Assembly: GCA_002742765.1 (NCBI GenBank)
Contig: DLUF01000049.1
Location: forward strand, 1,516-38,369
Direction of reading: 5' to 3'
Source of the DNA: Sulfurospirillum sp. UBA12182
GTDB taxonomy: Bacteria; Campylobacterota; Campylobacteria; Campylobacterales; Sulfurospirillaceae
DNA: 36,854 nucleotides
The translations under genes were made by a program, and so were the position numbers. Below the pieces are notes generated by a model that ran no database searches, had not been told where the DNA came from, and was given only the letters and a program-made list of their open reading frames with translations. Within the stretch, counting starts at the first letter, position 1; the number at the start of each line of letters is the position of its first letter. This document shows, piece after piece, positions 1 through 36,854 of the stretch.

Positions 1-682
1 GTTTGTAGGGGTATTAAAACTAGCAGCTATATCATCCATGGCATTATGTGATTGTATCACATGCTAGTTTGTAGGGGTATTAAAACAAGAATATCGATAC
101 AAAGGGGGCTAGAGATAATTGTATCACATGCTAGTTTGTAGGGGTATTAAAACTCTAGCCCCAATTAGTTTCACAATTATGAAATTGTATCACATGCTAG
201 TTTGTAGGGGTATTAAAACTTCTTGATTCTAAAATACAGTATTTTTATTATTGTATCACATGCTAGTTTGTAGGGGTATTAAAACGATTAACTAGACTTA
301 AATCTTGAGTGATAAATTGTATCACATGCTAGTTTGTAGGGGTATTAAAACTGGTATTGACACCTTGTATTATTTCTGTTCATTGTATCACATGCTAGTT
401 TGTAGGGGTATTAAAACAGTTTAGTAAGTTCGGATTGAGTTACGTTAATTGTATCACATGCTAGTTTGTAGGGGTATTAAAACGAATTATTTATAGCATA
501 ACGAAGTGTTTTTATTGTATCACATGCTAGTTTGTAGGGGTATTAAAACGGCATATATATTTTATCCTCAATGGGTCTAATTGTATCACATGCTAGTTTG
601 TAGGGGTATTAAAACTAGATTCATGGGCTTTGGTAGCTAACCATCTATTGTATCACATGCTAGTTTGTAGGGGTATTAAAAC
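1..682 (-). CRISPR. Type II CRISPR array (10 complete repeats, one partial)
   Basis: Complete identical 36-nt repeats start at 51, 118, 184, 250, 316, 382, 448, 514, 580 and 647. A partial copy fills 1-20, so the array continues beyond the left edge. Ten spacers are visible, 30 nt long except those at 87-117 and 616-646 (31 nt). Read on the minus strand the repeat begins GTTTTAATACCCC and ends GTGATACAAT. The GTTTTA start is typical of type II crRNA repeats, and the plus-strand anti-repeat at 760-796 requires crRNA on the minus strand. The array therefore runs in the same direction as cas9-cas1-cas2. There is no repeat decay within the window. Confidence 0.98.
647..655 (-). promoter_or_regulatory. 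Extended -10 promoter inside the repeat (same in every repeat)
   Basis: On the minus strand the last nine bases of each repeat read TGATACAAT, a TGn plus TACAAT extended -10 element. It lies directly against the next spacer, so transcription would begin a few bases inside that spacer. Neisseria meningitidis type II-C repeats end in TGCTACAAT and are known to promote each crRNA separately; the match in sequence and position is close. The coordinates given are for the array-proximal repeat; equivalent sites open the repeats at 51, 118, 184, 250, 316, 382, 448, 514 and 580. There is no good -35 box, as expected for extended -10 promoters. Confidence 0.65.
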
Positions 683-760
683 CGATAAAAAAAAGATATT
701 TTGTGCATTTTCTACCCAAAATTTGAAAATTAAATAAAGTTTATGTATAATTTTGAAGCG
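683..760. other. CRISPR leader / spacer between array and tracrRNA
   Basis: A 78-bp AT-rich stretch separates the last perfect repeat from the anti-repeat. It contains the plus-strand tracrRNA promoter. I see no strong minus-strand promoter in it, which fits crRNA transcription starting from the repeats themselves. By position it could also serve as the integration leader, but that is inference. Confidence 0.5.
723..751 (+). promoter_or_regulatory. Sigma70 promoter of tracrRNA
   Basis: TTGAAA at 723-728, a 17-bp spacer and TATAAT at 746-751. This is almost the consensus housekeeping promoter. The expected start is near 757-759, just ahead of the anti-repeat. Confidence 0.85.
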
Positions 761-855
761 TTGTATCACACGCTAGTTTAATAGGGGTATTAAACTAAGG
801 CTATCTTTAAGATAGCCGACCTTAGGCGGTAGCTTCGGCTACTCGCCCTTCTTTT
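758..855 (+). ncRNA. tracrRNA of the type II-C system
   Basis: The anti-repeat at 760-796 pairs with the crRNA repeat over nearly its full length. It has one internal bulge (two A at 780-781 opposite one C) and a C771/A mismatch, the usual form of a crRNA:tracrRNA duplex. Behind it lies a nexus-like hairpin, GGCTATC 799-805 with GATAGCC 811-817. A second hairpin spans 825-847, capped by a cUUCGg tetraloop (834-837), and is followed by CTTCTTTT, an intrinsic terminator. The segment TAAGGC just after the anti-repeat resembles the start of the Neisseria tracrRNA tail. Predicted length is about 98 nt; the start is inferred from the promoter at 723-751. The tail overlaps the cas2 stop codon on the other strand. 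Confidence 0.9.
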
Positions 856-1186
856 AAAATAATAATAACTGTTTTGGTTCGTTTTTTTCCTCCACACTTG
901 GCTCTCCGATAATTATATCCATCGCTGCAAATTGTTTATCTGTAAAGACAAGAATCCTGATGTTTCCATGTTTGATATTTTTTTTGACAAACTCTTTGAT
1001 TCTTTTTTTACCGTAATTTGCAGAATCAAAAGAGCTAAATATCTTTCCATATACAGAGTACTGAAGTCTGTGGTAACCCTCTTTTTCTAATTCTTTGTGA
1101 AACCAGTGATATCTTTTTTTATCTTTTTTACTTTTTGTAGGTAAATCAAACATCAACATTAGCCACATGACTCTAAATGCACTCAT
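854..1186 (-). CDS. cas2: CRISPR-associated endonuclease Cas2
   Basis: Cas2 is the non-catalytic partner of Cas1 in the spacer-integration complex. The ORF is open from 1207 (117 aa), but the family start motif MSAFRVMWLMLMFDLP begins at the Met encoded at 1186, giving 110 aa, the usual Cas2 size. The ferredoxin-like beta1 strand ends in FDLP (Asp14), and LQYSVYGK follows about residue 42. The gene overlaps the end of cas1 by 14 nt, implying translational coupling. Its stop (854-856) lies on the poly-T tail of the convergent tracrRNA. No strong ribosome site is visible, consistent with coupling. Confidence 0.93.
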   Translation of the reverse strand: MSAFRVMWLMLMFDLPTKSKKDKKRYHWFHKELEKEGYHRLQYSVYGKIFSSFDSANYGKKRIKEFVKKNIKHGNIRILVFTDKQFAAMDIIIGEPSVEEKNEPKQLLLF

Positions 1187-2108
1187 ACTCAAAAAAACCA
1201 AAATCAATAGATGGAAAAGCTAAGGCTTCCACCTCTCCACTCATCATCACTTTTTTATACTCTCTTATGAAGCTATCTACTGCTTGAGAAACAGAAGATA
1301 TCCCAGTTTGATATTTTATACATTGCATACTCAAAAGAGAGGCTAAGTCTCTTTTGATTTCTAGTTTTAAAGTATTTTCTCTATTATATCTTGTCTCATA
1401 CAAAAGCTTTACATGTAAGTCACAAACTGGACGAAATACTTCCATCAAGTCATCTACAAGAGCAAAAGCATTGTATCTGTTTTTATGCCATATACCAAAA
1501 ACAGGCAACATCCCACTAGCACTTACACTTCTAGCAGCAGAAGCTCGCAATATCGCATAACTATAATTGAGCATACTATTGAGTATATCTTCACTTTTTT
1601 GGTCTCTTCTAAAACTTTTTTCCTTAAAAAAAGATTTCCAATACAACCTTGCAGCCTGAGCTTCATCTTGATTTTGGTCATACAGTTGGACTTTTTTGGC
1701 AAGTTCTAGCAAATCTTTACATGTAGGATTTACAAAAAACTCTAACACGGATGCTTGATTTTGAATCTTACATGTAACTATCTTTTTCCAGATTATTTCT
1801 CGAAAATCTTGAGGGATGGAAACTTGCAAATCGGCAATTTCTCTCATCGTAGAGTGCTGATGATAAGGACTTAAGATAGCACAAGGATGAAACTCTTCAT
1901 CGATAAACAAAGCTGCGATATTGTTTTTAGCCAATAGCTCCAAACTAGTTCCTGTAATCGAAAAATGGGTGTTATCAAAAAGGATAAAATCTATATCCCC
2001 TAGAGTCACTTTTACTTTTTGGTCATCATCATAAAAATGAATCAATAAATTTTCACTCACAACTTTTATCTTACAGGGTCTTGAGAGATGTACTATCTTC
2101 CATCCCAT
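1173..2108 (-). CDS. cas1: CRISPR-associated endonuclease Cas1 (type II)
   Basis: Cas1 is the integrase that inserts new spacers at the array. The protein has 311 aa, typical for type II Cas1. The metal-binding residues are visible: Glu149 in DEAQAARLYW, His208 in FGIWHKN and the acidic pair in VDDLMEVFRP (Asp220, Glu223). The start lies 3 nt after the cas9 stop, so cas9-cas1-cas2 form one transcription unit. Two exact copies of the TTACATGTAA palindrome and one near copy fall inside the gene, encoding LHVK and twice TCK. No csn2 or cas4 follows, which defines subtype II-C. Confidence 0.97.
   Translation of the reverse strand: MGWKIVHLSRPCKIKVVSENLLIHFYDDDQKVKVTLGDIDFILFDNTHFSITGTSLELLAKNNIAALFIDEEFHPCAILSPYHQHSTMREIADLQVSIPQDFREIIWKKIVTCKIQNQASVLEFFVNPTCKDLLELAKKVQLYDQNQDEAQAARLYWKSFFKEKSFRRDQKSEDILNSMLNYSYAILRASAARSVSASGMLPVFGIWHKNRYNAFALVDDLMEVFRPVCDLHVKLLYETRYNRENTLKLEIKRDLASLLSMQCIKYQTGISSVSQAVDSFIREYKKVMMSGEVEALAFPSIDFGFFEYECI
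1409..1418. repeat. TTACATGTAA palindrome, copy 1
   Basis: Inside cas1; read as Leu-His-Val-Lys. Confidence 0.9.
1768..1777. repeat. TTACATGTAA palindrome, copy 2
   Basis: Inside cas1 in another frame; read as Val-Thr-Cys-Lys. A one-mismatch copy (TTACATGTAG, 1717-1726) nearby is also read Thr-Cys-Lys. Confidence 0.9.
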
Positions 2109-2111
2109 AGG

Positions 2112-5100
2112 TCAACTTTTTATATTTTTGATAAATTCTAAAAGCTCACTTTGAACATCTCCTATGGTTATATAGGATTTGATATTGCCCAAAATGTCAA
2201 GATTTAGTTTTATAATTCCTGTGGCTTTTCCAACAGAATGCTGTTTATGACTATTTGCTTTGCCATTAAAAATAGTCAAAAATATATGGGGTTGATTTGA
2301 AATACTTGCAGGAAATCTCGGATTTGAAAATGCAGCCATTTTTTTATCTTCAAGAAAACTTACTATCTTTCCACCTTTAACCCCTCCATCTGGATAGATA
2401 AAAAATACCAAATCATTTTTATAAACTTTAAAGCTATCATCATTTTCTTTTAATTTATAAATACCATTAACAACTATTGTATTGGATACATCGATTCTTT
2501 CATATTGCAAAGTATCATTTTCTAAAACTGATTTAAAACCTATGAAAGTTTTCTCTTTGGTTGCAAGTCCTCCTCTTATCTCAAATCCTGTCAGATTTGT
2601 TTGATAAAACTTCACTTTTCGTATCTCATTGCCATTGTTATCAATAAGTGGAGAATGAACCAAATCATCTAATTTTATTTTTGCTTCACTCATCGCTTCT
2701 TTATCTTTTGCATCAAGCCAAACAAATTCATTTAAAAGTTTAACGATTTCATCTGCTCTTTTTTGAACTATTTTACATATCACATCATTTGGATTTGTTT
2801 TGTACAAATACATTTTCGTTAAAATCTCTTTTTTAAAACTCTCAACAAACACTTCTGCTTTAGTCACAGGAGTAATCTTCAAAGCGATAAATTTAGCTGT
2901 GATATTTTCCCTAACAGTATAGATATCATTTGGTTTTTTACTATAAATGGTGTCTTTATGAACTTTTGATACCATAGGTTTTTTTGATACCCAAAAATTG
3001 ACTGTTTTTGTATTTCCAAAAATATCTTTGTAGAAGATACTTTCTTCACCAAACTCATTGTATCTCTCTTCTATCATTTCTACCAACTCTTTTGGTTCAA
3101 TTCCCTCTATAAGTGGCATAGCTTTTTTGATATTTGCTCGTGCTTCATCATCAATTTTGCCTAAATTTTCTCTAAAAGTACTGGAGAGTTTTTGAAGCCA
3201 AGATTTATTTGTAAGCCCTATCAGGATGGCATCTATTGCATGATGGATGTTAGTATCTCTTGTTTTTGTTTTTACATGTAAGAGTTTTCTTATATTTGAT
3301 GTGGCTCTTCCTTGTATGTGTCTTATCTCCATAGAATTTTTAGTTTGATTTGGAAATGGATAGTACCTTTTTAGCACTTGAGCACTCAACGCTTCTATGT
3401 AGCTAGTTGCTCTTAGTTCTTTAGACTCAAAAGTGTCTTTGAAAGTTTCTTCAAGAGTAGTAGCAAGGAGATTTATCTTTTTTTTCCAATTTATTTTACG
3501 CTCTTTGAATAAATCTTCAACTCTATTTTTAAAATCTTCTTTATCATTTATAAAATTCATAGGAAGTTGATTTGATTTTTTTAAGTTGCTATCTCTATGA
3601 ACTAAAACTAAATTATGCTTTACACTCAATCCTCCTAAACTTTGAGGGATGATATGGTCAATGTCAACTTTAGAAGTAAATATATCTTTAAACTCTATCC
3701 CCTCTCCTGTATAGATATCTCTTCTGTTTTGTTCCTCATACATCAATATTTTTCGTGCGTATTTTCGGAGATTTTTTCCATAATACTCTGCAATAGCTTG
3801 GTACTCTTTATTTGAAACAATATCGTCTATCTGTTTTTCTAAAGCCTTATTTGCTTTTTCAATCTCTTTTTTTGCCTCTTCACTAAGACTTAGTTCTCTC
3901 GTGCTCTCAACTCGTATCTCATCAAATACACCATGTTTTACATGCAAATGTTTCACGAGTCGCAAAACAGCACTTACGACATATTTGACTGGATGGTTGT
4001 TAATAGAAAGGTTATCATCTTTTTCAAATTGTGAAAGACTGAGATATTTTATCCCTTTTTTAAAATGAGTATAATTCTCCTCTTCGCTGATATTTAACTC
4101 TTTTTTTATATCACTTAAAGTATATCCTTGTTCAAAAAAAGGAATAAACTTAACCATAGCATAGGATGATGTCCTCAAACTTGAACCTGTTTTATGTTTG
4201 ATAAGTTCGATAATAGTTTTATCATCCACTTTATCTTTTAACTTTTCATAGATAGTTTTTGGAGATTTTTCAAACCCTAGTACATCAAAAATCTCTTTTA
4301 AAATCTCATATCTATTTGGTTTTTCTAAAATGGCATTAAAAACATCTCCAAATTTTGAGAGATGACTTAGAAAATGAAATTTGACAATACTCAATGTTCC
4401 ATCCTCTTTATTAAATATCTTAACATTATCATCAAGTTTTAAAATTTTTCTAATATCTTTGTATTTTATATCCGTGATATTTTTGCCCTTTTTGATTTTT
4501 GCAAAAAAATCATCATGTATAAGTTTGATTTGTTCTTTAGTTATCTTTGTTTTTTCTTTGTTAAAAGTGATATTTGACACCGCTTGATACATTTTAAATA
4601 TATCAGCCAAGAGTGAGTATTGGTGTGATACTTTATGTTCTTTGTAAAATTTACACCTTGCAAATAAATCTTCATTATTTGATGATTCTTTTTGGTCATC
4701 TATCGTTTTGATAACTTGTGAAGTAAATTCATTAACTTTAAAATCTTTCTCAAACAATCCAAATTTTACTTGAGAAAATATAATCTTTTTTATCTCATCA
4801 TTAATATCTTCTCTTCTTATCATGTATCTATAATTATCATGATTTCTAAAAGTAGGGGTCTTTTTCTTCATCTCTTCTTCATAGATGATAGTTGCTACTG
4901 TTTTGTTTGGGTATTTGAGTTTTAAATTTTCTATAGTTTTTAATGCTAATTTGATTTTCCCTTTTTCATCATCTTTTTTCGCCTTTTCTTCTTCAAAGGA
5001 TATATCTAACTCTACACACAATTCTTCAAGCAAATCGCTTGTATCTAAAGATTTATATCCTCGATATTTGGCTATGGCATAAAGAATTGAAAACAACTCT

Positions 5101-5447
5101 TCAATGTTCAATTTTTCTTCAAAAGCTTTTTTAGCTCTTAATTCCCATTTGTTTTTATAGAAATTTTGTTTTTCTTGATACAAAAAATAGTTTTTCTCTC
5201 CGAATCCAAACTCTTCAAAAAGTTTTGCGAGATTTTTCTTTCGTTTTTTCCGTAAATTTACAAGTTTTGAAGCACTGCTACTTGCACTATGTAAAAGTTT
5301 TTTTGATTTACCATCTTTATCAGTAGCTTTATCAAACATACTTACACCATAATCAATCAAAGAGTATCTATTATTTTCCAATTCTTCTAAGATACTGTAG
5401 CCTATTGAAGTAATACCCAAATCCAATGAGAGAATCTTTTTAGTCAT
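2112..5447 (-). CDS. cas9: CRISPR-associated endonuclease Cas9 (type II-C)
   Basis: RNA-guided nuclease of 1111 aa, in the compact II-C size class and a little longer than Campylobacter jejuni Cas9. Domains in order: RuvC-I with Asp9 in LSLDLGITSIGYS; an Arg/Lys-rich bridge helix about 59-81; a REC lobe to about 490; RuvC-II with Glu514 in EIRVESTREL; HNH with His598 in DIDHIIPQS and Asn621 in HRDSNLKKSN; RuvC-III with His736 and Asp739 in HHAIDAIL; then the wedge and PAM-interacting region to the end. All catalytic residues of both nuclease sites are present, so the enzyme looks intact. A ribosome site AAGGA precedes the ATG. The PAM cannot be read from sequence. Confidence 0.98.
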   Translation of the reverse strand: MTKKILSLDLGITSIGYSILEELENNRYSLIDYGVSMFDKATDKDGKSKKLLHSASSSASKLVNLRKKRKKNLAKLFEEFGFGEKNYFLYQEKQNFYKNKWELRAKKAFEEKLNIEELFSILYAIAKYRGYKSLDTSDLLEELCVELDISFEEEKAKKDDEKGKIKLALKTIENLKLKYPNKTVATIIYEEEMKKKTPTFRNHDNYRYMIRREDINDEIKKIIFSQVKFGLFEKDFKVNEFTSQVIKTIDDQKESSNNEDLFARCKFYKEHKVSHQYSLLADIFKMYQAVSNITFNKEKTKITKEQIKLIHDDFFAKIKKGKNITDIKYKDIRKILKLDDNVKIFNKEDGTLSIVKFHFLSHLSKFGDVFNAILEKPNRYEILKEIFDVLGFEKSPKTIYEKLKDKVDDKTIIELIKHKTGSSLRTSSYAMVKFIPFFEQGYTLSDIKKELNISEEENYTHFKKGIKYLSLSQFEKDDNLSINNHPVKYVVSAVLRLVKHLHVKHGVFDEIRVESTRELSLSEEAKKEIEKANKALEKQIDDIVSNKEYQAIAEYYGKNLRKYARKILMYEEQNRRDIYTGEGIEFKDIFTSKVDIDHIIPQSLGGLSVKHNLVLVHRDSNLKKSNQLPMNFINDKEDFKNRVEDLFKERKINWKKKINLLATTLEETFKDTFESKELRATSYIEALSAQVLKRYYPFPNQTKNSMEIRHIQGRATSNIRKLLHVKTKTRDTNIHHAIDAILIGLTNKSWLQKLSSTFRENLGKIDDEARANIKKAMPLIEGIEPKELVEMIEERYNEFGEESIFYKDIFGNTKTVNFWVSKKPMVSKVHKDTIYSKKPNDIYTVRENITAKFIALKITPVTKAEVFVESFKKEILTKMYLYKTNPNDVICKIVQKRADEIVKLLNEFVWLDAKDKEAMSEAKIKLDDLVHSPLIDNNGNEIRKVKFYQTNLTGFEIRGGLATKEKTFIGFKSVLENDTLQYERIDVSNTIVVNGIYKLKENDDSFKVYKNDLVFFIYPDGGVKGGKIVSFLEDKKMAAFSNPRFPASISNQPHIFLTIFNGKANSHKQHSVGKATGIIKLNLDILGNIKSYITIGDVQSELLEFIKNIKS
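3272..3281. repeat. TTACATGTAA palindrome, copy 3
   Basis: Inside cas9, read Leu-His-Val-Lys just before RuvC-III. A one-mismatch copy, TTACATGCAA (3938-3947), is also read Leu-His-Val-Lys near RuvC-II. Confidence 0.9.
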
Positions 5448-5476
5448 AAAAATCCTTTAAAAATCTATAAAATAAT

Positions 5477-5505
5477 ATTATACATTAAAAAATAATGATT
5501 TTTAA
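5477..5505 (-). promoter_or_regulatory. Probable promoter of cas9-cas1-cas2
   Basis: On the minus strand TATAAT (5477-5482) sits 30 nt before the cas9 ATG, with TTAAAA (5500-5505) 17 bp upstream matching four of six -35 bases. The surrounding sequence is T-rich, as usual in Campylobacterota promoters. The leader RNA would be about 20-25 nt. Confidence 0.6.
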
Positions 5506-5536
5506 CTTTAAAAAATTCTTATATATAAACTTTTTC

Positions 5537-5565
5537 TTGACAAATTAAAACTTTGGATGTATCAT
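5537..5565 (+). promoter_or_regulatory. Sigma70 promoter of the tetR-RND operon
   Basis: A perfect TTGACA (5537-5542), a 17-bp spacer and TATCAT (5560-5565). The start should lie near 5572, directly before the palindrome at 5577-5591. Confidence 0.8.
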
Positions 5566-5576
5566 TTCAAAAATGA

Positions 5577-5591
5577 ATGACTGTCAGTCAT
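5577..5591. promoter_or_regulatory. Palindromic operator, probably for the TetR-type repressor
   Basis: ATGACTG-T-CAGTCAT is a perfect 7-bp inverted repeat around one central base. It lies between the predicted transcription start and the ribosome site of the tetR gene. Position and symmetry suit autorepression of the whole operon by the downstream regulator. Confidence 0.7.
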
Positions 5592-5603
5592 AAAAGGAAT
5601 TCT

Positions 5604-6218
5604 ATGGCTAGAATCATAGACAAAGAGGAAAAACGAAACGATATTGCTCGTGCTTCTATCGCTTTGTTTTGTGAAAAAGGCATACAACAAACAAGCATGA
5701 AAGCTATCGCAAAGAGTGCAGGTGTAGCAAAAGGTACGATTTATCTCTATTTTAAAAACAAAGAGGAAATCATCTTTGCTATTTGGGACATGATAACTCA
5801 AATTCACCAAAAATCATACATGAAAAATATTACTAATGAGATGAGTGCTAGAGAAAAAATTTTATTGTATTTTAATTTTGAAGAATGTGAAGCACATGAG
5901 GACAAAGAACAAATTCTCATACTTTTTCAACACTTTCTTAGTGCAATGCTCGTTGATAAAACAGGAATATACACAAAGTATTTTGAAAGTTTTTTTGAAA
6001 AAGATTTTGAGTTTATCTCAACATGCTTACGCGAAGGAGTTCAAAAAGGAGAATTTCAAAGTGAAGATATTGAAATTCTTACAACGAGTATCATTCTTAT
6101 ATTTAAAGGTTTAGCAGTACATGTAAAAGCTTCAAATCTTGGTTTTTTTGAAGCTCAAAAGTTACTGCTTCAGTATATCAACTCCCTTTTAGACCATTAC
6201 ACAAGGTGTTTATCATGA
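5604..6218 (+). CDS. TetR/AcrR-family transcriptional regulator
   Basis: Predicted dimeric repressor of 204 aa. The N-terminal helix-turn-helix occupies about residues 12-56 (TSMKAIAKSAGVAKGTIYLYF is the recognition region). The rest is an all-helical ligand domain with no recognisable ligand. The frame is open from 5577, but AAGGA six bases before the ATG at 5604 and the family-like start MARIIDKEEK fix the start there; the upstream ATG falls inside the operator. The stop overlaps the adaptor start as ATGA. The regulator probably controls the pump it precedes and itself, through the palindrome at 5577-5591. Confidence 0.9.
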   Translation: MARIIDKEEKRNDIARASIALFCEKGIQQTSMKAIAKSAGVAKGTIYLYFKNKEEIIFAIWDMITQIHQKSYMKNITNEMSAREKILLYFNFEECEAHEDKEQILILFQHFLSAMLVDKTGIYTKYFESFFEKDFEFISTCLREGVQKGEFQSEDIEILTTSIILIFKGLAVHVKASNLGFFEAQKLLLQYINSLLDHYTRCLS

Positions 6219-6913
6219 AAAAAGTTTTTTTTACTATTGTATTTTTATATCAAGCCCTCATAGCAGGGGAAGTTTATGCTACCTTTGATGTAGTGAGTGA
6301 AAAAAGTTCAGAACTTGGACTTTCCATCTCAGGCATCGTTGGAAGCTTACATGTAGAAGTTGGAAGTCATGCAAAAAAAGGGGATTTACTCCTAGCTTTA
6401 GATAATGCTCAAGAAAAGAATGAGTATGAAATCGCAAAGAAAAATGCAGAACATGCCCAAAAAGTTTATAACCGCTATGCAAAAATCGCTGATGTCATCA
6501 ACAAAGAACAGATGGACAATTATCGCTACGATATGGAAGTCAAAATGCTCACAGCAAAAAATAAAGAGATTGTTTTCAAAAAAACAGAGCTTAGAGCTCC
6601 TTATGATTTGATAGTTTCTAAAAAGATGACTGAACTAGGAAATATCGTCTTAGGTTCACAAACGAAACTTTTGACAGTTGAAAGTGTAGAGGATATAAAG
6701 CTCATACTCAAGTTTGATGAAAAGTACTGGCAACAAGTCAAAGTAGGACAAAAATTTATCTACAAAGTTGATGGAAGTGATAAAAACTATGAAGGCACTA
6801 TCACCAAAATCTACCCAACTGTACTCTCAAGTACACGTCAAATGCAAGCTGAAGTCAAAGCAAAAGACCTTCTTCCAGGACTTTTTGGCAATGGCAATAT
6901 CATAGTGGAATAA
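6215..6913 (+). CDS. RND efflux periplasmic adaptor (membrane fusion protein), short form
   Basis: The protein has 232 aa and a signal peptide (about residues 1-22, MKKVFFTIVFLYQALIAGEVYA split here only for reading). A lipoyl-like half (GIVGSLHVEVGSHAKKGDLL) is followed by a short coiled-coil hairpin rich in Lys and Ala (about 70-120), the second lipoyl half (LRAPYDLIVSKKM) and a beta-barrel region. It is much shorter than typical AcrA-type adaptors (roughly 370-400 aa), mainly because of a short hairpin and an absent C-terminal membrane-proximal domain. The ATG at 6215 overlaps the tetR stop by four bases; an upstream GTG at 6206 is less likely. It connects the RND pump that follows to an outer-membrane channel not encoded here. 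Confidence 0.87.
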   Translation: MKKVFFTIVFLYQALIAGEVYATFDVVSEKSSELGLSISGIVGSLHVEVGSHAKKGDLLLALDNAQEKNEYEIAKKNAEHAQKVYNRYAKIADVINKEQMDNYRYDMEVKMLTAKNKEIVFKKTELRAPYDLIVSKKMTELGNIVLGSQTKLLTVESVEDIKLILKFDEKYWQQVKVGQKFIYKVDGSDKNYEGTITKIYPTVLSSTRQMQAEVKAKDLLPGLFGNGNIIVE

Positions 6914-6917
6914 TCCC

Positions 6918-9900
6918 ATGTATAAATTAGCGATTAACAGACCTATCACTACTTTGATGGGTGTTTTGACTTTTATAGTTTTTGGGTTGATGTCTTACAA
7001 CACTATGCCTATAAATCTTTTCCCAAATGTTGATTTTCCAGTTGTAACAGTTCAAACAAATTACAATGGAGCAGACCCTTCAACAGTAGAAACAAAAGTA
7101 ACTGACAAAATCGAAGAAGCTGTCTCAGGGGTTGATGGCATCGATAAGCTGATGTCGACAAGTTATGAAGGTTTTAGTGTTGTTACCATACAGTTTGAGC
7201 TAGCAAAAGACCTGGATGAAGCAACAAACGATGTAAGAGATAAGATTGGGGCGATTGACCTACCTAGTGAGGTTGATAAGCCCATAGTAAAAAAACTAGG
7301 TGCTTCAGGTGCTGTTATCAGTCTTTTTATCGCCGATAAGGGTGATAATAGCAAAGCTTTAATGCGCCTTGCAGATGAGAAATTAAAAGCGCAACTTCAA
7401 CGCATCAAAGGTGTTGGTGAAGTCAATATCGTTGGGTATCAAGACCGTGAAATTCGTATATTTCTTGATCCATTTTTACTCGCGAAATACTCTTTGAGTG
7501 CTTCTGAAGTTAGCTCTATCATCGCTAGAGAAAACATCAAACAAGGTGCAGGGAAGATGATCAATCAAACCCAAGAGATTATCATCAAAGCAGAAGGTGA
7601 TGCGAAAAGCGTTGAAGCTATCGGTGAACTTTTGGTAAAACCTGGTGTAAAACTCAAAGATGTAGCACTTATAGTTGATGGGCTAAGTGATGCGAAAAGT
7701 TACTCTTCGTACAACGGACAACGTGGTGTTACTCTTGAAGTAAAAAAGATTGCAGGTGAAAACTCGCTAGACATCATCAATGGAGTCAAACAAGCTCTCC
7801 CAAAACTACAACATTTAGCAGGCGAAGAGTTTGAAATCAAAGTTCTTCAAGACCAATCAGAAAAAATCATGGTCAACATAAACAATGTCCGTTTTGATTT
7901 GATTTTTGGAGCATTTTTATCTATCGTTATCGTATTTGCTTTTTTGAGAAACTTCACTGCGACTGTGGTCTCAGCACTTGCGATTCCAACGTCTGTTATA
8001 GGAACTTTTGCGATTATTGATGCTTTAGGCTATGACTTAAATCGTCTAACGCTCATAGGACTTACACTTGCCATTGGGATATTTATCGATGATGCTATCG
8101 TTGTAATTGAAAATATCATGAAAAAAATGGAAGAGGGACAAGCTCCTTTCCAAGCCTCTTTTGAGGGGATCAAAGAGGTTGCTTTTTCTATCTTAGCTAT
8201 CTCATCGGTTCTTTTGGCTGTTTTTATCCCAGTCGCATTTATGGATGGTATCGTAGGGATGTTTTTTAACTCTTTTGCTATGACCGTAGCAGCTGGTATC
8301 GTTATCTCTTATCTTGTAGCTGTTATGTTTATCCCTAGTGTTGGTGCTAGAGTTTTAAGTGCAAAAGAGAGTAGATTTTACTATGCAACAGAACCTATTT
8401 TCAAAGCTATTGACAAAGTTTATGTACGTACATTAAAAATAATTTTACGTTTTAAAGTCATTACGATAATCGCTACTGTTGGTCTCTTAGTTGCTTCAAC
8501 CTCTTTGAATGTCGGAATGAACTTTTTGCCTATGCAAGACAATAGCGAATTTCAAATCACTATCAAAGCGCCTGTGGGCATCAACTTAGAAACCATGAAA
8601 GCAAAGATGGAACCACTCAATGCCCTCATACAAGAGGATAAAGATATCCTATACTCAATCTCATCTATCGGCTATAACTCTGCCAAAGAGATTCACAAGG
8701 GCAAAATCTATGCCAAACTCAAACCAGTAGAGCAGAGAGTTGGACGTACACAAGAGCAGATTATCCAGTTTTATAGAGACAAACTCAAATCTTTTCAAGA
8801 TATGACTATACTAGTTGAAGAAGTTGATGTTTTTGATACTGAAAGCACAACTGCCCCCGTGCAAGTAGTTATCACAGGCGAGAGTCTGGATGAGCTTGAT
8901 AAAGCTTCTTTAAAACTCATGGAAGTTTTAAGTAAAACAGCAGGTATCGTTGATGTTGATAGAGATTATGAAAGTGGTAAACCTGAGATTAAAGTTTCTA
9001 TCTTGAGAGAAAACGCCCAACGAGTAGGAGTAAGTGTCCAAGAGATTACCTCTGTTTTAGCTTCTGCTTACTCTAGTGATAATGCCACTTCTTACTTTGA
9101 AGACAATGGACGTCAGTTTGATATCACAGTACGTTATCAAGATGATTACCGAAAATCATTAGAAGATTTGAAGAAACTAAAAGTAAGAAATAGTGATGGA
9201 GACTTTGTAAGTTTAGAGGGCTTGTTGCAACTAGATGAGAGTACTGGAACTGCTTCAATCAACCGTTTTGATAGAGAACGTAAAGTTCTTGTTACTGCAA
9301 ACACTTATAACACCTCTTTAGACAAAATCGTCGCTGTTGTCAATGAAGCTATGCCAAAAATCTTACCACAAGGGTATGCTTATCGTTACACTGGTGACGT
9401 TGAAAACCTTGAAGACACCAACAAAGCTTTTGGAGCAGCCGTGCTTTTAGCAGTAATCTTGATTTATCTGATTTTGGCAGCACTTTATGAATCAATCATC
9501 CAGCCATTTATCATCATGATTTCTATGCCTCTCTCTTTTACAGGTATTATTATCGCTCTTTATTTGAGTGGAAATTCCTTTAGCTTGTTTGTTATGATTG
9601 GTATCATTTTACTTTTAGGAATGGTTGGGAAAAATGCCATTTTGGTTGTTGATTTTGCTAACCGTGCGATTAAAGAAGGAAAAAGTATCGATGAAGCTCT
9701 TTTTGAGGCAGGAGAAAAACGTCTACGTCCTATCTTGATGACTACTTTTGCTATGATTGGTGCGATGATACCTCTAGCATTTGGTGGTGGGGCTGGACAC
9801 GAAGCAAATGCCCCTATGGCATTAGCGATTATCGGAGGATTGCTTAGTTCAACTATCTTGACACTTCTTGTTGTTCCAGCCATTTACAAATTTATGTATC

Positions 9901-9950
9901 CGATGGATGCATGGCTTAGAAAATGGTATGAAAAAGGTTTGGTCGATTAA
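6918..9950 (+). CDS. RND-family multidrug efflux pump (HAE1/AcrB-like)
   Basis: Inner-membrane proton-driven exporter of 1010 aa. It starts with the family motif NRPITTLMGVLTF in TM1 and carries the paired Asp391-Asp392 in GIFIDDAIVVIENI (TM4), the proton relay. The second half holds GKNAILVVDFAN (TM10), with the conserved Lys. Two large periplasmic loops (about 30-330 and 550-840) form the porter and docking domains. The gene follows the adaptor by four bases, so both are in the tetR-led operon. Substrate cannot be deduced; the full-length ORF with relay residues intact suggests a working pump. No outer-membrane factor gene follows. Confidence 0.94.
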   Translation: MYKLAINRPITTLMGVLTFIVFGLMSYNTMPINLFPNVDFPVVTVQTNYNGADPSTVETKVTDKIEEAVSGVDGIDKLMSTSYEGFSVVTIQFELAKDLDEATNDVRDKIGAIDLPSEVDKPIVKKLGASGAVISLFIADKGDNSKALMRLADEKLKAQLQRIKGVGEVNIVGYQDREIRIFLDPFLLAKYSLSASEVSSIIARENIKQGAGKMINQTQEIIIKAEGDAKSVEAIGELLVKPGVKLKDVALIVDGLSDAKSYSSYNGQRGVTLEVKKIAGENSLDIINGVKQALPKLQHLAGEEFEIKVLQDQSEKIMVNINNVRFDLIFGAFLSIVIVFAFLRNFTATVVSALAIPTSVIGTFAIIDALGYDLNRLTLIGLTLAIGIFIDDAIVVIENIMKKMEEGQAPFQASFEGIKEVAFSILAISSVLLAVFIPVAFMDGIVGMFFNSFAMTVAAGIVISYLVAVMFIPSVGARVLSAKESRFYYATEPIFKAIDKVYVRTLKIILRFKVITIIATVGLLVASTSLNVGMNFLPMQDNSEFQITIKAPVGINLETMKAKMEPLNALIQEDKDILYSISSIGYNSAKEIHKGKIYAKLKPVEQRVGRTQEQIIQFYRDKLKSFQDMTILVEEVDVFDTESTTAPVQVVITGESLDELDKASLKLMEVLSKTAGIVDVDRDYESGKPEIKVSILRENAQRVGVSVQEITSVLASAYSSDNATSYFEDNGRQFDITVRYQDDYRKSLEDLKKLKVRNSDGDFVSLEGLLQLDESTGTASINRFDRERKVLVTANTYNTSLDKIVAVVNEAMPKILPQGYAYRYTGDVENLEDTNKAFGAAVLLAVILIYLILAALYESIIQPFIIMISMPLSFTGIIIALYLSGNSFSLFVMIGIILLLGMVGKNAILVVDFANRAIKEGKSIDEALFEAGEKRLRPILMTTFAMIGAMIPLAFGGGAGHEANAPMALAIIGGLLSSTILTLLVVPAIYKFMYPMDAWLRKWYEKGLVD

Positions 9951-9955
9951 CCATC

Positions 9956-9981
9956 TTGCCCGTTTTATTAAAGGCGGGCAA
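9956..9981. terminator. Possible bidirectional terminator hairpin between convergent genes
   Basis: TTGCCCG (9956-9962) and CGGGCAA (9975-9981) form a GC-rich 7-bp stem with a 12-nt loop between the pump gene and the convergent membrane-protein gene. No clean T run follows on either strand, so its efficiency is uncertain. Confidence 0.5.
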
Positions 9982-9987
9982 ACACTC

Positions 9988-10857
9988 TTAATAAAGAAGT
10001 TTGAAACTTCTCATAAATAACCAAAAAACTACTAAAGGAAATAAAATAACTTGAATAAGAAAAACTCCAATATATAAAAAAGTGAGTGATAAAAGGTGTT
10101 CTATCAAACTTCCTGCATTTTCCAAAGCATAAACAAAAGCTTTTTGAAATGCAACTGTTTTTTCTTTGATAGTTTGAGTTGTATTTGTAACCTTACTCCA
10201 AAACCCCTCTTCCTCTTGCAACTTTACATCTGCTAAAGCATTGATATCTAACTGTGTTATCTGCAAAGCTTCTCTACTTTTTTCTATCTTTGAGGCAAAA
10301 AAGTTTTCATAAAGATACTCATTTCCTAAAGCTGAAAGTGGCAAACACAGCCTTGCGGCAAGGATAATAAAAGAGAGTTGCAACAGAAAAATCTGTATTT
10401 TTTCTATCTTTTGATTTTTTATCCAAACGGTAAAAGAAAAAACTAAAAGCAAAAATGCTAACAAATAAGGTGTAACACTCACGCTTATCTCATAGGTCAA
10501 TTTTTGCACACCCAAAGAAGTGATAGCCATCACCAACACATCTGAGAGCCTCTCACTCATATCGTTTATAGGGTCTAAAACTTGCCCGATGGCCAAACTC
10601 ACACCAACTCCAGCTGGTTCAAGTTGGAGTTGTGATTCTTGGATAACTGACACAGTAGCATTGACTACTCTCGCACTGGCATAAGCTAAGGCTGCTTTTT
10701 TGATAGATTCTTCAAAATACTTATCACTCAAATCATCTATATAAGCGATTTTAAAAGTAGGTAAAAAAAACAGTATCAAAGCAAAAAAAAGGCTCAAAAA
10801 TGACTTTATAAAAAGTTTTTTCTCAAATCTTACAACGATATTTTTATGGAATAACAT
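9988..10857 (-). CDS. Unknown membrane protein with four predicted transmembrane segments
   Basis: I do not recognise this 289-aa protein. It shows hydrophobic segments at about 15-35, 129-147, 156-176 and 257-282. A likely extracytoplasmic region (about 40-125) is rich in Ala, Ser and Val with EPAGVGVSLAIGQVLDP, and a charged, possibly coiled region covers about 185-245. The frame is open back to 10980, but that part lies inside the preceding hemolysin-III gene. The ATG at 10857 overlaps that gene by only 14 nt and begins a normal membrane-protein N terminus. Co-transcription with the upstream gene is likely. No catalytic motif was seen. Confidence 0.75.
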   Translation of the reverse strand: MLFHKNIVVRFEKKLFIKSFLSLFFALILFFLPTFKIAYIDDLSDKYFEESIKKAALAYASARVVNATVSVIQESQLQLEPAGVGVSLAIGQVLDPINDMSERLSDVLVMAITSLGVQKLTYEISVSVTPYLLAFLLLVFSFTVWIKNQKIEKIQIFLLQLSFIILAARLCLPLSALGNEYLYENFFASKIEKSREALQITQLDINALADVKLQEEEGFWSKVTNTTQTIKEKTVAFQKAFVYALENAGSLIEHLLSLTFLYIGVFLIQVILFPLVVFWLFMRSFKLLY

Positions 10858-11488
10858 AAAAAAGCACCATAAAATAGTGAGAGATACTTCCTCCAAGCAC
10901 AAAAAGATGCCAAATAGCATGGTTAAAAGGAAGTTTCTTGTAAACATAAAAAAGAACGCCAACAGAGTAGAAAAGCCCACCTATAAGCATAAGCCAAAGT
11001 CCACCACTAGGCATCACTACCAGCAACTCTTTTAAAGCGATAATGATAAACCATCCCATGATAAGATAAAGAGCTACAGAGAGTTTTTTAAACCGATGAG
11101 GATAGACAAATTTTAAGACAACACCAAAGATAGTTACAGCCCAAATGATAGCAAAGATACTCCACCCCCAAGCTCCACCAAGCAGTACTAAAACAATTGG
11201 TGTATATGTCCCTGCGATAAGAAAGTAGATAGCTGAGTGATCAAATTGTCTAAAGATTTGTTTCGCTTTTTCATTGGTTATAGCATGATAAAGCGTTGAA
11301 GAAGCATAAGCAAATATCAAAGTTCCACCAAAGATAGCACAACTAGTGATGAGAAGAGCTGAGCCATTTAGTGTGGCAAATGCTACTAAAACAACAAGTC
11401 CTACGATACTAAGCAGTATCCCAAAACCATGTGTCGCAGCGTTTAGTATCTCTTCTTGTAGAGTATATCTACCAACAAGTTTTTCCAT
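10844..11488 (-). CDS. Hemolysin III / PAQR-family membrane protein (YqfA-like)
   Basis: The protein has 214 aa and seven hydrophobic segments. Family motifs are present: EEILNAATHGFG near the N terminus, SSTLYHAI, FDHSAIYFLIAGTYTP and the C-terminal NHAIWHLFVLGGSISHYF. The conserved His and Asp residues are those thought to bind zinc in the PAQR/adiponectin-receptor superfamily. Despite the family name, haemolytic activity is not implied; these proteins are linked to membrane lipid homeostasis in some bacteria. The ribosome site AAAGGAG precedes the ATG. It has its own predicted promoter (-10 at 11508-11513). Confidence 0.88.
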   Translation of the reverse strand: MEKLVGRYTLQEEILNAATHGFGILLSIVGLVVLVAFATLNGSALLITSCAIFGGTLIFAYASSTLYHAITNEKAKQIFRQFDHSAIYFLIAGTYTPIVLVLLGGAWGWSIFAIIWAVTIFGVVLKFVYPHRFKKLSVALYLIMGWFIIIALKELLVVMPSGGLWLMLIGGLFYSVGVLFYVYKKLPFNHAIWHLFVLGGSISHYFMVLFYVIP

Positions 11489-11507
11489 AAAAAACTCCTT
11501 TAGATAG

Positions 11508-11513
11508 ATTATA
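11508..11513 (-). promoter_or_regulatory. Candidate -10 box for the hemolysin-III gene
   Basis: The minus strand reads GGCTATAATC 20 nt before the ATG of the hemolysin-III gene. The -35 region is poor by sequence and coincides with the TTTACATGTAAA palindrome at the end of uppP. Confidence 0.5.
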
Positions 11514-11533
11514 GCCTTTTTCTCTAAACAGCT

Positions 11534-11543
11534 TTACATGTAA
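11534..11543. repeat. TTACATGTAA palindrome, copy 4
   Basis: Extended to the 14-bp palindrome CTTTACATGTAAAG (11532-11545). It supplies the last codons and stop of uppP (Leu-Tyr-Met-stop). Confidence 0.9.
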
Positions 11544-12328
11544 AGATAAAAAAGCACAACACCAAGTCCTAACCTATAAACCACAAACGGTAACATTGAA
11601 CTTTTTGAGATAAGTTTTAAAAAGAAAAAGATACAAACATAAGCACTCAAACCTGAAAAAACAACTGCACCTAAAAGTTCTAACCAGTTGACAGCCACTT
11701 GTGAGGCTATTAGTTCAAGTGTTTTTAATCCTCCAGCAAGGATTATAACTGGGATAGAGAGTAAAAAAGAGAATCTCGCAGCCGCTACTCTTGAGAAGCC
11801 AAGTAGCATAGCGGCACTCATCGTTATACCAGAACGTGAAGTACCAGGGATAAGAGCTATGGCTTGCGCTACGCCTATAAGCAAGGCTAAAAAAAGTGTA
11901 ATGCTTTTTTCATTTTTAACACCTGCTACTCTATCTGCAAGGAGTAAAACTAAACCAAAGATTAAAGTTGTACTTGCTATAACCAAAGGGGAACGTAAAG
12001 CTTCGCTTATAAAATCATTAAAACTAATTCCTGCTAATCCAACAGGAATAGTACCTATGATAACTCCCCAACCTAAGGTACTTTGTCCCACCTCTTTTTT
12101 AAGCTTAACATTTTCTAACATATCTTTAAGTATCTGCCAAATATCATCTTTAAAATAATATAAAACAGCTAAAAGCGTTCCTACATGTAAAGCAACATCA
12201 AAAGCCAAACCTTGGTCATCCCAATCAAAAAACTGTGGAACTAAGATAAGATGAGCTGAACTTGAGATTGGTAAAAACTCAGTAAATCCTTGAACAAGCG
12301 CAAGAAAAAATATCTGAAACCAATCCAT
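11534..12328 (-). CDS. uppP: Undecaprenyl-diphosphatase UppP (BacA)
   Basis: Integral membrane phosphatase (264 aa) that recycles undecaprenyl diphosphate to the monophosphate carrier for peptidoglycan and other surface polymers. Signature regions: QGFTEFLPISSSAHLIL (residues about 14-30) and PGTSRSGITMSAAMLLG (about 160-176), which hold the catalytic Glu, Ser and Arg. The start ATG directly abuts the gph stop. The last codons, Leu-Tyr-Met-stop, are formed by the palindrome CTTTACATGTAAAG. Confidence 0.95.
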   Translation of the reverse strand: MDWFQIFFLALVQGFTEFLPISSSAHLILVPQFFDWDDQGLAFDVALHVGTLLAVLYYFKDDIWQILKDMLENVKLKKEVGQSTLGWGVIIGTIPVGLAGISFNDFISEALRSPLVIASTTLIFGLVLLLADRVAGVKNEKSITLFLALLIGVAQAIALIPGTSRSGITMSAAMLLGFSRVAAARFSFLLSIPVIILAGGLKTLELIASQVAVNWLELLGAVVFSGLSAYVCIFFFLKLISKSSMLPFVVYRLGLGVVLFYLYM

Positions 12329-13000
12329 TTAGAAAGACTCTTTTTGTATATGCTCTATGGTTGCTACAAGTTTGATAAGCTCATTTGGGGTTTTTACTAT
12401 GTATTTTGCTCCATGAGCCAACAACTCTTCTTTGTCACGAAATCCCCATAAAACACCGATAGAAGGGATGTTTGCACTTTTTGCTGTTATCATATCTATA
12501 CTCGTATCTCCCACATATAAACAGTTCTCAGGCTCTACGCCTAAAATCTCTAAGATACCATAAACACCTTGTGGGTGAGGTTTTTTTGGAACTCCTTGGC
12601 GAACACCAAAAACAGCATCAAACTTCCAATTACGAAGATACTTTAAGACACATTTTTTAGTAAAAGAGTCTGGTTTATTTGATAAAACTGCCATTTTATA
12701 GCCTCTAGCAGAGAAAAATGTAAGCATTTTACTAATCCCCTCATACATTTTTGTATTTTTATCAAATTGCAAGGCATAGTGCTTTTCAAAAAGCTCCAAT
12801 GCTTTTACATGTAAAGACTCATCAGCATCAGGCATAGCATTTTTCATCAAAGCCAATGCCCCTTCTCCTACAAGATAGCGATACTTGTCTATTGGAATCT
12901 CTTCTCTTCCTAAGCTTTGTAAAACATGGTTTACACTCAAAGCGATATCTTTAAGAGTGTCTAAAAGTGTCCCATCTAAATCAAATATAACTGCTTTCAT
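12329..13000 (-). CDS. gph: HAD-family phosphoglycolate phosphatase
   Basis: HAD phosphatase of 223 aa that probably hydrolyses 2-phosphoglycolate. Motif I is FDLDGTLLDT (Asp7 nucleophile, Asp9 acid/base), motif II is VLSNKPDS, and motif III/IV is VGDTSIDMITAKSANI. The frame is open from 13042, but the ATG at 13000 starts right at the beta strand of motif I and has GGGGAGAG in front. It overlaps the upstream phosphatase gene by 20 nt. Other small-phosphate substrates are possible for this subfamily. Confidence 0.85.
   Translation of the reverse strand: MKAVIFDLDGTLLDTLKDIALSVNHVLQSLGREEIPIDKYRYLVGEGALALMKNAMPDADESLHVKALELFEKHYALQFDKNTKMYEGISKMLTFFSARGYKMAVLSNKPDSFTKKCVLKYLRNWKFDAVFGVRQGVPKKPHPQGVYGILEILGVEPENCLYVGDTSIDMITAKSANIPSIGVLWGFRDKEELLAHGAKYIVKTPNELIKLVATIEHIQKESF
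12805..12814. repeat. TTACATGTAA palindrome, copy 5
   Basis: Inside gph, read Leu-His-Val-Lys. A one-mismatch copy in uppP (CTACATGTAA, 12181-12190) reads Leu-His-Val. Confidence 0.9.
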
Positions 13001-13679
13001 CTCTCTCCCCAAAATTAACGCTTTCAAATCTTCTCTTACCATCTTCTACTATAAAAGCTGTTAGTTTATTTCCATAAACACAGCCTGTATCTATACCTAT
13101 CGCATGAGGTGAGATTTTTGGCTCTTTAAACTTGTTATGCCCAAAAATTACAAAACCATTTTTGCCATCATACACATCAGACCAAAAAATCGAATTTTTT
13201 GTCTCTTTTCCATAAGAGATAAATCTCCCTTTTTGGCTAAGATAACGAAGTCTTATCATCTTTGATTTATCCCTCATACTCAAATTAGAGAGGTTCATGT
13301 CATTTTGTAAGCCACCATGAACGATGACATACCCTTCATACTGTATAAAATATGGCAAAGACTCTAAAAAATCAATATCTTTATAAGAGAGATTTTTGAT
13401 GATATTTTTTTGGTCTTTATCTATCTTGATAGGATTTCTCTTTTTAGTCGTTTTCACATGATGAATATAGCGTATGATGGTTTCTTCATGATTACCTAAA
13501 ACTGAGAAAATTCCCTTTTTTCTTAGATATTTAAGTGTTTTGACTGAGTTTGCACCTTTGGTTATAACATCACCTACGCAAACTTCTATATCATCACTTC
13601 TAATGCCTATCTTATGACGCAAAAGAGTCAACTCATCTAAACAACCATGAATATCACCATACACTATAAGTCTTGCCAA
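12981..13679 (-). CDS. Calcineurin-like metallophosphoesterase (PrpA/ApaH-like serine/threonine phosphatase)
   Basis: The protein has 232 aa with the complete two-metal phosphoesterase signature: GDIHG (8-12), GDVITKG (36-42), GNHEE (62-66), then VHGG and FGHNK. This set matches bacterial PPP-type protein phosphatases and diadenosine tetraphosphatases; sequence alone does not separate them. The start is a TTG at 13679, four codons before the first beta strand, with no ATG available upstream. The 3' end overlaps gph, suggesting coupling. Confidence 0.85.
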   Translation of the reverse strand: MARLIVYGDIHGCLDELTLLRHKIGIRSDDIEVCVGDVITKGANSVKTLKYLRKKGIFSVLGNHEETIIRYIHHVKTTKKRNPIKIDKDQKNIIKNLSYKDIDFLESLPYFIQYEGYVIVHGGLQNDMNLSNLSMRDKSKMIRLRYLSQKGRFISYGKETKNSIFWSDVYDGKNGFVIFGHNKFKEPKISPHAIGIDTGCVYGNKLTAFIVEDGKRRFESVNFGERDESSYI

Positions 13680-13703
13680 TGTTTTAATCTTTATATCTTA
13701 ATT

Positions 13704-15677
13704 TTATGCTTTACAGTTTGAACACGCTTGAGGCTCTACACCCAAAAGTTTACAAGCTCTTTTTACAACATTTTCACTAGTAAAACCAAACTTCTCAAAA
13801 AGTTTATTTGCTGGACCTGAAGCACCAAAACGGCTCATTCCAACTACATCATCAGCAAATCTATACCACTCAACTCCAGCCCCAGCTTCTACTGCTAAAA
13901 CTTTTGTCTCTGCTTTGATAACACTCTTAATGTACTCTTTGCTTTGTTCTACAAAAAGATCAAAACAAGGAACACTCACTACATTTGCATAAATACCTTG
14001 CTTTTCCAATTCACAAGCAGCTTTTAATACAGTATAAACTTCACTACCACTTGCAATGAGTGTTAAAGTTGCATTTGCTCTCTCTTTTAGTAGATATCCA
14101 CCATTTTGAACATCACCTATGGCTCTTTGGTCTTTAAGCACTTCTAAGCCTTGTCTTGAACATACAAAAGCACAAGGTGCTTGTAGTGTTAAAGCTTTTT
14201 GCCATGACTTTACATTTTCACTCGCATCAGCAGGGCGAAATGTATAGAAATTTGGCATTGCTCTGTATTGGCTTAACTGCTCAATTGGTTGGTGTGTCGG
14301 TCCATCTTCTCCAACACCGATACTATCGTGTGTCCAGATATAATAACTCTTAAGCCCCATCAATGCACTCAAACGTGCCGCTGGTTTGAGATAATCACTA
14401 AAGATAAAAAAGGTAGCACTATAAGGGATAAAAAGACCATATAGCGCAAATGAGTTAGAAATCGCAGCCATAGAGTGTTCTCTAATTCCAAAGTGGATAT
14501 TTCTTCCATGAGGGAAATCTCCCATATCTTTAAGCTCACTTTTGTTTGAAGGACCTAAATCAGCACTACCTCCAAGAAATCCAGGGATTTTTTGAGCAAT
14601 AGCATTGATAATCTTTCCATTGCTATCTCTTGTTGCTACACTACTTCCTACGGCAAATTCTGGCCATTCGATTCTAGAAAAATCTGGATTTAACAAGGCA
14701 TCAAGAAGTGCTTTTTGCTCATTGTTCAAGTCGTTTTTAACCATCTTTTCCCAAGAGCTTTGAGCTAAATCACCTTTTTCAACAGCACACTCAAACCTTG
14801 CTTTTACATCAGCATCGATAAAAAATGTCTCTTCTGGATTAAACCCTGCTTTTGTCTTTGCATTTGCAATCTCTTCTTTACCAAGAGGAGCACCATGAGA
14901 GTGATGACTACCTTCCATCTCACAAGCACCTTTTGCGATAGTTGTGTCTGCGATGATGAGGAAAGGTTTTGTTTGTTCTTTTGCCATCAATAAAACTTCA
15001 TTTATCTCATCATAATTGTGTCCATCAATCCTCGCAACTTGCCAGCCTTGCGCTTCAAAACGACCCTTTACATCTTCACTCCAAGAGATAGAAGTACAGC
15101 CTTCGATAGTTATCTCATTTGAATCATAAATCACAACAAGATTATCTAAACCAAGATGCCCAGCAATCGAACTAGCTTCATAACTAATTCCCTCTTGTAA
15201 ATCTCCATCTCCACATAAACAATAAACTTTATGATCGATTACTTTAGTATTTTCAGTATTTAAAATGTTTCCAGCATATTTTGCAGCCATCGCAAAACCT
15301 ACTGCATTTGTTATCCCTTGTCCTAGTGGTCCAGTTGTAACTTCTACACCTGGAACATCACCATACTCTGGATGTCCTGGAGTTTTTGAGCCAAGCTGTC
15401 TAAAATTTTTCAAATCTTCAATGCTCAAATCATAGCCACTCAAATGTAAAAACGAGTAGACCAAAGCGGAAGCGTGTCCACCACTAAAAACTAACCTATC
15501 TCGGTTAAGCCATTTTGGATTTTTTGGATTATGGTTTAAATGTTTCGCTAAGATTGTCACGATATCAGCAAGCCCCATAGGTGCACCAGGATGTCCACTG
15601 TTGGCAGCCTGTACCATATCTGCGCACAAAAATCTTATCGTATCAGCCTGTTTTTTTAACATTATTTTATCATTCAT
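13704..15677 (-). CDS. tkt: Transketolase
   Basis: Thiamine-diphosphate enzyme (657 aa) that moves two-carbon units between sugar phosphates in the pentose phosphate and, if present, Calvin pathways. Visible: NSGHPGAPMG (27-36), GGHAS (66-70), the TPP motif GDGDLQEG (156-163), GGSADLGPSNKS and the pyrimidine-domain motif HDSIGVGEDGPTHQP. The length matches single-chain bacterial enzymes. The ribosome site lies in the last codons of ispA, 6 nt away. The C terminus ends in a small Cys pair (CSNCKA). Confidence 0.97.
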   Translation of the reverse strand: MNDKIMLKKQADTIRFLCADMVQAANSGHPGAPMGLADIVTILAKHLNHNPKNPKWLNRDRLVFSGGHASALVYSFLHLSGYDLSIEDLKNFRQLGSKTPGHPEYGDVPGVEVTTGPLGQGITNAVGFAMAAKYAGNILNTENTKVIDHKVYCLCGDGDLQEGISYEASSIAGHLGLDNLVVIYDSNEITIEGCTSISWSEDVKGRFEAQGWQVARIDGHNYDEINEVLLMAKEQTKPFLIIADTTIAKGACEMEGSHHSHGAPLGKEEIANAKTKAGFNPEETFFIDADVKARFECAVEKGDLAQSSWEKMVKNDLNNEQKALLDALLNPDFSRIEWPEFAVGSSVATRDSNGKIINAIAQKIPGFLGGSADLGPSNKSELKDMGDFPHGRNIHFGIREHSMAAISNSFALYGLFIPYSATFFIFSDYLKPAARLSALMGLKSYYIWTHDSIGVGEDGPTHQPIEQLSQYRAMPNFYTFRPADASENVKSWQKALTLQAPCAFVCSRQGLEVLKDQRAIGDVQNGGYLLKERANATLTLIASGSEVYTVLKAACELEKQGIYANVVSVPCFDLFVEQSKEYIKSVIKAETKVLAVEAGAGVEWYRFADDVVGMSRFGASGPANKLFEKFGFTSENVVKRACKLLGVEPQACSNCKA

Positions 15678-15683
15678 TTTTAT

Positions 15684-16541
15684 CTATCCTTTGAAATATT
15701 TATCTACAATTCTCTCTAAAGTTACTCTCACTTTAGAATCTATATTTAAAAGCTCATCATGCAGTTCTTTTAACATCTCTTGCTTACTCTTAAGAGCGCC
15801 TTCAAGTCCTAAAAGATTTACAAAAGAGTTTTTATTGCTATCATTTGAAGTTGTTTTACCAGCTTGGGCAGAACTTTTTGTCACATCTATAATGTCATCT
15901 TCGACCTGAAAAAGAAGTCCTAATTTCAATCCAAAATTATATAAATTCTCTTTTGTTTGTTTATCAAGCCCACAAATAACAGCTCCCATCAAAATCGAAG
16001 CAGCTATGAGCTTAGCTGTTTTGTTTACATGTAAAAACTTTAACTGTTCAAGCGAAAGCTTTTGATTTTCAAACTCACAGTCTATCGCTTGACCAATTAT
16101 CATCCCACTAATCCCACCATCACGAGAGAGGATATTGATGAGCTCTAATTTAGTTTCACAAGAGAGTGGGGCATTTGCCAAGATGTTAAAAGCATGAGTG
16201 TTCAAAGCATCACCGACAAGTACAGCAGTCACTTCATCAAAGCTTACATGTAAAGTAGGATTACCTCTTCGCAAAGCAGCATCATCCATACAAGGCAAAT
16301 CATCATGAATGAGTGAATAAGTATGGAGTAACTCTAAAGATAAAGCTGCATACATAGCGTTTTTCACTAACAATGGTTCACAATTTTGAACAACACTCAA
16401 CAGCAGCAATGGTCTAAATCTTTTGCCTCCTGCATTTAGCATTTGAGCTAGAGCATCGTTAAAATGAGGATGAAAACTATCGATACGAGGTAGGTGTGTT
16501 TGCAAAAACTCTTCAAACTGGGTTAATAACTCTTTTTCCAA
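15684..16541 (-). CDS. ispA: Short-chain polyprenyl diphosphate synthase (farnesyl/geranyl type)
   Basis: All-alpha prenyltransferase of about 285 aa. The first Asp-rich motif DDLPCMDD and following RRGNPT, and the second, QVEDDIIDVT, are both complete. The two residues between the Asp pairs of the first motif mark the bacterial farnesyl synthase type. There is no ATG; two in-frame TTG codons compete (16547 and 16541). I chose 16541 because AGGA lies six bases before it, whereas at 16547 it would touch the codon. Two exact TTACATGTAA palindromes lie in this gene (LHVN and LHVS). With uppP nearby, the cluster touches isoprenoid carrier supply. Confidence 0.92.
   Translation of the reverse strand: MEKELLTQFEEFLQTHLPRIDSFHPHFNDALAQMLNAGGKRFRPLLLLSVVQNCEPLLVKNAMYAALSLELLHTYSLIHDDLPCMDDAALRRGNPTLHVSFDEVTAVLVGDALNTHAFNILANAPLSCETKLELINILSRDGGISGMIIGQAIDCEFENQKLSLEQLKFLHVNKTAKLIAASILMGAVICGLDKQTKENLYNFGLKLGLLFQVEDDIIDVTKSSAQAGKTTSNDSNKNSFVNLLGLEGALKSKQEMLKELHDELLNIDSKVRVTLERIVDKYFKG
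16025..16034. repeat. TTACATGTAA palindrome, copy 6
   Basis: Inside ispA, read Leu-His-Val-Asn. Confidence 0.9.
16244..16253. repeat. TTACATGTAA palindrome, copy 7
   Basis: Inside ispA, 219 bp from copy 6, read Leu-His-Val-Ser. Confidence 0.9.
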
Positions 16542-16553
16542 ATACAATCCTAA

Positions 16554-17564
16554 TTAAAGTGTAAGATTTACAAAAAATTGAAAATCATCTCTATCAAATA
16601 AGAGATTTATACTCTCTCCTTTAAATTTACCTAACAGTTGTCTTAAATGAGAAATTGATTTTATATCCATTTGGTTAATTTGCAAAAGCTGATCTCCAGC
16701 TTTTAAACCATTTGTGAATGCAAAGGTATCTTCTTTAACCATTTTTAACTTCAAATCTTGGGTAAAAAATAGACCTTTTTTCTCTAAAAAAGTATCCTCT
16801 AAAGCTCCTCCACCATTTCGATTTAAAACTAAAGAAGAAATTTTTAAAGCTTTATTAGTGCGTAAAACTTCAAAGTTAACATGACTATTTGGTTTTGCAA
16901 AGAGTATCTTTTGATTGAGACTTTTTAAAGAAGAGACTTTTTTGCCATCTACTTTAACGATTTCATCTCCTACTAAAAGTTTTTGATTTTCATAGAAAGG
17001 GTCAAGCTCACTTACATAAAACTTATTAGCTTTTTGTTCAAATCTAGCACCAATATCTCCATAGAAAATCTCTTTTTCACTAATAAATCGTTTAATATAT
17101 TCGCTTCCTATAAACTCCCCTTTGCCTATCCCTAAGCCATAAACATCACAACAAAGACAAGCGATGATGCTATTTGGTTCTAGTGAAGCATTTTGAAGAT
17201 ACATCGTATTTAAAACATCTCCCTCTTTTGCTAAGTTCCCAGCAAATAAAGACTGTTCATCCATCCCAGCTATCCACTCTCCTACTTTGAGATAAGAAGT
17301 ACTTTTGAGTCGAACTGGTTTTAACTCTTTTTTTGAACTAAAAAGATATAGATTTAAAAAAGGATCATGTTTAATATACGGATGTGTAGGCTTCGTTTTT
17401 GAATAAGCGATTGCCAAGTTTTTACCAACGGCAACAGCTCTTAAAGAGCCAAAATAGACAAAAGAGTCTTGATTTCTAGCATAGCACTGTTTAAAATCAG
17501 GATATGTAAACTCTGCTGCAAATGTAATTTGAAAAAAAAGAATGAACCCTAAAACCAATCTCAT
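16554..17564 (-). CDS. Secreted PDZ-domain protein
   Basis: The 336-aa protein has a Sec signal peptide (MRLVLGFILFFQITFAAE), so it is probably periplasmic. An N-terminal domain of unknown function (about 20-170) has several Cys (CYARN, ACLCCDVYG). Two PDZ-like modules follow: about 190-245 (VGDEIVKVDGKKVSSLKSLN) and about 265-335 (LKAGDQLLQINQMDIKSISHL). No protease triad is seen. PDZ modules usually bind C-terminal peptides; a chaperone or scaffold role is possible but not shown. AAGGAG precedes the ATG. It is in line with ebfC and ispA in the same operon. Confidence 0.8.
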   Translation of the reverse strand: MRLVLGFILFFQITFAAEFTYPDFKQCYARNQDSFVYFGSLRAVAVGKNLAIAYSKTKPTHPYIKHDPFLNLYLFSSKKELKPVRLKSTSYLKVGEWIAGMDEQSLFAGNLAKEGDVLNTMYLQNASLEPNSIIACLCCDVYGLGIGKGEFIGSEYIKRFISEKEIFYGDIGARFEQKANKFYVSELDPFYENQKLLVGDEIVKVDGKKVSSLKSLNQKILFAKPNSHVNFEVLRTNKALKISSLVLNRNGGGALEDTFLEKKGLFFTQDLKLKMVKEDTFAFTNGLKAGDQLLQINQMDIKSISHLRQLLGKFKGESINLLFDRDDFQFFVNLTL

Positions 17565-17575
17565 ATAAAATCTCC

Positions 17576-17887
17576 TTAAGCTCCAAAGCCCCCAAATCCA
17601 GAAAGCATCTGAGATGCAGCTTGTTTTTTACCATCTTCGACCATCTTTAACGCATCATTAACTGCGCTTATCAGAAGAATTTGCAAAGACTCTTTATCTT
17701 CTAGTAAAGAATCATCAATGCTGATATCGTTAACTTCTCCCTTACCGCTGATGCTTACACTCACTAATCCACCGCCACTTTTTGCTCTATACTCTTTGTT
17801 AGAAGCTTCTTCTTCCATCTTTTGGGCTTGCTCTTGTACTTTTTGAAGCATTTCACCCATTTTTGAAAAATCCATACCCTCAAACAT
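17576..17887 (-). CDS. ebfC: YbaB/EbfC nucleoid-associated protein
   Basis: Small DNA-binding protein of 103 aa. The start MFEGMDFSKMGEMLQKVQEQ, an amphipathic helix, then the beta segment GGGLVSVSISGKGEVNDISID and the C-terminal helix NDALKMVEDGKKQAASQM are typical of the family. It forms a tweezer-like dimer on DNA. In many bacteria it lies by dnaX-recR; here it lies between panD and a PDZ gene. Confidence 0.9.
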   Translation of the reverse strand: MFEGMDFSKMGEMLQKVQEQAQKMEEEASNKEYRAKSGGGLVSVSISGKGEVNDISIDDSLLEDKESLQILLISAVNDALKMVEDGKKQAASQMLSGFGGFGA

Positions 17888-17902
17888 CTTTACTCACTTA
17901 AT

Positions 17903-18268
17903 TTATATATAATCTCGTACTTCTTCTATATCATTTTTTTCATTGACTAATACAACTGCTGGTTTAAATTTTGCAATCTCTTCTTCACTCATAGAAGCAT
18001 ATGCGATAATGATAATTCTATCTCCGATTTCAGCTTTTCTAGCAGCCGCACCATTGAGGCATATATCTCTATTGCCCTCTTTTCCCTCTATCACATAAGT
18101 ACTAAATCTCTCACCATTGTTGATATTGACGATTTCTACTTTTTGTCCAACACGAAGTTTTGCAGCTCGCATGAGTTCTAAGTCAATAGTAATGGAGCCA
18201 ACATAGTTTAAATTTGCATCAGTTACACTTGCTCTGTGAATCTTACTATATAACATATCAAATGTCAT
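17903..18268 (-). CDS. panD: Aspartate 1-decarboxylase proenzyme
   Basis: Pyruvoyl enzyme (121 aa) that makes beta-alanine for pantothenate and coenzyme A. The self-cleavage site is Gly24-Ser25 in NYVGSITID, and [18 protein letters not shown] is the substrate-contact segment. The start MTFDM has AAGGG seven bases upstream and places Ser at 25, exactly as in Escherichia coli PanD. It has a long upstream gap with its own candidate promoter. Confidence 0.96.
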
Positions 18269-18425
18269 CTCAAACCCTTTTTTTATACTACACCTTTGGG
18301 GATTCCCTCTTCCCTACTTGTAGTCAAATAGTAATCTGTTCTATTTTATCAAAATTTTCCTTGACTTCTTCTAATGAATAAATTTTTTAGTGAGAAATCA
18401 AGAGTATATTTTATTTGGAGATTTT
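18269..18425 (-). promoter_or_regulatory. panD upstream region with candidate extended -10 promoter
   Basis: This 157-bp gap separates murE from panD. On the minus strand TGATAAAAT (18343-18351) is a good extended -10 element, giving a leader of about 70 nt. The leader contains GGGAATCCC, a short self-complementary stretch, close to the panD ribosome site. I recognise no known riboswitch. Confidence 0.45.
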
Positions 18426-19718
18426 TTATTTTTCTAGGAGAGTTTTGACAACTTCTCTATCGTCAAAAGGATACTTTTTGCCTTTAATTTCTTGATAAGT
18501 TTCATCACCCTTACCAAGGATGAGAACTATCTCATCAGCTTCTCTTATCTGCAATGCCAGCTCAATGGCTTTTTTCCTATTAGGCTCTACATGTACAGAT
18601 TGTTTGTGTTTGATTCCAGTGAGTATGTCTTGGATTATGGCCTCTGGTTCTTCACTTCTTGGGTTATCACTTGTGATAATAATTTTTTTTGCGTATCGAC
18701 TAGCTACCTGAGCCATTTGTGGTCGTTTTGTTCTATCCCTATCTCCACCTGCTCCAAACACAACAACGATATCTCTATCTTTCATTGAATCCAAAACTTT
18801 TTCCATGCCATCTGGAGTATGTGCAAAGTCAACTATAACTAAAGGATTTTCACTTACGACTTGCATTCTACCCTCAACGCCTGCAAAATTTTCTATCACT
18901 TCACAAATCTCTTCTATATTTGCAACACCTAACATATCAAGTGCACTAATCGCTGCTAAAGTGTTATAAACGTTGAAAAGTCCATGCATAGGAGAAGAGT
19001 AATCAAATACTTTTTTGATATTTTGTACAGCTACACTTATCCCCTCTTTTAAGGAGTATGCTGCTACTTTATATGTAGCTGGTTTCTCTAGCCCATAGGT
19101 CATACAGTTTTTTGGGTTGAATCTTATTTTATTTTCATCTTTGTTGATAAGCTTTAAGCTCTCATCCGCAAAAAACTGGCTTTTTATAGCACAGTAGTTC
19201 TCAAAAGTTTTGTGATAATCTAAATGGTCTTGAGAGATATTAGTAAGAATTTTGAGTGAAAAAGGAAGCCCTTTAATTCTCTCTTGGTCAATTGCATGGG
19301 AGCTTACTTCCATCACGAAGTATTCACACTGCTGGTTGAGTGCTTTTTGTATGTTTGAGATTGTATCTAAAAGCAAAGGTGTTGTTAGCGATTTATCAGC
19401 GACTCTTTCTTCATTGATAAAACATCCTCTTGTACCTTGCATCGCTACTTTTTTACCAAGATCTAGCAACATTGAGTATATGGCTGCGGCTGTTGTTGTT
19501 TTACCATTTGTACCAGTAATGCCTATAATTTTGATTTTCTTATCAATCTCTAAAAGCTTTATTAGTGTCTCTGGTTCTAAGATTTTCATCTCTTTGGGGA
19601 CAAAACTAAGATATTTTTCATTCAGTTTTGTTTTTAAAAAATAAGTAGCTTCTTGGATTTCATTTGTGTTGTCTGTAACTACTAACTCACCTGTTTGGTT
19701 TTTTACATGTAAAAGCAA
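18426..19718 (-). CDS. murE: UDP-N-acetylmuramoyl-tripeptide synthetase (meso-diaminopimelate adding)
   Basis: Mur ligase (430 aa) that adds meso-diaminopimelate to UDP-MurNAc-Ala-Glu in the cytoplasm. The ATP-binding loop is GITGTNGKTTT (67-76), the conserved region EVSSHA follows (137-142), and the carbamoylated Lys should be Lys179 in AIKSQFF. DNPR at 351-354 is the determinant of diaminopimelate over lysine. The start is a TTG four bases after the preceding stop; its N-terminal domain is short, as in related Campylobacterota proteins. The start region includes the palindrome TTTTACATGTAAAA. Confidence 0.95.
   Translation of the reverse strand: MLLHVKNQTGELVVTDNTNEIQEATYFLKTKLNEKYLSFVPKEMKILEPETLIKLLEIDKKIKIIGITGTNGKTTTAAAIYSMLLDLGKKVAMQGTRGCFINEERVADKSLTTPLLLDTISNIQKALNQQCEYFVMEVSSHAIDQERIKGLPFSLKILTNISQDHLDYHKTFENYCAIKSQFFADESLKLINKDENKIRFNPKNCMTYGLEKPATYKVAAYSLKEGISVAVQNIKKVFDYSSPMHGLFNVYNTLAAISALDMLGVANIEEICEVIENFAGVEGRMQVVSENPLVIVDFAHTPDGMEKVLDSMKDRDIVVVFGAGGDRDRTKRPQMAQVASRYAKKIIITSDNPRSEEPEAIIQDILTGIKHKQSVHVEPNRKKAIELALQIREADEIVLILGKGDETYQEIKGKKYPFDDREVVKTLLEK
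19703..19712. repeat. TTACATGTAA palindrome, copy 8
   Basis: At the start of murE, read Leu-His-Val-Lys at residues 3-6; symmetric over 14 bp (TTTTACATGTAAAA). Confidence 0.9.
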
Positions 19719-19722
19719 TTTT

Positions 19723-20286
19723 CTACTCTTGTACTTTTTGTATCAAAGAACGAAGTTTTTCATCATTTGGGAACATACTCACGGCACTCTCAAAGTAATT
19801 CATAGACATCTCTTTAAAGCCATTTTCTACAAGTTGTTCCAAAAAATCTAAAAAATCTTCTTTATTGTGGATGATCACTTTTGTTGAAAACATGATGTCT
19901 TCAAAAGCTTCTTTAAAACTCTCTTTTTCACTGATAATCGTTCTAAAATCATCATAAGCTATACCATTTTCTTCATCAATCTTCTCTTCAATCTCTTTTT
20001 TAAGTAAAAATTCACTAATCTCTTCAAGATTGAACTCTAAAGCATTGATAATCTCTTCTATAACCTCTTCAGAATTTTTAATACCAGTATCTTTTGTAAT
20101 CATATAATACTCAAATAAAGCAATAGCCTCTTCTTCTTTTTCAAAAGCCAAATCACAAAGCATCGCTCCAACTTTTGCTTCGTTGCAACTATTATCAACT
20201 TGTAATTCCAACGAAAAATTAAATAATGCTTCTTTGAACTCTTTATTATAAAAATGTTCTAATGCTCTTTTTAAATATCTACTCAT
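19723..20286 (-). CDS. TPR-like helical protein of unknown function
   Basis: The 187-aa acidic protein is predicted almost all helical. The N-terminal half (RALEHFYNKEFKEALFNFS) has tetratricopeptide-like spacing of Ala, Phe and Tyr; another such unit appears near the C terminus (NGFKEMSMNYFESAVSMFP). It is rich in Glu and Lys. There is no signal peptide or enzyme motif. It sits between an NFU protein gene and murE with tight spacing (13 and 4 nt), so it is co-transcribed. A scaffold or partner-binding role is likely from the fold only. Confidence 0.75.
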   Translation of the reverse strand: MSRYLKRALEHFYNKEFKEALFNFSLELQVDNSCNEAKVGAMLCDLAFEKEEEAIALFEYYMITKDTGIKNSEEVIEEIINALEFNLEEISEFLLKKEIEEKIDEENGIAYDDFRTIISEKESFKEAFEDIMFSTKVIIHNKEDFLDFLEQLVENGFKEMSMNYFESAVSMFPNDEKLRSLIQKVQE

Positions 20287-20299
20287 TAAGCCTCTATAT

Positions 20300-20575
20300 C
20301 TATAATTTTTCTATACTATCTTCCATACCTTGGGCTACATTGATAACTTCAATTTCTGGATGGATGTCAATTCTTAACTGTCTTTCAATCCCATACTTTA
20401 AAGTTTGACCACTTGAAGCACAACCAACACATGCACCTTGTAACTGCACAAATACTCTTCCGTTTTTTATCTTAAGCAGTGTTAAACCACCACCATCAAG
20501 TGCTAGCATAGGCTTTACTTTTTCTAGTGATCTCTCAACAGCAGGTAGCAATTCTTCATCAGAAAATGGTATCAT
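20300..20575 (-). CDS. NFU-domain iron-sulfur cluster scaffold/carrier
   Basis: The 91-aa protein consists of the NifU C-terminal domain alone. ACVGCASSGQTL holds the CxxC pair that binds a [4Fe-4S] cluster between two subunits, and the preceding DGGGLTLLKIKNGRVFVQLQ is typical of the fold. It likely transfers clusters to apoproteins. AAGGAG lies six bases before the ATG. It opens the long minus-strand run that contains murE, panD and tkt. Confidence 0.92.
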   Translation of the reverse strand: MIPFSDEELLPAVERSLEKVKPMLALDGGGLTLLKIKNGRVFVQLQGACVGCASSGQTLKYGIERQLRIDIHPEIEVINVAQGMEDSIEKL

Positions 20576-20610
20576 TCAATCTCCTTATCAGACACATATA
20601 TAGATACTTA

Positions 20611-20632
20611 TTTAACTATATATTGGGTTAAA
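20611..20632. promoter_or_regulatory. Inverted repeat upstream of the NFU gene
   Basis: TTTAAC (20611-20616) and GTTAAA (20627-20632) flank ten AT-rich bases in the gap between rplQ terminator and the NFU start. It may be an operator overlapping the NFU promoter; no clean -35/-10 pair could be fixed. Confidence 0.3.
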
Positions 20633-20670
20633 AACGACTGAATTAATCTTAGAATTTAAATATTTAAGGA

Positions 20671-20695
20671 AGAAAAAGAGGGCTTAGCCCTCTTT
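20671..20695 (-). terminator. Intrinsic terminator of the ribosomal/alpha operon
   Basis: On the minus strand AAAGAGGGC-TAA-GCCCTCTTT (20675-20695) forms a perfect 9-bp stem followed by TTCTTCC, 4 nt after the rplQ stop. It ends the ribosomal protein transcription unit and insulates the NFU gene. Confidence 0.9.
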
Positions 20696-20699
20696 AAAA

Positions 20700-21050
20700 T
20701 TATACTAACTCGATAAAGGCCATAGGTGCTGCATCACCTCTTCTTAGCCTTGTTTTAGTGATACGAGTGTAACCACCATTTCTCTCTTGATATTGTGGAG
20801 CTATTTCTTCAACAAGTCTTTTTGTACTTTCTTTGTCTTGAAGTGCAGCAAAAACAGCTTTATGAGCATTAAAATCACCTTTTCTTGCTCTAGTAATTAA
20901 CCTCTCTACATAGCCTCTAAGCTCTTTTGCTTTTGGTAATGTAGTCTCAATCTTTCCACTTTTAATTATAGCTATAGCCATATTTTTCAACAATGCACTT
21001 CTATGTGATGAAGTACGGCCAAGCTTTCTATATCCATGCTTATGTCTCAT
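20700..21050 (-). CDS. rplQ: 50S ribosomal protein L17
   Basis: 116 aa. The N-terminal [17 protein letters not shown] is the rRNA-binding signature, and the C terminus ends in [14 protein letters not shown]. It starts 2 nt after rpoA and is the last gene before the terminator at 20671-20695. Confidence 0.97.
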
Positions 21051-21052
21051 AA

Positions 21053-22069
21053 TTAACCTTCATTCTTTGCTGATTTTAAATCAGCAATTTTTTTCTTAAG
21101 TACATCAACAGTATCTTCAGAGAATTCAAAACCAACAGGAAAACCAGTATCTTCCATCATAGCTTTAATCTCTTCTAAAGATTTTTTACCTAGATTTTTA
21201 AGATTTTTAAGTTCTAACTCACTCATAAGTGCAAGTTCACCTACAAATCTAATTTCCGCTCTATCTAAGCAGTTAAAGCTTCTAGCACTTAAATTTAATT
21301 CCTCTACACTTTGTAAAAGTTTGTTAAGCTCTACACTACTGCTACTACTATCTTCTGAAGCACTTGAAACATCTATATCAAGTACACCATTGAAAACTGA
21401 CATTTGATTGTACATAGCTTCTAGTGAATTTTTAAAAGCTTCAACAGGTGAAATCAATCCATCTGTCTCAATAGTAAACACAACTTTTTCAAAGTTTGGA
21501 TTATCCTCAACTAAAACATTTTCTATATCATACACAGCTTTTTTTACAGGTGTAAAGAAAGCATCAAGTGCAATATAATCACCATCGACTAACTCTCTGA
21601 TAGTTTCACTTGGTACATAACCTATACCTTTTTCAATGATTAAAGAAAAGTTTAACTCTACATCTTCATTAATAGTTGCCAAATAAGCATCAGGAGTAAC
21701 CACTTCTACTTCAGCAGTTGAAAGGTCACTTCCTTTTATCTCTTTAGGTCCATTAAATGAATAATTTACTACTACTTTTGTCTCTTCACCTTTTAATTTA
21801 AAGCGAATATTTCTTAAATTAATTATGAAAAGTGCAACATCCTCAAGCATACCACGCATACTATCGAATTCATGTGTTACACCTTCGATTTTAATCGCTG
21901 TTGGAGCATAACCAACAGTACTGCTCAATAGTAATCTTCGTAAAGGATGTGCTAAAGTAACAGCAAAACCAGATTCAAAAGGATATGCAATCACTTGAAT
22001 CTTGTTTTCAGATACATTTTTTACTTCAATCTCTGTCGGCATATAAGCTGATGTATTGATTTTTTTCAT
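21053..22069 (-). CDS. rpoA: RNA polymerase alpha subunit
   Basis: 338 aa. The N-terminal assembly domain (about 1-235) contains [21 protein letters not shown] Ser-rich linker ([11 protein letters not shown]) leads to the C-terminal domain (about 260-325) with [16 protein letters not shown] and [13 protein letters not shown], which contacts UP elements and activators. Size and both domains are complete. Confidence 0.98.
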
Positions 22070-22086
22070 AAATACTTCCTCACTTA

Positions 22087-22713
22087 CTATTTAGAGTAAA
22101 GCTCGACGATTAATCTCTCTTCTACTGGGATAATTACCTCTTCACGCTCAGGAATACGAGTAAACACACCCATAACTTTACTAGTTTCAACATCAACCCA
22201 TGGAACAATTCCAGTTTGAGCTGTCAACTCTAAAGAACGAACAACTTGTGGGTTAGTTTTTGTTTTTTCACAAACTTCAACTCTATCCCCAACACTTACT
22301 TGGTAAGAAGGAATATCAACTTTCTTCCCATTTACTAAAATGTGTCCGTGAGTTACAAGTTGTCTAGCATTTCTTCTTGTAGTTGCAAAACCCATTCTAT
22401 AAACTACGTTATCTAAACGTCTTTCTATAAGTAAAACAAGGTTTGTACCTGTATTACCTTCTCTTCTTGCTGCTTCAGCGAAAAGCTTTCTAAACTGCTT
22501 CTCAGAAACACCATACATAAATTTAGCTTTTTGTTTTTCTCTTAACTGAAGTCCATACTCACTAATCTTTGCTCTTCTTTGACCATGTTGACCTGGTGCG
22601 TATGGGCGCTTATCTAAAGCACTCTTCCCAGCAAGGCGACGTTCACCTTTTAGAGCCAAACTTACGCCAAGTCTTCTCTCTAATTTTTCGACTGGTCCTC
22701 TATATCTCGCCAT
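22087..22713 (-). CDS. rpsD: 30S ribosomal protein S4
   Basis: 208 aa. The N-terminal region has [14 protein letters not shown] and no Cys cluster, so this is the zinc-free form. The S4 RNA-binding domain covers about 95-160 ([20 protein letters not shown]). S4 is the autoregulator of the alpha operon in Escherichia coli; here the candidate leader lies before rpmJ. Confidence 0.97.
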
Positions 22714-22765
22714 CTTATCTCCTAATCTATTGCATAAACCAAAAAAATAATTTCGTTTTTTTTGT

Positions 22766-22788
22766 AATTTTTAACAGAGTTAAAAATT
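22766..22788 (-). repeat. Perfect 10-bp inverted repeat between rpsK and rpsD
   Basis: AATTTTTAAC (22766-22775) and GTTAAAAATT (22779-22788) with a 3-nt loop begin inside the rpsK stop codon. On the minus strand an A-rich, not T-rich, stretch follows, so it is not a standard terminator. It may protect the mRNA end or tune rpsD. The rest of the 73-bp gap shows only AT-rich sequence. Confidence 0.6.
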
Positions 22789-23179
22789 AAACTCTTCTAC
22801 GCTTCGGAGGTCTACAACCATTATGTGGTAATGGGCTAATGTCTTTTAAGAAAGTCACTTTAATGCCCTCAGTTGCACCTACGCTTTTTACTGCTGTTTC
22901 ACGTCCTGATCCAGGTCCTTGAACTTTGATACCAAGTTCTTTGATACCGTGTTCTTTTGCTTTATTTAAAGCATCTTCAACCGCTTGTTGCGCTGCATAA
23001 GGAGTTGATTTTTTGCTACCTTTAAAGTTTAGACTTCCAGCACTGCTCCAAGAAATTACATTTCCCATCTCATCGGTAACAGTTACGACAGTGTTATTGA
23101 ATGTTGCTGAGATATATACAATACCTTTCGCAATATTCTTTTTAACAACTTTTTTACGTACTACTCTTCTTTTTGCCAT
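22787..23179 (-). CDS. rpsK: 30S ribosomal protein S11
   Basis: 130 aa. [21 protein letters not shown] and the C-terminal [18 protein letters not shown] are the platform-protein signatures. The N terminus is Lys/Arg-rich. It follows rpsM by 20 nt. Confidence 0.97.
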
Positions 23180-23199
23180 ATTTTGTCCCTTTGAGTATA

Positions 23200-23568
23200 C
23201 TATTTAGCTTTTGCGCCAACGGTCTTTTTCTTACCTTTTCTTGTTCGCGCATTAGTTTTAGTTTTTTGACCACGAACAGGAAGTCCTTTTCTGTGGCGTA
23301 ATCCTCTGTAACTTCCCATGTCCATTAAAGCTTTAATGTCCATAGCAACTGTTTTTCTTAAATCACCTTCAACAGAGTATTTCTCTTGGATTTCGTTACG
23401 AATAGCTGCAACTTCATCTTCACTTAACTCATGAACTCTCTTGTCATAAGAGATTCCTGTTGCATTTAGGATTTGTCTTGATGTATGCAAGCCAATACCA
23501 AAAATGTAAGTCAAACCGTACTCTACTCTCTTCTTTTTAGGAAGGTCTACACCTGCAATTCTTGCCAT
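23200..23568 (-). CDS. rpsM: 30S ribosomal protein S13
   Basis: 122 aa. The start [20 protein letters not shown] and the C-terminal tail [21 protein letters not shown] are diagnostic. It starts 2 nt after the rpmJ stop. Confidence 0.98.
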
Positions 23569-23570
23569 GC

Positions 23571-23684
23571 TTATCCTTGTCTCTGTTTATGTTTTGGATT
23601 TGAGCAGATGACTCTAACGATACCTTTTCGTTTAATCACCTTACACTTATCGCACATCTTCTTAACAGAAGGTCGTACTTTCAT
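23571..23684 (-). CDS. rpmJ: 50S ribosomal protein L36
   Basis: A 37-codon gene, read by eye on the minus strand: it starts [16 protein letters not shown] and ends NPKHKQRQG. Cys11, Cys14, Cys27 and His32 form the zinc ribbon. AAAGG lies nine bases before the ATG. It opens the rpmJ-rpsM-rpsK-rpsD-rpoA-rplQ block. Confidence 0.95.
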
Positions 23685-23820
23685 GTTTCTGCCTTTATGT
23701 TTTTTTTCCACTTTCTATTCGTAAACTGTCACAGGTTTAGCGAACGAGGCTAGACCAATATTTGAAAAAACAGTGGTAACTTTTTCAAATATTCTTCACA
23801 CAGTTTTACAAAAGGGGCAA
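23685..23820 (-). promoter_or_regulatory. Structured leader RNA upstream of rpmJ
   Basis: The leader of about 130 nt contains a perfect 13-bp hairpin (AATATTTGAAAAA 23757-23769 with TTTTTCAAATATT 23781-23793, 11-nt loop) and a smaller near-palindrome, AAACTGTCACAGGTTT (23722-23737 region). Neither is followed by a T run on the minus strand, so they look regulatory rather than terminating. By analogy with the S4-controlled alpha operon this could be an autoregulatory site, but I do not recognise the known fold. Confidence 0.5.
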
Positions 23821-23826
23821 ATTATA
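23821..23826 (-). promoter_or_regulatory. -10 box of an internal promoter for rpmJ to rplQ
   Basis: The minus strand reads TTTTTAGTATAATTTGCCCC, a TATAAT preceded by a T-rich stretch as in Campylobacterota promoters. The -35 position (GTAAAC) is weak. Start expected near 23814-23818. Confidence 0.6.
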
Positions 23827-23845
23827 CTAAAAATAAACTAATAGT

Positions 23846-24073
23846 TTACTTATATCTATAAGTTATGCGTCCCTTATCCAAACTATAAGGTGTTAATTCC
23901 ACCTTTACCATATCACCTGGCATTATTTTTATGTAATGCATCCTCATCTTACCTGCTATATGACAAAGTATGACATGAGATTTATCTTTTTGAGCAATTT
24001 CAACTTTAAAAGTTGCATTTGGAAGAGCTTCAACAACTTTTCCATCAATTTCAATTACATCGTCTTTTGCCAT
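23846..24073 (-). CDS. infA: Translation initiation factor IF-1
   Basis: 75 aa, an OB-fold S1-type protein that fills the ribosomal A site during initiation. [30 protein letters not shown] and the C-terminal [10 protein letters not shown] are family hallmarks. It has a strong ribosome site, AAGGAGG. The 47-bp gap before it holds one TTACATGTAA palindrome. Confidence 0.97.
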
Positions 24074-24106
24074 CTATCCTCCTTTTTCTTTTTATAAATT
24101 CAAAAC

Positions 24107-24116
24107 TTACATGTAA
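24107..24116. repeat. TTACATGTAA palindrome, copy 9
   Basis: The only intergenic copy, in the 47-bp gap between map and infA. Confidence 0.9.
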
Positions 24117-24120
24117 AAAT

Positions 24121-24879
24121 CTAGTCTTGAGATAAAATTACTGCTTTCCCATTGATAACAGCAACTGTGTGTTCATAATGACTTCCAAAAAGTCCATCTT
24201 CTGAAACAACAGACCATTTATCATTTAAGATTTTAGCTTTACCACTTTTTTGACATATCATTGGCTCTATACAAAAAACCATTCCATTTTTTATCTTTGG
24301 TCCTTGTTTAGGATTGTTTCCTTCAAGATAATTTGGAATTTCTGGTTCTTCATGAGGTTTTCTCCCAATCCCATGCCCACAAAAACTTCTAAGGGGGATA
24401 TAACCTCTTGCAAGAATAAACTCTTCTAGTAATAAGCTTAACTCTTTAAATCGCATTCCCTCAGTGATATGTTCAATAGCATACATTAAAGCATCATATG
24501 AACAAGCTATTAAATCTTTATTTGCCTCAGTAATTTCACCTACACCAACAGTTACAGCAGCATCCCCATACCAACCATCTTTTTCCACACCTATATCCAT
24601 ACCCAAGATATCACCCTCTTTTAGGATATAATCGTCTGGGATTCCATGGATAATCACTTCGTTAACAGAAGTACAAACACCCGCTGGAAACCCATATAAA
24701 CCTTTAAAAGCTGGTCTTCCACCATGTGAATGGATAAACTCTTCACCCAAAGCATTAATCTCTTTTAGACTAATACCTGGGCGAACCTGTTTTGAGAGAT
24801 AGTTGAGTGTTTTTGCAACTATATTGTTAGAGATTGAGAGTTTCTCAATCTCATGAGGTTTTTTTATCGAAATAGCCAT
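24121..24879 (-). CDS. map: Methionine aminopeptidase, type I
   Basis: 252 aa; removes the N-terminal Met from new proteins. The metal ligands are visible: Asp in GMDIGVEKDGWYGDAA (two), His in CGHGIGRKPHEEP, Glu in VFCIEPMI and Glu in YEHTVAVI. Located between secY and infA, 2 nt after secY, in place of adk in some other lineages. Confidence 0.96.
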   Translation of the reverse strand: MAISIKKPHEIEKLSISNNIVAKTLNYLSKQVRPGISLKEINALGEEFIHSHGGRPAFKGLYGFPAGVCTSVNEVIIHGIPDDYILKEGDILGMDIGVEKDGWYGDAAVTVGVGEITEANKDLIACSYDALMYAIEHITEGMRFKELSLLLEEFILARGYIPLRSFCGHGIGRKPHEEPEIPNYLEGNNPKQGPKIKNGMVFCIEPMICQKSGKAKILNDKWSVVSEDGLFGSHYEHTVAVINGKAVILSQD

Positions 24880-24881
24880 TA

Positions 24882-26144
24882 CTAGAGGCCTACTGCACTC
24901 AATGTTTCATATTTATTCATATACATTTGAGCTTCTATCTTTCTCATTGTATCAAGAGCAACTTGAACAACGATTAACACTGCTGTTCCTCCAAAAAAGA
25001 AAGGAACACCCATAGTTTTAACTAAAACCCAAGGAAGTGTTGAAATTAATCCCAAATATATAGAACCCCAAAAAGTTAATCTACTAGCAACCTCATTTAA
25101 AAAGTTAGCCGTACTCTCTCCTGGTCTTACACCTGGAATAAAGCCACCTTGTCTTTTTAAATTTTCGCTTATATCTTTTGCGTTAAAAACAATTGAAGCA
25201 TAAAAATATGCAAAAAAGATTACAAAAACAAAAGTTAAAACATTAAATAAATAACTATTTGGATTTAGATAATCATTGATTTTTTGAATAATCGGATTAG
25301 TACTTGCTTGCATAATCGTTGATGGGAACATTAAAATAGCACTTGCAAAAATCGGAGGAATTACACCACTAAGATTTACCTTAATTGGAACATAATTCAT
25401 AATTCTTTTATGCTGATTTGCCATCATAACTTTTCTTGAATAAGAAATCGGTACACGTCTCTCACCCATTTCAACATAGATAATCGAACCAACAGTTGCT
25501 AAGATAACAAGTAAGATACCTATAACAACTAGAAAATTCAATTCACCTGTATTTACTAAGTTAATTGTTCCACCAATAGCACTAGGAATCCCTGAAACGA
25601 TACCAGCAAAAATGATTAGTGAGATACCATTTCCTATACCTCTTTGTGTGATTTGTTCACCTATCCACATAAGAAGCATAGTTCCTGTAAGCATTGAAGC
25701 AGCAGCAACTGCCGTAAAAGTTGTCATATCTATCATAACAGCACTTTCACCAGCACGTCCAGTCATGCTTTGTAAGCCTACTGATACACCTATTGCTTGA
25801 ACGATTGTAATACCGATAGTAGCATAACGGATGATTTGCATATATCTAACCATACCATCACGCTCTTTTTTCATTTTACCAAGACTTGGGAAAGTAGCAG
25901 CAAGAAGTTCCATAACGATTGAAGCTGTAATATAAGGCATAATACCTAAAGAGATAATACTAAGTCTCTCAGCAGCTTTACCACTGAACATATTAAACAA
26001 GCCCAATGCATTTGAGTTATTCGAATCAAAAAATTCTTTGATTACATCAAGATTTACGCCAGGAACTGGCACATATGCCAGTATCCTATACGCAAATAAA
26101 AAGCCTAGAGTGATTAAAATCTTTTTGGTAAGATCGTTACTCAT
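24882..26144 (-). CDS. secY: Protein translocase subunit SecY
   Basis: 420 aa with ten hydrophobic segments; the central channel of the Sec translocon. Typical segments: ILAYVPVPGVNL at the N terminus, LGIMPYITASIVMELL, ISYSRKVMMANQHKR before the plug-side loops, and GGFIPGVRPGESTANFL. It follows rplO by 2 nt, as in nearly all bacteria. Confidence 0.97.
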   Translation of the reverse strand: MSNDLTKKILITLGFLFAYRILAYVPVPGVNLDVIKEFFDSNNSNALGLFNMFSGKAAERLSIISLGIMPYITASIVMELLAATFPSLGKMKKERDGMVRYMQIIRYATIGITIVQAIGVSVGLQSMTGRAGESAVMIDMTTFTAVAAASMLTGTMLLMWIGEQITQRGIGNGISLIIFAGIVSGIPSAIGGTINLVNTGELNFLVVIGILLVILATVGSIIYVEMGERRVPISYSRKVMMANQHKRIMNYVPIKVNLSGVIPPIFASAILMFPSTIMQASTNPIIQKINDYLNPNSYLFNVLTFVFVIFFAYFYASIVFNAKDISENLKRQGGFIPGVRPGESTANFLNEVASRLTFWGSIYLGLISTLPWVLVKTMGVPFFFGGTAVLIVVQVALDTMRKIEAQMYMNKYETLSAVGL

Positions 26145-26146
26145 CT

Positions 26147-26545
26147 CTATTTTCCAGTGTAAGTTACGTTATCGTCTTTAATTTTAGCAGCAAGTTCTTT
26201 CGCACCTGCACCGATAAGTTTTACTTTACTAATACTTCCAGCTATCTTATGAACACCACGGATTGAATCCATTGTAATTTCATTTAATTCAGCAACTACC
26301 TTAACTTTTTCTACATTGATCACATATGGTTTTACTACACGTGAAGTAAATCCTACTTTAGGAAGTCTTCTTTGGATTGGTTGCTGACCACCTTCAAAGC
26401 CTCTTTTTATACTGTAACCAGTACGAGCTCTTTGACCTTTATTACCTTTAGTCGCAGTTTTACCCATACCACTACCTTGACCACGTCCAACTCTTTTTTT
26501 AGAGTGAGTTGAACCAGCAGCTGGTGTAAGATTATTTAATGCCAT
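26147..26545 (-). CDS. rplO: 50S ribosomal protein L15
   Basis: 132 aa. The Gly-rich N-terminal extension [21 protein letters not shown] threads through 23S rRNA. It directly follows rpsE (12-nt gap), so rpmD (L30), which usually lies between them, is absent. Confidence 0.97.
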
Positions 26546-26557
26546 TATAAATCCTTC

Positions 26558-27001
26558 TTAGCTTTTAAGCATAGTAAGTGCTTTGATAGTAGCTCTTACC
26601 ACATTTGCAGCATTATTTGATCCTAGTGATTTTGTCAAAATGTCTTTGATACCTGCAAGTTCAACAACTGGACGAGTAGCACCACCTGCGATAACTCCCG
26701 TACCTTCACTTGCTGGCTTAAGTAAAATTCTACTTGCGTTATATTTTACTTCAACATCATGAGCAATTGTAGAGCCTTTTAAATTAACTGATACGATATT
26801 TTTAAAAGCATCATCAACTGCTTTTTTAATTGCATCAGGAACCTCTTTAGCTTTACCAAAACCAAAACCTACTAAACCATTTTTATTTCCAACAACTACA
26901 AGTGCTGTAAATCTAAAACGTCTACCACCCTTAACAACTTTAGTTACACGGCCGATGTTAACGATGACTTCTTCAAATTCTTCTCTATTATATCTTTCCA
27001 T
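26558..27001 (-). CDS. rpsE: 30S ribosomal protein S5
   Basis: 147 aa, double-stranded-RNA-binding type N-terminal domain with [17 protein letters not shown] and [17 protein letters not shown]. Involved in decoding accuracy. Confidence 0.97.
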
Positions 27002-27020
27002 TGAATCGTCTTCCTTATTA

Positions 27021-27377
27021 TTACAGCTGTATGCCGTTTTCTCTTAAAGCATCTGCAAAAGCAGCTACTACACCGTGATATAAATATCCGTTTCTATCAA
27101 AAACTACAGTTGTTAAATTTTTCTCTTTTAAAGTAGCAGCAAAAGCTTTTCCTAACTCTACTGCGCCTTCTTTATTTGATTTTAAACCTAGTTTTGAACC
27201 ATCTGCACTTGCAAGTGTAACACTTGAAACATCATCAATTGCTTGAACATAAAGATATCTATTTGATTTAAAAACAGAAATTCTTGGTCTTTCAGTTGTA
27301 CCGAAAATATCTGCTCTAATTCTTTTCTTACGCTTAACTCTAAGTGAAAGTTTTCTTTTTAAAATATTTGCTCTCAT
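27021..27377 (-). CDS. rplR: 50S ribosomal protein L18
   Basis: 118 aa; binds 5S rRNA. Basic N terminus, [20 protein letters not shown], and the C-terminal [21 protein letters not shown] are diagnostic. Confidence 0.97.
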
Positions 27378-27386
27378 TTGTTACCC

Positions 27387-27923
27387 TTATTTCTTAGAAG
27401 TTTTTCCGGCTTTGCGGAGGATATGTTCTTCTACATATTTTACACCTTTACCTTTGTATGGTTCAGGTGGTCTAAAACCTCTAATCTCAGCAGCAACTTG
27501 ACCAACAACTTGTTTATCAGCACCTTTTATAGTGACGATATTTTTCTCTACAGAAATTTGAAGGTCTTGTGCAAATTCGTATTTGATTGGATGAGAAAAA
27601 CCTAATTGTAATTCAAGAACATTTCCATTAACAGCGGCTCTATAACCAACACCATTAATTTCTAATTTTTTCTCAAATCCTTGAGTTAAACCGATAACAA
27701 TGTTTTGCGCTAAAGAACGATATGTTCCCCAGAAAGCACGACTTTGTCTATCCTCACCTTTTGGAAGAAAAACAACTTGATTGTCTTCTACCTTAACCTC
27801 TACATTACCTTTAGTATCAAGTTCTTTTTGAACATTACCTTTTTTAAATACAACAACAGTTCCGTTCACAGAAACATTGATTTCGTTTGGAACTGCTACT
27901 GGCTGTTTACCGATACGTGACAT
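27387..27923 (-). CDS. rplF: 50S ribosomal protein L6
   Basis: 178 aa; two repeated domains. [12 protein letters not shown] at the start and [20 protein letters not shown] at the end are diagnostic. The 73-bp gap to rpsH upstream (27924-27996) contains a weak hairpin (ATGGT/ACCAT) and no gene. Confidence 0.97.
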
Positions 27924-27996
27924 CTATTTCCTTTTACTTGTCTACGATAAGTCTACTTTTTCGAATGGTTACCGAATACCATAAAAGAAAAGTATT

Positions 27997-28392
27997 TTAC
28001 CAAATACTACAAAGTACTTCGCCACCAACACCTGCTTTGTGAGCATCGTCATTGCTAAGTACACCTTTTGAAGTACTAACTACGATAGTACCATATCCAT
28101 TTTTAAAACGCTTAATTTCATCACAACCTTTATAAACACGACGTCCTGGTTTTGAAATCTTTTTGATTTCGTTAATCACGCTTTTACCGTTTTTGTCGTA
28201 TTTGATTGCAACTTTAATAAACTTTTTATTGCCATTTTCAACTACATTATAACTTTCGATATAACCTTTTGCTTGGAAAACACCCAAAATAGATTCAACT
28301 AATTTTGAATGCATAAGCTCAGCTACATCTAGTTTTCTCATAGCTGCATTTCTAATTCTTGTCAAGCTATCTGACACAAGATCATTAATCAT
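27997..28392 (-). CDS. rpsH: 30S ribosomal protein S8
   Basis: 131 aa. The start [16 protein letters not shown] and C-terminal [21 protein letters not shown] are the 16S-rRNA-binding signatures. In Escherichia coli it represses the spc operon; no such site could be assigned here. Confidence 0.97.
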
Positions 28393-28403
28393 ACTACTTT
28401 TCC

Positions 28404-28589
28404 TTACCAGCTTGCTTTTTTAAGACCTGGAATCAGACCTTCATTTGCCATTTTTCTTAAACAAACTCTACAAATTCCAAAATCTCTGTAAACTGAGTGA
28501 GGACGTCCACAGATTTGACATCTTGTGTATCCTCTAACACTAAACTTAGGCTTTCTTGCAGCCTTTGCTATCATAGATTTTTTTGCCAT
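28404..28589 (-). CDS. rpsN: 30S ribosomal protein S14, zinc-binding type
   Basis: 61 aa, the short Cys-rich (type Z) form. Cys24, Cys27, Cys40 and Cys43 (RCQICGR and ICRVCLRK) bind zinc. The frame is open from 28619, but [11 protein letters not shown] at 28589 is the family start; it overlaps the rplE stop by one base less than two codons. Confidence 0.96.
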
Positions 28590-28590
28590 A

Positions 28591-29136
28591 CTACTTACCT
28601 TTTGTGAATGGTATTCCAACTAATTCAAGAAGTCTAAAAGCTTGCTTGTCATTAGTTGCAGTTGTTACGATAGTAATGTTCATACCGTGAGTTCTCATGA
28701 TGTCATCATAAACTACTTCAGGGAACATTAACTGCTCATTTAAACCAAAGTTATAGTTTGCACGCCCGTCAAAACCATTTTTTGGTAATCCACGGAAATC
28801 CTTCACTCTAGGTAATGCAACTGTGATAAGTTTGTCTAAAAACGCATACATTTGTTCATTACGTAATGTAACTTTAATACCTACTGGATAATTTTCTCTT
28901 ACTTTAAAACCTGCAACTGATTTTTTTGCTTTTGTAATTACAGCTTTTTGACCTGCAATTAAAGAAATTGTATCAGCCATGTTTTGGATAAGTTTGGTAT
29001 CTTTGCCAGCATCACCAGCTCCAACACTAATAACAATCTTTTCGATTGTAGGAATTAGCATAGGATTTTTGATATCAAACTCTTGAGCCATAGCAGGTTT
29101 GATTTCAGATTTAAGTCTTTCTTTTAATCTATTCAT
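28591..29136 (-). CDS. rplE: 50S ribosomal protein L5
   Basis: 181 aa; contacts 5S rRNA and P-site t[23 protein letters not shown] and the end [13 protein letters not shown] are typical. The start overlaps the rplX stop as TAATG. Confidence 0.97.
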
Positions 29137-29372
29137 TATTCTGCCTCAACTTTTGCCACATTAGAAATATGAATTGGCATCTCTTTATTAGCAAATCCGC
29201 CATTAGGGTTTTTGTCATTAGGTTTAATAGCTTTTTTAGCTACTTTGCAACCTTCAACGACAACTTGTGAAGTTTTAGGAAGTACTTTAAGTACTTTTGC
29301 AACTTTACCCTTATCATCACCAGCAATAACTTTTACGCTATCACCTTTTTTGATCTTCATTTTTGCTGACAT
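29136..29372 (-). CDS. rplX: 50S ribosomal protein L24
   Basis: 78 aa with a KOW motif ([20 protein letters not shown]). Both ends overlap neighbours as TAATG, showing tight translational coupling. Confidence 0.96.
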
Positions 29373-29740
29373 TATAGTACCTCCGGTGCAAGAGAAACGA
29401 TTTTCATAAAGTTAGCATATCTTACTTCTCTACCTACTGGTCCGAAGATACGAGTACCGATAGGTTCTCTTTTGTTATCTAAGATTACAGCTGCATTTTC
29501 ATCAAATCTAATAAGTGAACCATTTTCTCTTTGAATCTCTTTTTTTGTTCTAACGATTACTGCTTTAACTACTTGTCCTTTTTTAACTCTACCATTTGGA
29601 AGAGCTTTTTTTACAGAAGCAACGATAACATCACCTACAGTAGCATAACGTCTTTTAGAACCACCAAGTACTTTGATACACATAATCTCTTTAGCACCGC
29701 TGTTATCAGCAACTGCTAATTTAGTAAAACTTTGTACCAT
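29372..29740 (-). CDS. rplN: 50S ribosomal protein L14
   Basis: 122 aa. [19 protein letters not shown] at the N terminus and [11 protein letters not shown] near the end are diagnostic. It starts in a TAATG overlap with rpsQ. Confidence 0.97.
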
Positions 29741-29991
29741 TACTCTACTCCTACCGTAACTATCTCTTTTAATCTAAAAGCTTTTCTTTTAGAAAGTGGT
29801 CTACACTCGATAGCTACCACAGTATCACCTGCTTTAACTTCATTTTTTTCATCATGAACGAGGTATTTTTTAAAACGTTTAACGAACTTATGATATCTTG
29901 GGTGCATTACACGTCTTTCTACTAAAACTGTTGCTGTTTTATCACCAGTTTTTTGTACAACCACGCCTTGTATCTCTCGTTTTAAAGCCAT
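29740..29991 (-). CDS. rpsQ: 30S ribosomal protein S17
   Basis: 83 aa, OB fold. [18 protein letters not shown] and [15 protein letters not shown] match the family. Confidence 0.97.
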
Positions 29992-30006
29992 TATATCTAC
30001 CCCTAA

Positions 30007-30195
30007 TTATTTATTTTGAGCCGAAATAGCCGTATTAATACGTGCGATATCTCTTCTAACTTCCTTAATTTCATTAGGATTAGTTAGTTGCATTGTTCTT
30101 AACTTTTGCTTTAATGTAAACAAAAGAACCTTTTTCTCTTTTAATAGTTCTGCTAATTGCTCAGCAGTTTTTTCATTTAAATCAGTATATTTCAT
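30007..30195 (-). CDS. rpmC: 50S ribosomal protein L29
   Basis: 62 aa, two helices; near the peptide exit tunnel. [15 protein letters not shown] closes the protein. Overlaps rplP by 14 nt. Confidence 0.95.
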
Positions 30196-30607
30196 TTTCG
30201 CTCTCTCTAGTCACTATCTTTGTCTTGAAAGGTAACTTGTGCATCGCAAGTGTTAGAGCTTCACGTGCAAGTTCTTCACTAACTCCTGCCATTTCAAATA
30301 TGATTCTACCTGGCTTAATATTCATAACCCATTTATCAACTGAACCTTTACCTTTACCCATTCTTGTCTCTAGTGGCTTTGCTGTTAGAGGCTTATCTGG
30401 GAATACACGAATCCATGTTTTTGCCTGACGCTTTACATGTCTTGTATAAGAGATACGCGCTGCTTCAATTTGACGAGAATCGATACGACCAGCTTCAACA
30501 GCTTTAAGTGCGATTTCACCAAAAGCGATAGAGTTACCTCTAAAAGACTTACCGCGATTACGGCCCTTCATTTGCTTTTTATATTTTGTTCTTTTAGGCA
30601 TTAACAT
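30182..30607 (-). CDS. rplP: 50S ribosomal protein L16
   Basis: 141 aa. [19 protein letters not shown] at the start and the [20 protein letters not shown] segment identify it. Start overlaps the rpsC stop as TAATG. Confidence 0.97.
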
Positions 30608-31302
30608 TAGTTCTTACCTCTTCTTGGTTTTCTTGGTTTTTTCTCTTCTTCTTTTGGTTCAGCTTGAATACCATTACTCAAAACTTCACCTTTGAAGATC
30701 CATACTTTGATACCGATAATTCCGTATGTAGTATGAGCTTCTGCAAAACCGTAATCTATCTTAGCTCTTAGAGTATGAAGTGGAACTCTTCCTTCCAAAT
30801 ACCACTCTGTTCTAGCCATTTCCGCACCACCAAGACGTCCAGCAACTGATACTTTAATACCTTTTGCACCAGACTTCTGTGCACCTTGAATAACTTTTTT
30901 CATAGCTCTTCTAAATGCAACACGACGCTCTAACTGCATTGCAACATTTTCAGCTGCAAGTTGAGCAGAAGCTTGTGGTTTTCTCTCTTCTTTGATATTA
31001 ACATTTACATCTTTACCGATTAAATTATGGAGCTTCAATCTAAGTTTTTCGATATCCGCACCTTTTTTACCGATAATAATTCCAGGACGAGCTGCAACTA
31101 CTGTAACTCTTAATTTCTTTGCTGTTCTTTCTACTAGAATTTGGCTAACACCAGCATAGTAAAGCTCTTTTTTCAAGAATTTTCTGATTTTATGATCTTC
31201 ACCGATATTTTCTGCCAAGTTAGCACCACCAGGGTACCATCTTGAATCCCAGTTTCTATTGATTCCTAGTCTTAAACCAATTGGATTTACTTTTTGACCC
31301 AT
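30607..31302 (-). CDS. rpsC: 30S ribosomal protein S3
   Basis: 231 aa. The KH domain carries [15 protein letters not shown] (GxxG loop); the C-terminal domain has [14 protein letters not shown]. It ends in an unusually charged tail of Glu then Lys/Arg/Pro ([14 protein letters not shown]). Confidence 0.97.
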
Positions 31303-31303
31303 C

Positions 31304-31636
31304 TTAGTCTTCCTTCTTAGCTAGCTTGCTTACTTCTACAAGTATATGAGATGTTGGTTTTCTGATTCCACTTGCACTACCTCTTGCTCTTGGTCTAAAT
31401 CTTTTAAGAACTGGACCTGCATCTACTCTACAAGATGATACTACAACTTCTTCTGGTTCAAAACCACCATTTGCAACTGCACTAGCAATTACTTTTGAAA
31501 TCACTTTTGCACCTTTGTTTGGCATAAATTCTAAACTAGCAAGAGCAAGTTCAGCGTTCATACCTTGTACTTCGCGAGCAATTAATCTAGCCTTTGTAGG
31601 AGATAATCTAATAAATTTTAATACTGCTTTACTCAT
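31304..31636 (-). CDS. rplV: 50S ribosomal protein L22
   Basis: 110 aa. [18 protein letters not shown] at the start and the tunnel hairpin [18 protein letters not shown] identify it; this loop lines the exit tunnel and is the macrolide-relevant region. Confidence 0.97.
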
Positions 31637-31645
31637 TATCTATCC

Positions 31646-31927
31646 CTACTTACCGATTTTCTTCTGAACAGAGCCTTTATGACCCTTAAACGTTCTAGTT
31701 GGTGCAAATTCACCTAGTTTGTAACCGATATGGTTTTCAGTTACATATACAGGAATAAAATTTCTACCATTGTGTACATTTAATGTTAATCCGATCATAT
31801 CAGGAGTAATAGTACTTCTACGTGACCATGTTTTGATCGGCTTATTTGAGTTTTCCTCTTTTGCCTTTAATACTTTCTTCATTAAGTGATCATCAACAAA
31901 AGGACCTTTTTTTAGCGATCTAGCCAT
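31646..31927 (-). CDS. rpsS: 30S ribosomal protein S19
   Basis: 93 aa. [18 protein letters not shown] and [14 protein letters not shown] are signature regions. Confidence 0.98.
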
Positions 31928-32758
31928 CTATTTTCCTTTTCTTCTAGAAATAATCAGTTTATCACTCGCTTTTTTCTTACGAGTTTTAGCACCTTTAGTT
32001 GGTTTACCCCATGGAGTTACAGGGTGACGACCTGAGTTTTTCTTACCTTCACCACCACCGTGTGGGTGATCGATTGGGTTCATCGCAGAACCACGAGTTT
32101 GAGGTCTGATTCCTCTATAACGATTACGTCCTGCTTTACCGATAACAACGTTTGCCCAGTCTTCACATCCAACTGTACCAACAGTAGCCATACATTCAGC
32201 AAGTACTTGTCTCATTTCACCACTTGGTAATCTAAGAATTACATATTTCTCTTCTTTACCCATAAGTTGTGCATATCCACCAGCACTTCTTGCCATCTGT
32301 CCACCTTTACCAGGTTTCATTTCGATGTTATGTAAGATTGTACCAACAGGGATATTTTTTAATTTCATTGCATTACCTGGCTTGATATCAAGACCAGCTT
32401 CAGCAGCCATTACAGCGTCACCTACAGCTAAACCAGAAGGTTGAAGAATATATCTTTTATCTCCATCAGCATAAACAATCAATGCAATACGACAGTTTCT
32501 GTTTGGATCGTATTCGATTGCTTCTACACGGCCTGGAATATCAAATTTTCTTCTTTTAAAATCGATAATTCTGTAAAGTTTCTTTGCTCCACCCTCTTTA
32601 TGACGAGAAGTGATTCTACCGTTGTTATTTCTACCGCCAGATACTGGAAGCTTAACAAGTAGACTAGGAACACTCGCTTTAGCAGTAATATCACTACTAT
32701 CTAAGCCAGTTAAAAATCTACGGCTCGGAGTATATGGTTTATAAGTTTTAACTGCCAT
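31928..32758 (-). CDS. rplB: 50S ribosomal protein L2
   Basis: 276 aa. The peptidyl-transferase-near segment [15 protein letters not shown] contains the conserved His, followed by the basic tail with [12 protein letters not shown]. Adjacent to rpsS without a gap. Confidence 0.98.
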
Positions 32759-32759
32759 A

Positions 32760-33041
32760 TTACGCTCCTACATTTTCAAGTTGAGCACCCTCAGGTAACT
32801 GAACATAGAATTTTTTGTAATCGTTTCTTTTACCTTGGATACCTTTAAATCTTTTAACTTTTCCTAAAACTCTCATAGAGTTTACTTTTACAGGAGTAAA
32901 GCCAAAATACTCTCTAAGAACCTCTTTCAAACGGTTTTTTGTCATTCTTGTTGAAGTTTGAATAACAACTGTACCATTCTCTTGAAGGCTCAAGCTCTTT
33001 TCAGTATAAAGGATTGCTTTTATATCTGTTATATCTGCCAT
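32760..33041 (-). CDS. rplW: 50S ribosomal protein L23
   Basis: 93 aa. [17 protein letters not shown] and [14 protein letters not shown] fit the family; binding site of trigger factor and SRP at the tunnel exit. Confidence 0.95.
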
Positions 33042-33043
33042 AA

Positions 33044-33658
33044 TTAGCCCTCTTTTACTATTGTTTCAAACACTGATTTTTCAATTACTACTGCATAAAA
33101 TGCACTAGCTAAATAAGCATTCAGTTCATTTGATTCGATTAAATATGCGTTTGGAACATTTCTGAAAGCCAAAAATGTTTTTTCATCTATCAAATCTTTT
33201 ACGATTAGTACGTCTCTTGCACCTATAGATTTTACTACACTTGCAGCTTCTTTTGTTTTACCAGATTCTACTGCAACTGAATCTACAACAAATAAAGCAC
33301 CTTTTGCTGCTTTTTCATTTAAAGCAAACTCAAGAGCTAATCTTTTTTGTTTTTTATTGATTTTTTGATCATAGTTTCTATTTGCTTTAGGAGCAAATGT
33401 AACACCACCACCTACCCATACAGGGTTAGTTCTACTACCAGCACGTGCGCCACCTCTACCTTTTTGGCTCCATGGCTTTTTACCACCACCGCTTACTTCA
33501 CTTCTAGTTTTTGCACTAGCAGTGTTCGCACGAAGTGCCGCTAAGTAAGATTTAACGTATAGGTGTAAGTTGTGAGAGTTAATCTCTTCATACTTTGCAG
33601 GAAGAGCTAGATCTCCTGATTTTTCAAATTTACCATTTAGTACGATTGCACTACTCAT
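33044..33658 (-). CDS. rplD: 50S ribosomal protein L4
   Basis: 204 aa. The extended loop [20 protein letters not shown] lines the exit tunnel. In Escherichia coli L4 also represses the S10 operon; a matching leader element was not recognised here. The start overlaps the rplC stop (ATGA). Confidence 0.97.
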
Positions 33659-34236
33659 TTAACTATCCTTACTCTACCCATTGCACCATTAGCACCAGGA
33701 ACAGCTCCTTTAAGCGCTAAAATACCATTTTCTGCATCAAAAGATACTACATCATTTCTAACTGTAACTTTTACATTTCCATAATGTCCTGGCATTTTTC
33801 TACCTTTTTGTACACGACCTGGCCATTCACAGTTACCAATTGAACCTGGTCTTCTATGGAAACGGCTACCATGTGCTCCAGGACCACCAGAAAATCCGTG
33901 ACGTTTGATAACACCAGCAAATCCTCTACCTTTAGAGTTAAAAGTAACTTTTAAGTTTTTCGCTTCGCTTAGTGGTGCCGTATCTAAATCACCTTTTTCA
34001 GTGTTTGCAACATCAAGTGTAACAAAACGGTTGAACTCAGCTGATAAAGAGTATTTCTTTTGCTGACCAGCGATTGCTTTGTTCATTTTTTTGCCACTTA
34101 CATAGGCAACAAGAGCGCGTTTAGATTCATCTACTTCACAAACTTTTGCTTCTATTACTTTTAGTAAAGTCACAGGAACACTCGGTACTGCAATAGTTCT
34201 GCTCATTCCGATTTTTTCTACAATATATTCCATCAT
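33655..34236 (-). CDS. rplC: 50S ribosomal protein L3
   Basis: 193 aa. [20 protein letters not shown] and [20 protein letters not shown] belong to the loop reaching the peptidyl transferase centre. Two Met codons in a row open the frame; the second is equally possible as start. Confidence 0.97.
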
Positions 34237-34243
34237 TTACTCC

Positions 34244-34555
34244 CTATTTACCCATTGCTCTAACTTCAACATTCACCTCAGGTGCCAAGTCAAGTTTCAT
34301 GAGCGAATCAATTGTATCAGTTGTAGCAGACACGATATCGATCATACGTGCGTGTATTCTCATCTCAAATTGCTCTCTTGAATCTTTGTTTACATGTGGT
34401 GATTTAAGCACTGTATAGCGCTTTATCTTTGTAGGCATAGGAATTGGGCCTCTAATCTCAGCTCCAGTTCGCTTAACAGCTTCTATAATTGCTGCAACAG
34501 ATCTGTCTAAAACTCTATGGTCATACGCCTTGAGTTTAAGTCTAATTTTTTCCAT
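34244..34555 (-). CDS. rpsJ: 30S ribosomal protein S10 (NusE)
   Basis: 103 aa; ribosomal protein and transcription antitermination factor. [18 protein letters not shown] and [20 protein letters not shown] are diagnostic. First gene of the S10 cluster, about 80 nt downstream of the promoter at 34645-34673. It holds a decayed copy of the palindrome (TTACATGTGG at 34390). Confidence 0.98.
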
Positions 34556-34644
34556 TAATATCCCCTAAAAAGAACTCGTCATATATTCAACTTTTTCAGC
34601 TGTAAAAGAGAAAAAAGTCTTAACATGACTAAATAAGGAACGTG

Positions 34645-34673
34645 ATTTTACTAAAAAAAACTTTAAAAGTCAA
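34645..34673 (-). promoter_or_regulatory. Sigma70 promoter of the S10 ribosomal operon
   Basis: On the minus strand TTGACT (34668-34673), 17 bp, TAAAAT (34645-34650). Start near 34638, giving a leader of about 80 nt. The leader has only weak hairpins (AGTC/GACT followed by a T-rich stretch; CTTTT/AAAAG around CAGCTG). Confidence 0.85.
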
Positions 34674-34711
34674 GTATTTAGGGCTTTAAAACAATATGGA
34701 GTGAAATTTAT

Positions 34712-34728
34712 TTCCTTTTAAAAAGGAA
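34712..34728. promoter_or_regulatory. 17-bp palindrome in the promoter region of the ATPase gene
   Basis: TTCCTTTT-A-AAAAGGAA is a perfect 8-bp inverted repeat. It sits just upstream of TATACT (34734-34739), the likely -10 box of the downstream ATPase gene, so it would cover the -10/-35 spacer. A possible operator. Confidence 0.45.
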
Positions 34729-34733
34729 GATGA

Positions 34734-34739
34734 TATACT
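34734..34739 (+). promoter_or_regulatory. Candidate -10 box for the AAA ATPase gene
   Basis: TATACT about 20 nt before the ATG; the -35 position (TTTCCT) is poor. Confidence 0.4.
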
Positions 34740-34758
34740 TCTTGCAAAAGGAGTTAGG

Positions 34759-35832
34759 ATGCAAATTTTAGATTTTTTATATGAAGAAGAGAATAAAAAT
34801 TCAAAATTTTTTGATAGAAAAATTTCAATTACTTCAAAAAAAACTCTTATAAAAGGAGTAAAAAAATCTGGAAAAACCTATATCATATATGATTATCTTT
34901 CCAACTTCCATCCTGATGAGTATCTTTATATTGATCTTTTAGATGAGAGAATTAAAGATTTACACGTTGAAAAAAATTTAGAAAAATTTTTAGAAAATAA
35001 AAAAATAAAAATCTTGGTTATCGAAAATTACGATTTTACTTTCCCTTTACCATCTCTTGAAGAAATAATCATCACTTCACACCGCAAAGATGTAAAACTA
35101 GAAGGTTTTGATGAGCTTATGCTCTATCCTTTAGACTTTGAGGAATTTATAGCTTTTGATAGAAAACACTTCAACATAGAGCAAATTTTCAATATCTTTG
35201 CAAATCTTGGTACTTTTCCCCAAATAGTTCTTGAACATGAGCATAATGTAAGAAGTAATTTACAAGATTTGATTAGAATTATCATTCAAGATGAAACCAA
35301 ATTGAATATCTTTAAAAAAATTTGTGAACTCCAAAGTACAAAGATTTCACTCTTTCAAATCTATAATCAACTAAAAAGTATTTCCAAAATTTCAAAAGAT
35401 AAACTTTATCGGAGTATCAAAGAGTTAGAAAATGAAAACATTCTCTTTTTTGTAGAAAAATTTGATGCTACAAATGCAAACAAAAAAGTCTATCTTTGTG
35501 ATTTTGCTATCAAAAATGCTTTAAGTCTCAAAAAAGACTTTCTCAAAAGATTTGAAAATATAGTCTTTTCAGAGTTATATAAAAGATACAAGGAAATTTT
35601 TTATACTGATGTGATTGATTTTTATCTACCAAAGCAAAACATTGGCATCATTTGTGCGCCTTTTTCTCCCAAAGAATTTATCGAAGAAAAATTAAAAAAG
35701 TACTCTACACATCTTTTGGATTTAAGCCTTCAAGAGATTTATATCATTTCAGTAGGAAACGAAGATGCATTTAATATAGAAGGTATCACATGCAATATCG
35801 TTCCTTTTTGGGAGTGGGCTTTACAAGGTTGA
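34759..35832 (+). CDS. AAA-type ATPase of the AAA_14 / DUF4143-like group
   Basis: 357 aa. Walker A is GVKKSGKT (33-40), the Walker B strand is KILVIENYD (84-92), and IITSHRK resembles sensor 1. LMLYPLDFEEFIAFDRK is the helix typical of AAA_14 ATPases. A winged-helix-like part follows (about 205-250), then a C-terminal domain with FENIVFSELYKRYKEIFYTD and VIDFYLP, resembling the nuclease-like DUF4143 fold; the usual Glu-x-Lys is replaced by ICAPF, so nuclease activity is unlikely. AAGGAG lies five bases before the ATG. Function is unknown. It is divergent from rpsJ and overlaps the next gene tail-to-tail by 12 bp. Confidence 0.75.
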   Translation: MQILDFLYEEENKNSKFFDRKISITSKKTLIKGVKKSGKTYIIYDYLSNFHPDEYLYIDLLDERIKDLHVEKNLEKFLENKKIKILVIENYDFTFPLPSLEEIIITSHRKDVKLEGFDELMLYPLDFEEFIAFDRKHFNIEQIFNIFANLGTFPQIVLEHEHNVRSNLQDLIRIIIQDETKLNIFKKICELQSTKISLFQIYNQLKSISKISKDKLYRSIKELENENILFFVEKFDATNANKKVYLCDFAIKNALSLKKDFLKRFENIVFSELYKRYKEIFYTDVIDFYLPKQNIGIICAPFSPKEFIEEKLKKYSTHLLDLSLQEIYIISVGNEDAFNIEGITCNIVPFWEWALQG

Positions 35833-36854
35833 GATTCTTTTTCTCAAAGTTATGCTATTGCCTTGCTCATTATAATAAAATCTATCAAGCAATTTTTTGA
35901 TTATCATGATACCTCGTCCATTGAAACCTTTTGGGTTAACGACAAGTTGTCTCAATTCTCTTACATCAAATCCTAAACCAGGATCAGTAACTTTACAGAT
36001 GAACATCTTTCCTCTTCTTGATTCTTTGATAAAATATTTTATATTTATATATTTGTCTTTGTTTTGAGCTTCTAACTTATCGAGTAAATCATCAAATTCA
36101 CCATTTTCTATGAGCTTTGATTTTGTTTTTTTATCAATTCCATAAATCCCATGTTCTACTGCATTGAGTAAAACTTCTGACATAGCTAAAATAATCTCTG
36201 AGATATCTTTTGCATTCGCCTTTACTTGTAAAAGTGATTCTCGAATTTCAGTTAAAACAGCATCCACTTCTTCTCTTTTACCCAAAACACTTATATCTTT
36301 CCAATCTACATTTAACTCCACCACATCCAGATAAAAATACGCCATATCATCTTGGTTTTCTACCAATCTCTCCTTTACATGTAAAGAAAAATCACTAATA
36401 CACTCTGAATTTAAAAAATCTTCATACATGTACTTTTTGTAAAATTCTCCATTTTCAAGCTTGTTTTCACAAAGACCATCTGTATGTATTAAAATCTTTT
36501 TGATATTTTTTGCATTTAAAGTATCTACCTTGAACTCTTGCGTATACTGGCTTATTGGCATGTTGTTACTCTTGATTTTTACAAGTTGATTTTTAAAGTC
36601 TTTAGCGATGACTGCTGGCATCCCAAAAGAAGCGTAACTACAAGAGGAACTCTCTTTTTCATACATCCCAAAGATAATAGAAAGCATCTCATTATCTAGT
36701 AACTCTTTTTTTATATACTCCACATAACTTTGTATCCACTTTGAAAAATCAAAATTTTTATCTGCTTGCATTTGATCAAAAATAAAATTTAAAAGCGAAG
36801 TTGTCGTTGTTGCAGTAAGAGAAGCAGATATCCCAAATCCTGACATAAACATAG
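35821..36854 (-). CDS. SpoIIE/PP2C-type phosphatase with C-terminal HATPase domain (partial)
   Basis: The frame is open to the right edge, so the N terminus is missing; at least 343 codons are present. The first part is a PP2C-like SpoIIE domain: SGFGISASL, ILIHTDGLCENK (metal Asp) and ENQDDMAYFYLDV (second metal Asp). The last 150 aa form an HATPase_c domain of the anti-sigma kinase type: MSEVLLNAVEHGIYG (N box), DPGLGFDV (G1) and NGRGIMIIKKLLD (G2). This pairing is typical of partner-switching regulators, often behind sensor or receiver domains that would lie off-window. The Asp expected before SGFG is Phe here. Confidence 0.82.
   Translation of the reverse strand, partial: MFMSGFGISASLTATTTTSLLNFIFDQMQADKNFDFSKWIQSYVEYIKKELLDNEMLSIIFGMYEKESSSCSYASFGMPAVIAKDFKNQLVKIKSNNMPISQYTQEFKVDTLNAKNIKKILIHTDGLCENKLENGEFYKKYMYEDFLNSECISDFSLHVKERLVENQDDMAYFYLDVVELNVDWKDISVLGKREEVDAVLTEIRESLLQVKANAKDISEIILAMSEVLLNAVEHGIYGIDKKTKSKLIENGEFDDLLDKLEAQNKDKYINIKYFIKESRRGKMFICKVTDPGLGFDVRELRQLVVNPKGFNGRGIMIIKKLLDRFYYNEQGNSITLRKRISTL
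36375..36384. repeat. TTACATGTAA palindrome, copy 10
   Basis: Inside the SpoIIE-type phosphatase gene, read Leu-His-Val-Lys; symmetric over 14 bp (CTTTACATGTAAAG). Confidence 0.9.

What the first reader, a model, noticed from the sequence alone, without database searches (positions are those of the whole stretch)
1..5447. Complete, apparently functional type II-C CRISPR-Cas locus
cas9, cas1, cas2, array and tracrRNA are all present, catalytic residues are intact and repeats are identical. The Cas9 (1111 aa) is a II-C orthologue whose PAM and guide architecture cannot be inferred here and may be uncharacterised.
Basis: partly seen in the sequence, partly recalled or inferred. Interest (0 to 1): 0.7.

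Follow-up and report, generated by a model that had tools for sequence, protein, structure and literature searches.

The report
Intact type II-C CRISPR-Cas9 locus
This is an ordinary but well-preserved CRISPR-Cas9 immune locus of a Campylobacterota bacterium, with its guide RNAs readable from the sequence and one spacer traceable to a phage tail gene; its Cas9 belongs to a branch in which only a distant relative (about 37% identical) was found to have been studied at the bench.

Summary
cas9 (2112-5447), cas1 (1173-2108), cas2 (854-1186) and a CRISPR array (1-682) lie on the minus strand; the tracrRNA (about 758-855) is on the plus strand between cas2 and the array. No csn2 or cas4: type II-C. 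All catalytic residues are present and the genes evolve under purifying selection. The window cuts the array: the contig holds at least 26 complete spacers, not 10. Each repeat ends in an extended -10 promoter box. One spacer derives from a phage tail gene: 27/31 identity with a perfect 19-nt 3' part, and the spacer's peptide recurs in a prophage homologue; the 3' flank reads CAAAA. One protospacer does not define a PAM. The Cas9 sits in a Campylobacterota-only clade, 84% to a Sulfurospirillum MAG, about 37% to Nitratifractor salsuginis Cas9 (active in vitro). New member of a known kind. By-product: a Fic gene is wedged between cas9 and cas1 in a sister branch, not in this window.

The parts
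1..682 (-). CRISPR array (part in the window): 10 complete repeats GTTTTAATACCCCTACAAACTAGCATGTGATACAAT (crRNA strand) plus a partial one at 1-20, 10 complete spacers of 30-31 nt; continues left beyond the window
   Evidence: contig continuation L021
683..722 (-). leader stretch between array and tracrRNA promoter; its last bases TTATCG abut the first repeat
   Evidence: TTATCG|GTTTTAA kept in 5 of 6 clade A loci with a readable junction (L054 reads TTTATC)
723..751 (+). tracrRNA promoter: TTGAAA, 17 nt, TATAAT
   Evidence: 11 of 12 matches; in 400 bases shuffles give 1.6 such sites on average, so position, not score, is the argument
758..855 (+). tracrRNA: anti-repeat 760-796, nexus hairpin 799-817, terminator hairpin 825-847 with T tail to 855
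   Evidence: duplex energies and own-versus-swapped test; covariation in 8 loci, 11 of 17 pairs with compensatory change
854..1186 (-). cas2 (110 aa from ATG; TTG start at 1207 also open)
   Evidence: TIGR01573 69 bits, cut-off 24.5; PF09827
1173..2108 (-). cas1 (311 aa), type II family; E149, H208, E223
   Evidence: TIGR03639 250 bits, cut-off 120; the only Cas1 in the genome
2112..5447 (-). cas9 (1111 aa); RuvC D9, E514, H736, D739; HNH H598, N621
   Evidence: TIGR01865 422 bits, cut-off 100; HNH_4 and RuvC_III; alignments A1, A4; model closest to Nme1Cas9

Best explanation
It is a type II-C CRISPR-Cas system that most likely works as a heritable immune memory against phages. Inferred from anatomy: Cas1-Cas2 insert new spacers at the tracrRNA-proximal end of the array, next to the leader bases TTATCG. 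Each repeat carries an extended -10 promoter box at its 3' end (TGTGATACAAT), so short crRNAs can start inside each spacer and run into the next repeat, as in Neisseria. The tracrRNA, made from its own promoter on the opposite strand, pairs with the repeat; RNase III, present in the genome, can trim the duplex; Cas9 loads the dual RNA, binds targets with a suitable 3' PAM and cuts both strands with HNH and RuvC. Shown here: the parts, their coevolution, purifying selection, and a phage origin for one spacer. Not shown: transcription, processing, PAM, cutting, acquisition.
For: Family matches above curated cut-offs. All catalytic residues kept. dN/dS 0.135/0.070/0.044 for cas9/cas1/cas2 against G002. 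The own anti-repeat is the best or joint best partner for 9 of 11 repeats in a swap test, and the tracrRNA hairpins covary. TGnTAnAAT kept at the 3' end of 7 of 8 repeat types checked while neighbouring bases change. RNase III gene present. 26 different spacers, none matching the genome elsewhere. Spacer 12 matches two IMG/VR contigs 27/31 with 19/19 at the 3' end, in a tail gene next to baseplate genes, differing by one synonymous codon and one residue; the spacer's own residue, A, occurs in the homologue DDWAKYVIYV of a prophage (score 54 against 43 for the best of 156 shuffled spacers).
Against: No expression data. Only 1 of 26 spacers gave a target; phage and plasmid records and 399 genomes of the order gave only chance-level matches. 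The direct hit is imperfect (27/31). The array has assembly gaps. The repeat-borne promoter and the leader end are read from sequence only.
Confidence: 0.92

Rival explanations
1. The locus is a relic: intact by sequence, but no longer expressed or acquiring spacers, kept for a short time since inactivation.
For: No transcript data; few spacer targets found; a relative has lost its cas9 to fragments (G006), so decay does happen in this family.
Against: No stop or frameshift in any of three genes; strong purifying selection, strongest on cas1 and cas2; repeats identical over the whole array; tracrRNA, its promoter and terminator intact.
Confidence: 0.1
2. Cas9 serves mainly gene regulation or another housekeeping role in place of phage defence.
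For: Such roles have been described for some Cas9 proteins (own knowledge); nothing here excludes a side role.
Against: cas1 and cas2 are the most constrained genes, which points to ongoing acquisition; no spacer matches the genome itself; one spacer derives from a phage tail gene.
Confidence: 0.04

Closest known systems
Nitratifractor salsuginis Cas9 (Nsa) and its locus (G067: chromosome of 2,101,285 bp, the length published for the type strain in PMC3156401)
   Same: Same Campylobacterota-only Cas9 clade, same gene order, tracrRNA between cas2 and array on the opposite strand, array running the same way as the cas genes, similar repeat. Nsa Cas9 cuts DNA in vitro, needs a spacer above 20 nt and is thermostable (PMC7606464).
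   Different: Only about 36-37% identical over Cas9; different repeat and tracrRNA; its PAM need not carry over.
Neisseria meningitidis type II-C (Nme1Cas9)
   Same: Best solved fold match; repeat ends in a TGnTACAAT-type promoter (own knowledge; repeat-borne promoters of type II-C are described in PMC10309648, which cites Zhang et al. 2013).
   Different: About 18% identity in the fold alignment; array transcribed with the cas genes, whereas II-C arrays of N. meningitidis and C. jejuni run opposite to them (PMC3936727).
Campylobacter jejuni type II-C
   Same: Phylum, cas9-cas1-cas2 order, repeat and tracrRNA change together (PMC4607530).
   Different: Short Cas9 (about 980 aa); Cas9s of about that length in Sulfurimonas (L076) are 25-27% identical to the window's, and their repeat lies in the opposite orientation to the cas genes.
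Sulfurospirillum sp. MAG Kmv13 locus (JACUTU010000002.1 = G002)
   Same: Cas9 84%, Cas1 92%, Cas2 95% identical, same layout, near-identical tracrRNA.
   Different: Different spacers and different genomic surroundings: its nearest RND pump relative is on another contig.

Membership tests
Type II CRISPR-Cas | cas9 with RuvC and HNH nuclease sites | tested here: met
   TIGR01865 above cut-off; HNH_4, RuvC_III; residues
Type II CRISPR-Cas | type II cas1 and cas2 beside cas9 | tested here: met
   TIGR03639 and TIGR01573 above cut-off; Cas1_II, Cas2_II
Type II CRISPR-Cas | tracrRNA with an anti-repeat complementary to the repeat | tested here: met
Subtype II-C | no csn2 (II-A) and no cas4 (II-B); only cas9, cas1, cas2 | tested here: met
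   Cas genes abut each other; no ORF of this kind between cas2 and array; cas9 flanked by a TetR gene
Subtype II-C | promoter inside each repeat giving crRNAs without 5' processing | tested here: inconclusive
   TGnTAnAAT at the repeat end, kept across the clade; no RNA data
Subtype II-C | array transcribed opposite to the cas genes (as in N. meningitidis and C. jejuni; a common trait, not a defining one) | tested here: not met
   crRNA strand is the cas strand; layouts vary among type II systems (PMC7606464)
Functional immunity | spacers match mobile elements with a common PAM | tested here: inconclusive
   one protospacer in a phage tail gene, flank CAAAA; too few for a PAM
Functional immunity | RNA-guided cleavage | not testable with these tools
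   needs protein and RNA

The most novel reading that the evidence does not exclude
This Cas9 and its close clade (57-84% identical, Campylobacterota only) read a PAM not yet described, possibly an A-rich 3' motif within CNAAR, and one branch of the clade has taken a Fic (AMP-transferase type) gene into the operon between cas9 and cas1 as an accessory.
Probability: 0.25. Interest if true: 0.5.

Novelty: new member of a known kind. Interest (0 to 1): 0.27.

Why it matters
It adds a well-preserved type II-C locus in a branch of Cas9 where only an enzyme about 37% identical has been measured, and it supplies the exact crRNA repeat, tracrRNA and one target flank, so a PAM assay could be set up directly. 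For biology at large it is ordinary.

Tried and rejected
Spacer searches in 50,697 phage records and 72,556 plasmids gave only matches that straddle spacer joints or have E above 0.05. The same in 399 genomes of the order: convincing matches only in the own array. Spacers of four related loci: own arrays, and one 26/30 match in G265 whose nature was not followed. Exact scans of IMG/VR with six spacer patterns: one hit pair, five empty. Cas9 relatives in viral contigs: none; in plasmids only distant ones. A nine-pair hairpin inside the anti-repeat looked like a switch, but it follows largely from the half-palindromic repeat and is not kept in the sister clade, so it was dropped. The degenerate last repeat of two relatives was considered as proof of array polarity and rejected: only its promoter half is degenerate, which relaxed selection alone explains. 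Rfam: no match.

Full report
The finding is real. The minus strand of the window carries cas9 (2112-5447), cas1 (1173-2108) and cas2 (854-1186, reading from the ATG), separated by 3 bases or overlapping by 14, followed by a CRISPR array at 682-1. The three proteins match NCBI's models for Cas9 (422 bits, cut-off 100), type II Cas1 (250, cut-off 120) and Cas2 (69, cut-off 24.5). Cas9 keeps D9, E514, H736 and D739 of RuvC and H598 and N621 of HNH; Cas1 keeps E149, H208 and E223. There is no csn2 or cas4, so the subtype is II-C.

The window shows only part of the array. It lies at bases 1516-38369 of contig C55 of the genome. The 1515 bases to its left are more array, interrupted by two runs of N, and the contig starts inside a repeat. 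In all, 26 complete spacers can be read, all different, 30-31 nt long, between identical 36-nt repeats. The genome has no other cas1 and no copy of the repeat on another contig.

Strands. The plus strand at 760-796 resembles the repeat but differs from it, and is followed by two hairpins and a T run ending at 855. This is the tracrRNA, with a promoter TTGAAA-17-TATAAT at 723-751. The crRNA is therefore on the minus strand, the same as the cas genes. The order cas9-cas1-cas2, tracrRNA backwards, array forwards is the same in the related loci examined in both halves of the clade, Nitratifractor salsuginis included. It differs from N. meningitidis and C. jejuni, whose arrays run opposite to the cas genes (PMC3936727).

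Is the tracrRNA more than a chance likeness? Eleven loci with both repeat and anti-repeat were paired in all combinations: the own anti-repeat was the best or joint best partner for 9 of 11 repeats. The tail of the tracrRNA in eight loci folds into a nexus stem and a terminator stem; 11 of 17 pairs have at least one sequence with both sides changed and the pair kept. The repeat ends in TGTGATACAAT, an extended -10 box; TGnTAnAAT is kept in 7 of 8 repeat types although bases around it change. In N. meningitidis such boxes start crRNAs inside each spacer (own knowledge; repeat-borne promoters in II-C are described in PMC10309648). Whether they do so here is inference. A gene for RNase III is present.

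Selection. Against the nearest relative, dN/dS is 0.135 for cas9, 0.070 for cas1 and 0.044 for cas2. The acquisition genes are the most constrained.

Targets. No spacer matches the genome outside the array. Phage and plasmid records gave nothing beyond chance. An exact scan of IMG/VR with the 3' 19 nt of spacer 12 (GAAGACTGGGCTAAGTATGTTATCTATGTAC) hit two contigs, IMGVR_UViG_3300019766_000068 and 3300019758_000180. The full spacer matches 27 of 31; all four mismatches lie in the 5' twelve bases. A 19-mer could match by chance in a collection of that size, so more was needed. The match is in frame in a tail protein gene beside baseplate and major head genes. The differences are one synonymous codon and one residue: the spacer reads EDWAKYVIYV, the contig EDWYKYVIYV. 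A homologue in a prophage-like stretch of another genome of the order reads DDWAKYVIYV, with the very alanine of the spacer. Its peptide score is 54; the best of 156 shuffled spacers reached 43. The spacer therefore most likely comes from a tail gene of this family. Both homologues continue with CAAAA after the protospacer. This flank is also fixed by the conserved Pro-Lys of the protein, and one target is not a PAM; CNAAR is the most that can be said.

Kinship. In a tree of 45 Cas9 proteins the window falls with the MAG Kmv13, called Sulfurospirillum, from a terrestrial mud volcano (PMC7565565), inside a clade of Sulfurimonas, Arcobacter-type and related genomes at 57-84% identity. The sister clade, 35-39% identical, holds a genome whose chromosome has exactly the published length of Nitratifractor salsuginis (2,101,285 bp; PMC3156401). 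Its Cas9 was expressed and shown to cut in a survey of 79 selected orthologues (PMC7606464). The two clades together are Campylobacterota only in the sample taken. A predicted structure (pLDDT 80, pTM 0.48, so domain placement is unsure) is closest to Nme1Cas9 among solved structures.

By-product. In L054, L059 and L062, three Sulfurimonas loci of the same clade, a 260-aa Fic protein (PF02661, HPFFDGNGRLAR, inhibitory motif SNA[IL]EGN) is encoded between cas9 and cas1, its start touching or overlapping the cas9 stop. It is under purifying selection (pN 0.15-0.27, pS 0.64-0.73). The fourth member of that branch, the Sulfurimonas symbiont of Alviniconcha, has a decayed remnant there. The window, Kmv13 and L058 have none. 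Relatives at 47-59% with no cas gene in the 1-2 kb fetched beside them occur elsewhere in the order. The 2025 classification of CRISPR-Cas systems does not mention Fic in its main text (PMC12669027), and one full-text search gave no paper on it. This is a lead, not a result about the window.

Verdict. A complete and probably working type II-C system; new member of a known kind. What would raise it is a PAM assay.

Noticed in passing
L054:11365-12147, L059:11377-12159, L062:11506-12291; remnant in L023:6575-6983 (same as L055): A 260-aa Fic-domain gene sits between cas9 and cas1, start touching or overlapping the cas9 stop, in three Sulfurimonas loci of one Cas9 branch and decayed in a fourth; canonical Fic and inhibitory motifs, purifying selection. 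Possible new accessory gene of type II-C; absent from the window.
   Followed up: partly
L059:12163-13071: cas1 of this Sulfurimonas locus has an in-frame stop although cas9, Fic and cas2 are open (decay or assembly error).
   Followed up: no
G006:C4:119030-119457 (L009, L019, L028): Only two short cas9 fragments (69% and 63% identical) remain in this genome of the same family: a dying copy of the same clade.
   Followed up: no
window 34759-35832 (+): An AAA_14 ATPase matches PADLOC's candidate defence family PDC-S01 (E 6.6e-23).
   Followed up: no
window 5577-9950 (+): A TetR regulator with an HlyD-type and an AcrB-type efflux gene lies back to back with cas9; in the relative G002 the nearest such pump is on another contig, so the CRISPR locus sits in different surroundings in the two species.
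   Followed up: partly
L013:954-1386 and L076, L078: The same phylum also carries shorter Cas9s (about 980-1000 aa) with unrelated repeats; several distinct II-C-like lineages coexist in Sulfurimonas-like bacteria.
   Followed up: no
window 775-796: The anti-repeat itself holds a perfect inverted repeat AGTTTAATA-GGGG-TATTAAACT, kept across the near clade; it could compete with crRNA pairing, but most of it follows from the repeat.
   Followed up: partly

What the first reader, a model, noticed from the sequence alone, without database searches (positions are those of the whole stretch)
1409..36384. A dispersed palindrome, TTACATGTAA, is strongly over-represented
Ten exact copies occur at 1409, 1768, 3272, 11534, 12805, 16025, 16244, 19703, 24107 and 36375. 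With about two-thirds A+T, my rough estimate is fewer than one copy by chance. Several are symmetric over 12-14 bp (CTTTACATGTAAAG twice). One-mismatch copies lie at 1717, 3938, 6117, 6347 and 12181, and a two-mismatch copy at 18587. The copies lie in unrelated genes and write Leu-His-Val-x or Thr-Cys-Lys into them, so selection or spread seems to act on the DNA, not the proteins. Known parallels are HIP1 in cyanobacteria and uptake sequences in Neisseria and Pasteurellaceae. I know of no described equivalent in Campylobacterota. Candidate roles: uptake signal, methylation mark, chromosome-organising protein site, or a mutational/repair-driven motif.
Basis: partly seen in the sequence, partly recalled or inferred. 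Interest (0 to 1): 0.8.

Follow-up and report, generated by a model that had tools for sequence, protein, structure and literature searches.

The report
DNA-uptake-like palindrome in Sulfurospirillum genomes
A ten-letter DNA palindrome is scattered hundreds of times through the genomes of many Sulfurospirillum bacteria, with related 'dialects' in their relatives, and it looks like a self-recognition tag for taking up DNA of a kind so far described only in two other bacterial families.

Summary
TTACATGTAA occurs 10 times in the window (0.09 expected) and 657 times in its 2.25-Mb genome (reversed control 2). The family is Sulfurospirillaceae; counts in 44 family genomes run from 6 to 1,496. Relatives use other motifs with the same CATG core. 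One genome, probably Sulfurimonas, has 734 copies of a non-palindromic 11-mer, GGCATGTGGAA, with intergenic excess, no gene-strand preference and inverted close pairs. Orthologous copies are kept as DNA. These are signatures of DNA uptake sequences, described only in Neisseriaceae and Pasteurellaceae in what I read. In Sulfurospirillum high density also goes with one DNA adenine methyltransferase clade, recalling HIP1 and methylation-dependent uptake in Campylobacter, but some motif-rich genomes lack it. Best reading: an uptake-signal family with dialects, possibly read together with methylation in Sulfurospirillum. Uptake, receptor and methylation are not shown.

The parts
1409..1418 (.). exact TTACATGTAA, in cas1 gene (Leu-His-Val-Lys)
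1717..1726 (.). one-mismatch copy TTACATGTAG, in cas1 gene (Pro-Thr-Cys-Lys)
1768..1777 (.). exact copy, in cas1 gene (Val-Thr-Cys-Lys)
3272..3281 (.). exact copy, in cas9 gene (Leu-His-Val-Lys)
3938..3947 (.). one-mismatch copy TTACATGCAA
6117..6126 (.). one-mismatch copy GTACATGTAA, in TetR-family gene
6347..6356 (.). one-mismatch copy TTACATGTAG, in HlyD-family gene
11534..11543 (.). exact copy; supplies the TAA stop codon of the bacA gene; symmetric over 14 bp (CTTTACATGTAAAG)
12181..12190 (.). one-mismatch copy CTACATGTAA, in bacA gene
12805..12814 (.). exact copy, in HAD-hydrolase gene (Leu-His-Val-Lys)
16025..16034 (.). exact copy, in polyprenyl synthetase gene (Leu-His-Val-Asn); exact at the orthologous place in several relatives
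16244..16253 (.). exact copy, in polyprenyl synthetase gene (Leu-His-Val-Ser); exact at the orthologous place in several relatives
18587..18596 (.). two-mismatch copy CTACATGTAC, in Mur-ligase-family (folC-like) gene
19703..19712 (.). exact copy, in Mur-ligase-family (folC-like) gene (Leu-His-Val-Lys)
24107..24116 (.). exact copy, intergenic, beside the M24 peptidase gene within the ribosomal-protein/secY/rpoA gene cluster
36375..36384 (.). exact copy, in SpoIIE/HATPase gene (Leu-His-Val-Lys); symmetric over 14 bp

Best explanation
TTACATGTAA (extended CTTTACATGTAAAG) is the Sulfurospirillaceae dialect of a DNA uptake signal. Inferred mechanism: the uptake machinery of a competent cell prefers DNA that carries the motif; such DNA is taken up and recombined more often, so copies are gained and repaired by conversion until the permissive parts of the chromosome are full of them, mainly intergenic and weakly constrained coding DNA. 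The receptor's specificity drifts, which gives dialects that keep a CATG core: TTTACATGTAAA, CTTACATGTAAG, CTACATGTAG, TATCATGATA and the non-palindromic TTTGGCATGTGGAAAT. In the main Sulfurospirillum lineage an apparently vertically inherited D12-class DNA adenine methyltransferase, presumed to act on CATG, probably belongs to the system, perhaps marking self copies as C. jejuni CtsM does at RAATTY. SHOWN: copy number, distribution, dialects, conservation as DNA, presence of ComEC, association with the methyltransferase. INFERRED: uptake, receptor, methylation of the site and its role.
For: Copy number far above chance genome-wide. Dialects with a shared CATG core in relatives, including a non-palindromic one: GGCATGTGGAA, 734 copies in G276, at most 6 in each of the other 297 genomes of the order sample. 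In 460 kb of G276: 139 copies vs 0.15 expected; 36 outside ORFs vs 13.3 expected; 46 with and 57 against the gene strand; 9 of 11 pairs under 60 bp inverted, and all 7 whose starts are 12-23 bp apart. This matches published signs of uptake sequences: very many copies, dialects with a fixed core, inverted pairs linked to terminators (Frye 2013 PMC3630211, passages); partly inside ORFs, excess in non-coding DNA, no orientation bias (Bakkali 2007 PMC1939737, passages). Density between genes 2.3-3.0/kb vs 0.33/kb in genes in G194, 0.45-1.07 vs 0.25 in G000, 0.54-1.2 vs 0.25 in G276. Orthologous copies kept: 46 of 58 comparisons with equal residues vs 18.5% background. ComEC family PF03772 in 51 of 54 genomes. 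C. jejuni takes up only DNA methylated at RAATTY (PMC10046745, passages), and an uncultured Campylobacter has 20 dispersed TCAAATTTGA copies in 11.6 kb, whose core AAATTT is an RAATTY site.
Against: No receptor was looked for, and I found no uptake experiment in print. The uptake sequences of H. influenzae and N. gonorrhoeae are not palindromes. ComEC is also present in motif-poor genomes such as G080, G039 and G283, so the channel does not track copy number. One-mismatch copies at interior positions show no excess (9 vs about 8.8 expected in G194, 13 vs about 20 in G000, 7 vs about 6.5 in G127; summed), whereas one-mismatch forms of the A. pleuropneumoniae uptake sequence are in large excess (947 vs 86); only the outermost position is tolerant here, and whole-genome one-mismatch copies in G194 are 339 against a control of about 120. 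In G127 there is no clear intergenic excess (2 of 17 outside ORFs, 1.2 expected). The methyltransferase link would fit a HIP-like explanation equally well.
Confidence: 0.58

Rival explanations
1. A HIP1-like highly iterated palindrome whose numbers are maintained by a resident DNA methyltransferase inside the cell (through repair, mutation bias or selection for methylated sites), with no role in DNA uptake.
For: In the main genus (g2, 24 genomes) the 15 with the type-B D12 methyltransferase carry 362-520 copies/Mb, the 9 without it 19-467 (one-sided Mann-Whitney p=3.4e-4; 12 vs 7 genomes of at least 90% completeness p=4.0e-5). On a midpoint-rooted ComEC tree the B-less pair G118+G080 (85 and 19/Mb) falls among the carriers (supports 87/82 and 81/69, so only moderate), and G150+G277 (152 and 233/Mb) form another lineage. 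HIP sequences in cyanobacteria co-occur with methyltransferases for their core (Elhai 2015 PMC4390886, passages).
Against: Motif-rich genomes without that enzyme exist: G183 (389/Mb, 99% complete), G093 (567 copies), G307 (467/Mb, but 86% complete), and single-contig G127 (340 copies) with no PF02086 or PF01555 hit. G276's motif is not a palindrome; G276 has no hit to the CATG-type enzyme at E<=1e-20, although it has other D12 and PF01555 enzymes. Close pairs in G276 are inverted, as in uptake sequences. The association rests on one methyltransferase clade, so genomes are not independent points. Other methyltransferase classes were not searched.
Confidence: 0.22
2. Binding site of a nucleoid or chromosome-organising protein (homodimer) needed at hundreds of places.
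For: A 10-14 bp palindrome suits a dimeric protein; sites are spread with near-random gaps (mean 1738, sd 1853 in the G194 sample); interior positions are strict.
Against: The related dialect in G276 is not palindromic; copy number varies from 49 to 1,496 within one genus; no regular spacing; copies in ORFs prefer one reading phase, i.e. they sit where the protein allows them.
Confidence: 0.1
3. Short mobile or mutational element, or REP-like or transcription-factor site that multiplied without function.
For: Large copy number; intergenic excess in G194, G000 and G276.
Against: 77 of 102 copies in the G000 sample and 59 of 103 in the G194 sample lie inside ORFs; little conservation beyond about 14-16 bp apart from weak A enrichment; many exact copies at orthologous places between relatives whose compared proteins are 53-87% identical; not confined to upstream regions.
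Confidence: 0.06

Closest known systems
DNA uptake sequence (DUS) of Neisseriaceae
   Same: Hundreds to thousands of ~10-12 bp copies, coding and intergenic, dialects with a fixed core, inverted close pairs (seen here in G276); PMC3630211 passages
   Different: Main dialect here is a palindrome with a CATG core, in another phylum; ComP receptor not looked for; uptake preference untested
Uptake signal sequence (USS) of Pasteurellaceae
   Same: Genome-wide copies, partly inside ORFs, excess in non-coding DNA, no orientation bias; PMC1939737 passages
   Different: Sequence differs; interior one-mismatch copies here are at background
HIP1 (GCGATCGC) of cyanobacteria
   Same: Highly iterated palindrome with a short core of methyltransferase type and lineage-specific variants; PMC4390886 passages
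   Different: AT-rich; 657 copies in 2.25 Mb here and 362-520/Mb in the densest group against 1000-2000/Mb given for HIPs; a non-palindromic dialect exists; not every motif-rich genome has the CATG-type enzyme
Campylobacter jejuni CtsM / methylated RAATTY uptake
   Same: Campylobacterota; a short palindromic core; PMC10046745 and PMC8627207 passages
   Different: RAATTY is short and those passages describe no longer iterated motif; methylation of the CATG core is untested here

Membership tests
DNA uptake sequence (DUS/USS type) | Hundreds to thousands of exact copies, far above chance | tested here: met
   657 vs control 2; 1,496 vs control 4 in G194; 734 vs control 0 in G276; several relatives have few (6-97 in genus g3, 22 and 29 in two g4 genomes)
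DNA uptake sequence (DUS/USS type) | Copies in genes and, in excess, between genes | tested here: met
   outside ORFs 44 of 103 vs 11.1 expected (G194), 25 of 102 vs 11.8 (G000), but 2 of 17 vs 1.2 in G127; 36 of 139 vs 13.3 in G276
DNA uptake sequence (DUS/USS type) | No strand preference (testable only for the non-palindromic dialect) | tested here: met
   46 with, 57 against the gene strand in G276; replication strand not tested
DNA uptake sequence (DUS/USS type) | Inverted close pairs able to form stem-loops | tested here: met
   G276: 9 of 11 pairs under 60 bp inverted, 7 of 7 with starts 12-23 bp apart. For the palindrome, outer flanks extend the stem in G194 (5 pairs, mean 2.6 of 4 vs 1.4 at random) but not in G000 (6 pairs, 1.5 vs 1.4)
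DNA uptake sequence (DUS/USS type) | Dialects in relatives that share a core | tested here: met
   CATG core in the dialects found in Sulfurospirillaceae and family f17
DNA uptake sequence (DUS/USS type) | Competence machinery present | tested here: met
   ComEC family PF03772 in 51 of 54 genomes; uptake pilus genes not tested
DNA uptake sequence (DUS/USS type) | Sequence-specific receptor (ComP, or the predicted ComN) | not tested
   no receptor search made
DNA uptake sequence (DUS/USS type) | Motif raises DNA uptake or transformation | not testable with these tools
   needs an experiment
HIP (highly iterated palindrome) | Palindrome | tested here: inconclusive
   met in Sulfurospirillaceae and some f17 genomes; not met in G276
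HIP (highly iterated palindrome) | Genomes with the motif have a methyltransferase for it | tested here: inconclusive
   not met for the CATG-type D12 enzyme in G183, G093 and G127, nor for PF01555 in G093 and G127; other classes not searched
HIP (highly iterated palindrome) | GC-rich, about 1000-2000 copies per Mb | tested here: not met
   20% GC; 362-520 per Mb in the densest group
Methylation-dependent uptake (CtsM type) | Adenine methylation of the site, needed for uptake | not testable with these tools
   needs a methylome and uptake tests
REP / transcription-factor site | Mostly intergenic or upstream | tested here: not met
   59 of 103 (G194) and 77 of 102 (G000) inside ORFs

The most novel reading that the evidence does not exclude
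Campylobacterota run a methylation-coupled uptake-signal system: a resident D12 adenine methyltransferase marks the palindromic core (CATG in Sulfurospirillum, RAATTY in Campylobacter) of a longer iterated motif, and the uptake receptor reads the methylated extended motif. Enzyme, receptor and genome-wide motif co-evolve as dialects, and in Sulfurimonas the system has slid into a non-palindromic form without the CATG-type enzyme. It would join HIP-like palindromes, methylated uptake and DUS into one evolutionary series.
Probability: 0.25. Interest if true: 0.92.

Novelty: new variant of a known kind. Interest (0 to 1): 0.78.

Why it matters
The texts I read describe uptake tags only in Neisseriaceae and Pasteurellaceae (passages of PMC3630211 and PMC5031613). 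A third, independent case in Campylobacterota, with palindromic and non-palindromic dialects side by side, would show how such tags arise and change. It also gives a place to test the old question of what maintains HIP-like palindromes, because motif density, methyltransferase presence and dialect vary within one genus of environmental bacteria with cultured members. Practically, adding the motif to DNA might make Sulfurospirillum and Sulfurimonas easier to transform.

Tried and rejected
One repeated gene family: rejected, the copies lie in unrelated genes. Composition bias: rejected. PF01555 methyltransferases as the partner: rejected; of the 11 genomes with 340 or more copies among the 25 searched, 8 have no hit and G000 only one below the cut-off. 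ComEC loss as the cause of low copy number: not supported, ComEC is in 51 of 54 genomes; the three without a hit (G001, G301, G307) are drafts of 81-90% completeness, and the hits in G309 and G310 are short. I first took the motif-poor block at about 20-36 kb for a prophage; Pfam shows ribosomal-protein, secY and rpoA genes, so that argument was dropped. Candidate repeats in 20-kb samples of other genomes (L129, L137, L143 and the cluster in L125) are tandem or clustered repeats, not dispersed motifs. The methyltransferase has no relative among solved structures at E<=0.001 and no NCBIfam model above cut-off. TCAAATTTGA is raised only modestly in whole f11 genomes (16-60 copies vs controls of 1-6 in the 18 genomes of g15, g37, g45 and g58; 5-18 vs 2-11 in g28), so the density in L100 is not general. 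A search of phage records with transketolase said nothing about the motif. Fold prediction and fold search were not used.

Rows left out of counts: the letter tables dropped sites too near a stretch end; one search set aside 21 site comparisons at alignment gaps and used only reciprocal best hits above 50% identity; the tree lacks G106, G232 and the fragmented G305; G305 was put in type B by identity alone (75 and 83% over two pieces); the ComEC tree lacks G307, G309 and G310. The tests use rounded genome sizes and ignore relatedness.
Full report
WHAT WAS CLAIMED AND WHETHER IT HOLDS. Six one-mismatch copies are present, one more than listed. In the whole genome (G000, 2,252,670 bases in 120 contigs) there are 657 copies, 2 for the reversed control. 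In 345,571 sampled bases of it an order-2 Markov model expects 0.76 and 102 are seen; in 200 kb of G194, 0.34 expected and 103 seen.

WHOSE GENOME. The window's transketolase is 84% identical (best segment) to that of 'Sulfurospirillum sp. UBA6810' and 80% to S. arcachonense DSM 9755. One family member, G022, has a 39,868-base contig with a methyltransferase gene at the coordinates it has in plasmid pSDCE1 of S. diekertiae, which has the same length. The family is therefore Sulfurospirillaceae. The other family with the motif (f17) was named by no call; I take it to be Sulfurimonadaceae, because G127's length of 2,153,198 bases is, from memory, that of Sulfurimonas autotrophica.

SPREAD. In 44 Sulfurospirillaceae genomes the counts run from 6 to 1,496. 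In the main genus (g2) 17 of 24 have 840-1,496; the others have 49, 168, 238, 411, 412, 605 and 608. Genus g3 has 6-97 and two g4 genomes 22 and 29, near background. In an order-wide sample of 298 genomes, outside this family only f17 has raised counts (G104 367, G127 340, G181 96, G159 48, G202 31; other f17 genomes 0-10); all other families have 0-9.

DIALECTS. Extended forms differ by genome: TTTACATGTAAA in G194 and G000, CTTACATGTAAG in G104; C instead of the outer T in G258 and in the named loci L075 and L113 (CTACATGTA, ACATGTAGAG); TATCATGATA in G039 (7 vs 0.34 expected in 80 kb) and L117 (6 in 5.2 kb). G181 has 96 exact but 854 copies at up to one mismatch, i.e. TACATGTA with loose flanks. 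G276 has a non-palindromic motif, GGCATGTGGAA, 354 + 380 copies; none of the other 297 genomes has more than 6 (G221). All contain CATG. In 20-kb samples of eight more g21 genomes no such dialect was evident, but those samples are small.

ANATOMY. In the G194 sample 44 of 103 copies lie outside ORFs (11.1 expected), in G000 25 of 102 (11.8), in G127 2 of 17 (1.2); inside ORFs one reading phase, Leu-His-Val-x, dominates (42 of 59 and 59 of 77 in G194 and G000, own ORF caller). Density between genes is 2.3-3.0/kb against 0.33/kb in genes in G194, 0.45-1.07 against 0.25 in G000. Copies with one mismatch at interior positions are at background: 9 against about 8.8 expected in G194, 13 against about 20 in G000, while the outermost position is tolerant. 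In 460 kb of G276, 139 copies are seen against 0.15 expected, the consensus is TTTGGCATGTGGAAAT, 36 lie outside ORFs (13.3 expected), 46 run with and 57 against the gene, and of 11 pairs within 60 bp 9 are inverted, including all 7 whose starts are 12-23 bp apart. Close pairs of the palindrome extend their stems with complementary outer flanks in G194 (5 pairs) but not in G000 (6 pairs).

DNA OR PROTEIN. I compared the transketolase region of the window and nine named relatives. Of 183 site comparisons (21 more set aside at gaps) 54 are exact and 31 differ at one base. Where the encoded residues agree, 46 of 58 are exact, whereas 18.5% of 59,467 background windows with three equal residues are identical over ten bases; in 125 of 183 the residues differ. 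Comparisons share sites and species, so they are not independent.

METHYLTRANSFERASE LINK. PF02086 (D12) finds a roughly 330-residue enzyme of one kind in 10 of 16 genomes. A search of 298 genomes shows a widespread form, mostly at 60-80% identity to the query from G002, a more divergent form (49-59%) in Sulfurospirillum, and weaker homologues. The divergent form ('type B') is one clade of 14 rows (100/99). In the main genus its 15 carriers have 362-520 copies/Mb and the 9 others 19-467. A midpoint-rooted ComEC tree puts the B-less pair G118+G080 among the carriers (supports 87/82 and 81/69) and G150+G277 on another branch; B-less G308 (77% complete) is sister to a carrier, G295. This suggests at least two losses or replacements, most with lower density. 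G183 (389/Mb, 99% complete, no hit) speaks against, and so do G093 and single-contig G127 with many copies and no hit. G150, with another enzyme type, shows twice the expected one-mismatch copies of the 8-mer (27 vs 13), unlike G194 (48 vs 76) and G000 (126 vs 190), as if copies were decaying there. CATG as target is an inference: H. pylori hp1208 methylates CATG (PMC3936762, passages), and the search hits at 66-67% identity include f14 genomes that I take to be Helicobacter, but no call names them. The roughly 370-residue homologues at 30-36% in many f11 genomes may be CtsM; that too is inference.

HOW IT MOST LIKELY WORKS. The features fit uptake sequences as described in Frye 2013 (passages) and Bakkali 2007 (passages): many copies, dialects with a fixed core, inverted pairs, intergenic excess, no orientation bias. 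The non-palindromic dialect with the same core is the strongest argument against a pure methyltransferase or dimer-site account. The methyltransferase association is the strongest argument for a HIP-like account (Elhai 2015, passages). A combined reading has a precedent in the phylum: C. jejuni takes up only DNA methylated at RAATTY (PMC10046745, passages). An uncultured Campylobacter shows 20 dispersed TCAAATTTGA copies in 11.6 kb, whose core is an RAATTY site. ComEC is present in 51 of 54 genomes tested. No uptake, receptor or methylation was tested.

IN PRINT. Searches of the held library for the motif, Sulfurimonas with uptake sequence, iterated and over-represented palindromes, uptake sequences with Campylobacter or Epsilonproteobacteria, CtsM/RAATTY, Sulfurospirillum or Sulfurimonas with transformation terms (no listed paper held either genus name) and Campylobacter AAATTT motifs showed no report of it. 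I saw listings, and passages of the ten papers opened; none was read whole. Most subscription papers are not held.

Noticed in passing
window 1-795 and 1173-5447: CRISPR-like array (repeats at 66-67 bp spacing) beside cas1 and cas9 genes; both cas genes carry copies of the palindrome.
   Followed up: partly
window 21053-33658: rpoA, rpsD, secY and ribosomal-protein genes are nearly free of the palindrome (one intergenic copy at 24107), as expected if strong protein constraint excludes it.
   Followed up: partly
L100 (uncultured Campylobacter sp. RUG537), 1-11597: A different iterated palindrome, TCAAATTTGA (often TTCAAATTTGAA): 20 dispersed copies in genes and between them, 0.07 expected; its core AAATTT is an RAATTY site.
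   Followed up: partly
L124 (uncultured Helicobacteraceae bacterium BRZ_QM bin61), 1-21875: AGATTCTA, 20 dispersed copies on both strands against 2.5 expected.
   Followed up: partly
L131 (G264, 20 kb): ACCGTGAC, 6 dispersed copies on both strands against 0.15 expected; a possible further dialect without CATG, sample too small to tell.
   Followed up: no
samples of G194, G000, G127, G104, G080 and G039: AAAGAG/CTCTTT is over-represented in all six genomes (e.g. 574 vs 258 in G194); possibly a Chi-like or coding signal.
   Followed up: no
G221:C14:117330 and 123824, and four other places: Six copies of the G276 motif in a relative, two of them 6.5 kb apart; resembles the 'peregrine' DUS of Frye 2013, perhaps imported DNA.
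   Followed up: no
L296 and L297 (plasmid pSDCE1, S. diekertiae): 4 copies of TTACATGTAA where chromosomal density predicts 17.4, but 14 of TACATGTA; the plasmid carries its own D12 methyltransferase next to an IS21 element.
   Followed up: partly
samples of G194, G000, G127, G039, G080, G118: CATG outside TACATGTA is below expectation (0.56-0.89) in all six genomes.
   Followed up: no
G055 and G068 (f23, g39): TCAAATTTGA 34 and 25 copies against controls of 8 and 7, raised outside f11 as well.
   Followed up: no
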